From assembly GCA_033439265.1 (NCBI GenBank), contig JAVTVX010000001.1, forward strand, positions 17,564,608 to 17,628,607: DNA of 64,000 nucleotides. Reading direction: 5' to 3'. The stretch comes from Dillenia suffruticosa (lineage: Eukaryota; Streptophyta; Magnoliopsida; Dilleniales; Dilleniaceae). Positions 1-64,000 of the stretch are shown piece after piece. Under the pieces are notes generated by a model. That model did no database searches, was not told the DNA's origin, and was given only the letters and a program-made list of their open reading frames with translations. The translations under genes were made by a program, and so were the position numbers. Positions within the stretch are counted from its first letter, which is position 1. Each line of letters starts with the position of its first letter.

Positions 1-520
1 AACCTTCATTCTTTCATAATCACCTGGAATTTGGCTTAAGAAATTGCCATTTGATTATCTTAATTTAGGGTAGCTAGAAGAGGTGCCAGCTATTGCACGT
101 ACTTTTGTCTTCAACCATGTTCAACTGTAATTTTAAATGCCGTTTTGATGTTCATCGTTCATTATAAGAATGCAATTCTTTTTCCCACTTTTTATTGAGT
201 CTTCATTCACAATATATAAAACTATATAGTAGGGAACGACTAGACAATTGAAGTGCATTTAGTGTATGAGGGGGCATCTTTTGGCTTTTTTCATATAATT
301 CATGGAATGGTAATGTCTTTCTTCTTTCTCCTGTGCCTTTTTTTTTTTTTTTTAAATGCCCTTTAGGCATCTGCATGTGTCATTATAACTTCAATGTTAG
401 CTCATGAACATAGACATTCTCTTTGTTCATTTCATGATAGCTGAAATGTTGGCCAATCATTTCATGATAGCTGAAACGTTGGCCAATTTGCCTTCAAGTT
501 CCAACAATCTTCCCAATTCT

Positions 521-890
521 GGATGTGAGTTTTGATAATTGATCACATTACAACTCAAATCTTTAATTGCGGCTATAGGAGAAATTAGTATAAGTGCATA
601 AGTGGGATTAGGGTTGTGCAAGTTTCTGAAAGTGGAGAAAGCAGTAGTGGTTGAGATCAATTGGTGCCCACAGATTTTTATCCGCAGGATTCCATATTTA
701 TCTCATTCTGGATATGAGTTTTGATAATTGATCACATTACAACTCAAACATTTAGTTGTGTCTATAGGAGAAATTAGTAGGAGCACGCGAGTGGGTTTAG
801 GGTTGTGCAAGTTTCTGAAAGAGGAGAAAACAGTAGTGGCTGAGATCAATTGGTGCCCACAGATTTTTGTCTGCAGTATTCCATATTTCC
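521..890. repeat. Tandem duplication, two copies of about 189 bp
   Basis: Positions 521-709 and 710-890 are imperfect direct copies. Both start with GGATRTGAGTTTTGATAATT and both run through TCAATTGGTGCCCACAG to TTCCATATT. They differ at scattered bases. The stretch lies just upstream of the first recognised exon of the MUSE-like gene and is probably intronic. No protein family was recognised in either strand of the repeat. Confidence 0.85.
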
Positions 891-986
891 TGAGAGAGTT
901 GGTTTATTGTCACTGCTTTGCCTTTATTTAGTAAAATCACCCTTTCTCATTATTTCTTTTTTCTTTTGTGCATCTTTGTCTTGTAG

Positions 987-3900
987 GGACAACGCAGACC
1001 ATCCGTTCTGCTGCCTCAATTCTCAGTATAAAGGAGAACTTCTTCGGGTTTATTTAACTAATGTAGAGCAAATTTTCTGGCGCTTCAAGGAAGAGAGAAG
1101 AGGCAAGCTTCGGAAGTTGATAGAGGACAAGGCTAGGTGGTCAAGGTAAGAGTGTCTGGACCAACTGAACCAGTCATTGCATCCTTTTATTCCTCTGAAA
1201 CTCTTGGCTGAAACAAAAATAATGGCGGATCGGGAGTTTACACTACCTGGAAATGAGGGGGAAGACTTAAAAAGAGCCAAAAGCTGTAGATGATTAATAA
1301 CAACATCTAAAACCAAATGGCATCCTGATTTTATGTTAACTGGTAGGAGATACACTTCTCTCTCTAGTCAACACCCAAGGATTAATATTTGAGACTTGTA
1401 CTAGGAAGGTTTGGGCATGCAGATAGGGGGTGCCTGGTCTGCTTGCTTGGTGCATGTGGTTTGTAGGCTATTGGATGTATGCGACAGTTACTCGTGCATT
1501 GAAGGGTAGTGGCCGAGGCTCGCATGTTATTATAGAAAAAAGGCATCTAAAACCCAACAAAAGAGGACAGTCAACCTTGGAGATTCCACAAATAGACCAT
1601 CTTTAGATTGCCCATATTAAACCTTAATTACTTGAGAATTCAATCGAGTTCTTTTATCTGAATGATCCATGACAAGCACAATGAGATTGCCCTCCATCGC
1701 TGAGATCTCAAATTCTTGTCTTTTCTCAAACCATAAAACCTCACACTGTGAGGCAACATCAAATTTTCATCTGCAGGCTCATTCAACTAGTTAACCAATA
1801 TAAGAAAAGAAAAGGTTTACCTAGATACTTGATTAAAAAACATATATATACTTACATGTGTTGTGGGAGACTTGAACTTCCATGGATAAATTGGGTACCA
1901 CCTGGCTACAATGCCTTCCATGTTTGATTTAAGGACAAATTGCCTCACTGCCTTAGATGTTGAATTAATATTTGAATATTATAAAGTTCAGCAGTGTAAT
2001 TGTGTCTGCACCAATGCTTCCAACTCAATCAATAAGAATCGAAATCAGGAGAGTTCCTGTAATTAATGAACCATCAAAATAATACACTGATTAATCGGAC
2101 AGACCCTTTACACAAATATTACTTGTTATGATGACCCCTTTTCCTTCAATAATAAGACTTTCCTGTATGGGAACCTTGAAAAGTTCTGCTGTATATTGGA
2201 AGAGGTTACTTTGATAGGACCTAGCATTTTCCTAAATGTCACCATGGAGGCGTCCCAACCTATTGTCTAACAACGTATTGTAATGTTTGACACTGGACTT
2301 GATCTTACATATCCTCTGCAAGCAGCCAACATTTTTATCCACAAGGCATGCATTTTAATATCATGTGAAATTTGAACGAAGAGTTCCATTAATTTGTTCT
2401 GTGCGTTGATGCAGAGTTTTAAAGTTTTCAAATTACTGCTTATCTCATCATGCTGAAATTTGACCTCTCTTTTTCTTGTATGTGTGATCTTCCTTATTTT
2501 TTTTTTATTTTTTTATTTTTGCGTTTTCTTCTGGTTTGTCTAAAATCTATTGGCCTAATCTGAAACTGTTAATATATGCAGTTTTTGTTCCTTTTGGTCC
2601 GGGATTGACCAAAATGCTAGGCATGACATATCTAGGGAGAAAAGAAACATGATGCTGGAAATTATTGTCAATCACTTTTTCATAGAGAAGGAAGTCACAT
2701 CAGCTCTGGTGATGGATTCCTTGTATAGTGGATTGAAAGATCTTGAGGGGCAGATGGAACAATTGGATGCTGAAAAGGCACCCACTTCTATGGTTAAAGT
2801 AGAGAAAGATATGTTTCTTATAGCTGACAATGTGTTGCTAGTACTTGAGAGAGCTGCACTGAAGCCATTTCCTATGTTGGGGAAGGGTCCTCAGAACCGT
2901 ATGATGGTGAGCCATGCTTTACTTGTAAGCTAGGATTGTTATTCTTGGAATTTGAGTTGGATCAAGTTGCGAGTCCCATACAAATTGCAGAAGTAATATG
3001 ACCCAGTAGAGAACCCAATATAGATTTTGGGTAATTGAGTTAGTAACTAGCTGGTAATCACCAAATTACTAATAAGATTAGGGAACCAACATGATATTAG
3101 ATGCAGTTCTTGATGAAACGGTCTTTGACACTCTCCAACCAAACATTTCTTGTCCCCTCATGACACACTAATTCTCTTCATTTACGATAATTTTTGTGAC
3201 ACGTTTACATTTCGTATCAGAGTCTAGCAACTGGGCTGTTCTGAGTAAATTTCAGATTGCTGAAGCAATGTTTAATGGAGAATGGACACTGTTCTCATTA
3301 CCAGTGCCCATATCAATAACTTTTGTGATCTCCAATTACCATTGAAGGCAATTAGTATGACAATGATGCAAATGGTATACTTATGAAAGTATGGTATGTC
3401 TGAAATTTTGAGAATGGTGGTTTAACATATTAAACTATCGTAAGTTGTGTGGGCTGGAACTTTGTTGAGACTTGGAGACTACCTCTGAAAACAAAAGAAT
3501 TTATAGATCAATTGGCAATGATTAATAGAATAAAGATTTGACATTGCACATTAACGTTTATATTCTTCATCAGTTACCTTTGCATACTTGTTAGCTGGTG
3601 CTTTTATAAGCTAGTTACACTGTTTTCAAGCATTGGCAGGATATGACATTATTGCAATACATGTGGAGCATCTGTGGCTGTCTAAGGCTCTTACCCAAGA
3701 CCAATAAAATTCTTTTTCTTCTTTTCCTATTGTGAGAACAGTTGGCATTGATATACCGGGCATGTCTTATTATTCTGAAAATTGATGTTATGTATTTTAG
3801 CAAATTGCAAATGACAATTGACAACAGCTGTGTTATCTAGATTGATATTTTTCAGCTATCTTGGATGGTTAAACATTAGGGCCAAGTAGCAACTAATGGA

Positions 3901-4372
3901 ACATTGTGGCCCCTGTCCAATATTGATATAGAAAATTTCTCATTTAGAAGCCAATTTGAATGAGCTAATGAACCATGTTAGTGGACATATAGTAGTCCTA
4001 TGGATAATCATCACAGTTGTCCAACCTTGTCTCTAGTGTACTGTTCTTCTTAGTATCGTTATATTCACTGAAGTTTTTAGCCTGAATTGTTGCCAATCAT
4101 CTTTGTTGACCTTTTGTTATTTATTGTTGTAGGATGGTTATTGAATACTGTATTCTGGGACATGCTTCTCTGTGAATCTTCCATTTTATTTTGGTTCTGT
4201 CTTTCCACCTGATATCTAATTAGTCTATGGAATAATATTTTTTTCCTATAATTCTCTCTCTCTAAATATAGGGAGACATATCTGGGGAAAACGTCACTGA
4301 ACTAGATGAAAAGTGCCTTACAGAATTGGGTCGTAGGACTCTGGAAATCTTTATCATCTCCCATATTTTCAG
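987..4372 (+). CDS. MUSE13/MUSE14-like TRAF (MATH-domain) protein, partial, three exons
   Basis: In Arabidopsis MUSE13/14 are TRAF-type adaptors that promote turnover of NLR immune receptors together with an SCF ligase. Three exons join in frame: 987-1145, 2582-2906 and 4272-4372, each flanked by AG and GT. Exon 1 reads DNADHPFCC, then VYLTNVEQIFWRF and KLIEDKARWS. Exon 2 continues FWSGIDQNAR, then HFFIEKEVTSALVMDSLYSG and VLLVLERAALKP. Exon 3 ends LTELGRRTLEIFIISHIF. These follow, in order, the conserved central region C-terminal to the MATH domain as I recall it. The MATH domain would lie upstream, beyond the window or behind a long intron. The lysine/glutamate-rich exon expected after exon 3 was not found by 6,200. 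The remaining reading frames are open, but the copy is diverged, so a decaying truncated duplicate is likely. Confidence 0.72.
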
Positions 4373-6208
4373 GTGATCCTTCTTGGACTGTGCTTTCTTC
4401 AGCTCACACTTGCACAATTTGTATTTCATCTTTAATTGGCAGCTGCATATATAGGTGTTATACTTTCACCCTTTCGTTATTTGCTGCTGCAATTGTTCTC
4501 TTTATAAGTGTTACTCAACGCGGAATATTGAAAGGAAGTGCTGTTTCATGTGAATCTGTAGGAAAGAGATTGTTCAGATTCTTTTTGACTCTTACATTTC
4601 TAAAACACTTGATTTCCAGGAAGGTTTATTTTTAGTAACTCTTTATTAGTTAAGGCTTAGTTTTGCTAGCCAGAGTCTTCTGCAGGCCTTTAAACTAAGA
4701 TTTTCATCATTATAGAAGGAACAGGATCATGGTCCTTCACAGAGAGGAAGAAGATATTAAAGCGGTGTGAATTTGATCATTGAGGAAGCTTGTCTTTATT
4801 CCAGAGAATCTAAAATGAAAATCTAAATGAAGGGAACTGAACTTTTAAAGTCTGCAAAGTTGATGCTGTTTGTTTTGCAAGACAAGACCTACCGTTAATT
4901 GATCTGTCTGAACAACAGGTGATAGAGAGCGAGAGAGCAGATGCACAGTCCAGATAGTTCAGGCCATCCTGATGGTGTCAGAAATAATCTGAGGCATAAC
5001 TAAATCCTTTTTCTTGCCATGGGCTTTGTTCCAAATGGTCTTCTTAAAAGGGTAAACCCCAAGCAGTAATAGGACGTGGTTCAAATCTTCTAGCCCCTCC
5101 CAACACAGCCTAGTGAAATAGTTAAATGAATGGATTTCTCATTGGATAGATGGGCACAATTGATAGGATGTGAGGGGACTTCTTCCTACCCTTATCGATG
5201 AAGAAATAATGATACTAATAATAAAATCTTTATTTGGCATTGAGGAGTCTTAGCTGTTGGAAAAGTAATCAATAAGTCATTTAAGAATAGTTAAGGATTC
5301 AAGGAGTTTTAGCAGTCGGAAAGCAGTCAAAATGTCATTTAACACTTGAAATTGAGGGACAGTTCTAGAATTATCCAAGAGTCTATAAATATGGATATTC
5401 TATGTAACTTGAGGAGAACTTCAAGAACTTAAGAAGTAATTCTATTTACATTTCAGAATATATTTATTTCTTAGGAGCAGAATTCTAATTAATCAGATTT
5501 CTGTTCAAGGAGCTGAATTCGTCCCACAACGATTTCATTCCCTACCCTTCTACCCATCCGTTTTTCCCTGAAATATATCTCCAACCCCATAAATCAAGTA
5601 AGTTTCCTGGCATGCATCACTTCTAGCTTGATTGTAGTGTCAGCCAGAAAAAAGTAGGGGAAAAGATATAATGTTCCCAAATACTTCTAGAAAAGACACC
5701 TTTTCATATTGGGTATGTGCTGTATATGGATGTTCTGATATGTGCTGGAAACTTGCATATATTAGTAAATACAGTTGTTATGTACTTTATTGGTGTTTTT
5801 TTTTGAATGGATACCTGGGCAGAACTATTTTTGAGGATGACTTTTTTTTTTTTTTTGAAGATGTGATGAACATAACTAATTACATAGTAATAGTATACTT
5901 TCTGTGAGAAATAAGGTTTTGCCAAAATTGTTATAATTATATTCTAATCCTGGAATCTTTTTATTTCCTCCATATCTGATCACTTGCAATAAAAGTTAAA
6001 GTGTACTGCAGCATGGAGGACAGATGTTGATGCTACTTATTAAGTTTAGTGCAGTGGTATACTTCGACTGATTGACAGGTCATCAGATGTGTAAAATTGA
6101 GAAGTGAACGTCTTTGGTTACATTCAAGACCTGAACACAACTTTAATGCACTGTCTTGGCATGGTTATTGATTGGTTGGGTACTCGGAGCATATGCTAAT
6201 GATGAGAT
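4373..6208. other. No recognised gene; possible decayed 3' part of the MUSE-like gene
   Basis: This AT-rich stretch follows the last recognised MUSE-like exon. A short glutamate-rich reading near 4,735 (REEED) could be a remnant of the next exon, but nothing around it supports that. T/A homopolymers occur near 5,840. I see no repeat ends, RNA gene or further coding signal. Confidence 0.5.
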
Positions 6209-6451
6209 TGATATGCACCGAATGTTATTGAAAAAAATTATTTTAGAAAGTGCATATCATTTGGAAAGAGATCTTTTAGAAGAATATTTAGAAATTAGTA
6301 AAAAAGAAATATTTTAGAAGAAATAGTAGTTTCATTTTTTTATTTGATAACAATCTTTTTAAAATTAGTAGTTGCATTAGCTTTGGAATTTTTTCATATT
6401 AGAAATGATTTCAGAGATTTGTTTTGAGTAAAAATTCTATTTTATTGTAAA

Positions 6452-7982
6452 TCATATGGGATTAAGAATTTTATTTTAGGGATTTGCTTTTAAAGTATGA
6501 AATAGAGACTTATGTATGATATTCGTTGATCTAAAAAAAACATTTGATAGGGTTCTTAGAGACGTATTGTGGTGGACATTGATGAAAAATGAGATCTCTT
6601 TTGAGATACATTAATCTTGTTAAAGATATGTAATGAGTAAGGTGTATTCGAGTCAAGTTGATCCCAATTATCCATATTCTTGAATTCGAACTCGATTTTT
6701 TTGTCCAACTCAAACTCGACGAGTAGTAAATAATAGGACTCGAATTAAACTCGAAAACTCGATTATGATATAATATATTAATATATTTTATTTTATTTTA
6801 TTTTTTATTTTATAATCATATATAAATATATATAATATATATTAATATATGTTATTGAGTTAATTGATAAGTTTCAAATCTAAAATTCTACTCGAACTCG
6901 ACTTAAGTTAGATCAAAATTGAGTTGAGTCGAGCCGAGCTCATGATCGAGCGGCTCGAATTCAACTCGGTTCGCATAACAGCCCTTTGTATGAGGGAGTT
7001 ACTACCAATGTAAAAACTTGTGGGATTTTGGTGATAACTTTCTAATTAATATTGGATTTCACCGAAATTCGGCATTGAGTCTCATTCCTTTTCACTAGTG
7101 ATAGATGAAATTACAAAGAGCATTCAAAATGAAATACCATAGTGCATGCTTTTTGCAGATAATATAATATTGGTAGATGAAACGAGAGTGTATTAGTGTT
7201 AAATTGGAGTTATGGAGGGTCACACTAGAATTCATATGATTTAGATTATCCCGCTCAAAAACTAAGTATATAAGATGTACGTTTAGTGGCAATCATCAGA
7301 ATGATAAATAAATGATTAAGTTAGAAGGAAATGACGTATAAAAAATTAAACGTTTTAGATATTTTAGTTTTATAATTCAAAGCGATGGCAATATAGATGA
7401 AAATGTAAATCATATGATTTAAATGGATTGAATGAAATAGAGAAGGGCATCTGGAATTTTTTGTGATCGCATGATACTATTGCATTTGCAGGGTAAGTTT
7501 TACAGAATCGTAGTTGCATGACATTGAGTGTTGAGTTATTAAACAATAACAAAAGTATAAAATGGTTGTAAATGAAATGAGAATATTTAGGTGGAGGTGT
7601 GGTAAAATTAGAAAAGATAGAATTAGAAATGAAAAAATACGTATTAAGTTAGGAGTGAATTTAATTTGAAAAAGATGCGAGAGTACCGTTTGAGATGGTT
7701 TGGACATGTGCAATGAAAATTTAAAAACGCACTAGTTAGGAGGGCTGAGAACTTAATTTAGGAGATTTAGTGAAATGTAGGGATAACTTGGATGTAAATT
7801 TTTCGTAAAGATATGATATTTAAAAATTTAGTTGAGAAGATGATATTAGATAGGAATGAGTGACGTAAAAGAATCCGAACAAGTTAAATTATCTCACTTG
7901 TCATTTTAAATTTCTATCTCTCCTGTTTTTATCTCTCAAATGATCAACACCAAAATTTGGAATTAAGGTTTAGATTATTGTT
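6452..7982 (+). mobile_element. L1-type LINE remnant (reverse transcriptase region) inside the left LTR
   Basis: The insert is flanked by a perfect 17-bp direct repeat, TTCTATTTTATTGTAAA, at 6,435-6,451 and 7,983-7,999. The right LTR holds the uninterrupted site. Near 6,520 the + strand reads VDLKKTFDRVLRDVLWWTLM, the plant LINE reverse-transcriptase block usually written DLEKAYDRVPREVLW. Further on, split over several frames, are traces of the FADD box region, of the SKTKYMR-type segment and of a RLRWFGHVQR-type segment near 7,690. It is 5'-truncated, has multiple frame changes and stops, and lacks a clear poly(A) tail. Confidence 0.8.
6638..6986. mobile_element. hAT-type MITE nested in the LINE
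   Basis: The insert interrupts the LINE coding sequence between DMY and the EGVTTNVKT-type segment. The right end, read inward on the - strand, starts AAGGGCTGTTATGCGAACCG and continues with GAGTTGAATTCGAGCCGCTC. This is typical of plant hAT MITEs with a (T/C)AGGG-TGT-AACGA-CCGAG end. The left end, AAGGTGTATTCGAG, is a weaker partner. Flanking GTAATGAG and GTATGAGG resemble an aged 8-bp target duplication. The middle is AT-rich. There is no transposase. Confidence 0.65.
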
Positions 7983-8922
7983 TTCTATTTTATTGTAAAC
8001 TATAGTTTTTCCTATTTAAAGGGAGTATGATCTATAAAGAGATAAGTCAAATTCTCATAAAAGTAATGTGGTAGGAAATTTGCTAGGGAACAAGTTCCTG
8101 GCCATCAAACCCTAGGGTCTAAGAGGGGGAAAACTCTAGCAAGGAAGAGAGGAATTCTCTACAGAGTATCTATTGACTAGATTCTGTACTAGAACCCATA
8201 TCAATTGGGTATCAGAGCCAACTGTTATGGACAAGTTTGTAAAATGGTTTAGCTGGATGGAGAGATTCATGAGGGAATTCAAGAAGTAAATGGAGCCAAT
8301 TGAGCAGCCACTCGCTAGGGTGGAGGAACTCTGGCAGTCTAATAAGAAATCGATGGAAAGGCTTCTACGATAATTGCAGAGGTTCAACAAGGTCGAGGAG
8401 GTGGGAAGCAGTAGCCACACCATTGCAAACCAAGGGGAGGAAAGGAGTAGCCTGCTAGAAGAAGGGACTACCATCCCCACAAAGTATCATGAGTTCAATA
8501 GTACATTAAGTTTGGGCAAAATCTTCAGCTTTCGGTTGCTGATGGTCAAATGTCTTCTATGGAGGAAATATCTAAGAATATGAGAAAGAGAGGAGCCACG
8601 TATCTTGAAGTGAATCTGTCCCATCCCCAAGATATTGATTTTTATTTAGGGGAGGTCTTTGCGACATGTACTGCACATAGAAAGAATTTGATTTCTAGTT
8701 GTTCCACTGGAGATCAAAAGATGGTAATCAAGAATGTTGCAGTTTTTGATGCTAATAATTCAAATGTTGGCTCACTTCCTTGTTCAGATGTAGGAAATGG
8801 AAATTCTTGGAAGTCCAAAGAAGAGAATGAGGGAGGAGATTTTTTGGGAGTTCTTGAAAACTTGAGAAGACCCATCGTGAGTTTGAGCTTGAGGACAAGC
8901 TCTTTGTCCAAAAGGGGAGTAA

Positions 8923-9370
8923 TGATATGCACTTGAATATTATTGAAAAGAATTATTTTGGAAAGTGCAAATCATTGGAAAGAGATTTTTTAGAAAGATA
9001 TTTAAAAACTAGTAAAAAAAAATTATTTTAGGAGAAATAGTAATTTTATTATTTTAGTTGATAACAATCTTTTTAAATTTAGTAGTTACATTAGTTTTGA
9101 GAATCTTTTATATTAGAAATGATTTTAGAGAGAGATTTGTTTAGTAAGAATTATATTTTATTGTAAACCATACTTTTTCCTAGTTAAAGGGAGTATGACC
9201 AATAAAGAGATAAGTCAAATTCTCATAAAAGTAGTGTGGTAGGAAACTTATTAGGGAACAAATTCCCAGCCGTCAAACCTTAGGGTCTAAGAGAGGGAAA
9301 CTCTAGTAAGGAAGAGAGGAATTCTTTGCAAAGTATCCATTGACTAGATTCTATACTAGGGCCCATATCA
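8923..9370 (+). repeat. Right LTR of the 6,209-9,370 element
   Basis: This is a 448-bp uninterrupted copy of the LTR, TGATATGC...CATATCA. It serves as the empty-site reference that defines the LINE insertion in the left LTR. Confidence 0.8.
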
Positions 9371-10530
9371 GAGACCTTGAGGATGCATAAGTCAACTAGA
9401 ACATTGTAAAAGCATCCTTTTCAATTAGAGGGTTTGCTTATCAGCTCTGTCCTCTTCCAAGAAAGTTCATGGCATATAGAGATGTATGATGGAGAAGGAA
9501 CCTCATGCAATTCGAGTTGAATATGTGGATCCCTAGTTTGGTGAAGGTGGCTTCAGGGCAAGGTATCTGAAAGCAATTAGGAAGGGGTGGAAGGTGTTTG
9601 GCTGAATGGCTAAGTTTGAAGTGAGTTGTAGGATTTTGGGACAGGTGACTTTTGTGGTCATATTCCCGTATTGGAGTGGTTTCATGATTCCCTTTGTTTG
9701 GATTATGATATGATAAGCAAGCTTTTGATTAGTTACTATGTAATTTGAGTAGGAGATAAGTTGTAGGAAACATTTCTTCAGTAGAAATGCCAGGACATGA
9801 AGATGCTTTCAAATTTCCTTGACTGATTATATGCTACCCCTTGAATTTGGATTGGACAGAGGAAATATCTATCCAGATGGAATCTAAGGTCTCTCTTTTA
9901 CTGTACTAACATTTCTTTCCCCCTGTTCATTGCAGTGGTGAGTCAGTTTTGGCAACAATGGACCATCCCTAGAGAGATCTTTGGAAACTCAATGCCCTTC
10001 CAATCTCTGTCTCTGTCTGTCTCTGTCTCTGTCTCTGTCTCTCTCGTGTGGGTGGAGGGCACAGGAGGCTGTTTTGCAGAAATTTGCTATAGATGACCAT
10101 CATTAAAGAAAGAAGGTTCTTGTTTCCTAGGACAAATGAGTTGGTAAATCACCTGTCCATTGTTCTGGCAATGAATCACCTCTCCCTTTGGTAAAGCTGG
10201 GACAGGAACTTAGTATATCAACTTTTCCATCAGGGATCTCTCTTTTGGCTGTGGTGGATGGTTGGTGAGAAGTCTGGAACCCTTTAGTTCAAAGTAGTTC
10301 GAGGATTTATAGGGTAAAAAGAGAATGTTTTCTCCAATTCCTTCTCCCCTGATCTTTGTTTGTATAGAGGAAATGTAAAGCTCCCTAGGAAAAGAGAGAA
10401 CTGATGGTATATATTGAATCCTTAACTTATCCTTTTGCTACTGTGCAGAATAATTTCATGAAGATCCTATCATACATTTTTTTGGGGTAATATCTTAAGT
10501 ACAAAAAAATTTCTATGATTTAGAGAAAAG
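9371..10530. other. Unassigned sequence with a TCTGTC microsatellite
   Basis: No gene, repeat end or RNA gene was recognised. A (TCTGTC)n tract lies at about 10,003-10,045. The stretch from about 10,380 begins to resemble the left border of the duplicated unit seen again near 32,428 (a shared AAAAGAGA...CTGATGG segment). Confidence 0.5.
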
Positions 10531-10726
10531 CTACACTAATATGTTGTCATCTGGTTTAAACAATTCCATCGCAGCCACAAAATTGAAGTTGCATATGAGG
10601 AGGCCTTGGCTCAGCAGAGTAAGCTGACGAGTGCAATGTGAGCAGAAGCTGGAAGAGAGGGAACCGGGGAGCAAGAAGCTGGAAGAGGGGGAACCCGGGA
10701 GCAAAGGAAACAGAACTAATCTATGA

Positions 10727-11035
10727 ATGGTTCTCATCAGCAGCGTTACCAGTTGTCATCATCTGCATGGTTTGTTGTGTTTATTCGCAAGGATTCTATG
10801 GTCTGTAATGGTTTTGAATGATCTATCAAACTCTGAACAACTCTCTTTGCCTCCATCCCCAACTCCAAAAAGTTTTTATTTGTATGTTATGCGTGCGTCT
10901 CATTTTACAGAAAATACTGCTGCTTCTAAAAGTTGCAACACACTATCTTATGCTTTCTCATCAAAGATTTTTGCTTCAATTCTGTTTGATTACATGACTC
11001 AATTTGATAATCCAAAAGGGGATTACATATAATCG
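10727..11035 (+). repeat. Repeat block R, copy 1 (unidentified)
   Basis: This block recurs at 32,470-32,730 and 60,505-60,790. All three share a conserved core, TTCGCAAGGATTCTATGG and its neighbours, followed by a C-rich tract (CCTCCATCCCCA). A 101-codon reading frame exists in this copy, but the frame is not conserved in the others, so I do not call it a gene. It may be the edge of an ancestral exon or an untranslated region at the left border of the unit. Confidence 0.6.
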
Positions 11036-11039
11036 AGCA

Positions 11040-12376
11040 CGAGATTTAATATTACTGACTGCTCCTTTTTCATACATTACTAGCTAATAAGTTGATTTCC
11101 ATATATCAGTCAGCAATTATTTAATATGAATTTATATTCAAAAAAAATATTCATTAAGCCGGTAATATTACTGGTTGCTCCTTTTTTAAAGGAGAATTGA
11201 AATTTTCTACTTGTAATTTTTCTGCACTTCTCTTTCATCTTCCTATTTATTTTTTTAAGAGTCGCACACACATGGTCAAGGGAGGAAGTAAACGAAGGGT
11301 AACTAAGTCCTAAAATTTTAAGGAAAAAACTATGTCATAGGTTTTTTTCTTTTTTTTTTTTTTTTTTTTTTTTTATAAATAATAATAACCTCAGATATTG
11401 CTCTCTTTTATAATGTTTAATGCATACTATGTCATGATATAAATTTCTAATTCATAAATCATGAGGACCAGATAAATTATATATCACATTTTCAAGTATT
11501 AAACTTTCATAGAAACAGGGGTGCATCTCAACTAATGCAACTCCAGAATTAGAGCAATTGCACGTTTGTAGCTTTAAATAAACCTAGAACAGACACATTT
11601 AAATACTGGAACTACATAAGATTAGGAAAAATAATACCAAATCAAAATTTCCAGCTCTTTGCAATCGTCTTTTAACAGGTAGGCTGCCAATTCATACCAA
11701 ATAAATAGGCAATATAGAAAGAAAGCCATGAAGGACCTTGAGTCTAGTGATAAGACACTGGATTTTCTTAATTAAAGTTTTGAATTCTAATTTTAGAAAT
11801 GAAATCGTTCTTAAATTGAATCTCACAATTTAAATCAAATTAGTTAAAGATCTAGTATAGAATACTGGATCAAGAAGACTTCCCAACTAATCTCGAACTC
11901 AACTTAGCAAATGATGGGCCTTAGTTTTCTATTCTTGGCGACCATCATTGACTTTTGAAGTATTTGCCTTGTTTGTGAGGTCACTAGAAAGGCATTGTCC
12001 ATCATGACTATCATTAGCCTAAAACAATTCAATTATAATGAAGACCTAAATCACTTAGCATCATCTAACCAAGACCACATATAAGACAGGATGCTTAACC
12101 TTCAAAATGACTAATTTTATGTCAATCTCCTTAAACGGGATGGCAAAGCTAAGGTATGTACCACAAATCGATGTCAAAGCAAAAGGTGCTTCAGGCTTAA
12201 TTGGTAATAATTTGATAATTAATTATGTAAACATAACAATTTGATAGTTAATTATGTAAACCCGAGCTTAGACCGGGTTAAATCAAGATAACAATACAAA
12301 GGACTCCGACTCAAGGCCCAAGTTTGACATAATAAATCCTCCTCTATACTCAGTTATAAATACTCACAAATACTCC
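11040..12376. other. AT-rich intergenic sequence of unit 1
   Basis: It contains a long T tract near 11,350-11,375 that recurs in unit 2 near 32,813. A possible old SINE trace, TAGTGATAAGACACTGGA followed by AAGTTTTGAATTC (an A-box/B-box-like pair), lies at about 11,735-11,795. Nothing else was recognised. Confidence 0.45.
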
Positions 12377-12572
12377 ACCAACACTTATTGGTATAGTTGG
12401 GATAGGTACTCTCTTAATCAAGTCGGGAGTTTGACTCCCACTGAATATGAAAAAAACAATGTTAGGAGATCCGTCCCCCAAAATGGACCCTATAACGGTC
12501 GAGCCAGATTAATTGGAACGAAACTCCAGATATTAAACGGTGGCCAAGGCACGGTATAGAAAAAAAAACACT
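12377..12572 (+). mobile_element. tRNA-derived SINE
   Basis: The 196-bp insert is flanked by a perfect 13-bp direct repeat, TCACAAATACTCC, at 12,364-12,376 and 12,573-12,585. The empty site is preserved in unit 2 near 33,185. The 5' part carries an A-box-like TGGTATAGTTGG and a B-box-like GAGTTTGACTCCC. The 3' end is an A-rich GAAAAAAAAACA. It inserted after units 1 and 2 separated. Confidence 0.85.
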
Positions 12573-12902
12573 TCACAAATACTCCGAGAGTTGATGGCTG
12601 TTGAGTCTAGTTAGCCTCCTCATTTTATCCATCCATGCTTATAAGACAGTGAGCCTCTTCTATGCTTTCTCAAAATTGACACAGCCCTAAGAACGAGTGG
12701 ATGGAGTTCTCCAAATTTTAACCAACTTTTTTTCTCTTACTAAGAGCACTCAAAGGAATTCAAAGTTTCATTTACTAGAAAGCAGTCAATATACAGGCCC
12801 CTGAGATAGGGGTGGCATACAATTCTGACAAAACCACAGTGGGAACTAATAAATAGCAGAGTATGCTTATGCACTGAGTCTGCCATTTTGGCCCATAACA
12901 AG

Positions 12903-15132
12903 TCAATTATAGTCAGAATGGGACTCATAGATGTCACTTGGGCATGGTGACATGACCTCTTGGTCTAGCAATTGCAAGACCTGGTTCATTGTTGGACGAT
13001 CATCAGGGTTTGCGTCCATGCATCTTGCAGCGATTTCCAGAATAGCTTCAACAGTTTCATCATCTGCATCTATGCACCTTTTATCCACTACATCTTCCAA
13101 CCGATTTTCTCTCAGCAAGGTGTTCATCTGAAATCAAATGAAGCCTACTTAGCAACTTAACTTTCCAGCAACAGTGGTACAAAAAGGAAATTCTGAAAAC
13201 TTACCCAACAAACAGCACTTAATCCCCTTTTCACAAATCATTGATCAGTTGATCTTTTTTCCCAGTAACTAGCTCCATTTGGAGAACTCCAAAACTATAC
13301 ACGTCAGATTTCTCTGTGGTTCTTACACTTTTGTAAATACTCTGAGATTCCAAGGCCAAGGAAATACTGGAAGTACTTTAATAAGAAATAACAACCCGTA
13401 CATCACTCGTCCTATCACTTTTTGAAGTATTGTTTCAAATAATACAAGAACATACCCGGTGCCAAATAGCCGAAAGTGCCACCAACTACAGTTGTCACAT
13501 GAGCATCTTCATCTACCAAGAGTATGGCAAGTCCAAAGTCTGCAACATGAGGCTCCGGGTTTCTATCCAGAAGGATATTGCTGGACTTGATGTCACGGTG
13601 CACCACTCTGGGACAACAGTCATGGTGCAAATTTGCCAGACCTCATGCTGAACCAAGTGCAATTTTCAAGCGAGCCCTCCCAGTTCAAGGTGCTTTCTGG
13701 TCCATGTTCTGCTAGAAGAGACGAAAAAGACTAGATTAAAAAGCATCGTAGTGTCAGATCTCTAGCCCTTGGCCATTTTGTTAGGGGTAGAGTTGGCTAG
13801 GTTTTGTTTCATTTGACCAAAGAGCAAGCCAGATGACCAATTCTTGAGGTAGCATAATCATAATGCGCTATCTCAACACCTATGAACTCCATAACAAAAC
13901 CATTCTTCTGATGCTAGAGAGGAACAAGGTTATTTTCTTCGGCTCTTCTCACACCCTAGAGTTCTCAACAAGCTCCATGAATTCTCTCTATATAGAGAGT
14001 TGAGCATAATGGGCAGCTAGCCTAGAACCCAATATAATAATTGAGGTCAAATAACTAGAGTACTAAAGTTTTAGCATTACCTAGCAGCAATCAATGGTGG
14101 CACCTAATGAGGAATCCAGTAACCAGCAAGGTTACACAAATGCAATTGTGGTTACAGCATCTCTCCTCCGAACTTTCTGATAGCACATTTATGGCGTGCA
14201 GATATTGTACCAAAATACATTGCAAGACCCACTAGGAAACCAAAAGAATCAGTAGACCAACTCCGTGTCAACAACATGCCAGTATGATCACCCTTCACCC
14301 CAGAGTTCTCTCAATATTGATGCCATATATCCGTGTTTTGAATGACTTTGTGTGCAGAGACATGTTAAAAGACTTCTTCATGGACTCTTTATACAACACC
14401 TCTCGAGCTATCTTTAGAGTTCACATTGGATTTTGGATTTTTTTTCTTCCTGAGCAAAATCCTAAATCGTTCAATCATGTTTATTCAAATAGCAGTAGGA
14501 AATACTAGTCACAACCGGATACCCACATGAACAAGTCAACGTGTTCACCTGCTTTTAAAAAGCACAAGGGAAACATACCATGCAAAAAGGTCATCCAGGC
14601 TGCCCATTGCCAAGTAATCATAAATAAGAAGTTTGGAAGAAGGAAGCCTGCAACAACCCCGTAGGTTGACAAGCTTTATGTGCTTGATGCTTCCCAAGAT
14701 CTCTAATTCCCTCTCAAATACTTGATCAGATCCTTCATGACTGCGAACAATTCTTTTAACGGCAAATGTACCACAATCATTCATGACCATGCGGTACACT
14801 GTACCAAAACCTCCTGAACCCACGACATCCTCTTCATTCAGAGATTCAAGCTTTTATAATTTCACATGATGGATATGGAAGATCTCCATGGGGTAATAAG
14901 TTTGGTGCCTGCAGAATTGCATCTATCAAAAACCATAGATAGAAAGACAACCAAAAAATGCCATACATGGAGGAACAAGCATCAGCTTACTTGCTTTTTG
15001 TTCAACTTGCTTTTTGACTACTGTGTACCTTTCCACAGCTCTTTCCTTCTTTGATAGCATCCGAACCCAAATGAGACTAAAGAGTATACCAAATGCAACA
15101 GCCAAAATGGACATGACACCAATAAGCAACAA
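12903..15132 (-). pseudogene. LRR receptor-like kinase pseudogene (At5g62710-like, subfamily XIII), copy 1
   Basis: Reading leftwards on the - strand: a membrane segment with stop-transfer near 15,130 (LLIGVMSILAVAFGI then MLSKKERAVERYTVVKK), the kinase N-lobe at 14,823-14,545 with glycine loop GSGGFGTVY and FAVKRI, then [20 protein letters not shown]. The catalytic exon is at 13,640-13,455 with [18 protein letters not shown] and TFGYLAP. The next exon, near 13,330-13,210, starts EYLQK and contains EKSDVYSFGVL in a shifted frame. The last exon, 13,127-12,903, ends VMSPCPSDIYESHSDYN. Order and motifs follow At5g62710. There is no signal peptide or LRR ectodomain. I see frame changes before VVGSGGFG, in the EKSDVYSF exon and after ELVTGK. 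It is a 5'-truncated, broken duplicate. Confidence 0.85.
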
Positions 15133-15457
15133 CTAATACTATCGATCTCAATTTACTTGTGAACTCCACCATAGCAAGCCTTCTTGCACTCAAACTTTCT
15201 TCTCAATTGACCTCAATTTCCTCCATTTTGAGACGGTCAAATTATTATAATTTCTAAAACTTCTTCTCAGCGGTGCTCAAACTTTAATTTTGGAAACCAT
15301 CCGAGAGTCGTCAACCAAAGAAGTGAGGAAACCACATAATTTCAATGATATCATTTCTGCGTCCCGATTGTAGAGTAAGTATATTTCGAGGAGTATGGGA
15401 AATGGGAAAAATCTCATTTGATTTGAAAACCATCATTCATGGCTTGAAAACAATGAG

Positions 15458-15489
<32 letters not shown>

Positions 15490-15639
15490 GCTTGTAGACT
15501 CAGAATCTAGGCATTCTAAACCCAGAAATGAATTCAGAGCACATGAAAACCCTAAGAACCGGTCTAGTCTACCAAAAAACTGGCTGAAAATTAGAAGAAC
15601 CGGTCGGTCAAAGTTGCAATAAACAGTCTGGACCGAACC

Positions 15640-16470
15640 GGCTGACTGGACTACCACGTAGTGATGACTGGACGGAACCAGATGACTGGACTCCACATGT
15701 AATGCTGACGTGGTTTTCAACTGATGACAGGACTGCCAGGTGGATGATGACCGGATTAAAAAAGCTGACGTGGTACTGAACTGATGACTGGACTGCCAGG
15801 TGGATGATGGCCGGATAAAAAAGCAGACGTGGTTCTCAACTGATGACAGGACTGCCAGGTGGATGATGACAGGATGTAAAAAAAGCTGACGTGGTTCTCA
15901 ATTGATGACAGGACTGCCAGGTGGATGATGACGTGGTTCTCAACTGATGACAGGACTGCAGGTGGATGATGACCGGATGTAAAAAAGCTGACGTGGTACT
16001 CAACTGATGACTGGACTGCCAGGTGGATGATGACCGGACATAAAAAGCTGACTGGACTCCACGTTGTATGCTGACTTGGGTTTAAGCTGATGTGGACTGC
16101 CAGGTTGATGGTGGCCCCACACATGTTATGCTGACTGGACGGAAAAGCTGATTGGACTTCCAGTGTTTGCTGACATGGTTCAAGTTGCTGACTGTCAACC
16201 AGGTGGATGACGACTGGACGGGAAAAGCTGACTGGACTCCACGTAGTCCGATGAGTTGGCTGTATTTTGATGACTGGACTACCGGTGGATATGGAGGCCT
16301 CGTGTTATGCTGACTGGACGCCACGTGTTATGCTGACTGGACGACACCAGGCCGACTTTCCCCACGTTACCACCAACTGGGAGAAAACTGCTAACATGAC
16401 AGGACGTGGCAGCCGACTGGATGCCAAAGGCAGCCAGCTGGAGGAAATGTGGCATCTGACTGGACGACTG
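15640..16470. repeat. Minisatellite of CTGACTGGAC/CCACGTG type, array 1
   Basis: These are imperfect repeats built from CTGACTGGACTCCACGT, GACTGCCAGGTGGATGATG and ATGCTGACTTGG blocks. Several left-end units are near-identical to each other (GATGACAGGACTGCCAGG). Homologous arrays lie at 35,975-37,680 and 44,770-46,440. The reading frames through it are by-products of the repeat. It ends just upstream of the XLG-like exon fragment. Confidence 0.85.
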
Positions 16471-16557
16471 CTCGCTCTTATCCTTTTTAAAATCCCTAAA
16501 TTTTCCCGAATCTCTCTCCAAATTCAAAACCCTAATCTCACTTTTCCAAAATCTACA

Positions 16558-16800
16558 CCATGGCTTGTTATGCAGAAGAGGAGATAAAACTTGGGAAGAA
16601 GTTTTGGGACCAACGTTACCTGCCGGAGCTTTACTTCTCGATGAAGATCACCTCGATCACTCCATAGCCGTCGAGGACGATGGACCTCCATAGCAGTCTT
16701 CAGAGAACGATGAAGAAGAAGAAGACGAGAATGATTCTCTTGATCTCCGATGTCGAGCGTGGCTGATCCTGTAGGATCTCCTGTGGCTTCTCGGAGTAGA
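16558..16800 (+). pseudogene. Exon fragment resembling an XLG (extra-large G protein) N-terminus, copy 1
   Basis: One + strand frame reads GDKTWEEVLGP, then PAGALLLDEDHLDHSIAVED and DGPP before a stop. This resembles the start of XLG3-type proteins (WEE...ML-P-GAPLPDE-HLDYSIAVEYxGPP), as I recall it. A different frame opens with an ATG at 16,559 but stops soon after. It sits right after the minisatellite and is preceded by AAAACCCTAAT. It lacks the zinc-finger-like and G-alpha regions, and the conserved frame is closed. It is probably a captured, broken first exon. The family assignment is tentative. Confidence 0.4.
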
Positions 16801-17766
16801 GATTGGGCTCTCAAGGTGAAGATTTTCCTGATACATTTATAAGTTGGAAACTCAAATGTATGAACACAAGGGCGACTTCTCAGTTGTCCCAAATGAATCA
16901 TATTTATCTCTCTCTCTCTCTAAGTGTGTCGGTGTGTGCTTGTGCTGTTTTGTAAGGAGGCGGGGGTTCTGTTCTCATTATAGATAGAGGATGAGAAGCG
17001 GAACTCACACCAGAAAGGTTTTATTTTTATTTTTATTATTTTTTTCCTAAAAGGAGATAGTTTATATGCTAATTGAGACACACGGCACACAACCCGTAAT
17101 CATAAAAATTCCCAACTTAGGATTAGTAGAGTTACATATTAATTTTTTTAAAATAATATTAAAAAAGCTTTTGTAATTTCAACTAATTAACATTAATATA
17201 ATAATTATTTAAATATCATATACATATATTAGAAGTACATATATGTCCAATATAAATTCATTATATGGCTGCTCAAAATCAATTTGATTATATTCATATC
17301 ATGAATAATTATTTTAAAATTTGATTATCTAATAATTCATTATCTGAATTTGATTATATAACAATTATTTTGTCTAATTATATAAATTTCTTCATAAATT
17401 TATATATTAAAAAGTCACGCTTAACCTTAGTTAAACTAATCTCAATTTTATCAAAACATGGCCCAAACTCTAATCCCAATCATTAATGGCCTTTTTTATG
17501 AGCGGGTGTTTTTTCTTTACCTTTTTCTTTGTTTTTTTTTTGGGGGGGGGGGGAGTTAGGGGGATATGGCCTTAAAACATTGTTTTAGCAAGCTGCCCCA
17601 ATGTAATCGGGTGGAAATCACAGTGCTAGAGAATGTCCCTCTCTCCCCTCGCTTTTAAATCCATTTTGCGAGCTCAATCAAATTCTTCACCCTCAATGAG
17701 AGTAGCAGTGCAAGGCTACCATGGAAGACTGAGATCTAAAAGCAAAGCCGCCCCTTTACTATTTTC

Positions 17767-17916
17767 TCATTCCTTGGTGCCCCAGATTTCTTCTCTGACA
17801 TGATCGTAAGCAGATAGCATCACTGATATTCTGTTTGCTATATCAACAAGTGTCTCCAGTGCCGCACAAAACAAGTTCTGAAATTTTACTTATTCTCCAA
17901 TAATGCTGAATAAAAG

Positions 17917-17954
<38 letters not shown>

Positions 17955-18858
17955 TTCAAGGGATTGACTTAGTTCAGTTATTACCTATTTCAAAAGAAGA
18001 TTGTGCATCTCGAGGCTTGGGAGGAACCAGGGCTCCAAAAAACCAACAGAGTTTTTGAACTCTCCTTTTGAACCAGAGAAGGAACGAATTTCAGACTGAT
18101 AAAAGTCAGATGCTTGATACAATCTCACATGATTAATGCTAAACAAAGTGGACTTTGATAACTAAGAAACAACGAAAGTAACTTCCAGGGACACACATAA
18201 ATCTTAGTCATATTACTTTTCATATGAAAAAATGCATACAAAAGCAGAAGCACACATGAGATGAGTGAAAGCACAAAGAAACAGGTTTTGGGGTTACTCA
18301 CTTGTTGTTCATTCTTTTGTGGACAGCCATTACTTTAGGGGCTCTTCACCTGTAATTCTTTTCACAATCAAATGGGCAGCATAAGAAATTTTGTTGAAGG
18401 AGATACTGCATATCCTTAAAATAGCCAAATAAATGAAAAAGAAAAGACTAACAATTCATAGTCACAACACCTAAACTAAATCTGGAAGGATAATTCAAAA
18501 GCCTTTGTCATCATCTGCAGGCAGATGGAACAAACAAAACACTGAAACAGCATGTCCTTTGGGATGGAGATTCTAATGGGAATCTAATATCCCAGTTAAA
18601 AAAAGAGGGTGACAAGCAACTTGATATCTTGTTGAGAGGCTCAAGTTTACATAATGATCATAGAATATTAGACAAGTGAAAATGGAGAAAACTGAGCTAC
18701 CAACTAACCAGATGTGATCCTCTCTCGTACCTGCACATCATCAGAATTCATCTGCACTTCATGCTCATCAAGTTTCACTTCCATGGAGTGAAAATCTTCA
18801 TCATCACAGGATTCCCACTTGCCAAGGGTAAAATGTGGTTGCTTCGTGTTGGAGTTAG
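17767..18858 (-). pseudogene. VMA22/CCDC115-like pseudogene, exons 3-6, copy 1
   Basis: This copy is homologous to exons 3-6 of the gene at 61,493-63,710. Exon 3 (near 18,858-18,731) still reads FTLGKWESCDD. Exon 4 (near 18,350) has a stop after VKSP. The acceptor before exon 6 has lost its AG (TGCGG instead of GCGCAG). The last codons GTKE and stop remain at 17,767. Exons 1 and 2 are absent, because homology to the parent ends near 19,140, inside intron 2. A GA microsatellite lies at about 17,922-17,950. Confidence 0.88.
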
Positions 18859-18899
18859 CTATCGAGATCAAACAAAATGAGATTAGTTTTTGAATCCTT

Positions 18900-19472
18900 T
18901 TGCAGTTAGGATACTCTTAAAAAAATATTTTTGAAATTTTTCTTTCTTTTAAATTTATGTGGGAAGAACAAGATATGAGCAAAAGAAGCATCCTCACATC
19001 ACAACCAACACATCTGGTAAGAGATCATCAAAATTGGGAGGACACTGCTCAGAAAATAAACTGGTGGGATCACCAGGAAAACAATAAAAATTATGAAATT
19101 TGTCAAAAAAAAAAAAAAAAACCATACATCACAAAAGTGAACTGGTCCACCCACAATTGACCCGTGGGTTTTCAAGGTTGAATGCAGAAATGTTATTATG
19201 ATTGATAGTTGACAAAATTACAAGAGGACTGAAACCAAGTTGTTGGTCCATCATCAAAATTGATAGTTGACAAAATTATTCTTAGAACCCAATTTCTTGT
19301 AGGCGATCACGGCACCTTTCTGTCCTTATTCTAGGTATACAACTGCACAACTACGCCTTGTTCAAAAATTTTACCCATTTCTTGATAAGATAGTTTCATA
19401 TGTAATGTTGGAATGGAATGTCACCCTAACCACTGTTTTATAACATACAAGTGATTAGAGGCGCATTACACT
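18900..19472. other. Junction of VMA22 intron 2 to peptide-module 3' flank, unit 1
   Basis: Up to about 19,140 (CACAAAAGTGAA) the sequence matches intron 2 of the parental VMA22-like gene (62,640-62,832). After that it matches the 3' flank of the peptide genes instead. The same switch occurs at about 40,632 and 56,220. Only the copy near 62,832 continues into exons 2 and 1. Confidence 0.8.
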
Positions 19473-19481
19473 ATACATATG

Positions 19482-20153
19482 GAGTAATGTTCCGAATTAT
19501 ACAAAAAAAATAAATAAATAAAATTGACCCGAAGAGGAAAATAATTTCAGAAATAACTCAACTTTATTGTGTCTTGAGCCGTGACACCACGTGGCAAAAC
19601 GCGGTTGGCCGAAGATCACATGTCGCGTCTTGAAGACGCGACAAGCCGCCGCCCACAGTGCCCAGCGGCCGCTCCCTCCGCGGGCCCCGGCGATCTCTCT
19701 CCCTCCCTCCCCCACCCACTGCTCCACTTCGCTCCCCCTCCCTCCCCCCGCGGCCCCCTTTCTCTCCCTCCCTCCCTCCCCCCGGGGGCCCCCTCTCTCT
19801 CCCTCCCCCCTCCGCCCCCCACCGCCCTCCCCTCTTTCTCTCTCGCCCTCCCTCCTCCGCAACCCGCCGCACTCCTTCCCCTCTCCGCCTCCCGCTACGC
19901 TCCTCCCCTCTTTCTCTCTCTCCTCCCCCCCCGCTCCCCCTGGCCGCACTCCTCCCTTCTCTCTGTCTCCTCCCCCTGCGGACTCCTCTCTCTCTCTCTC
20001 TCTCTCTCTCTGGGATTATATCGCGAGTTGAAGATGTGACACAATGTGTCGCGTTTTCAATTCGTGATATATGATGGTAAAAAACAGAAATATTTTTCGT
20101 TTAGGTTATTTTAATTTTTTTTTTATTTTTTAAATTAAATCGATACAAAACTC
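19482..20153. mobile_element. Mutator-like (MULE-type) non-autonomous element with GC-rich interior
   Basis: This 672-bp insert is flanked by a perfect 9-bp duplication, ATACATATG (19,473-19,481 and 20,154-20,162), the size typical of Mutator elements. The two ends are weak inverted repeats sharing GAGT, GT and CGA in the same spacing (GAGTAATGTTCCGA against GAGTTTTGTATCGA). The interior, 19,600-20,030, is strongly C-rich with CCCTCC and CTCTCT runs. It carries a hairpin, GTCGCGTCTTGAAGACGCGAC. No transposase is present. Sister sites at 25,980 and 57,230 are empty. Confidence 0.8.
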
Positions 20154-21769
20154 ATACATATGTGCTCATTTCTTACCCATTTCTTGTTCTCCCAATACCA
20201 TTCTTAACGTGCTCTTCCTTATTCTTTGTTTGAATTACTTTAGCAAAAGATGCCGCACTATTTCATGTAACATTCGTGCGAAAAGTATGATTATCCAACT
20301 TTTGATCAAACCCAACAATCGTCAAAGAATAATTTTCATTAATTTAGAGAGACCACACTAAGAATAATAGACCAACTTAATTCATTTGATCAAAACTGGT
20401 TAGAGAAAATATTATATATATTCATAAAATGATGAGTGACACTCTAAAGTTTGACTCAATTCGCTTTTTGTTGTTCTGTAATTCTCTCTCCATTTTGACA
20501 CTTTAACCCACAAGTCATATATATAATCTTTTCATTGGATTCCAATCCACTTTAATTGCTCAAAACACTATTGTGGGCCTGCACTAGTTAGGGTCATTAA
20601 TGCGCTGTTTATAATTTTATAGTGGCATTTATCTGAATGGAGAGGGCCCCCCGTTGGTACCACTTGCACTGCACCTGAGAAAATGCTTTGGCGTGTGAAA
20701 TTTGCCTCTCTTTTTTCCCCTAATCAATTATCAATATTTAATAATCATATTATATTTAATTAAATTTTATTTAAGTCAGATCAGATGCTTAAGAGATAAA
20801 ATTTTCACGGTATCAATTTTATTATACATGATATTCGAATTTGATATCTTATTTAAGTGATACATGTATCCGATATCTGGTGTACCAACTTAGTTTTTGA
20901 TGAGATGTGAAATTTGCTATTGATTGATTAAGTATGAAAGCCATTCATCTGTTAATGGGATAACAACTTACGTTTTGTTCTATTATTTAATTTTATTTTT
21001 TTTTGATTATATAATAATTTGAATTTTAGATTATCAGGTTGAAAGAGAGGAATTTATACCACTAAATTATTATTGTAGAGATTTCTATTGTTCAATTTCA
21101 CCTTAATGCTTTCCTCAATTTTTACCTGCCAAGCCTAGGCATATTATATGTGAAGGGTCTTTTGATATAAGGCAGAGAATTTTGATTTATTGATGATTTT
21201 AATTTCTTTAAAATGAAACTTTAATACGGTAGAATATAAGATACTTTTATAAGATCAGTTGCGTAATCCAAATGCTCCCATACTCTCCTGTCTTATTTAT
21301 GTTTATCATAGTCAATTCATATTCATTACTATAAAATTGAATAAAACAAATATCAAATGTAATCAAAATAAAATATTCAACAGAATATTTATGTTATTCA
21401 TCTTCATTAGCCTATTTAAAAGATAAATAAAATTTTTGATAATTGAATCGTTACTATTGCAAAACATATTTTTCTCATGACTCACATACTCTCCTCACAT
21501 GTCTCTCTCTTTGGCACTATTCTTTTACTATTCCATCAACCTTTTCTCCACTCTAAGCACAAAACACCAATATCCTTTCATCCTGTTTTCTTCACAATTT
21601 TCTATATTTTCGTTTCATATTTTGCAATGCCGGCAGTTTTACTTTTGTTTTTATTCATTATTAGCACTTTCGAATTTACTCAATATCCATCAGTTGGATT
21701 CAACAATGTTGAACATTAGGATTTGCATAGCTTAGCCATTCAATGATCAAACATCCCCATGTGTCTTCA

Positions 21770-21775
21770 TTTATT
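21770..21775 (-). terminator. Candidate poly(A) signal of peptide copy 1
   Basis: AATAAA on the - strand lies about 97 bases after the stop codon, within a block conserved after all four peptide copies. Confidence 0.45.
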
Positions 21776-21871
21776 CAACATTAAATCAAAGATATGCCTA
21801 GGAACAAAGATTATTGTAAACTATAGGATGCATAGCACAATGCCTAATAAAAGGAAAAAGATGTTTAATGA

Positions 21872-22057
21872 TCAGCGTTTGGACCAGCCTGCAACTTGAC
21901 CAGCATGACTGATGATCGGGGAAGGACCTGCAGGTGGCACAGGAGCTCAAAAATGAGAAACAAGCACCTTCGATGTTGGACGATATTTCAACTGCTCAGT
22001 GATGATCAACTTAGTACCTGCGCTCATTAACATTATTATGATCATAGCTTGCCTCAT
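21872..22057 (-). pseudogene. CEP/PIP-like secreted peptide, copy 1 (broken)
   Basis: Homologous to the three intact copies over its whole length. It begins MRQAMIIIMLMS, one isoleucine shorter than the others. At codon 37 a TGA replaces the CGA arginine that begins the conserved peptide, so translation stops right before the mature region. The remaining codons still read APVPPAGPSPIISHAGQ, with the conserved G before H changed to S. The alanine-arginine segment at the expected signal cleavage is also altered. No TATA box is close upstream: the promoter homologue is displaced to about 23,755-23,850. This copy is almost certainly dead. Confidence 0.92.
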
Positions 22058-22609
22058 CTTCCCTTAAGGGCTCATATTTTGGGGTAAGAGAGAGAGATAG
22101 AGCGCATGTGTGTGTAATACCGAAATTCAGTGTTAGAAAATTATTAAAAATGTTGGATTTCAATATTTTCTTTTTCTACACACATCTTCTTAATCATCAT
22201 TTTCAATTTCAATATTGATGTGTTGAGATTTTTGTGTAGGAAAATTTTCAAGATAAAATTACTCATTTTGTGAAGATTCCCTAATTGTACTTTTACCTCT
22301 ATCACTCGATATAATTTTTTTGATAAAAAAAATCTAATAGAATTAGAAATTAAAGAAAAATAAGCAATTGAATATAAGGGAGAGTAAAAAATTAAAAATA
22401 TCAATTGAGTGTCGAGAAGTTGAGTGTGATTAGAATAAAATTGTGAGAGTATATTGATAATAAGAATTAATAAGTGAGAATTGATTTGTGAAGGGAAATG
22501 ATATTGAAATGATATTTATAGAGATTTCATATTTTTTTGGACTAAAATTATACTTCTAAAAGTTGTACAACAATTAGTTTTGAATGGTATAAAAGTAATT
22601 ATAAAAAAT

Positions 22610-22995
22610 TTGAAATTTGAATTTTATGACACGATGGTGGTACTATTCATTATTCTGATTATGACATAACAATGAAAAAATTGAATTTTAAATGATTTTT
22701 ATTTTTGTGCATATTGATTATTGTGATACAATAATAAAAATTTTAAATTTTAAATAATTTTAGTTTTTGTGCATATTTATTATTGTGATTGTGACATAAC
22801 AATGAAAATTTTAAATTTAGAATGACTCTAATTTTATGCATGTTGATTGTTGTAACATAATAATAAAAAATTGAATTTTAAGTGACTTCTGAATTTGTGT
22901 ATATTTATTATTATGATTGTGACACAACAATAAAATTTATGATTTCATAAAAAAAACAATAAAAATTTTGAATTTCGAATGATTTTAGTTTTTGT
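22610..22995. repeat. Degenerate tandem repeat, unit about 60-70 bp
   Basis: Repeated blocks share ATTATTGTGATTGTGACATAACAAT and TTGAATTTTAAATGATTTT elements in about five diverged units. The stretch lies in the segment that separates peptide copy 1 from its upstream region and is not seen in the other units. Confidence 0.6.
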
Positions 22996-23244
22996 TCAAA
23001 AATAAAAATCACTTGTTTTCAAAGGTTCGGTTCCGGTTTCAACCAAAAAAGATTTAATTCTGATTCTGATTTTTAAAATTTAGAAATAAGAACGAATCGT
23101 AAGTCTTTGGTTTCGATTCCGATTTTTGGACCGAAATTGAGAAGACAATTCTTGCTTGGTTTTTGGATAGTCGGTTTTGGTTTGGTTCATGACTCAAGCC
23201 GAACAAGGTAGGGACCTAAGATCGCGTGGGGGACTCTTATGAAT

Positions 23245-23747
23245 TGTTACGAATCCCAAATCATATTCCTAAGAAATCATAAAATAATATTTAAATTCAA
23301 TAGACTCTCTTATCCAACAGATCAATAAGCTCTCTTATCCAACAGATCGATCTCTTTTGGGTTGAGTTCTCCTATTGGGATTGAATTCATTATTTAGATT
23401 CGTGACAAATCAGAGATTCCAGTCTAGCATAGAAAAGGGCTATCTGGAAGAGGGTTATCTGAAAAAGGGCTACCTGGTGTCAGAGTGAAAGTCGTCCAAA
23501 ATGAAAAAAGGCATCTGATGTCGGAGTGAGAGTAGTCCAAAGAGGAAAAGGGCTACCCGCCAGAATGAGAGCCGTCTGTGGACGTCCGGCTTCTCAAGAG
23601 AAAGGTAATGTTAGGAATCCCATATCGAATTAATAAGAAATTATAAAATAGTACTTAAGTCCAATAGGCTCTCTCACTCGACAGATCGATCTTGTAGGTT
23701 TTATACTATTAGGTTTGAATTTATTAATCGGGTCCGTGACCGTGACA
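23245..23747. mobile_element. TRIM-like miniature LTR element (fossil)
   Basis: Two short direct repeats, 23,245-23,407 and 23,609-23,747, start TGTTA(C/G)GAATCCCA and end GTGACA. They enclose about 200 bp without coding capacity. A purine-rich stretch, CAAGAGAAAGGTAA, precedes the right repeat. Size and ends fit a terminal-repeat retrotransposon in miniature. The two LTRs are well diverged, so it is old. A clean target duplication was not found. Confidence 0.6.
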
Positions 23748-23754
23748 GGACTCT

Positions 23755-23855
23755 AACTTTAGCTGTAAACTATCGAGCCACGTGCTCGTCGTCCAGCACT
23801 TCTTTGTTCGCGAAAACCCGGTGCCGCGTAAAGTGCCAGAATTGGTATGAGAATT
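23755..23855 (-). promoter_or_regulatory. Displaced upstream region of peptide copy 1
   Basis: The CTAACTTTAGCTGTA, CAGCACTTCTTTG and GTGCCGCGTAAAG blocks match those lying 100-200 bp upstream of peptide copies 2-4 (28,697-28,795; 42,596-42,690; 59,147-59,225). Here they stand about 1.7 kb from the peptide start, separated by the repeat and TRIM-bearing segment. The TATA box was not recovered. Confidence 0.7.
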
Positions 23856-24273
23856 TTTTTTTTTCTTTACCCTTTAGTTTCAGTACGAGTCATCTAAACT
23901 AAAGTTGGAAAAGAGAAAGTCTACTTTACTTCTTTATAAAGATTATTCCAAATAAATCTCTCTAAAAAAAATAAAAAGTTTTCTCTTCTAATATAACTTT
24001 TGACTAAAAAAAGTCTACTTTACTTCTTTATAAAGATTATTCCAAAAAAATCTCTCTTAAAAAAATAAAAAGTTCTCTCTTCTACTATAAGTTTTGACTA
24101 CAAAGTCCTTTAAATTAAAATTCGACAACCATAAGTCCTGCCACTAACTGGGGTGCAAGGTTGGTTTGAGAATACAAATCGACGCTTTTGGAGAGAGAAT
24201 GGCAAAGAATGTGGAAGAATAAGAGTAAATATATATATAAAAAAAACCCTATTCACTGATACGTGAGAGAGAG

Positions 24274-25730
24274 TTCTGGAGACTTCCAAATTGAAAAAGT
24301 TTTAAAAATATTGATATTTTAAAATTTTTATATTATAATTATTTCATTTATTTTTATCAATTTTGTAAAAAATTTATTTTATTTTATTTTTTTATATTTT
24401 CATGGAATCACCCTATAAATAGAGGATTTGTATAATTTATTTAATACAACACACAATATAATATACAATATATGAGTCATTTTTTCTCAGTTTTCTCTTT
24501 TTATTCTCTCTGTTCTTTCTACTTTATTTTCCTTTTTTAATATGGTATTAGAGTCTGCTTTATTTCTCACATGGTATCAAAATACTAGGTGTTCGATCGG
24601 ATATTTTTTTCTACCATTCTTATCAATTAGACTTCTTTTTTTAGCCTAATTATGGAGAAATTAAATATTTCTCAACCTATTTCTATTGTTCCAAATCATT
24701 CTGCTTCATTCTGCTTGTTCTCGATAATATTTTACAATCTGCTGTTTTTCTGCTATTAAAGATTCTGTTTCATTTTTCAATCCCTCTGTTTTATTCTGTT
24801 GGTTCTCGATAATATCTTACGATCTACTATTTTTCTGCTATTGAAGATTGTTGTTTATTTTTCAATCCCTCAATTTTATTCTACTTTATCTTATAGTCTG
24901 CTACTATCGCTACTATTAAGAATTCTGTTGTTATCGTCTCTTATACTCAATTTGAGTATTTTGCTATTCTACTTGATTCTTCAATCTATCTGCTTTTTCT
25001 CTAAATCTGTTGTTGAGAATTCTGCTATTATATCATCTTCTATTCAGTGTACTTTATTCCATCAGTGTTATTATACTATTATATCCTCTTCTACTCAGTC
25101 TGCTTATTTCCTCTGCTTTATCTGTTTGTTTTCTTTGAGTCTACTATTGAGAATTCTACTATTACATCATCTTCTACTCAATTTGTTTTTTTTCTTCTGA
25201 TAATCACAACCATGCTACACTCTTTACCGTATCAATTATGCACTTATTTTGATACTGATTGGTCTGATGATTCTACTAATCGACGGTCTACTATTGACTA
25301 TTATATTTTTTTTAACGATTCTTTAATCTTCTGACATAAAGTTTCTCTGTAATCTTAACTCATCTTTCTAGGCATCATAATGACCTACTACACAAATTCA
25401 AGATGACTTCTCTATTCCCAACTTGAGTTTGAGGATAGTGTAAAGTATATTGACATTCCTAAATTAAAGAAAACTTGTTGAAAAAGTTTTGGAGATTTTC
25501 AAATTAAAAAATTTTTAGAAATATTGATATTTTTAAATTTCTATATTGTAATTATTTTATTTATTTTTATTAATTTTTTAAAGATTCTATTTTATTTTTT
25601 TTATATTTTCATGAAATCATCTTATAAATAAGAGTTTTGTATAATTTATTGAATACACAATACAATATAATATATAATATATGAGTCATTCTCTCTCAAT
25701 TTTTTTTATTTTATTTTCTTTTTTCTAACA
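24274..25730 (+). mobile_element. Small non-autonomous Copia-like LTR element (fossil)
   Basis: The right LTR, about 25,439-25,730, starts TGTAAAGTATATTG and ends CTAACA. A shorter left LTR copy covers about 24,274-24,540. A primer-binding-site-like TGGTATTAGAGTCTG follows the left LTR at about 24,543. A Copia-style polypurine region, CAACTTGAGTTTGAGGATAG, precedes the right LTR. The interior is about 900 bp of T-rich, internally repetitive sequence (TTCTGCTATTAAAGATTCTG type) with no pol genes. It is broken and fairly old. It separates peptide modules 1 and 2. Confidence 0.7.
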
Positions 25731-25734
25731 AAAA

Positions 25735-27213
25735 GGATCGAAACCAAGTTCTTGATCCATCATCAAAATTGATGGTTGACAAAATTATTGTTAGAACCCA
25801 ATTTCTTGTAGGCGATCACGGCACCTTTCTGTCCTTATTCTAGGTATTCAACTGCACAACTACGCCTTGTTCAAAGATTTTACCCATTTCTTGATAAGAT
25901 AGTTTCATATGTTATGTTGGAATGGAATGTCACCCTAACCTCTGTTTTATAACATACAAGTGATTAGAGGCGCGTTACACTATGCATATGTGCTGATTTC
26001 TTACCAATTTCTTGTTCTCCCAATACAATTCTTAATGGGGTTCCATGCTTCCTTATTCTTAGTATGAATTACTTTAGCAAAAGATAAACAAAAGTAAAGG
26101 CCGCACTATTACATGTTACATTCGTGTGAAAAGAATGATTATCCAGCTTTTGATCAAACCCAACAACAGCCAAAGAATAATTTTGATTAATTTTGAGACA
26201 CCGCACAAAGAATAGCAGACCAACTTAATTCGTTTGATCAAAACTGGTAAGAGAAAATATTATATATATATATATATATATTCATAAAGTACTTTAATTC
26301 TCTTTTTATTGTTCTGTAATTCTCTCTCCATATTGACACTTTAACCCACAAGTCATATATATAATCTTTTGACTGGATTCCAATGCACTTTAGTTACTCA
26401 AAACACTGTTTTTGGAGCTGTACTAGTCGGTGAAATTTAAGTGTTTGTTTATAATATTATAGCGGCATTTTAACTGAATGGAGAAAGCCCCACTTTAGCT
26501 GTTGGTTGAAAATCATATTTTAGTGTTGGTTCATGCCCGTGCAACAATGACCATGAGATGAATATCAGACAGATGAACTGACACTACAACAACTTTCCCC
26601 TTATTAACAATAAATGAGGATAAAGTTAAAAACATAGTATTTTACCTTAACTTTTAAGGAGATAGTTTCGTAAACACATAAAAGATGAATTATATATATA
26701 TATATATATATATAACCTCTAAAATGAGTCAAACTATGATTTAGCCCTTAAGTTTTTATTTTTATTTATTTTGATTCTTCCATTATTATTTTTCTTCTTC
26801 CTTAACTTGTGATGATAAGATAGAGATGTGCTCATGGACAAAGGCACGGGAAAAATTAATTACGCACTAATCTTTTTTTTTTTTTGTTATACAAGAATTG
26901 AAATATGAAATTATTAGATTGGATGAGGGGTTGTGATCACTAACCTGTCTCATTAGGGGACGTTACGCAATAACTATGAACACAACTAGGAGTGAACGAG
27001 GAAAAGAAAACGAAGCATGGGTCAGTGCTACACTGCATTGCCAAAAAGAAAGTTGTGTTTGTGACTCATCAATCTAAATGTGTTCTGTCGGTATCATACT
27101 GTCCCAATCAAGATACCCATGCTTAATGCTTACTAATACTTTTCCACTAAGAATCAACTGGGCAGTGAACCAAATCTACTTTTTCACAAGCTAAGCAAAA
27201 TAATAGTAATAAT
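25735..27213. other. 3' flank of peptide module 2
   Basis: Homologous to 19,210-21,770 and 57,040-58,780, without the Mutator-like insertion of unit 1. It contains (AT)n tracts at about 26,261-26,280 and 26,693-26,714. No coding sequence was recognised. Confidence 0.6.
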
Positions 27214-27227
27214 AATATTGGCCAGTG

Positions 27228-27463
27228 GCAAATCAGTGTGCAGTCAAGCTTGCTGAGCTAGGTCAAGGTGCTGAGCCGGGTGTGCATGAAAGTGACTCTC
27301 CTCCAACAGAAGTGGTAAGCTATCTGCAGCATGATGTGGCTGGCTGTTTTAGGATCAGGAAGAAATTGGGTCTCCCCCTACTGGGTGATCCCTACTTCGC
27401 TCTTGTTTGTATTTGCTGTCTTTCCATTTTCAGTTTCACCAAAAAAAAAAAAAAAAAAAAAAA
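27228..27463 (+). mobile_element. L1-type LINE 3' end with poly(A) tail
   Basis: The insert is bounded by a 14-bp target duplication, AATATTGGCC(A/G)GTG, at 27,214-27,227 and 27,464-27,477, and ends in an A run of about 25. The + strand reads ANQCAVKLAELGQG, then DSPPTEVVSYLQHDVAG. This is the C-terminal end of the plant LINE RNase H region (REANxCADxLAxLG then PPPxVxxLLxxDxxG). About 150 bases of 3' untranslated sequence follow. It is heavily 5'-truncated, as is usual for L1 insertions. Confidence 0.85.
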
Positions 27464-28293
27464 AATATTGGCCGGTGATTGACAGGCCCAAATTGGTTGA
27501 CCAACGCATGCCCTCCCATTCTCTTATCTATAATAGTTTTTTTTTTTTTTTTTTAACTAAAATAAAGAACTTTTAAATTCTTTTATAAAAATAATTTTAA
27601 ATTTATCATTATATTAAAGTGAAGTGTTTATCACATTCGCTTATACTTTCTGATATGGAACACTAAAATATGATTTCAATAAATTTTTGTACGACAATAT
27701 TACTCAAGGTGCTGCTAGTCTTCCAAATCTCAGCATGAAGGTAGATTTTGACATTATTGCAGAAAATATGAAAGGCATTCACCCGTGAATGTGATAATAA
27801 CTTATGTTTTGTTCTATTGTTCAATTTCACCTTTATGCTTTCCTCAATTTTTACCTGCCAAGCCAAGGCATATTATTTGTGGAGGAGGGTCTTTTGATAT
27901 AATGCAGACAATTTTGATTTATTGATGACTTTAATTTCTTTAAAATGAAATTTTAATTTGGCAGAATATAAGATACTTTTATGAGATCTGTTGTGTAATC
28001 CAAATGCTCACATACTCTCCAATCTTATTTATGTTTATCGTAGTTACCTAACGCTATTGTTTTAATATTCAATCAATTCTTATTCATTGCTCTAAAATTG
28101 AATAAAATAAAATATCAAATGTATCAGAAATATAATATATAAAATATTCGACACGATATTTACGTAATTCATTATTAGCACTTTCTAATTCATGCACTTT
28201 ATAGTTCATATATTTAGTTGGAATCAATAATGTTGAACATTAGAATGTGCATAGCTTAGCCATTCAATGATCAAACATCCTCATGTCTCTTCA

Positions 28294-28299
28294 TTTATT
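28294..28299 (-). terminator. Candidate poly(A) signal of peptide gene 2
   Basis: AATAAA on the - strand, about 97 bases after the stop codon, in a conserved block. Confidence 0.5.
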
Positions 28300-28395
28300 C
28301 AACGTTAAATCAAAGATGTGTATGGGAACAAAAGATAATTATAAATTAGAGGATGCATGGCCAATGCCTTGTAAAAGGAAAAGGATGTTCAATGA

Positions 28396-28584
28396 TCAGC
28401 GTTTGGACAGGCCTCCACCTAGACCAGCATGACCGATGATCGGGGAAGGACGTGCGGGTGGCACAGGAGCTCGAAAATGAGAAACAAACACCTCCGATGT
28501 CGGATGATATTTCAGCTGCCTAGCCATGATCAAGTTAGTAGTTGCGCTCATTAACATGATTATTATGATCATGGCTTGCCTCAT
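28396..28584 (-). CDS. CEP/PIP-like secreted signalling peptide precursor, copy 2
   Basis: This 62-residue precursor has a hydrophobic N-terminus, MRQAMIIIIMLMSATTNLIM, likely a signal peptide cut near A21-R22. A short spacer ends SHF, and then comes RAPVPPARPSPIIGHAGLGG and LSKR. CEP peptides have the 15-mer pattern xFRPTxPGxSPGxGH. Here S-P, two residues and G-H keep that spacing, and GPSP of PIP peptides is present in the sister copies. In this copy G before PSP is R, and the tail has L for Q and L for R. The frame is open further upstream, but through CT-microsatellite leader, and only MRQ is conserved as start. A TATA box lies 84-91 bases upstream. Expected role: secreted ligand for an LRR receptor kinase. 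The family is inferred from the motif only. Confidence 0.75.
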   Translation of the reverse strand: MRQAMIIIIMLMSATTNLIMARQLKYHPTSEVFVSHFRAPVPPARPSPIIGHAGLGGGLSKR

Positions 28585-28594
28585 CTTCCTTGAT

Positions 28595-28597
<3 letters not shown>

Positions 28598-28630
<33 letters not shown>
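28598..28630 (-). repeat. CT microsatellite in the 5' leader of peptide gene 2
   Basis: A (CT)n tract on the coding strand lies between the TATA box and the start codon. Equivalent tracts occupy the leaders of copies 3 and 4 with different lengths. Confidence 0.85.
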
Positions 28631-28633
<3 letters not shown>

Positions 28634-28667
28634 GGTGAGGTGCGTAAGGGAAGAGGGAGGGGCCAAG

Positions 28668-28675
28668 TATTTATA
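28668..28675 (-). promoter_or_regulatory. TATA box of peptide gene 2
   Basis: TATAAATA on the - strand, conserved in position with copy 3 and, as TATAAAAA, with copy 4. Confidence 0.75.
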
Positions 28676-29219
28676 GACGTGGGAGAACCTTGGGTAATTC
28701 TAACTTTAGCTGTAGACATTCGAGCCACAATCACCCTGTAGCACTTCTTTGGTGGCGAAAACCCAGTGCCGCGTAAAGGGCCAGAATTGGTATAAGAATT
28801 ATTCTCCTTCACCCCATTAGTTTTAGTGTACTTCTTTATAAAGATTATTCTCCCCCCCCCCCCCCAAAAAAAAAAAGAAATCTCTTAAAAAAGTGTAAAA
28901 AGTTATTCCCTTCTAATGTACGATTTGACTTTTAAAGTCCTTCAAATTAAAATTCGACAACCATACGTCCTGCCAGTAACTGGGGTGCAAGGTTGGAGAG
29001 AGAATGGCAAAGAATGTGGAAGAATAAGAATAAAAAGAAAAAACCCTATTCAGTGCTGAGAGAGAGAGAGAGGCCATTGTTTATTTTTTTTGTAATTCAG
29101 TTTTAATGTTTTTAAATAAAATATAGACAGAAATACTAAATTATAGATTTTATAATTAAAAGGACTTTATATTAAAAAAATTAGGAGCAAAATTACACTT
29201 TTCCTTTTTAAAAAGTGAA

Positions 29220-32200
29220 AACACTACCAAAAAAAAAAAACTGTTAATAGTAGGCAAAAACCAATGGTAAAGACCCCAAAAATCGTTGGCAAAGGTTTGG
29301 GGTCTTCGCCAACGGCCAGGATTTCCACCGGCTTTGCCGGTGGTAGTAAAGGCTTTGCCCGCGGTCAAGGGTTTGGGGTCTTCTCCGGCAGCCAGGATTT
29401 TGGCCAGCTAACTTCTGCTCCTTCATACAAATCCCAAACTTAATAAAAACTGAAAGTGTCAGTATAAACAACATAATGGAGCCAGAATCTAAAAGTACTT
29501 CTACAGTCATCCTAATTATAAAAATATCACCTATATCAATCGAAAGATGGTAGATTTGTGTAATCCTCAACTAATGGATGCTTGAAACTAATATGGAATC
29601 ACTATCACAGAAAGTTTGGGAAGAACCACTAAAAACCTGATCTTGCAAGCGTTGAAGTTTATCCAAGAGTCCAAATCCACTCCTCCAGCCATACATTTTG
29701 CTCTCTAACAAAGTTTGCTGGTCCAATGAATATGCAAGTAACTGAAATTGTAAAGCATACCATCCCATGAACTTTTACTTCTCTGTGACCTCCAATGCCC
29801 ATTCCAGAGATTGAAACTTGAGTTTCTATCATCATTTGTTGCATTGTGATCTGCAAGTGTCTTCATCATTGAAGTCTTCATCCAAAGGTTGCATCTCAGG
29901 TTGCCCATCTAAAGGTGAAGTTTCATCGCTCGCTAGTACAATACGTAAATTACTTTTTCGTCTTGGCATACTTATTGATTAAAGGAATAAGATAAGTAAC
30001 AAACACTTAAGAAAATAAAACATTTAATAAATGAGGTAATTAACGAATCCAAACATTTGATAACATAAAATAAATTAGTACATGAAAAAGATCAAATAAA
30101 ATGAAAGGACAAGTCAATATTTTAAGGGGCAGCATGAAAATATGGAAGGAAGGATACTATGTGCCATACATTAGATGCACCTCACCCTTCAACTATGGAT
30201 AATTGGCATACAAGTTCTATCATTGAAGACAATGCAGCTCCTTCATCAACAGTATTTTACAAAACATGCACAAAAAAAAATCCTATACTCAAATTTCAAG
30301 AATTCTGTGTATATACTATTTTTCAGTGGCTATCAGAAGTTAAATTATGGCCAAAATGATCATAAAGGACACAATTATTCTATATGAACAGACATCTAGT
30401 CAGAGGGTTAAAACACGGCAGATGTGGGACTGGACATAGAACGTTGATGGGAGCATGGGCCAACAGGTTGGGAATTTTTAAGTTTTTTTCAGCAACAGTG
30501 AAACAATAAAGCATATTATATCTGAGCAGCTAGTGCAACTTGACCCAATAGGGCAGCCACTTGCTTTTCAAAAGTCGCTAGGTAGAGAAGGGATATATTA
30601 TCATTTGAAATCTAATCCTTTCCATGGTCCCTTAAATATGGTCATACCCTGCAAGTTTTGTCCTCCGCATGTTACATGCTATAGATCTACAAGGAATCCT
30701 AGAGACATCAGTAAATAAAACAAATGAGAGAGTAAAGTAACCATTGAAAAAATCTGTCTTTGACACCAAGAGAACACCTTGTAGAAGGATTTAGAAAGAA
30801 TGTGCAACAATTGATAAGTTTGACCATAAGCAATTTTTCAGAGCAGTTTAGCTTGTGCATTGTCTAAACATTTTTATCTAAAGTGTGGTTGTCTAGGACC
30901 GTCGACCAAAAAAAAAAAAAAGAAAGAGTTTGAAACTGATCAAACATTCCAATAATTGGTTCACTTCAATTCCAATCATTTAGATAGAGAATTGTAAGGT
31001 CAGATCCATCAAAAACCTTCAAGCACTTTTCCGGAGGTGGCAAGCAAAAACATAGGACCAAATCAAGGCAGCAATATTTTCCAAAAACAAGTTTACCTAC
31101 AAAGGTTTGCAACATTCATCTAAACAGGTCTGACGCCCCCAGCATAAATTTTGCAGAAATAAAATTTGTAAGAACTAATTTTTGTGGTCATGATGCTTAA
31201 CTATGCCAAGCAATTTATAAGGACATGCACTCCAGAATTAAAAGACGAAGTTGGAATAAGAATTGAATAAAAAAAATACTGAAAAATAGGGAATTTAAAG
31301 ATCTCATGCAAGCAATTGAGAGAATCAATGTCTTACTTTTGCAGATAGTGAAGGTTTGCTCTTCAAAACCAGTCTACCATTTAAAGCAGAAGCCTGCAAA
31401 TGTTATACTTAACTTGGGTCAACTAATAATTTGCAGGATAACTCTTAGGCAGAAGTCTGTAGATGCAGGAACTACCTGCTCCAACAAAGTTCATGACCAC
31501 TCGGGCCTTAGCAAATCCAAAAGTTTAAAGAAGGATTGATATCCTGCACAGAGCTCTTAGGCATATACAAGCCAACGAATAGCACCCTGCTTTAGCCTAG
31601 GGGATAGGTGATGACCCAAAACAAAGAAATGTGGCAACATTCTGCCACCAAACAGGGAATGGGAGAGCAAATAGTTGAACCGATGGAATTAATTTTTGTA
31701 TTTTTTACTACTGTCTAGTAATTCATGAATTTCAACGTGCAATTAGAGGACATTCAAACCAAGTCCTCAAAAAGAGAGCAAGAAAGAAAAATTAAAAAGA
31801 ATTTGAAAAAATGAAAACCCTAGATTCAATTCCTTCTCCATCAAATCCAGAACTTCAACCAAATTATAGGGCAAGTACGAAAAAAAAAAAAAACAGAAAC
31901 ATAATTAGAACAGACAAATAAAGAAAGAAACCCTAGTTGAACTCCGAAAATTTTAAACCCTAAATCATAACCAATCTAAGCTTCGTGAAATGAAAAGAGA
32001 GGAAAAACTGACCGAAAGAGAATTGGGGTGGACGCGAAGATCGGAAGGAATGCGAGCCGTATCTCCTTCTCTCGCTCTGTCTGAATCGGAGAGAGTAATG
32101 CACCTGAGAGAGAGGGAGAAGACCTGAGCGGAGGTGAAGATGGCGATGAGGTGGAAAAGAGAAGAGAGAGGGAGAGAAGACAAACCAGAGAGAGAGGTAC

Positions 32201-32410
32201 TTCATCGATTTGTATAGCGATGAGCCGTCCTTCGTCGATTTGTGATAGAGAGGCAGAGGGAGAGAAGAGAAGAGAAGAGAACGGGGTAGGGAGGAGAGAG
32301 GAGAGTGAGAGAGATCGCGATTTCTCTGTTTTAAAGTGACATATACCAGCAGATGTGAAGCCGCTGGCATAGGCTCGGAGCTATTTATGTCCCTTTACTA
32401 GCGGTGTATA
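29220..32410. mobile_element. CACTA-like non-autonomous element, right end unclear
   Basis: It starts CACTACCAAAAAAA, as plant En/Spm elements do. It has subterminal repeats such as GGTAAAGACCCCAAAAA, TTTGGGGTCTTC, GGCCAGGATTTCC and GCCCGCGGTCAAG. Related blocks (CCGCTGGCATAGGCTC, CTTTACTAGCGGTGTAT) occur near 32,365-32,410. A terminal TAGTG was not found. Between the ends are short - strand open frames, for example MGWYALQFQLLAYSLDQQTL near 29,768 and TFEKQVAALLGQVALAAQI near 30,530. These may be captured host exons. A GA-rich block at 32,040-32,330 could be a captured promoter or leader. None was recognised. A truncated copy lies at 43,160-43,858. Confidence 0.45.
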
Positions 32411-32469
32411 TGAGAAGAAGCATAGGTAGATCCCAAGGAAAAAAGAGATTCTGATGGTCTGCAGCGTTG

Positions 32470-32730
32470 ACGGTTGTCATCATGGGTGCCATTTATGCGT
32501 CAGCTGCATGGTTTGTTGTTTCTATTCGCAAGGATTCTATCGTCTGTAATGGTTTTGAATGATCTCTCAAACTCTGAACTCCCTTTGCCTCCATCCTCAT
32601 CTCCAGAAGTAAGTTTGTGCGTGCGTTTCATTTTGCTGAAAATACTGCTTCTTCCGGAAGTTGCAAAATACCATCTTATGCATTCTCATAGACATACCAC
32701 ATCAAAGATTTTCTCACAGACATACTAGCG
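32470..32730 (+). repeat. Repeat block R, copy 2
   Basis: Homologous to 10,727-11,035 and marks the left part of unit 2. The core GGATTCTATCGTCTGTAATG is kept. The frame differs from copy 1 by small indels, arguing against coding function. Confidence 0.6.
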
Positions 32731-33530
32731 GTGTATATGCACGGTGAAGGGAGGAAGTAAACGAAGTGTAACTACATTCCTAAAATTTTAAGGAAAAAAA
32801 CTAATCATAGTTTTTTTTTTTTTTTTTTAATAATAACGTCAGATACTGTTTTCTCTTATAATGTTTAATGCATATTATGTTATGACATAAATTTCTAATT
32901 CATAAATCATGAGAACCAGATAAATTATATATCACATTTTCAAGTATTAAACTTTCATAGAAACATAGGTGCATCTCAACTACTGCAACTTCAGAATTAG
33001 AGCAATTAAGCGTTTGTAGCTTTAAATAAATCTAGAGCAGACACATTTCAGCAATTGCTGAAACTACATAACATTATCAAAAATCATACCAAATCAAAAC
33101 TTCCCATTCTTTGCAATCGTCTTTAATAGGTATGCCGTCAAAATTCCCAGTTATTTGCAATCATCTTTGCAATCCTCAGGTATAAATACTCACAAATCCT
33201 CCGAGAGTTGATGGCTGTTGAGTCTAGTTAGGCTCCTCATTTTATCCATCCATGCTTATATGACAGTGAGCCTCTTTCATGCTTTCTCAAAATTGACACA
33301 GCCCTGAGAACGAGTGGAGGGAGTTAACTCCACATTTTAACCATCTTTTTTTTTCTCTTACTAAGAGCACTCAAAGGAATTCAAAATTTCATTTACCTGA
33401 AATAGTCAATAATATACAGGCCCCCCGATATAGCGGTGGCATACAACTCTCAACAAAACCACAGTGGGAACTGAAAAATAGCAGAGTATGCTTATGCCCC
33501 AAGTCTGCCATTATAACAAGTCAATTATAG

Positions 33531-34303
33531 CCAGTATGGGACTCAGAGAAGTCACTTGGGCATGGTAACATGACCTCTTGCTCTAGCAATCACAAGACCT
33601 GGTTCATTGTTGGATGATCATCAGGGTTTGCATCCGTGCATCTTGCAGCGATTTCCAGGATAGCTTCAACAGTTTCAGCATCCGCATCTGTTCACCTTTT
33701 ATCCACTACATCTTCCAACCGATTTTCTCTCAGCAAGGTGTTTCATCTGAAATCAAATGAAGCATACTTAGCAACTTAACTTTCCACCGACAGTGGTACA
33801 AAAAGGAAATTCTGAAAACTTACACTTTCACAAATAATAGATCAGTCGGCCTTTTCCCGGTAACTAGCTCCATTAGGAGAACTCCAAAAGTATACACGTC
33901 AGATTTCTCTGTGGTTCTTCCACTTTGCAAACACTCTGAGATCCAAGGCCAAAGTAAATATAGGAAGCACTTTAACAAGAAATAACAACACTGTACATCA
34001 CTCGTCCTATCACCTTTAGAAGTATTGTTTCAAATAATACAAGAAACATACCCGGTGCCAAATAGCTGAAAGTGCCAGCAACTACTGTTGTCACATGAGC
34101 ATCCTCATCCACCAAGAGTTTGGCAAATCCAAAGTCTGCAACGTGAGGCTCCAGGTTTTCATCCAGAAGTATATTGCCGGACTTGATGTCACGGTGCACC
34201 ACTCTTGGACAATATTCATGGTGCAAATATGCCATACCTCGTGCTGAACCAAGTGCAATTTTCAAGCGAGCAATGCAGTTCAAGGTGCTTTCTGGTCCAT
34301 GTT
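33531..34303 (-). pseudogene. LRR receptor-like kinase pseudogene, copy 2 (C-lobe only)
   Basis: The catalytic exon, 34,303-34,051, reads HGPESTLNCIARLKIALGSA, then HRDIKSGNILLDENLEPHVA and [20 protein letters not shown]. The following exon, near 33,930-33,828, stays in frame longer than in copy 1 ([20 protein letters not shown] then VTGKRPTD), but loses the RGLNVVGW segment. In the last exon a small indel (GTGTTTCATC) disturbs the start of NTLLRENRLED. The N-lobe exon present in copy 1 is missing: at about 35,420 the sequence jumps from the equivalent of 14,435 to that of 15,087. It cannot encode a kinase. Confidence 0.85.
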
Positions 34304-35460
34304 CTGCTAGAAGAGACGAAACATACTAGATTAAAAAGCAACGTAGTTTCAGATCTCTAGCCTTTTGCCATTTTGTTAAGGGTAGAGTTGGCTAGGATTT
34401 GCTTGACTTGACCAAAGAACAAGCCAAATAACCAATTCTTGAGGTGGCATAATCATAATGCGCTATCTCAACAACTATGAACTCCATAACAAAACCATTC
34501 TTTTGTTTTGTACAATCCATAATTGTGAAGATTGCACATTCTGATTACCCGCCTCAGCAACTAATTACCATCCAACTCCATGAATGGAAAGCAGCCAAAT
34601 CCAAGTACAACAATCCAAATAATACATAAATCCATTTTCATTACACCAAAATAATAGTGAATAGAATTATAAAGAAGATTTGCAAGTTTGGTTCCCTCAT
34701 TAGGAGGGTCCACTTGGCACTTCAAGCCCAAGGTCTTATCTTGTGCATATGTGTGTCTGGCATTCTGGGTTTAGGACTACATGGATGGAAAAATGTCTAA
34801 GGCTAGAGAGAAGAGGGGAACTGGAAATTTTGTGCCTCTCCATAACCATTGAAGGACAAGAACCAAGGATTGATTGAGAGTTGGTGCTTGAGAGGAACAA
34901 GGGTTATTTTCTTCTGCTCTTCTCACACCCTAGAGTTCTCAACAAGCTCCGCGAATTCCCTCTATATAGAGAGTTGAAGCATAATGGGCAGCTAGCCTAA
35001 CCCAATATAATAATTGAGGTCAAATAACTAGCGTACTAAAATTTTAGGATCGCCTACCAGCAATCAATGGTGGCACCTAATGAGGAATCCAGTAAGCAGC
35101 AAGGTTACATAAATGCAATTGTGGTTACAGCATCTCTCCTCTGAACTTTCTGACAGCACATGTAAGGCATGCAGATATTGTACCAAAATACATTGCAAGA
35201 GCCACTAGGAAACCAAAAGAATCTCTAGACAAACTCTGTGTCAGCAACATGCCAGTATGATCACCATTCATCCCAGAGTTCTATCAATATTGATACCAGA
35301 TATCCGTGTTCTGAATGACTTCATGTGCAGAGATATGTTAAAAGACTTCTTCATCGACTCTTTATACAACACCTCTCGAGCTATCTTTAGAGTACACGTT
35401 GGATTTTGGACTTCTTCATGTACCAAATGCAACAGCCAATATGGACATCACCAATAAGCA
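34304..35460 (-). pseudogene. Kinase pseudogene 2: intron and membrane-segment remnant
   Basis: Homologous to 13,730-15,132 of copy 1, with the N-lobe exon deleted. About 370 bp (roughly 34,505-34,870) is present here but not in copy 1. A trace of the membrane segment survives near 35,450 (LLIGDVHI in place of LLIGVMSI). Confidence 0.7.
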
Positions 35461-35974
35461 ATAACTAATACCATCGATCTCAATTTACTTGTGAACTCCA
35501 CCACAGCAAGCCTTCTTGCACTCAAACTAAGCACCACAAGCATTATTTGGTGTCGCTTCTCAATTGACCTCAATTTCCCCCATTTTGAGAAAGAAAAATT
35601 ATTATAATTTCTAAAACTTCTTCTCAACGGTGATCCTAGTTTAATTTTGGAAACATCCAAGAGTCAACCAAAGAAGGGAGGAAACCACATGATTTCAATG
35701 ATATCATTTATGCATCCAGATTGTAGAGTAAGTACATTGGAGGAGCATGGGAAATGGGAAAAATGTCATTTAATTTGAAAACCAATCATTTATGGCTTGA
35801 AAACAACAAAAAAATAAAAAAAAAAACCAGCTCGTAGACTCAGAATTTAGGCAATCTAAACCCAGAAACGAATTCAGAGCACATGAAAACCTTAGGAACC
35901 GGTCTGCTCTACCAAAAAACCGGCTGAAAATTAGCTGAACCAATCGGTCAAAGTTGCGATCAATAGTTTGAACC

Positions 35975-37680
35975 AAACCGGCTGACTGGACTACCACGTA
36001 GATGATGACTAGACGTAACCACATGACTGGACTCCACTCGGTATGCTGACGTGGTTTTCAACTGATGACTGGACTGCCAGGTGGTGATGACCGGATGAAA
36101 AAGCTGACTGGACTCCACGTTGTATGCTGACTTGGGTTTAAGATGATGCGGACTGCCAGGTGGTGATGACAGGATGAAAAAGCTGACTGGACTCCATGTC
36201 ATATGCTGACTTGGGTTTAAGATGTGTGGACTGCCAGGTGGATGATGGACCCCACATGTTATGCTGATTGGACGGAACTAGCTGACTGGACTCCACGTGT
36301 AAAGCTGACTTGGATTAAGCAGCTGACTGGATAGCCAGGTGGATGGTGGCCCCATACATGTTATGCTGACTGGATGGAACCAGCTTATTGGACTCCATGT
36401 GTTTGCTGACATGGATCAAGTTGCTGATTTGCCTGCCAGGTGGATGATGACCGGTGGAGCCACATGTTTTGCTAACCGGATGGAATCTGCTGATTGGACT
36501 CCATCAGAAATGTTCACTTGGATTAAGAATCTGACAGGACAGCCAGGTTGATGGTGGACCCAAACGTTATGCTGATAGGACGGAACCAGCTTATTAGACT
36601 CCACTTGTCTGCTGACATGGTTCGGATGACATGGCTGTTTGTCTGATGACTGGACTGCCAGGTGGATGGTGGACGCCAACGTGTTCTACTCACTGGATGG
36701 AATCTGCTGAGTGGACTCCACGTGGAAATGACTTGGATTGCCAGGTGCATGGTGGATGCCACGTGGTATGCTGATTGGACGGTACCATCTGGTTGGACTC
36801 CACGTGTTTGCTGACTTGGTTCAATGTGCTGCTGTGTTATCCATGTGGATGATGACTCAACCAAAAAGCTGACTCGACTCCACGTGGATGATTGGACTGC
36901 CAAGTGGATGGTGGGTGCCCACTTGTCGCGCTGACCGGATGAAACCAGCTAACTGGACGCCACGTGAAAGGCTGATTAGGATTAAGCAACTGATTGGACA
37001 GCCGTAGGAGGATGGTTGACGCCATTTGTTTTGCTGACCGGACGGAACCAGTTGATTGGACTCCACATTTTGCTGACTTGGCTCAAGTTGCTGACGTGTT
37101 ATCCAGGTGGATGATGACTTAATCAAAAGCTGACTGGACTCCACCTCGTTTGATGACTTGGCTGTAGCTGATGACTGGACTGCCAAGTGGATGTTGATTG
37201 CCCACATGTCCAGCTGACAGGAAGAAGCCAGCTGACTGGACGCCACGTGGAAGGCTCGCTTGGATTAGGCAGCTGACTGGACAGCGGGGTGGATGATTGA
37301 CTCCACCTGTTTTGCTGACTGACAGAAATAGCTGATTGGACCCCACGTGTTTGTTCACTGTGTTCAAGGTGTTGACTTGTCTGCCGGGTGGATGATGACT
37401 AGATGGAAAAGGATGACGGATTACACGGCGTATTCTTCCTTGCCTTCAAGCTGATGACTGGACTGCCAGGTGGATGATGGACACCACATGTTCTGCCGAC
37501 TGGACGGGACCAGATGATTGGACGCCACGTGTTATGCTTACCGAATGACACCAGGCCGACTGTCCCCACGTTGCTGCTGACCGGGGGAAACCTGCTAACA
37601 TGATAGGACGTGGCAACCGAATGGATGCTAAAGGCGGCTAGCTGGAGGAAACGTGGCATTTGACTGGATGACAACCTTCC
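35975..37680. repeat. Minisatellite of CTGACTGGAC/CCACGTG type, array 2
   Basis: The longest of the three arrays. It shows a higher-order pattern of about 150-170 bp: GGACTGCCAGGTGGATGGTG, ATGTTATGCTGACTGGACGG, then CCAGCTGATTGGACTCCACG. I count about nine CACGTG palindromes in it by eye. It ends at the XLG-like fragment. Confidence 0.85.
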
Positions 37681-37755
37681 CTTTTCAAATCCCAAAATTT
37701 CCCAAATTTCTCATCAAATTCAAAACCCTAATGTCACTTTTTTCAAAATCTACAC

Positions 37756-38020
37756 CATGTTTTCTGATGCAGAGGAGGAGATAAAACTTGGGAAGAAGTT
37801 TTGGGACCAATGTTACCTACTGGAGCTCCACTTCTCGATGAAGATCACCTCGATCACTCCATAGCCGTCGAGTATGATGGAACTCCATAGCAGTCTTTAG
37901 GGAACGATGAAGAAGAAGAAGACGAGAGTGGATTCTCTTGGTCTCTGATGTCGAGCGTGGCCGATCCTACGGCATCTCCTGTGGCTTTTCGGAGTAGAGA
38001 CGAGAATGGATTCTCAAGGT
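37756..38020 (+). pseudogene. XLG-like N-terminal exon fragment, copy 2
   Basis: The conserved frame reads GDKTWEEVLGPMLPTGAPLL, then DEDHLDHSIAVEYDGTP before a stop. SIAVEYDG here is closer to the XLG-type SIAVEYxGPP than in the sister copies. There is no downstream G-alpha domain. AAAACCCTAATG lies just upstream. Confidence 0.4.
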
Positions 38021-38441
38021 GAAGAGTATATTTCCTGATTAAAGCTGATACATTTATAAGTTGGAAACACAAATGTATGAACACAAGGGCGACTTCTAAG
38101 TTGTTGTCCCAAATGAATCATATTTCTCTCTCCCTCTCTCCCCCTCTCTCTCCCTCTCTCTCTCTCTCTCTAAGTTTGCCGATGTGTGGAGGCTGGGGGT
38201 TCTGTTCTTATTATATTTAGAGGATGAGTAAGAACAACTCACAACAGTAAGGCTTTCTCCTTCTTTTTTTTTTTTTGGCTTTAAAGGAGATAGTTTAGAT
38301 GCTAATTGAGGCACACAACTCGTAATCATAAAAATCCTCAACTCAGGATTAATAGAATTAGATATTAATTTTTTTTTGTAATAATATTAAAAAAAATTGT
38401 CATTTTAACTAATTAATATTAATATAACAATTATTTGAAAT

Positions 38442-38464
38442 CATATATATATATATATATATAT
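38442..38464. repeat. (AT)n microsatellite
   Basis: A pure AT dinucleotide run in the AT-rich spacer 38,340-38,690. The spacer is also present in units 1 and 3. Confidence 0.85.
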
Positions 38465-39253
38465 TAAAAATATATATGTCGAATATAAATTCATTATATG
38501 TCTACTTCATATTCATATTATAGGCCGTTCAAAATCAATTTGATTATATTTATATTATAAATATCGAAATTAATTTAAATACTGATTATCTAATAATTTA
38601 TTATATAAATTTGATTATAAAACAATTATTTTTTTAATTACATATATTTTTTAATAAATTTATATATTAAAAAGTCAGGTTTGACTAGGGTTAAACTAAT
38701 CTCAACTTTGTCAAAACATAATGGCATTTTTTATGAACGATTGCTTTCTCTTTACCCTTTTTCCCCGGGGGGGAGTTGGAGGATGTGGTCCTAAAATATT
38801 GTTTTAGCAAGCTGCTCGAATGTAATCCGGTGGAAATCACAGTGCTAGAGAATGTTTCTCTCTCCCCTCGCTCCTTTGGGTGGGGGGGAAGGGATTCTTA
38901 TCATCCCCCCCGGGGGGAATTCATTATCAAATAGCAAGAGAAAGATAAAGAGGCAACAGAGACACTCAGAATTAACTACGAGAACAAACTTAAGGGGGGG
39001 GGGGGGGGGAGGGAGAGAGAGAGAGAGAGAGAGAGATTGGCAAGTTAATGATATGACAATCCCTAGCTATTGATATTTGAGTCATTTTTAACAATTAGGA
39101 GAGACCAAGTAGCTAAGATATATGGCGATATCTCATTTTGCGAGCTCAATCAAGTTCTCACCCTCAATGAGAGTGACACTGCAAGGCTCCCATGGAAGAC
39201 TGAGATTTAAAAGCAAAGGCACCTAAAGAACAAAAAAGAACCCCTTTATTTTT

Positions 39254-40335
39254 TCATTCCTTGGTGCCCCGGATTTCTTCTCTGAGATGATCATAAGCAG
39301 AAAGCATCACTGATCTTCTGTTTGCTATATCAACAAGAGTCTGCGGTGCTGCACAAAACAAGTTCAGAAATTTTACTCATTCTCCAAACATGCCAAATAA
39401 AAGTTGCGAGAGACACAGAGAGAGAGCATTTTCCAAAGGGATTGACTTAGTTTAGTTACTATCTGTTTCAAAAGAAAGTCGTGCATCTCGACGCTTAGGA
39501 GAAACCAGGGCTCCAAAAACCATCAGAGTTTTTCACTTCTCCGTTTGAACCTAGGAAGGAATGAATTTCAAATTGATACAAATCAGATGCTTGATAGAGT
39601 CTCACCTGGTTAATGCTAAACAGAATGGACTTTGATAACGAAGAAACAACTAAAGTAACTTCCGCGGACACACACAAATCTATGTTTCTTTCCATACCCA
39701 AAATGCATACAAAAGCAGAAGCATACATGAGATGAGTGCAAGCACAAAGAAACAGGTTTTGGGGTTACTTGTTCTTCACTCTTTTGTGGACGGCCATTAC
39801 TTTTGGGGCTTTTCAGGGTAATTCTTTTCACAATCAAATAGGCAGCATGAGAAATTTGTTGGAGATACTGCATATCCTTAAAATAAACAAATGAATGGAA
39901 AAGAAAACACTACCCATTCATAGGCACAACACCTAAACTAAATCTGGAAGGATAATGCAAAAGCGTTTGTCATCATCTGCAGGCAGTTGGAAGAAACAAA
40001 ACTCTGAAACGGCATGTCCTTCGGGATGAAGATTCCAATGGGAGTCTAATATCCCAGTTAAATATTTATTAAAAAAAAAAAAGAGGGTGGCTAGCAACTT
40101 GATGCCATGTTGACAGGCTCAACTTTACATAATAATCATAGAATAATAGACAAGTGCAAATGGAGAAAACAGAGCTACCTATAACCAGATGTGATCCTTT
40201 CTCGTCCCTGAACATCATCAGAATTCTTCTGCACTTCATCCTCATCAAATTTCACTTCCTTGGATAGAAAATCTTCATCATCATAGGATTCCCACTTGTG
40301 AAGGGTAAAATGTGGTTGCTTCATGTTGGAGCTGG
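39254..40335 (-). pseudogene. VMA22/CCDC115-like pseudogene, exons 3-6, copy 2
   Basis: Exon 3, near 40,335-40,205, reads HFTLHKWESYDDEDFLSKEV. The acceptor before exon 4 is destroyed (ATTACCCTG instead of ATTACAGGTG). In exon 5 the VQKERSK segment is disturbed by a small indel. The exon 6 acceptor is kept, but ALETL reads APQTL. The stop follows GTKE at 39,254. Exons 1-2 are absent. Confidence 0.87.
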
Positions 40336-42130
40336 CTAGTGAGATCAAACAAAATGAAATTAGTTTTCTGAATCCTTTTGCAGCTAGGATACTCTTTTAA
40401 AAAAAAAAAAAAAAAATCCTTTTTGAAAACTTTCTTTCTTTTAATTTGATGTGGGAAGAACAAGATATGAGCAAAAGGAGCATCCTCACATCACAACCTC
40501 CACATCTAGCAAGAGATCATCAAAATTGGGAGGACACTGCTCAGAAAATCAACTGGGGGGATCACCATGGAAACAATAAAGATTATGAAATTTGTCCCCA
40601 AAAAAAAAAAAAATCATTCATCACAAAAGTGAACTGGTCCACCCACAATTGACCCCTTGGGATTTTAAGGTTAATGTGGAAACGGCATTATATTTAAACT
40701 GACTCATAAAATGTCTGAGTAAAAGTGTTTAACTCAATCTTACCTGCATTTGATAGAGTAAGAGTTATTGGAAACCCTTCTAAGCTTTTGTTGTGCTAAT
40801 TTTGTATTTCCATCTTGTGTTATATATTGTGTACAATTTTTTAATTTTATTTTCAAAAACTATCATTTGAGAATGCCAAAATTATCTTAAATTAAACAAC
40901 CTAAAATCAAACAACTCTTGGGTTTTTCTTTTCTTTTCTTTTCAATGAATATGTTTCATTAAAGAATACTCTGTACTCAGTTCTTTAACGTACATATTTC
41001 AACATCTTTTCCCATTCCCAAGAAAAAAATGAAAATCTCATAACATGAAATATATTGTATTTAATTACCCTATACTATTTCAAGCCACGTGTAAATATCT
41101 TATTTGTTAAGATTTCTTTCTGTTCCAATAGTTTGGAAAAAAAAGGAAAAAAGGTGCGTGGCATTTAACAGACAGGATAAGTGAATATTGCTCAATAGTC
41201 AAAGAATAATTTTGATTAATTTAGAGACACCAAATAAAGAATAAGAGACCAACTTAGTTCATTTGATCAAAACTGGTTAGAGAAAAGATTATATATATTC
41301 ATAAAGTGCTTTTCTGAAGTTTGACTTAATTCCCTTTTTTATTGTTCTGTAATTCTCTCTCTATATTGGCACTTTAACCTACAAGTCATTAATATATTCC
41401 ATTGATCGGATTCCCATGCACTCTAATTACTCAAACCATTTATCTGAATGGAGAGGGGCCCCCTTTTGTACCACTTGCACCGCATCGATTCTTATTCATT
41501 ACTATAAAATTAAATAAAATAAAATATCAAATGTATGAGAAATAAAATATTCAATATAATATTCACACAATTCATTTTAATTTGGCTATTTAACTAAAAA
41601 ATAACTAAAATTTTTGGTAATTCAATTCATACAATTGCAAAAAATATTTTTCTCTTGACTTAAAATACAATTATAATTAAATCACTTCTCCTCACAAATC
41701 TCTCTCAGACACGATTCTCTTGCCATTCCAACAACCTCTTCTCCACCCTACACACAAAACACCGATATCCTTTTATATTATTTTCTTCACAATTTCCTAT
41801 ATTTTCTTTTCATATTTTACATGCCGCCAGTTTTTCTTTTGTTTTTATTCATTATTACCACTTTCGGGATTTAGTTGGGCACTGTTAGTTGATATAGTGA
41901 AATATAATATTAGGTTTTTAATCAAAATTATGACTTTGATTCGTGATTTGGGCATAAAACAAATTATGTTGAGAGGGTATCTCTCTTAAATGGGTCACTA
42001 TAAATTTCAAACTGAATTAATCAAAATATAATTTTAGATACCAATCGGTATAATATCAAAAAAATAACATTGAACATTAGAATTTGCATAGCTTAGCCAT
42101 TCAATGATCAAACATCCTCATGTCTCTTCA

Positions 42131-42136
42131 TTTATT
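42131..42136 (-). terminator. Candidate poly(A) signal of peptide gene 3
   Basis: AATAAA on the - strand, about 133 bases after the stop codon. The extra distance relative to the other copies is a local insertion with a T tract near 42,226-42,238. Confidence 0.5.
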
Positions 42137-42268
42137 CAACGTTAAATCAAAGACGATGAGTCTGAGAACAAAAGATTATTATAAACTAGAAGATGCATGC
42201 CCAATGCCTTGTAAAAGGAAAAGGATTTTTTTTTTTTTTGGTAGTAAAAGGAAAAGGAAGTTCAATGA

Positions 42269-42457
42269 TCAGCGTTTGGACCGGCCTCCACCTTGACCAG
42301 CATGACCGATGATTGGGGAAGGACCTGCAGGTGGCACAGGAGCTCGAAAATGAGAAACATGCACCTCCGATGTTGGACGATACTTCAACTGCCTAGCCAT
42401 GATCAAGTTAGTACTTACGCTCATTAACATGATTATTATGATCATGGCTTGCCTCAT
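42269..42457 (-). CDS. CEP/PIP-like secreted signalling peptide precursor, copy 3
   Basis: This 62-residue precursor starts MRQAMIIIIMLMSVSTNLIM, with ARQLKYRPTSEVHVSHF as spacer and a C-terminal RAPVPPAGPSPIIGHAGQGG plus RSKR. Numbered against a CEP 15-mer, G8, S10, P11, G14 and H15 agree; the FRPT start of CEP is replaced by FRAPVPP. Prolines at 3, 5, 6, 9 and 11 are candidates for hydroxylation. An upstream in-frame ATG at 42,475 would add six residues, but the corresponding ATG in copy 1 meets a stop and copy 4 lacks it, so MRQ is preferred. A TATA box lies 108-115 bases upstream. It is probably the best-preserved copy along with copy 4. Confidence 0.8.
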   Translation of the reverse strand: MRQAMIIIIMLMSVSTNLIMARQLKYRPTSEVHVSHFRAPVPPAGPSPIIGHAGQGGGRSKR

Positions 42458-42484
42458 CTTCCTTGAAGGGCTCATATTTTTTTT

Positions 42485-42526
42485 GGGGGGGGGGGGGAGG
42501 GAGAGAGAGAGAGAGAGAGAGAGAGA
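42485..42526 (-). repeat. C-run and CT microsatellite in the 5' leader of peptide gene 3
   Basis: A run of 13 G (C on the coding strand) precedes a (GA)n tract, between TATA box and start codon. The same arrangement, with shorter runs, is seen in copy 4. Confidence 0.85.
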
Positions 42527-42564
42527 TGAGGTGAGGTGCGTAAGGGAAGAGGGAGGGGGCTAAG

Positions 42565-42572
42565 TATTTATA
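42565..42572 (-). promoter_or_regulatory. TATA box of peptide gene 3
   Basis: TATAAATA on the - strand, in a block shared with copy 2. Confidence 0.75.
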
Positions 42573-43159
42573 GAAACGTGGGAGAACCTTGGGTATTCTA
42601 ACTTTAGCTGTAGACATTCGAGCCACATTGTCACCCCGCAGCACTTCTTTGTGGCTAAAACCCAGTGCCGCGAAAGGGCCAGCATTGGTATAAGAAATTT
42701 TCTCTTTCACCCCATTAGTCTTAGTATACTTCTTTATAAAGATTATTTCAAAAAAAAAAAAAATCTCTTAAAAAAGTGTAAAAGGTTATTCCCTTCTAAT
42801 GTAGGTTTTGACTTATAAAGTCCTTCAAATTAAAATTCGACAACCATACGTCCTGCCACCAACTGGGGTGCAAGGTTGGTTTGAGAATTCAAATTGAAAC
42901 TTTTGGAGAGAGAATGGCAAAGAAAGTGGAAGAATAAGAATAACAGTGATGAGAGAGAGAGAGAGGCCATTATTAATTTTTTTTTTGTAATTCAGTTTTA
43001 ATGTTTTTAATTATTTCATTCTAATCTATTTTTTTAATTCTATAATGGTAAAATTTAATAAAATATAGACAGATATACTTAATTATAGATTTTATAATAA
43101 AAAGGCCTTTATATTAAAAAAATTAGGAGCAAAAATACACTTTTCCCTTTTAAAAAGTG

Positions 43160-43858
43160 AAAACATTACAAAAAAGAAAACATTTACCGGCAATAAAAAA
43201 TTAACGGTAAAGACCCCAAAAACCTCTAGCAAAGGGTTTGGGGTCTTCCTGAGCGGCCAGGATTTCCACCGGCTATGTTGGCGCTAGTAAAGGTTATGCC
43301 AGCGGTCACAGCTTTGGGATCATCTCCAGCGGCCAGGATTTCCGGCGGCCAGGATTTCCGCCGACTATGTTGGCACTAGTGAAGGCCATGCCCGCGGTCA
43401 AGTGACCGCTAGCATAGGTCCCAACCTATGGCAGTGGCCAGACTTCTGCTCATTACAATTCATTACCAATTCCTACAATATTGTAAAATCAATTCCAGAC
43501 TTCTCTTTTATATAAATTCTAGACTTAATAAAAATCGAAAAGTGTCAACATGAATAACATAAAGGAGTCAGAATCTAAAAGTACTTTTACTGTCATTCTA
43601 ATTATACAAATATCACCTATATCAACCCAAAGATAGTATATTTGTGTAATCCTAAACTAATGGATGATTGAAACTAATATGAAATCACCGTCACAGAATG
43701 TTTGGGAAGAACCACAAAAAACCTGATCTTGCAAGCATTGACGTTTATCCAAGAGTCCAAATCTACTCCTACAGCCATACATTTTGCTCTCTAACAAAGT
43801 TTGCGGGTCCAATGAATATGCAAGTAACTGAAATTGTAAAGCATACCATCCCATGAAC
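43160..43858. mobile_element. Truncated copy of the CACTA-like element
   Basis: Homologous to 29,220-29,770, including the subterminal repeats and the WYALQFQLLAYSL open frame. It is cut at about 43,858, where the sequence jumps to the kinase flank of unit 2 (the equivalent of 35,043). Short microhomology (CTTT / TTTAGG) occurs at the join. Confidence 0.75.
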
Positions 43859-44300
43859 TTTAGGATCGCCTACCAGCAATCAATGGTGGCACCTAATGAG
43901 GAATCCAGTAAGCAGCAAGGTTACATAAATGCAATTGTGGTTACAGCATCTCTCCTCGGAACTTTCTGATAGCACATGTAAGGCATGCAGATATTGTACC
44001 AAAATACATTGCAAGACCCACTAGGAAACCAAAAGAATCTCTAGACCAACTCTGTGTCAGCCACATGCCAGTATGATCGCCATTCATCCCCGAGTTCTAT
44101 CAATATTGATGCCAGATATCCGTGTTCTGAATGACTTCATGTGCAGAGATATGTTAAAAGACTTCTTCATCGACTCTTTATACAACACCTCTCGAGCTAT
44201 CTTTAGAGTTCACGTTGGATTTTGGACTTCTTCATGTACCAAATGCAACAGCCAATACGGACATCACCAATAAGAAATAACTAATACCATCGATCTCAAT
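43859..44300 (-). pseudogene. Kinase flank remnant, copy 3
   Basis: Homologous to 35,043-35,480 and shares its N-lobe deletion. No kinase motif is left, only the membrane-segment trace. Confidence 0.75.
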
Positions 44301-44769
44301 TTACTTGTGAACTCCACCACAGCAAGCCTTCTTGCGCTCAAACTTAGCACCACAAGCATTATTTGGTGTAGCTTCTCAATTGGCCTCAATTTACCCCATT
44401 TTGAGAAAGAAAAATTATTATAATTTCTGAAACTTCTTCTCAAAGGTGATCAAAATTTAATTATGGAAAACATCCAAGAGTCAACCAAAGAAGGGGGGAA
44501 ACCACATAATTTCAATGAGATCATTTATGCATCCAGAGTGCAGAGTAAGTATATTCGGAGGTGTATGGGAAATGGGAAAATTTTCATTTAATTTGAAAAC
44601 CAATCATTTATGGCTTGAAAACGACAAAAAATCAAAAAACCTGCTCGTAGACTTTGAATTTAGGCAATCTTAACCCAGAAATGAAACCTTGGGAACCGGT
44701 CTGGCCTACCAAAAAAAGGGGCTGAAAGTTAGCTGAACCAGTCAGTCAAAGTTGCAATCAATAGTTTGA

Positions 44770-46440
44770 ACCAAACCGGCTGACTGGACTACCACGCGGA
44801 TGATGACTAGACGGAACCACATGACTGGACTCCACGTCCTATGCTGACCTGGGTTTAAGCTGATGTGGACTGCCAGGTGGATGATGGACCCCACATGTTA
44901 TGCTGATTGGACGGAACTAGTTGACTGGATTCTATATGTAAAGCTGACTGGATAGCCAGGTGGATGGTGGCCCCATACATGTTAATGCTGACTGGACGCA
45001 ACCAGCTCATTGGACTCCATTTGTTTGCTGACATGGATCAAGTTGCTGACTTGTCTACCGGATAGAAAGGCTGACTCGACTCCACGTCGTCTGATGACTT
45101 GGCTGTAGGCAGATGACTTGACTGCCTGCTAGATGGTGGAGCCACATGTTTTGCTAACTGGACGGAATCTGCTGATTGAACTCCACAAGAAATGTTGACT
45201 TGGATTAAGAATCTGACTGGACAGCTAGGTTGATGGTGGACCCAACGTTATGCCGATAGGACGGAACCAGCTCATTGGACTCCACTTGTCTGCTGACATG
45301 GTTCAAGGTGCTGACTTGTCTACCAGTCGGATGATGACTGGACGGAAAAGCTGAATGGACTTCACGTCATCTGATGACATGCTGTTGTCTGATGACTGGA
45401 CTGCTAGGTGGATGGTGGACGCCGATTTGTTCTGCTCACTGGATGGAATCTGCTGAGTGGACTCCACGTGGAAATGACTTGTATAGCCAGGTGCATGGTG
45501 GACGCCACGTGGTATGCTGATTGGGCGGTACAATCTGGTTGGACTCCACGTGTTTGCTGACTTGGTTCAATGTGATTACGTGTTATCAATATGGATGATG
45601 CCTCAACCAAAAAGCTGACTCGAGTCCACGTCATTTGATGACTTGGCTGTAGCTGATGACGGGACTGCCTAGTGGATGGTGGGTGCCCACGTCCTGCTGA
45701 CTGGATGCAACCAGCTAACTGGACGCAACGTGAAAGGCTGACTAGGATTAAGCAACTGATTGGACAGCCAGGTGGATGGTCGACGCCATTTGTTTTGCTG
45801 ACAAGGACAGAACCAGTGGTTGAACTCCACATGTTTACTGCTTGGTTCAAGTTGCTGACGTGTTATCCAGGTGGATGATGATTTGATGAAAAAGCTGACT
45901 GGACTCCACGTAGTTTGATGACTTGGCTGTAGCTGATGACTGGACTGCCAAGTGGATGTTGGATGCCCACATGTCCTGCTGACCGGAAGAAACCATCTGA
46001 CATGACGCCACGTGGAAGGCTCACTTGGATTAAGCAGCTGACTGGACAGCCGGGTGGATGGTTGACTCCACCTGTTTTGCTGACTGACAGAAATAGCTGA
46101 ATGGACCCCACGTGCTTGCCGACTGTGTTCAAGGAGTTGACTTGTCTACCAGGTGGATAATGACTAGATAGAAAAGGATGACTGGATTACACGGCGCATT
46201 CTTCGTTGGCTTCAGGCTGATGACTGGACTGCCAGGTGGATGATGGACACCCCAAGTTCTGCTGACTGGACGGAACCAGATGATTGGACGCCACGTGTTA
46301 TGCTTACCGAACTACACCAGGCTGACAGTTCCCACGTTGCTGCTGACCGGGGGAAACATGCAAACATGATAGGACGTGGCAACCGAATGGGTGCTACAGG
46401 CAGCTAGCTGGAGGAAACGTGGCATTTGACTGGATGACAA
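44770..46440. repeat. Minisatellite of CTGACTGGAC/CCACGTG type, array 3
   Basis: Closely related to array 2, with several unit gains and losses. I count about six CACGTG palindromes by eye. It ends at the XLG-like fragment. Confidence 0.85.
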
Positions 46441-46530
46441 CCGGCTCTTCTCCTTTTTCAAATCCCTAAATTTTCCCAAATTTCTCATCAAATTCAAAAC
46501 CCTAATGTCACTTTTTTCAAAATCTATACC

Positions 46531-46790
46531 ATGTCTTCTGATGCAGAGGAGGAGATAAAACTTGGGAAGAAGTTTTGGGACCAATGTTACCTACTGGAGC
46601 TCCACCTCTCGATGAAGATCACCTTGATCACTCCATAGCCGTCGAGGACGATGGACCTCCATATCAGTCTTTAGAGAACGGAGAAGAAGAAGAAGACGAG
46701 AGTGGATTCTCCTGGTCTCTGATATCGAGCGTGGCTGATCCTGCGGCATCTCCCGTGGCTTTTCGGGATAGAGAAGAGAATGGATCCTGA
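46531..46790 (+). pseudogene. XLG-like N-terminal exon fragment, copy 3 (longest open frame)
   Basis: The frame through 46,575-46,790 reads MLPTGAPPLDEDHLDHSIAV, then EDDGPPYQSLENGEEEEDES and SSVADPAASPVAF. It is open back to GDKTWEEVLGP, but no ATG starts it properly. The ATG at 46,531 is in another frame. An acidic stretch follows, and the frame ends at TGA with no convincing splice donor. Its likely origin is the first exon of an XLG-type G protein. Confidence 0.4.
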
Positions 46791-48544
46791 AGGTGAAGAT
46801 TATATTTCCTGATTAAAGCTGATACATTTATAAGTTGGAAACACAAATGTAGGAACACAAGGGTGACTTCTCAGTTGTTGTCCCAAATGAATCATATTTA
46901 TCTCTCTCTCTCTCTCTCTAAGTTTGTCGATGTGTGGTTGTTCTGTTTTGTGTGGAGGCTGGGGGTTCTGTTCTTATTATATATAGAGGATGAGAAGTAC
47001 AACTCACAACAGTGAGGCTTTTTTTTTTGGGGGGGGGGGGGGGGGCTCTAAAGGAGATAGTTTAGATGCTAATTGAGGCACACAACTCGTAATCATAAAC
47101 ATTCTCAACATAGGATTAATAGAATTAGATATTGAATTTTTTTTAATAATATTAATAAAACTTTTGTCATTTTAACTAACACTAATATAACAATTATTTG
47201 AATATCATATATATATATATATTAGACTATTCAAAATCAATTTGATTGTATTCATATTATGAATGATAAAATCAATTTAAATATCGATTATCTTATAATT
47301 CATTATATGATTATATAACAATTAATTTTTTTATTTACATATAATTTTTTAATAAATTTATATATTAAAAAGCCACGTTTAACTATGGCACAAACTCTGA
47401 TGGCCTTTTTTATGAGCGTGTGTTTTTTCTTTACCTTTTTTTTCCCGGAGGAGTTGGGGGATATGATCTTAAAACATTATTTTAGCAAGCTGCTCGAATG
47501 TAATCCGGTGGAAATCACAGTGCTAGAGAATGTTTCTCTCTCCCCTCGCTCCTTTGGGTGGGGGGAAGGGATTCTTATCATCCCCCCCGGGGGGAATTCA
47601 TTATCAAATAGCAAGAGAAAGATAGAGAGGCAACAGAGCCACTCAGAATTAACTACGAGAATAAACTTAACGCCGGGGAGAGGGAGAGAGAGAGAGAGAT
47701 TGGCAAGTTAATGATATGGCAATCCCTAACTATTGATGTTTGAGTCATTTTTAACAATTTGGAGAGACCATGTAGCTAAGATATATGGCGATATCTCATT
47801 TTGCGAGCTCAATCAAGTTCTCACCCTCAATGAGAGTAACACTGCAAGGCTACCATGGAAGACTGAGATTTAAAAGCAAAGGCACCTAAAGAACAAAAAA
47901 GAACCACTTTACTATTTGCTCATTCCTAGGTGCCCTGGATTTCTTCTCTGAGATGATCATAAGCAGAAAGCATCACTGATCTTCTGTTTGCTATATCAAC
48001 AAGAGTCTGCGGTGCTGCACAAAACAAGTTCAGAAATTTTACTCATTCTCCAACCACGCCGAATAAAAGTTGCGAGAGACAGAGAGAGAGTGCATTTTCC
48101 AAAGGGATTGACTTAGTTTAGTTACTACCTGTTTCGAAAGAAAGTCGTGCATCTCGACGCTTAGGAGAAACCAGGGCTCCAAAAACCAACAGAGTTTTAC
48201 ACTCTCCTTTTGAACCTAGGAAGGAATGAATTTCAAATTGGTACAAGTCTCACCTGGTTAATTCTAAACAGAATGGACTTGGATAACTAAGAAACAACTA
48301 AAGTAACTTCCGTGGACACAAACAAATCTATGTTACTTTCCATACCAAAAATGCATACAAAAGCAGAAGCATACATGAGATGAATGCAAGCACAAAGAAA
48401 CAGGTTTTGGGGTTACTTGTTCTTCACTCTTTTGTGGACAGCCATTACTTTTGGGGCTTTTCACTGTAATTCTTTTCACAATCAAATAGGCAGCATGAGA
48501 AATTTGTTGGAGATACTGCATATCCTTAAAATAAACAAATGAAT

Positions 48545-48981
48545 TGTAGGAATATGCCCATTATGGGCATTTGGGTAATTAAGGAATGGGGTAACTCCCA
48601 TCCTTAATTACCACTTAATCAACCACCAAATGGGTAACTCCCCAAAAAAAACCTAAATGAGCCAAAAAGATACCATGTGAAAGAGTGTCTTCTTCCTCCC
48701 TTGCCCCACGTGAACAGTAACCATGGTGGAGATGGCTAGGGTTTTGCACATATTCTCTAGAGAGAGAAAATCTCCCATCGTCAGACGATTCACCGGACAC
48801 GAGGCTTGAGGCGTCGTGGATTTGAGGTGGTGGTTCGATTGCGTGATCACCATCCGACCGAGCGATCCGTTCGAGGGACATCGCGACACGGTGGATTTTG
48901 GAGACTGCCCTATCGAGGTATTTATCCCAAAAATTCCGATCTATTTAATTCTCGCTTCCGCATGCGCGATTAAATCCAACA
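48545..48981 (+). repeat. Left LTR of the Copia element
   Basis: A 437-bp terminal repeat, TG...CA, followed directly by the initiator-tRNA-type primer-binding site. Confidence 0.93.
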
Positions 48982-49479
48982 TTGGTATCAGAGCGATCGT
49001 TGGATTTAATTATTTTCGGAATTATTTTTGGGATTTTAAAATTTTGGGGTCCGGATCACGGATGAGTTTCGTGAATCCGAGAACACCGAAGGAATACCCA
49101 TGGCCCAAGGATTACAAATATATTTTTTGTTTAATTTTCGGAGCATGTTTGGGCCATGAAAAGTCCCGTCGAAATTTGCGACCCTACGGACATAAAACCC
49201 TTAGATCTGTGGCTTTAGAGGGCGGATCGATGCATGAAAATAATATAAATGAGTTCCTTGCATCTAGATCTATGGTTTTATATATTTTATTATGTGATTT
49301 GGGTGCCGGAAACTGGGATTTCTGAATGGCCGCGGAGGGCCGCGACTGGGGTGGTTGAATCCCACCATTTTTGGGCTTGAATCCTCCTAAAATCGAGTGT
49401 AAGATGTTTGGAGGATGCCCACAAATTTTTCCCGGTCGAAAAATGCAAGAAAAAACAGCCGGATTGGTGTTTTCCAAAA

Positions 49480-49995
49480 AACGGGTCGAAAAACCCGTTG
49501 CAGGACCCGTCGGGCGAAGAAGACCCGACCCAGACCCGCTGGCGCGTGACACACACGCGCCAGAAGACGCGTCTGACTGGCGCGTGTAGTACACGCGCCA
49601 CACAGGCGCGTGAACAGGCTGGGTCAGCGGTCGGGTCGGACCCTGACCCGGACCGACCCGCAACCGACCCGACCGGGTCGGGGTCGAACCGTTGACCGGG
49701 TCAACGGGTCAACCCTGACCCGTTGACCGACCCGATCTTACCCCGGCTCAAGGCGGCTCAGCGCGTGAGGGCGCGTGAGCCGCGTGCCACGACTGGGCGC
49801 GCGTGAGCCGAGCCGGCCCAGGCGCGTGGCGGCGCGTCTGGCACGTGAGCCAGACTGCTGCCAGCGCGTGGAGGCGCGTGGCAGCGCGTGGAGGCTCACC
49901 GCCGGCGCGTGGAGGCCTGCGGCGGCGCGTGGAAGGCGCTGCCGGCGAGCGGCGGTGCTTGTGAGCCCCGGGTGGCGCGTGAGATCGCTTCAAAT
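49480..49995. repeat. GC-rich GCGCGTG/GACCCG leader of the Copia element
   Basis: Between the primer-binding site and the gag-pol remnants is a stretch dense in GCGCGTG, GACCCG and GGCGCGTGG motifs, unlike anything else in the AT-rich window. Open frames across it on both strands reflect its composition and are not called as genes. Confidence 0.8.
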
Positions 49996-52900
49996 TGAAT
50001 TTTTTCAATTTTTTTGGGGGTCTTAAATCCATAAATGTGACTTTTTGTGGGTTTTTGTGTGCCGAATCACAATCCAAATGGTAAGATACGATTTCAAGTT
50101 GTGGTGTATGGTGTCCGTTGACTCATACGCTCGCTTTGGGGTCTTACTCAAGTCATTTTGGTCTTGATGATTCGTAGGGCGTACAAAAATGTGATAATAA
50201 GCATCTCCAAGTCACAAATATTTCTCTTAATACGTTGAGAACTGTCGTATTAAATTTTTGTAAATTTTTGCAAGGAGAGTAAACTGAATGATATGATCTG
50301 CGTGATTTTATCAGTAGATTCAGTTTATTCTCGAGAGGCAAAATCTAACGGGAATCTGAGGCACGAGATGATGGGCCCCAGGGTGGGCACCGCGCCTCAG
50401 AATATACGAGATAAAGAGATTTATCGTGTATGGTATAAAAGATTTGTCAAGTTAGGGCAATGCTTACAGTGGCATACACGATAACTTAATATTGTTTTTC
50501 GAGTCATATTCTATGAACATGTCGGTTCGACTCATCCCATAAGAGCATAGTATTGCTCTCTTCGGCTCCTATGTGAGGACGCAGAAGAAAAGGGTTAATC
50601 ATACAATAAAGAAAATGTCGAGTATGATCACCGAGTCAATATAAACGGACGAGTAAATTTCGGATGGAATTTAGGTACTGGATGTGATCCGGTTTTTTAC
50701 CTGATTCATGGGAAACCGTGAAATCCTATCTCACATTTGACGAAAGTATTATTACTTTCGTTGACGTGAATACATATTGTGAGCTCGATGAGGAGCACCT
50801 ATAGGCGAGTAGGCCACACTCGAGTCATGCTTATTCAGAGGAGTCAAGTAAGGACTTCCCCGGCGCTAAGCCAATAGCATAAGCATTCGAGCGAGACTCG
50901 AGATCTAGGTAATAAAAATCATCCGAGAAAACCGACAATGAGGTACAATAACGCAAGAAGAAGGAATTTGATTAGACCAAAGTAAATTGCTACGTTTGAG
51001 GTAGATTTGGTCATTTCGCTCGTGAGTGTGACGAGCAAAAATTAATATTCTTCTTCTTTACGTGGTTTGAGATTTGTCTCATTCACTATAATGCTCACTA
51101 ATTTCTCTCCTTTGAAATCAGGAGCAACCGATCACGTAACTCGAGATAGGAGTGCGGTAAAGGACAGAGCATTTGTCGTTGTCAGAGGGAACGACACTTG
51201 CTATGACGTCCTCAATGTTGTAGGCATTCGACGGATCTACAATTTAGTACCTTGTCTAAAATTGACTACGATATGTGTGAAATCATTCCCTTGTTTTTAA
51301 TACGATAATTTTCTAAATAATTCTGGTTTTAATCCATGATGAAATGTATGCATTGGGAATTACTCTTTCTAATGGTTTTTTAGTAGTTCTACTATTGACT
51401 TTACATCTGATTGCGTAGATGATGATGTAAATGAATGACATAGTAGACTTAGACACATGGGGTAAGAGATGATGAATCGGTTAGTAACGAGAGGTTTCTT
51501 GGACCCGCTAACCAGATTCGAGTTACCTGTATGTGAGTTTTGCCTAGTCGGCAAAATGACGAGAAAACCATTTGGCGATGCAATGAGAGCTGGGACTCCA
51601 TTGCAGTTAACTATTGTGTTTTCCTTCTTTTTATTGTGGTCTCATGAGCATGAGAGCCGGAAATGGAGTTGTGTAAAAAAATGATGCTTATAGACGCTTA
51701 CGTGCGTTTCGGTTTATCTATCTGATCTCGCATCAGTCTGAGGCATTAAACTGCTTCAGGAGGTTCATAAGCGAGATTGAGAGTCAATTAGACTCTTGGA
51801 ACCGAACGAGAACGCAAGTATTCGTCTAAACTACACATGGGACTCTGTTTCGATAAGAGTATTACGAGACTACTGACTAGTAGTCAGTTCCCCATTGAGC
51901 TTTGGACAGGGAGGTAGCCTGACCTTAGCCACTTGAGGTTATGGGGTTGTGCCACGATTTTTCGCATTCACACGGTGAGTTAGACCCGCGAGAAAATATG
52001 TGTTCCTACGCGAACACGAACGGCACTATAATCGAGATTGAGTCTCGTAATACTATATTTCTTGAGAATGATTTCCCTAAGAGAGGTGAAATCAATTTGG
52101 ACCCTACCCTTTATGCGATGGATGAGCCTAGTGGCTCGGGGAGCCCAGCGGCGGGATACAAGAATCCACTACGGATCTTGATCTCAGTGGGAGCGATCCA
52201 TCAAGAGGTAAAGATTTTTCTCTCCTCCTAAGAGTGTCGAGAATGCGTATTTAAACGTTGTTTTCTCGATTGAGGGTGAGACCCTCGTTGCGACTCTAGA
52301 GGATGATGAGAACTTTAAAACGGTCCAAAAGGCTCTCGAGAGTTCTGCAAAAGATGCAAAAGACCATTTATTGAAGGCCATAAATGAAGAGAAAGAGTTG
52401 ATGAGAATCAACGGGGTCTGGGACCTAGTTGATTAACCTGAGGGTGGAATGACTATTGGGAACAAGTAGGTTCTCAAAGTCAAGATAAAGGTTAACGGAT
52501 TGACGAAGAAGTAAAGGACCCGTCTAGTAACCAAGGGTTACACTTAGATTGAGGGGTGGACTATCGAGGAGTCATAGTCCAATTTATCTCGATCCGTTTA
52601 TCTTTCAGCGATTGTCACGAACATGGATTAGGAGTCACATCACAAGGATGTAAATACCGCTTTCGTATTGGAAGTATAGATGAGGCGATCTACATGGAGC
52701 ATCCCTCTGGGTTCGTTCTAGTAGATCAGTTGTATAAGGTCTATTGATTTTCGAAATCAACATATGACCTTAAGCCATCATCTAGACAGCGGCGCTTGAG
52801 ATTTCACGAGAAGGTGATATCTTATGGTTTTGTAATGATCGAGTAGGATCATTGCATATATCTGATACGTCCCGATGACTCCTTTATGAGGATGTTCTCA

Positions 52901-55003
52901 TATGTAGGTGACATACTGTTGGCTGGGAACAACAGAGAGTATCCAATGACCATTGTAACATGGTTATGAGGTTTTAGTTCATTCTCAGATTTTGGATCCA
53001 TAGAGATCGCTTGAGAATGGTGTTGACTCTTTAACAAAAGTTTTACATCAGGTAGATTCTTAAGCATTTCGAGAATAACGAACACAACCTAAAAGATACT
53101 CTAATCGCTAAAGATAAAAAGACCTGAATCTTGACACATGCCCTAGAATTTATAAAGAAATAAGGGAGATGAGCAGAATCCCTTATTCCAGTGCAAAATA
53201 CATTTCTAGTGTGTGCGATGAGGTATACACGTGTGATATACAATTTGATGTATGCGATGAGGCATACATGACCAGATGTTTATTTAGCAGTCGATCTGGT
53301 GAGTAGATATTAATAGAATCCTAGAAGGGATCACTGTAGAGCAGTGAAAAAAAAGGATTCTGAAATATCTCATTTGAACTGCGGAACTCTCCATGTGTTA
53401 CGGATGAGGTGATTTGCGTTTTGTGGTTGAGATTCAGATACTGACTGGGAGTAGTGATCTGAATAAACGCAAAAGGTTTTATCTTCTTAGAGCAGTAAGA
53501 AGAGAACCTGTATATCTCTATCTATTTTCGATAGAGAGTGAGTTTGTAATATGCTCAATTGCAGTTCATGAGAATGGTTGGCTTTAGAAATTTTCTGATA
53601 GACTTAGAGGTTGTGACAGAAAGTGGGAGGTCAGTGATGATTACTGTGATAATCAGACCGACACTGTTAACAAATGAGACCCTAAGTGTAATAGCAAAGC
53701 CAAACACATTGATACCGAAGACCACTTTGTGAGAGAAATTACCGAGAAGGGTATTGTGACATCTAAGTACACCTTGACATACAGCATGAGAGCTGATCTC
53801 TTCAGAAAACCCATTGTGAGAGATTCCTTTGTGAGATAAGGAATTATTGGGTTTAGTGTACTTTAACATTTCTCCTTATATACTGTTTTAGATGCTTATT
53901 TTAATATATGACAAGTTTGCATTATTGAGTCACATATTTATTTTATGCATCATCTGTTGTCATATATTGTGATTTTGTGATAAAAGATGTGTCAGGCAGG
54001 CATGGTCGACTCTCTCACACGAGTGACCACCTTCGACTCTGAGTGAGCGGAGATGAGACGGATTCTAGTCGTAAGAGGCTTTGAGAGTAGCCCTACTAGA
54101 ACATAAGTCGCCCTGATATGTGTTCAGGATGAGGTCATATGCGATATGACCGACATGGAAATACCCACATCCATGTTGCCTGTAAGCAGCCAGGTATGAG
54201 ATCTCAGATATCACCTGCGATTTGTGATATTGTCTCTGAGATGCTCTCTCTGAGATCTCTGGGTAAAGTCTTATGTGTAGACTGAGTCCCGTACCTGTAC
54301 AGTGTTAGAGAAATCTGACATATGCCCTTTGAGATATGGGGGAATAACATTGTGGCACGTGTTTCATACCACGTGTGATAAGACGACCATGGGACAGTGG
54401 GAGCTATTATTTGAGACGATAGTTTGATCTTGATCCCCGTTCCCACTGTGTGAGACCTGAGATCCATTGGGTGGGATCTCTTATACCCTTATTACTTTCG
54501 GCTGTCTCTAGAAGTATTGGTTCAGTGTTGCTACTTTAGTCTGTTTACCTATGGCCCAGAAGATAAATTGAGGTCTAAGGGGCAGGTCTAGGAAAGCAGC
54601 TGAATTGAGATCGATAGATTCGAGTTTGGGAAAAGGAAGGCCAATAGACATTACATCATTGTCATGTATTCATAGGTCGACCTATTATGTTAATCCATGT
54701 TGGGATTCAAACATAATAATGAATACATAGTCGAGCAAATTGATTGGGGATCACTTTCGATGAGGAAAGTGGCTCGATGGATGTAAATGCATTGAGTCTG
54801 GGGTATAGCGAGTTATTTTTATACTAACAGTGACTTCTCGATCATCCTAACAGGTGTATCGAGAAGTCTTTGCTTGCAGGTGTACTCGCCGGTCGCACGA
54901 CGCCCAATCCAGTATGAAAGTCCAGTAGGGTGATGTGATAGATCGCATGAGTTACGATCTTGTGATTGACGGAAATGAAATGCCCTCATGTGCAAGTGGG
55001 AGA

Positions 55004-55474
55004 TGTAGGAATATGCCCATTATGGGCATTTGGGTAATTAAGGAATGGGGTAACTCCCATCCTTAATTACCACTTAATCAACCACCAAATGGGTAACTCC
55101 CCAAAAAAAACCTAAATGAGCCAAAAAGATACCATGTGAAAGAGTGTCTTCTTCCTCCCTTGCCCCACGTGAACAGTAACCATGGTGGAGATGGCTAGGG
55201 TTTTGCACATATTCTCTAGAGAGAGAAAATAGAGAGAGGGATGGAGATTTTCGCGTAGGAAAATCTCCCATCGTCAGACGATTCACCGGACACGAGGCTT
55301 GAGGCGTCGTGGATTTGAGGTGGTGGTTCGATTGCGTGATCACCATCCGACCGAGCGATCCGTTCGAGGGACATCGCGACACGGTGGATTTTGGAGACTG
55401 CCCTATTGAGGTATTTATCCCAAAAATTCCGATCTATTTAATTCTCGCTTCCGCATGCACGATTAAATCCAACA
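55004..55474 (+). repeat. Right LTR of the Copia element
   Basis: A 471-bp terminal repeat, nearly identical to the left one apart from a length difference in a purine-rich part. Confidence 0.93.
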
Positions 55475-56782
55475 TGAATGAAAAAGAAAACACTACCCAT
55501 TCATAGGCACAACACCTAAACTAAATCTGGAAGGATAATGCAAAAGCGTTTGTCATCATCTGCAGGCAGTTGGAAAAAACAAAACTCTGAAACAGCATGT
55601 CCTTCGGGATGAAGATTCCAATGGGAGTCTAATATCCCAGTTAAATATATATAAAAAAAAAGAGGTGGCAAGCAACTTGATGTCTTGTTGACAGGCTCAA
55701 GTTTACATAATGATCATAGGATAATAGACAAGTGCAATTGGAGAAAACAGAGCCACCTATAACCAGATGTGATCCTTTCTCGTCCCTGAACATCATCAGA
55801 ATTCTTCTGCACTTCATCCTCATCAAATTTCACTTCCTTGGATAGAAAATCTTCATCATCACAGGATTCCCACTTGTGAAGGGTAAAATGTGGCTGCTTC
55901 ATGTTGGAGCTGGCTAGCGAGATCAAACAAAATGAAATTAGTTTTCTGAATCCTTTTGCAGTTAGGATACTCTTTTAAAAAAAAAAAAAAGAAAAGAAAA
56001 AATCCTTTTTGAAAACTTTCTTTCTTTTAATTTGATGTGGGAAGAACGAGATATGAGCAAAAGGAGCATCCTCACATCACAACCTACACATCTAGCAAGA
56101 GATCATCAAAATTGGGAGGACACTGCTCAGAAAATCAACTGGGGGATCAACATGGAAACAATAAAGATTATGAAATTTGTCCCCAAAAAAAAAAAAAAAT
56201 CATACATCACAAAAATGAACTGGTCCACCCACGCAATTGACCCATGGGTTTTGGTTAATGTGGTAACCATGGGTTTTTAAGGTTAATATAGAAACGGTAT
56301 TATATTTGAACCCACTTGTAAAATATTTAAATAAAAGTGTTTAACTCAATCATACCTGCATTTGATAGGGTAAGAGTTACCCAAAACCCTTATAAGCTTT
56401 TGTTGTACTAATTTTGTATCTTCATCTCGGATTTGACATATCCATATAATTAAATTTAAATGTGATATATATTGAGTACGTTTTTCTAATTTTATTTTCA
56501 AAAACTATCATTTGAGAATGCCAAAACTAAGGTCAAATAACTCTTGGGTTTTTCTTTTCTTTTCAATGAATATGTTTCATTAAAGAATACCCTTTACCAA
56601 GTTCTTTAATATACATATTCCAACACCCTTTTCCCTTCCCAAGAAAAAACGACAATCTCGTGGCATGAAATATGTTGTTTTTAATTACTCTACGCTATTT
56701 CAAGTCAGATGTAAATATCTTACTTGTTAGGATTTCTTTCTGTTTCAATAGTTTGGTAAAAAAAAAAAAAAAAAAAAAAAAA

Positions 56783-56860
56783 AGTTCTCAGGAACACTTT
56801 AGTCATACAAACACTCTTCCTTTAATCTGATGATATCAAGTTCAAATTCTTTTATAACAA
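56783..56860. mobile_element. Possible truncated SINE in module 4 flank
   Basis: Relative to 41,135-41,160, this unit has an extra piece bracketed by A runs. It contains a B-box-like CAAGTTCAAATTC. There is no clear target duplication. Confidence 0.35.
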
Positions 56861-58421
56861 AAAAAAAATATATGGCATTTAACACACAAGATAATTGAAT
56901 ATTGCCATATTTAAGTATGATACAAGCATATAAAATTTGAAGGAAAATATGATTGCTATAACTAGAATTTGTATGACCTGCATATGTTAAGATTAACAAA
57001 AAAATGGAACCATGTAAGAATAATTTTTGAATTTCCATCGAGTTCTCGCATGTAGGCGATCATGGCACCTTTCTCTTCCTATTCTAAGTACACAACCGAA
57101 CAACTGCACCTTGTTCAAAGATTTTACCCTTTCCTCGATAAGATAGTTTCATATGTTATGTTGGAATGGAATGCCAGCCTAACCCATATTTTATAACATA
57201 CAAGTGATTAGAGGCGCATTATACCATGCATATATGCCCATTTCTTACCCGTTTCTTGTTCTCCCAATACTACTGTTAATGTGGTTGCATGCTTCCTCAT
57301 TCTTTGTGTGAATTACTTTAGCAAAAGATAAACAAAAGCAAAGGCACACTCGTGTGAAGAGTACGATTATCCAACTTTTGATCAAACCCAACGATGGTCA
57401 AAAGAATAATTTCCATTAATTTAGAGACACCAAATAAAGAATAAGAGACCAACTTAGTTCATTTGATCAAAACTGGTTAGAGAAAAGATTATATATATTC
57501 ATAAAGTGCTTTTCTGAAGTTTGACTTAATTCCCTTTTTATTGTTCTGTAATTCTCTCTCTATATTGGCACTTTAACCTACAAGTCATTAATATATTCCA
57601 TTGATCGGATTCCTATGCACTCTAATTACTCAACACTATTTTTGAAGCTGAGCTAGTTGGGGTAATTTAAGTGCTGTTTACAATTTTATAGCGGCATTTA
57701 TCTGAATGGACAGGCCCCCCTTTAGTACCACTTGCACTGCACCTGAGAATATGCTTTGGCAGGTGAAATTTGCCCAATATAAACCCATTAAATTTCACTA
57801 AATCTCCTTAAATCAGATTTTTAAAAGATAAAATTCTCCTTACCAACTTAGTTGTCAGTGGGGTGTGAATTTGTTAATGCTTGATTAAATATGAAAGCCA
57901 TTCATCTGTCAATGGTTTAATAACTTCTGTTTTGTCGCTCAAGTTCGCCTCAGTGCGTTCCTCAAGTTTTACCTGCCAGCCATGGCATATTATTTTATGG
58001 AGGGTGTTTGCATATAAGGCAGACAATTTTGATTTATTGATGATTTTTATTTCTTTGCAATGAAATTTTTATTTGCTAGAATATATGATACTTTTATAAG
58101 ATCGGTTGTATTACCCGAATGCTCCCATATTCTCCTATCTTATTTATGTTTATCATAAACTACTTAACCCTATTGTCTTACTGTTCACTCAATTTTTATT
58201 CCTTACTTCAAAATTTATCAAATGTATCATAAATAAAATATTCAATACAATATTTACGTAAGCCATCTTAGTTTACCTACTTGAGTAAAAAATTACTAAA
58301 ATTATTGGTAACTCAACTTATACAATTGCAAAAAATATTTTCTCATGGCTCAAAATACAATTAATAATCAAATCACTTCTCCTCACACGTCTCTCTCTTT
58401 GGCACTATTCTCTTACTATTC

Positions 58422-58537
58422 ATTTTTTTTGATAACTTGGCTATCTGGTATCTGGCGTTTCGTTCTGACTAATCCAGACCGAGGAGTCTGTCAACCTTAA
58501 TTGAGGAGTTCTTTCCCAATAATATTTTTTCCGTACC
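58422..58537 (-). mobile_element. SINE insertion, antisense, in peptide module 4 flank
   Basis: The 116-bp insert lies between perfect 12-bp direct repeats, CTCTTACTATTC (58,410-58,421 and 58,538-58,549). Read on the - strand, it ends in ATCAAAAAAAAT after GGTCTGGATTAGTCAGAACG, a 3' segment like that of tRNA-derived plant SINEs. The site is empty in module 1 (about 21,520). Confidence 0.75.
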
Positions 58538-58718
58538 CTCTTACTATTCCCTTCTACACTCTAAGCACAAAACACCACTATCCTTTTATTCATTATTAGC
58601 ACTTTCTAATTCACATATTTAGTTGGACTAAATAATGTTGAAGATTAGAATTTGCATGGCTTAGTCATTCAATGATCAAAACATCATTCAATGATCAAAA
58701 CATCCTCATGTCTCTTCA

Positions 58719-58724
58719 TTTATT
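58719..58724 (-). terminator. Candidate poly(A) signal of peptide gene 4
   Basis: AATAAA on the - strand, about 98 bases after the stop codon, in the block shared by all copies. Confidence 0.5.
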
Positions 58725-58821
58725 CAACATTAAATCAAAGATGTGTCTGGGAACAAAAGATTATTATAAACTAGAGGATGCATAGCCAATGCCTTGTAAA
58801 AGGAAAAAGGATGTTCAATGA

Positions 58822-59010
58822 TCAGCGTTTGGACCGGCCTCCACCTTGACCGGCATGACCGATGACTGGGGAAGGACCTGCAGGTGGCACAGGAGCTCGA
58901 AAATGAGAAACAAGCACCTCCGATGTCGGACGATGATTCAACTGCCTAGCCATGATCAAGTTAGTAATTGCGCTCATTAACATGATTATTATGATCATGG
59001 CTTGCCTCAT
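58822..59010 (-). CDS. CEP/PIP-like secreted signalling peptide precursor, copy 4
   Basis: This 62-residue precursor starts MRQAMIIIIMLMSAITNLIM, followed by ARQLNHRPTSEVLVSHF, then RAPVPPAGPSPVIGHAGQGG and RSKR. There is no in-frame upstream ATG, which fixes the start. It carries the cleanest combined motif: GPSP (as in PIP peptides) and SP-two residues-GH (as in CEP peptides). At 62 residues it is shorter than usual CEP or PIP precursors, with almost no variable propeptide. The terminal GGGRSKR tail would have to be trimmed if the mature peptide ends at GH, as in CEPs. A TATA box lies 105-112 bases upstream, with a CT-rich leader between. No neighbour is co-transcribed. Confidence 0.8.
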   Translation of the reverse strand: MRQAMIIIIMLMSAITNLIMARQLNHRPTSEVLVSHFRAPVPPAGPSPVIGHAGQGGGRSKR

Positions 59011-59037
59011 CTTCCTTGAAGGGCTCCTTTTTTTTGG

Positions 59038-59049
59038 GGGGGGCGAGGG

Positions 59050-59081
<32 letters not shown>
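59038..59081 (-). repeat. CT microsatellite in the 5' leader of peptide gene 4
   Basis: C-run plus (CT)n on the coding strand, between TATA box and start codon. Confidence 0.85.
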
Positions 59082-59084
<3 letters not shown>

Positions 59085-59114
59085 GGTGAGGTGCGTAAGG
59101 GAAGAGGGAGGGGG

Positions 59115-59122
59115 TTTTTATA
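59115..59122 (-). promoter_or_regulatory. TATA box of peptide gene 4
   Basis: TATAAAAA on the - strand, the positional equivalent of the TATAAATA in copies 2 and 3. Confidence 0.7.
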
Positions 59123-59373
59123 GGAAACGTGGGTGAACCTTGGGTATTCTAACTTTAGCTGTAGACATCCCACATGGTCACCCGGCAGCACATCTTTGGT
59201 GGCGAAAACTTAGTGCCGCGTAAAGGTCCCAAAAAAAAAAATCTCTTAAAGAAGTGTAAAAAGTTATTCCCTTCTAATGCTCTAATGCAGGTTTTGACTC
59301 AAAAAATACAAATTCACAACCACACGTGGCAAAGAAAGTGGAAGAATAAGAATAAAAAGAAAAAACCATATTC

Positions 59374-59473
59374 GGTCTCACAGTTCAAGCGGTAGAATCT
59401 CCCCACTTTCATTCTCTCTTTCTTGATTTGAACCCGTTTGGTTACATGTTCTTATACAAAAAAAAAAGGAAAG
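59374..59473 (+). mobile_element. Short tRNA-derived SINE
   Basis: The 100-bp insert lies between 18-bp direct repeats with one mismatch, AAAGAAAAAACC(A/C)TATTC. It has an A-box-like GTTCAAGCGGTAGAA and a B-box-like GATTTGAACCCG, and an A-rich end. The equivalent site near 29,040 in module 2 is empty. Confidence 0.78.
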
Positions 59474-59519
59474 AAAGAAAAAACCCTATTCAGTGATGAG
59501 AGAGAGAGGAGCCATTATT

Positions 59520-60500
59520 AGTTTTTTGTAATTTAGTTTTTATGTTTTTAATTAACTGTGATATAATCTCCTAAATCTTGAGTATTTTTTTTTCTAAAAA
59601 AATTATAGTTAAAATTCTTAAGTATTTCATTTTACTTGATGTTTGCAAGCTGATTGTTAACAAATTCTTTTCATCCGTAACAAAAAGGAAAAAATAAAAT
59701 AAAAAAAGAGAACAAAGAGCCTTGCTTAAGATCGCCATTTACCTCAAGCTCGGTATGCTCAGCATTTAATACAATTTATCGATTTTTAGAGAGAGATATC
59801 ATCGTAACGATTTTATCCGAAAATAACATTTATTTATTATAAGAAATATTTGTTTTCACAAAGGATTATTTGTTTTTTTTAAGAATAAATAGGCGGAGGG
59901 AGATGCCGATGGAAATTATTTCTTCTAAATATATGAAGGTGACCCTCATTATAGAATGTTTGATCTAAGCCAAAAATTACTACCGTGGGCATAAAAAGAA
60001 TTCTAAGGTAATGTACCGTTTGATTTTAAAATGACCTTTTTGACCCTGATCACATTGGCTCCACAAGAAGATAGATGAAGGCATTATTGACCCTATGTAG
60101 CGGATTTGTAATGTTTTTATAGAGTAACAATAAAAAAGGAATTATTTATTTTCAATATATTTAGAATTTTGCTTAAAAAAATAAATAACAATTTTCATAA
60201 ATAAATTAGGCTCCATTGTGGGGTTCAAAAAGTTTTATTAACCTATATTTTATCCTATCAACGATTCATTGATTTAGTGATAAGGATAATAAATTCTCAA
60301 ATTTAAGTATTGAAAAAAAATAATAATAATAATAAGCGAGAAAACTTGTCCCTCAATGATCACGACAATTAGCTGGAGCAAGATTACTCGAAATCAATAA
60401 ATTGGCTATTGGATTAAGGAAAAAAAAAAACTTTTTATTTTATCATGTACTATAAAATATTTTGTAAATAAATATTAAATTAATATAAAAAAGTGAAAGT
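59520..60500. other. AT-rich spacer, no recognised gene
   Basis: Mostly low-complexity A/T sequence. A possible SINE trace, TTTAGTGATAAGGATAAT followed by an A run, lies near 60,275-60,340. Nothing else is supported. Confidence 0.5.
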
Positions 60501-60504
60501 ATTT

Positions 60505-60790
60505 ATGAGTCAGCCCCGTGGTTTGTTGTGTTTATTTGCAAGGATTCTATAGTCTGCAATGGTCTTGAATGATCTCTCAAACTCTGAACTCTCTTTGCCT
60601 CCATCCCCATCTCCAAAAGTAAGTTGTGCGTGCGTGTCATTTTACAGAAACTACTGTTGTTATCAGAACTAGAAAATGCTACTTCTTCTGGAAGTTGCAA
60701 CACACTATCTTATGCTTTCTCATCAAAGATTTTCGCATCAATTCTGTTTGATTATGCGATTCAATTTGATGATCCAAAAGAGTAGTAAAG
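60505..60790 (+). repeat. Repeat block R, copy 3
   Basis: Homologous to 10,727-11,035 and 32,470-32,730. Here it lies directly left of the parental VMA22-like gene, without kinase or minisatellite between them. Confidence 0.6.
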
Positions 60791-61492
60791 ATGAAGACCT
60801 TAATAAATTCAGAATAATGTTTCCCACCTGAGGGTCAGGGTCTGTTAGAAAAATTTAAGTGGAGATCTATCTTATCATATTTTAAACATAATATTTTTAA
60901 TTAAAATAAAAATATTTGTAAAAAATGTAAAATTTATATATTACAAAGTCGTATCAAAACATGGCCCCAACTTTAATCCGGATCATTAATATGGCTCTTT
61001 TTCTTTTGAGTCGGTGTCTATTCTTTGCTTTGGAGGGGGTAAGGGGGAAATGGCTTTGATACATTGTTTTAGCAAGCTGCCCCAATGCAATCCGCTGGAA
61101 ATCACAGTGCTGGAAATGCTTCTCTCTCCCCTCACTCCTTGGGTGGGGGAAGGTATTCTAATTATCAAATAGCGAAAGAAAGAGGCAACGTAGCCACTCA
61201 GAATTAACGAGGAATAAACTTAAAAGGAGAGAGAAAGGGGAGAGAGAGAGAGTTTTGCAAGTTCTTGATAGGGCAATCCCTGGCTCTTTAAGTTTTGAGT
61301 CATTTTATTACAGCAAAACCAACGGAAAAATTAGGAGACACCAAGTAGCTAAGATATGTGGTTCTCTCTCATTTTGCAAGCTCAATCAAGTTCTTCACCC
61401 TCAATGAGAGTAACACTGCAAGGCTACCATGGAAGACTGAGATCTAAAGCAAAGGCACCTAAAGAACAAGAAAGAACCCCTTTACTATTTTT

Positions 61493-63710
61493 TCATTCCT
61501 TGGTGCCCAGGATTTCTTCTCTGACATGATCGTAAGCAGATAGCATAACTGATCTTCTGTTTGCTATATCAACAAGTGTCTCCAGTGCTGCGCAAAACAA
61601 GTTCAGAAATTTTACTCATTCTCCAAGAGAGAGAGACAGAGAGAGTTTTCCTAAGGGATTGACTTAGTTATTACCTTTTTCAAAAGAAAATTGTGCATCT
61701 CGAAGCTTCGGAGAAACCAGGGCTCCAAAAACCAGCAGAGTTTTTGACCTCTCCTTTTGAACCTGGGAAGGAACGAATTTCAAATTGATATAAGTCAGAT
61801 GCTTGATACATTCTCACGTGGTTAATGCTAAACAAAGTGGACTTTGATGACCGAGAAACAGCTAAAGTAGCTTCCATGGACACACACAAATCTTAGTCAT
61901 ATTACTTCTCATACAAAAAATGCATACAGAAGCAGAAGAACACATGAGATGAGTGCAAGAACAAAGAAATAGGCTTTGGGGTTACTCATTCTTCACTCGT
62001 TTGTGGACAGCCATTACTTTTGGGGCTTTTCACCTGTAATTCTTTTCACAATCAAATAGGCAGCATGAGAAATTTTTATTTTTTTTTTCTAAGGAGATAC
62101 TGCATATCCTTAAAATAACCAAATAAATGAAAAAGAAAACACCACCCATTCATGGGCACAACACCTAAACTAAATCTGGAAGGATAATTCAAAAGCCTTT
62201 GTCATCGTCTGCAGACAGATGGAACAAACAGAACTCTGAAACAGCATGTCCTCTGGGATGAAGATACCAATGGGAATCTAATATCCCAGTTAAAAAAGTG
62301 GGTGGCAAGCAACTTGACGTCTTGTTGACAGGCTCAAGTTTACATAATGATCATAGAATATTAGACAAGTGCAAATGGAGAAAACAGAGCTACCAATTAA
62401 CCAGATGTGATCCTCTCTCGTACCTGCACATCATCAGAATTCTTCTGCACTTCATCCTCATCAAGTTTCACTTCCTTGGATTCGAAATCTTCATCATCAC
62501 AGGATTCCCACTTGCGAAGGGTAAAACGTGGTTGCTTCGTGTTGGAGTTAGCTATCGAGATCAAACAAAATTAGTTTTCTGAATCCTTTTTGCAGTTAGG
62601 ATACTCTTAAAAAAACATTTTTGAAATTTTTCTTTCTTTTACTTTTATGTGGGAAGAGCAAGATATGAGCAAAAGGATCATCCTCACATCACAACCTACA
62701 CATCTAGCAAGAGATCATCAAAATTGGAAGGACACTGCTGAGGAAAATTTACTGGTGGGATCACCATGGAAACAATAAAGATTATGAAATTTGTCAAAAA
62801 AAAAAAAAAAAATCATATATCACAAAAGTGAAACTCTCCATCTAATCTAATATTGAAAGTAATTTCCTAGTCCATCCGGGAAAAAATTCCATTTTACAAA
62901 GTAAACATGGGAGCTGCTCTTAAATTGTTAATGTGCAAAACAACCTCCTACAATGTTCAAATATGCTCAAAAAGGTCACCCTATCTTATAATAATGCAAC
63001 TTGGGGAGTCCTCTATGTCCTAGAACTAGCAATGTCATTGGTACATGATAAGGTAAGCCTGAAACAACTCAGTATTCTACCTTCATAAAATAAGCAAATA
63101 TTTTTCCAGAGATATTAAGTCTTACATACATACATACGTGAAGGGGCGAAACCAAAAACTTTCATTAGGGTGATTTGGGGTTACAATATCCAGGGACGTG
63201 ACAACTAATTTTTGAAATTATATATATAATGGTGGGTTAATTTTTATATTAGATAAAAAAAAAGGGGGGAAAAACCTTACAATCATCAGGTGAGGATAGC
63301 TGCAATGTGGTAGAAGCTGAATGGAACTTGTGATCAAGTATTGCACTGTTAATGCGCCAAGAACCCATTGAATGCCTTGCACTCGCCAATTCCAACCATC
63401 CCTACAAGGCTCCCTCAATCAAATAAATCAATCAAAAAATTTTTGTATTATCTTAAAACTATAATAAAATCTAATTGGGTGAAAATAGAATCAAAATTCC
63501 AACGAAAATTTCCACGCCTAACTCTCCACTGATTGTGAAAAATCAATTAACCTGTGGATTTACCTGGCGAAGTGAAGATGATAAGGAATCCATTAGGGTT
63601 AGATAGTCATTCAACGAATCCAGAAACTGCACCACTTTCTCGTCTTTATCATTTTCCGAAATCTGGGGTTTCTTCTCTTCTTCCTCGCGTTGTTGTTGTT
63701 CAGTCGTCAT
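61493..63710 (-). CDS. VMA22/CCDC115-like V-ATPase assembly factor, six exons, parental copy
   Basis: Family role: assembly of the V-ATPase membrane sector in the ER. Exons on the - strand, all with GT and AG borders: 63,710-63,564 (MTTEQQQREEEEKK... VVQFLDSLNDYLTLMDSLSS), 63,401-63,281 (GWLELASARHSMGSWRINSA), 62,551-62,424 (FTLRKWESCDDEDFESKEVK), 62,033-61,986, 61,762-61,675 (VQKERSKTLLVFGALVSPKL) and 61,587-61,493 (ALETLVDIANRRSVMLSAYD, ending GTKE). Total 627 bases, 208 residues plus stop, with phases agreeing. The ATG has an in-frame stop three codons upstream. Oddity: the 48-base exon 4 (VKSPKSNGCPQTSEE) ends in TGA where sister copies have CAA. Because the exon is phase 0 on both sides, skipping it would restore a 192-residue protein. 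Only this copy has exons 1-2. Confidence 0.85.
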
Positions 63711-64000
63711 TTCAGTTCAACGATTCGAGATCGGAGTTGCACGTGTGGTCGATTTCGAAAATTGCAGGAGAAGGAAGAGAAAAGTACTGTGTCAGTCAAT
63801 TTCAGTTGGGCCAAAGCTAAAAAAGTACGTGTGGTAAATGTACTCCAGAGTCCTCACTTGCCAGTCCAGCCATCTCCCACTTCTCCCCACAAACTCTTTC
63901 AACATGAACAATAACAGCAAGAACAACACAATAATTAAACCCCAGAAAAAGCACAATTCAATCGAACCCTGCAATGCACAAACCTCAATTCCCCAAACAC
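63711..64000 (-). promoter_or_regulatory. Upstream region of the VMA22-like gene
   Basis: Unique sequence, not shared with the duplicated units. There is no clear TATA box. It is the only copy of the gene with its own upstream region, supporting it as the expressed parent. Confidence 0.45.

Follow-up and report, generated by a model that had tools for sequence, protein, structure and literature searches.

The window, that is, the whole 64,000-nucleotide stretch of Dillenia suffruticosa DNA analysed here, contains a tandem array of small genes which probably encode secreted-peptide precursors descended from a CTNIP-type gene (CTNIP peptides, a family of plant stress hormones, are also called SCREW). 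Both conserved cysteines would have been lost before a chromosome-scale duplication, and the cysteine-less clade would then have been amplified on one homeolog, C1. This origin is proposed because the copies are homologous to a two-cysteine gene nearby, L007, and lack its conserved cysteines. A natural cysteine-less clade beside two-cysteine relatives raises the question of whether the peptide has changed its receptor, become a blocker or died; the genes could encode novel signals or blockers, or be relics that are fading.

Copies in the window and in the genome

The preliminary description had reported four homologous genes on the minus strand, spaced 6.5, 13.9 and 16.6 kb apart, three of them intact 62-codon precursors with a TATA box and AATAAA and one dead. 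The coordinates agree, and the reading frames and signals were found (Table 1). The TATA boxes of P1-P3 start 91-115 bases upstream of the ATG, and AATAAA lies 3' of the stop in all four copies. P4 has lost 3 bases, is interrupted by an in-frame TGA at codon 37 and reads ITEQ at the expected signal-peptide cleavage site, where the other copies read MARQ; no TATA box was seen in the sequence inspected upstream of it. Beyond the unmatched stretch next to its leader, positions 23752-23885, 23927-24011 and 24012-24228 are homologous to the upstream DNA of the other copies.

Table 1. Features located in the window
Feature	Position	Strand	Remarks
P1	58822..59010	-	intact 62-codon ORF + stop, MRQAM...FRAPVPPAGPSPVIGHAGQGGGRSKR
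P1 TATA box (TATAAAAA)	59115..59122	-	consensus only
P1 AATAAA	58719..58724	-	consensus only
P2	42269..42457	-	intact 62-codon ORF + stop, ...FRAPVPPAGPSPIIGHAGQGGGRSKR
P2 TATA box (TATAAATA)	42565..42572	-	
P2 AATAAA	42131..42136	-	
P3	28396..28584	-	intact 62-codon ORF + stop; core glycine altered (PPARPSPIIGH), tail GLGGGLSKR
P3 TATA box (TATAAATA)	28668..28675	-	
P3 AATAAA	28294..28299	-	
P4, dead copy	21872..22057	-	homologous to P1-P3
P4 AATAAA	21770..21775	-	
Stretch of ~1.67 kb without detected homology to other copies	22081..23751	.	bounded by P4 leader
Degraded kinase-domain fragment, receptor-like kinase	12573..13910	-	in one repeat unit
Kinase fragment, second copy	33190..34505	-	Pkinase E 2.2e-15 for 33975-34325
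Pieces of a further repeat unit	60519..62832	.	near right edge

The precursors begin with a hydrophobic stretch resembling a signal peptide, whose best Kyte-Doolittle 11-mer scores 2.75-3.0. Values of at least 2.5 were reached by 10 of the 137 ATG ORFs of 45-90 amino acids in the window, a set that includes P1 and P2 and leaves out P3 because its first ATG opens a longer frame. This hydropathy fits the signal-peptide-like start described earlier.

The copies sit within kb-scale repeat units that also carry kinase fragments and minisatellites. Of the pieces by the right edge, 60519-60780 corresponds to 10768-11018, 61063-62832 to 38798-40633 and 61370-62832 to 17662-19141; no further cysteine-less copy was found to the right of these pieces. 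When seven other window ORFs were compared with Pfam, only the kinase piece matched, and Rfam gave no match in the window at the gathering threshold. Transport on such units would suit a functionless ORF copied along with segmental duplications, not a gene at all. That explanation is very improbable given the full-length homology to L007 and, through it, to CTNIP-type genes, the signal-like start, the TATA box and AATAAA retained in three copies, and the counterpart at the matching place on C11.

A search of the genome (596 Mb) with P3 as the query gave seven loci, of which L004 (E = 2.0e-24), L006 (1.1e-17) and L007 (7.0e-8) lie outside the window. L004 is a cysteine-less copy 6.7 kb to the left of the window, and L006 is another at the corresponding place on the duplicated chromosome, C11, in a block mostly colinear with that of C1. 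Neither has a clear TATA box. Hence, the four window copies stand, but the family is larger than the four genes first proposed, and the earlier observation as a whole is partly confirmed. Among the matches of this search and the fetched C1 and C11 stretches, five cysteine-less loci were counted on C1 versus one found on C11, and five of the six keep an intact ORF. The earlier claim of an expanding family agrees with these counts; on the other side, one of the five C1 loci is dead, and the peptide region shows no significant purifying selection. Pfam contains no family for P1-P3, L007, A, L006 or L004 and gave only a sub-threshold DUF932 match (E 0.11) for A' (A and A' are two-cysteine genes described below), while a PDB search with P2 returned nothing meaningful (best E 1.5).

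Relationship to L007 and loss of the cysteines

The nearest relative of the array, L007, lies 55 kb to the right of the window, has two cysteines and reads PVPPSGPSPCTYIPGNGGGTCN. Its neighbours carry CTYIP, CTNIP, CTNI or CSYI together with two cysteines. Six two-cysteine genes were found by tblastn, namely L007, A, B and B' on C1 and A' and B'' on C11, and the distance between their cysteines is 9-11 residues in every case. The second screen used a regular expression with 9-13 residues between cysteines, so that other spacings could not appear in it, and all six genes are also tblastn matches. A 27-residue frame with CTNI and a second cysteine (L029, C1:17711496-17711579) was taken to match by chance and left out, since it lacks a signal-like start and was not among the tblastn matches.

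P2 aligned to L007 with a score of 121 against a shuffle mean of 29.8 (z = 14.9, 0 of 2000 shuffles), and its mature part alone reached z = 11.7; P1 and L006 gave 13.9 and 12.8 in the same test. L007 in turn matched the CTNI-bearing neighbour B'' with z = 9.0. Direct scores against B'' were weaker for P1 (z = 5.8), P2 (4.3) and L006 (2.6, with 40 of 2000 shuffles equally good). In a midpoint-rooted protein tree, for which the program warned that long branches meet, the cysteine-less copies form a clade (99/96) joined by L007 (98/98). In these data, the tie of the window genes to the CTNIP type runs mainly through L007. The term CTNIP-type is itself a putative assignment for L007, A and B, made by motif, cysteine spacing and mutual homology.

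The window genes align with L007 without gaps at the cysteine region, and both conserved cysteines are missing from all six loci, replaced by I or V and by S. Accordingly, no window-type locus (0/6) has two cysteines 9-11 residues apart in its C-terminal part; L004 and L006 have an unrelated single cysteine at residues 13 and 26, respectively. CTNIP-like residues are also absent at the first cysteine, where PIIGH, PVIGH, PIISH, PIIDD or PITYG replace CT[YN]I; TY is retained in L006 alone and CT[YN]IP is lost in all six. By parsimony, the loss of the cysteines would be older than the chromosome-scale duplication, a reading that assumes neither gene conversion nor parallel loss.

CTNIP peptides are described as ligands of the receptor HSL3 in the available part of PMC9191895, where two cysteines 9-11 residues apart serve as the filter for 'confident' CTNIPs and a Cys-mutated CTNIP4 is reported neither to signal nor to bind HSL3. 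As far as that part goes, the Arabidopsis CTNIP genes resemble the array in their short precursor, signal-peptide-like start, conserved C-terminal stretch and tandem copies, and the homologous neighbours of the array carry CTNIP-type motifs and 9-11-spaced cysteines. In contrast, the cysteine-less copies lack the conserved cysteines and CT[YN]IP and have a tail ending in SKR.

Since CTNIP4 is reported to need its cysteines for HSL3 binding, the cysteine-less peptides would no longer be ordinary HSL3 agonists. The signal peptide would be cut off after ...LIMA, and the proline-rich C-terminal stretch (approximately FRAPVPPAGPSPIIGHAGQGGGRSKR) could be freed as a linear peptide with no disulfide. 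A related LRR receptor kinase could perceive such peptides as linear ligands; otherwise they could be weak relatives, or antagonists, of the CTNIP-type peptides encoded nearby. As antagonists, the secreted linear relatives would compete for HSL3 without recruiting the co-receptor; the CTNIP-type origin, the shared cluster and the conservation of the core next to the cysteine position could be argued in favour of this, and tandem copies would increase the dose. Nevertheless, the cysteines are required for receptor binding itself, beyond co-receptor recruitment, according to the same part of PMC9191895, so a simple competitor is disfavoured, and antagonism is unlikely. A receptor change in which a disulfide-dependent hormone became a linear IDA/CEP-like ligand of another receptor of the HAE/HSL/CEPR/RLK7 group, in a branch kept on both homeologs since a whole-genome duplication and multiplied on one, is conceivable but rather doubtful. 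If true, the change could be traced stepwise inside one gene cluster.

Resemblance to CEP, PIP and IDA peptides

The short proline-rich end resembles CEP, PIP or IDA despite another descent, which matters for the annotation of small peptides. The preliminary description had placed the genes near CEP and PIP, but membership in those families is rejected on motif and on descent from CTNIP-type genes through L007. The C-terminal GxGH of CEPs, or SPG(I/V)GH, is found in none of the six loci; IIGH or VIGH occurs in three and the others differ. GH is present in P1-P3 and lost in L004, L006 and P4, and the core glycine is altered in L006 as in P3. The group II CEP motif, given as VPSPG(V/I)GH in the available portion of PMC12494267, is approached by PSPIIGH or PSPVIGH in P1-P3 (PSPxIGH). 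Compared with what that portion describes, the G of GxGH is missing, GH varies among copies, ten residues follow it, and the descent is different. The PIP/PIPL motif, RLASGPSPRGRGH in the excerpt of PMC10704477, shares GPSP with P1 and P2, whereas the window copies do not end in GxGH; they show AGPS or ARPS in place of the SGPS core and carry a ten-residue tail. PIP scores were no better than shuffles (P2 z = 0.7, P3 z = -1.0).

IDA membership was favoured for a while by motif scores and was then rejected because L007 appeared as a relative. The P2 core reached z = 8.1 against IDA motifs, and still 5.1 without SlIDA11 and the PVPPSGPSPCHN motif, two entries that had come into the list through a similar-string search, or 4.9 without entries beginning with PV. 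Against group II CEP, CEP I and CLE it reached 3.2, 2.4 and 2.6 (2.5 without PtCLE34), respectively, all of these being comparisons with published motifs only, in short and unequal lists (17 IDA, 2 PIP, 7 CEP I, 3 CEP II, about 40 CLE) drawn from papers that string searches had turned up. The printed sequence of tomato SlIDA11 is PVPPSGPSPIGN.

As described in the available parts of PMC4526919, PMC6971993 and PMC12903503, IDA/IDL genes share with the array a PxPPxGPS core, an intronless short precursor, a short tail after the core and, in three of the four window copies, an Arg after the signal peptide. In fact, PxPP is present as PVPP in P1-P4 and L004 and as PAPP in L006. However, where IDA/IDL peptides have S(G/A/V)PS followed by (R/K)(R/K)HN, the copies read AGPS or ARPS and continue with PII or PVI, with A replacing the first S of SGPS and no RHN, and their full-length homology goes to L007. 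IDA itself did not bind HSL3, as reported in PMC9191895. The motif scores and the SlIDA11 string thus speak for true IDA/IDL, CEP or PIP members, linear proline-rich hormones acting via HAESA, CEPR or RLK7-type receptors. Such membership is nevertheless quite improbable, given a full-length nearest relative with two cysteines in a CTNIP-type cluster, the absence of (R/K)(R/K)HN and GxGH, the variable GH, and the nature of the reference lists. Regarding the secreted-peptide hormone family proposed earlier, duplicated small precursors of secreted-peptide type, homologous to a recognised class of plant signalling peptides, are supported, but the CEP/PIP label does not hold; that interpretation as a whole is partly supported.

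Selection and the possible decay of the copies

A strong conservation of coding sequence against flanks had been described. In pairwise comparisons of truly homologous flanks, the CDS differs by 4.2-6.9% and the upstream DNA by 5.6-11.8%, that is, 1.3-1.7 times the CDS value in the three pairs; leaders, compared over 35-60 bases, differ by 8.6-13.3%, and the 3' part, at 4.9-6.1%, resembles the CDS. The CDS is therefore at most mildly slower than the flanks, and much of the contrast visible by eye arises because upstream DNA was replaced or inserted. A four-way alignment, in which upstream DNA differed by 25-57% for most pairs, had paired non-homologous DNA, and the pairwise counts were used instead; in that alignment, P2 and P3 differed by about 5% upstream versus 6.9% in the CDS.

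The dN/dS ratio is 0.72 overall (p = 0.29), 0.50 for the C1 copies only (p = 0.07) and 1.04, not different from 1, at codons 37-62. A C-terminal ratio well below 1 had been named as a sign of support. At codons 37-53 the NG86 estimates are 0.20-0.43, each pair having 1-2 nonsynonymous changes, and maximum likelihood gave 0.30 for P1-P3 (p = 0.19), 0.45 on adding L004 (p = 0.23) and 0.92 on adding L006 (p = 0.87), none significant. Purifying selection on the cysteine-less copies is weak.

These values are compatible with decaying relics, which lost their function with the cysteines and have been drifting since, with frames still open because the drift has been short. This is a real possibility, although less than probable. 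Neither the overall ratio nor that of codons 37-62 differs from 1, CDS and flank divergence are nearly equal, one of six copies is dead, and the altered core glycines, the lost GH and the lack of a clear TATA box in L004 and L006 agree with it. Open frames are weak evidence against it, since a stop arises in 16-59% of simulations under neutrality. Against relics stands the pair L004-P2 (omega 0.24, P = 0.012), the only one below 0.05 among ten cysteine-less pairs. Moreover, no indel separates the CDS of P1-P3, although the flanks, leaving aside simple repeats, predict 2.5-3.2 (Poisson P0 0.04-0.08 for each of these non-independent pairs). Across both homeologs, all five intact ORFs are likewise gap-free versus many indels in the flanks, which predict 2.5-7.6 per pair (P0 0.001-0.08 per pair, again for non-independent pairs).

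Peptide gene copies and the repeats that carry them

Reading of the sequence confirmed the three open reading frames and the one dead copy of the preliminary description in position and - strand (P1 to P4), as well as the TATA box, leader and AATAAA of the intact copies P1-P3. The TATA boxes are TATAAATA or TATAAAAA and start 91-115 bases 5' of the ATG, the leader is CT-rich, and AATAAA is found 3' of the stop in all four copies. In the upstream DNA of P4 inspected, the TATA box is absent, and about 1.67 kb of DNA unrelated to the upstream DNA of the other copies splits its leader from the pieces homologous to that DNA. CT microsatellites in the P1-P3 leaders differ in length from copy to copy, and a run of 14 G lies upstream of P3 (28852-28865).

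A search of the genome (596,357,000 bases, 37 contigs), in which the window corresponds to C1:17564608-17628607, with P3 as query gave at least seven loci, all such counts being lower bounds: P1-P4, L004 and L007 on the same chromosome (C1), and L006 on the homeologous C11. In the stretches 5' of the peptide genes (L009 and L018), L004 and L006 carry TTTAAATG and TTTGAATA at the position of the TATAAATA of P2 and P3; the array may have acquired its TATA box, or two separate losses may have occurred.

Self-comparison of the window returned 101 matches (at least 150 bases, E up to 1e-10), and the best 90 of these 101 all have the same orientation, that is, they are direct repeats. Since the peptide copies ride on these kilobase-scale repeats, the gene spacing reflects segmental duplication and not independent genes. 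The peptide gene lies to the right of the other contents of the units, among them a kinase fragment (Pkinase E 2.2e-15; closest solved kinases BAK1 and BRI1), which we take to resemble FEI-type kinases. The minisatellite-like arrays of the units yield spurious long ORFs.

Features in the window (window positions) and related loci on C1 and C11
Feature	Location	Strand	Description
P1	58822-59010	-	intact ORF, 62 residues
P2	42269-42457	-	intact ORF, 62 residues
P3	28396-28584	-	intact ORF, 62 residues
P4	21872-22057	-	dead: TGA at codon 37 and 3-base deletion
L004	C1:17557750-17557935		intact; end ...FQAPVPPAGPSPIIDDAGQVGGRSKR
L006	C11:16230945-16231130		intact; end ...LRAPAPPAAASPITYGAAQFGGQSKR
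L007	C1:17683965-17684153 (L015:5965-6153)	-	end ...SVPVPPSGPSPCTYIPGNGGGTCN; 50% identity; CTYIP
A	C1 17660001 (L013:2001-2300)	+	CTYIP; 10 residues between cysteines
B	C1 17664838 (L013:6542-6868)	-	CSYI; 9 residues between cysteines
B'	C1 17676982 (L014:8686-9012)	-	CSYI; 9 residues between cysteines
A'	C11 16253268 (L020:7268-7561)	+	literal CTNIP; 11 residues between cysteines
B''	C11 16260232 (L021:3936-4262)	-	CTNI; 9 residues between cysteines
Kinase fragment in repeat unit	12573-13910	-	degraded; 3' part of receptor-like kinase
Kinase fragment in repeat unit	33190-34505	-	degraded; 3' part of receptor-like kinase
Minisatellite-like arrays	15704-16059, 36024-37531, 44857-46297		units ~40-280 bases, e.g. 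GACTGGACTGCCAGGTGGATG

CTNIP-type neighbours and loss of the cysteines

Two-cysteine genes were sought by tblastn with four queries in C1:17540001-17717999, window included, and C11:16196001-16315999, with single bases absent between the pieces. To the right of the window, A, B, B' and L007 form four CTNIP-type genes in about 24 kb of C1; A' and B'' are C11 homeologs of such genes, and tblastn (E up to 1e-3) over the C11 stretch gave no counterpart of L007. The designation of these six genes as CTNIP-type rests on motif, cysteine spacing (10 residues in L007) and homology among the genes themselves (by shuffling, z 9.0 for L007 with B''). According to the accessible text of PMC9191895, Arabidopsis CTNIP1-5 are perceived by HSL3 with BAK1, HSL3 is not bound by IDA, and CTNIP4 with mutated cysteines neither signals nor binds HSL3. 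In the same paper a cysteine spacing of 9-11 residues served as the filter for 'confident' CTNIPs, the C-terminal 23 residues of CTNIP4 are sufficient, and unannotated CTNIPs existed among the set.

As judged from sequence, the comparison with L007 shows that the cysteine-less genes (P1-P4, L004 and L006) descend from a CTNIP-type gene and have lost its cysteines. P2 aligned to L007 with a score of 121 against a shuffle mean of 29.8 (z 14.9, none of 2000 shuffles as good; z 11.7 without the signal part), and L006 to L007 with z 12.8, direct scores against B'' being weaker (P1 z 5.8, P2 4.3, L006 2.6). The alignments with L007 are gap-free between PVPP and the second cysteine position, with C-T-Y-I-P-G-N-G-G-G-T-C of L007 opposite I-I-G-H-A-G-Q-G-G-G-R-S, so that the previously described GH stands at the position of L007's Y-I. 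Both conserved cysteines are substituted in six of six cysteine-less loci, and the remaining ones are single and elsewhere (only residue 13 of L004 and residue 26 of L006). In a midpoint-rooted protein tree, for which the program warned of long branches, the five intact cysteine-less copies are grouped (support 99/96) and L007 joins them (98/98). In a DNA tree of the six copies, the split between P1-P4 and the pair L004 and L006 is moderately supported (91/87).

C1:17.557-17.718 Mb and C11:16.231-16.276 Mb are largely colinear, with 44 matches of at least 300 bases at a weighted identity of 79.8%, several of them in array repeats, two mutually overlapping owing to an overlap of the window with one of the other pieces, and a handful off-line or inverted. 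Such colinearity agrees with a chromosome-scale duplication. On C11, L006 occupies the corresponding position, also without the cysteines, and by parsimony these would therefore have been lost before the duplication, after which C1 would have risen to five loci.

Selection and possible fate of the peptide

The 'strong' conservation of coding against flanking DNA described earlier was not borne out. P1-P3 coding sequences differ by 4.2-6.9% substitutions, against 5.6-11.8% upstream (1.3-1.7 times the coding value of the same pair, with pairwise flanks) and 4.9-6.1% in 3' DNA. Nei-Gojobori dN/dS over the whole coding sequence is 0.49-0.96, and nonsynonymous changes were not below neutral simulations (P 0.25-0.69; the pairs share branches and their P values are not to be multiplied). 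The coding sequences have 0 indels, where the flanking DNA, simple repeats excluded, would predict 2.5-3.2.

L004 differs from P1-P3 by 9-11% in coding and 12-14% in flanking DNA, with 0 coding indels against about 7 expected, and its omega is 0.24 with P2 (P 0.012), 0.36 with P1 (0.062) and 0.44 with P3 (0.101). L006 differs from the array by 15-18% and 16-22%, respectively, with 0 against 2.7-7.6 indels, and none of its omega values with array copies (0.64-1.42) is significant. Over the seven L006 and L004 pairs, the probability of no coding indel is 0.001-0.067. As yardsticks, omega is 0.30-0.40 between B homeologs (P 0.001-0.005) and 0.19 between the duplicates B and B' (P 0.002), which are under purifying selection; A homeologs, unlike B, gave 0.90 (P 0.61).

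Maximum likelihood with our own script (one fixed topology, five sequences) gave omega 0.72 (p 0.29), and by part 1.02 for codons 1-21, 0.40 for 22-36 (p 0.11) and 1.04 for 37-62. The C1 copies alone gave 0.50 (p 0.07), and 0.62 in codons 37-62 (p 0.40). For the C-terminal codons 37-53, omega is 0.30 in P1-P3 (p 0.19), 0.45 with L004 added (p 0.23) and 0.92 with L006 added (p 0.87). In our reading, the frames are preserved and the residues only loosely so, and the former hormone region is free to change between the homeologs. This pattern is compatible with changed function, diversification or slow decay.

The intact cysteine-less genes have open frames and a hydrophobic start. The precursor would be secreted and cleaved after LIMA, and the linear proline-rich peptide released would not be an ordinary HSL3 agonist. 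On balance, we lean towards a CTNIP-derived array whose peptide may still be made. That the copies are relics is less probable, though a real contender; antagonism as the specific mode of such peptides is unlikely. Judged by titles and abstract starts, none of the papers listed in a collection without most subscription journals and the SCREW paper deals with CTNIPs without cysteines.

Likeness to IDA, CEP and PIP motifs

The C-terminal end FRAPVPPAGPSPIIGHAGQGGGRSKR is similar to several peptide families. In the accessible parts of the sources, SGPS is given for IDA and PIP and GxGH at the extreme C terminus for PIP and CEP (PMC4526919), VPSPG(V/I)GH for group II CEPs (PMC12494267) and PIPPSAPSKRHN for a type of IDA (PMC6971993). 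As best local scores against short motif lists from papers, P2 reached z 8.1 with IDA (5.1 minus two string-searched entries, 4.9 minus entries beginning PV), 3.2 with group II CEP, 2.4 with CEP I, 2.6 with CLE (2.5 without PtCLE34) and 0.7 with PIP. P1 scored close to P2, and P3 gave 5.3 (5.1), 3.1, 1.5, 0.8 and -1.0, respectively. The motif scores alone would have pointed to IDA; full-length homology leads to L007. The CEP/PIP label of the preliminary description also fails on the GH, kept in just three of the six cysteine-less loci (P1, P2, P3) and replaced by SH in P4, DD in L004 and YG in L006. True IDA, CEP or PIP membership thus seems improbable; the likelihoods expressed for it, for the CTNIP-derived array, for relics and for antagonism overlap. 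Tomato SlIDA11, printed as PVPPSGPSPIGN in table 1 of PMC12903503, may merit testing as another possible CTNIP relative without cysteines, in place of an IDA.
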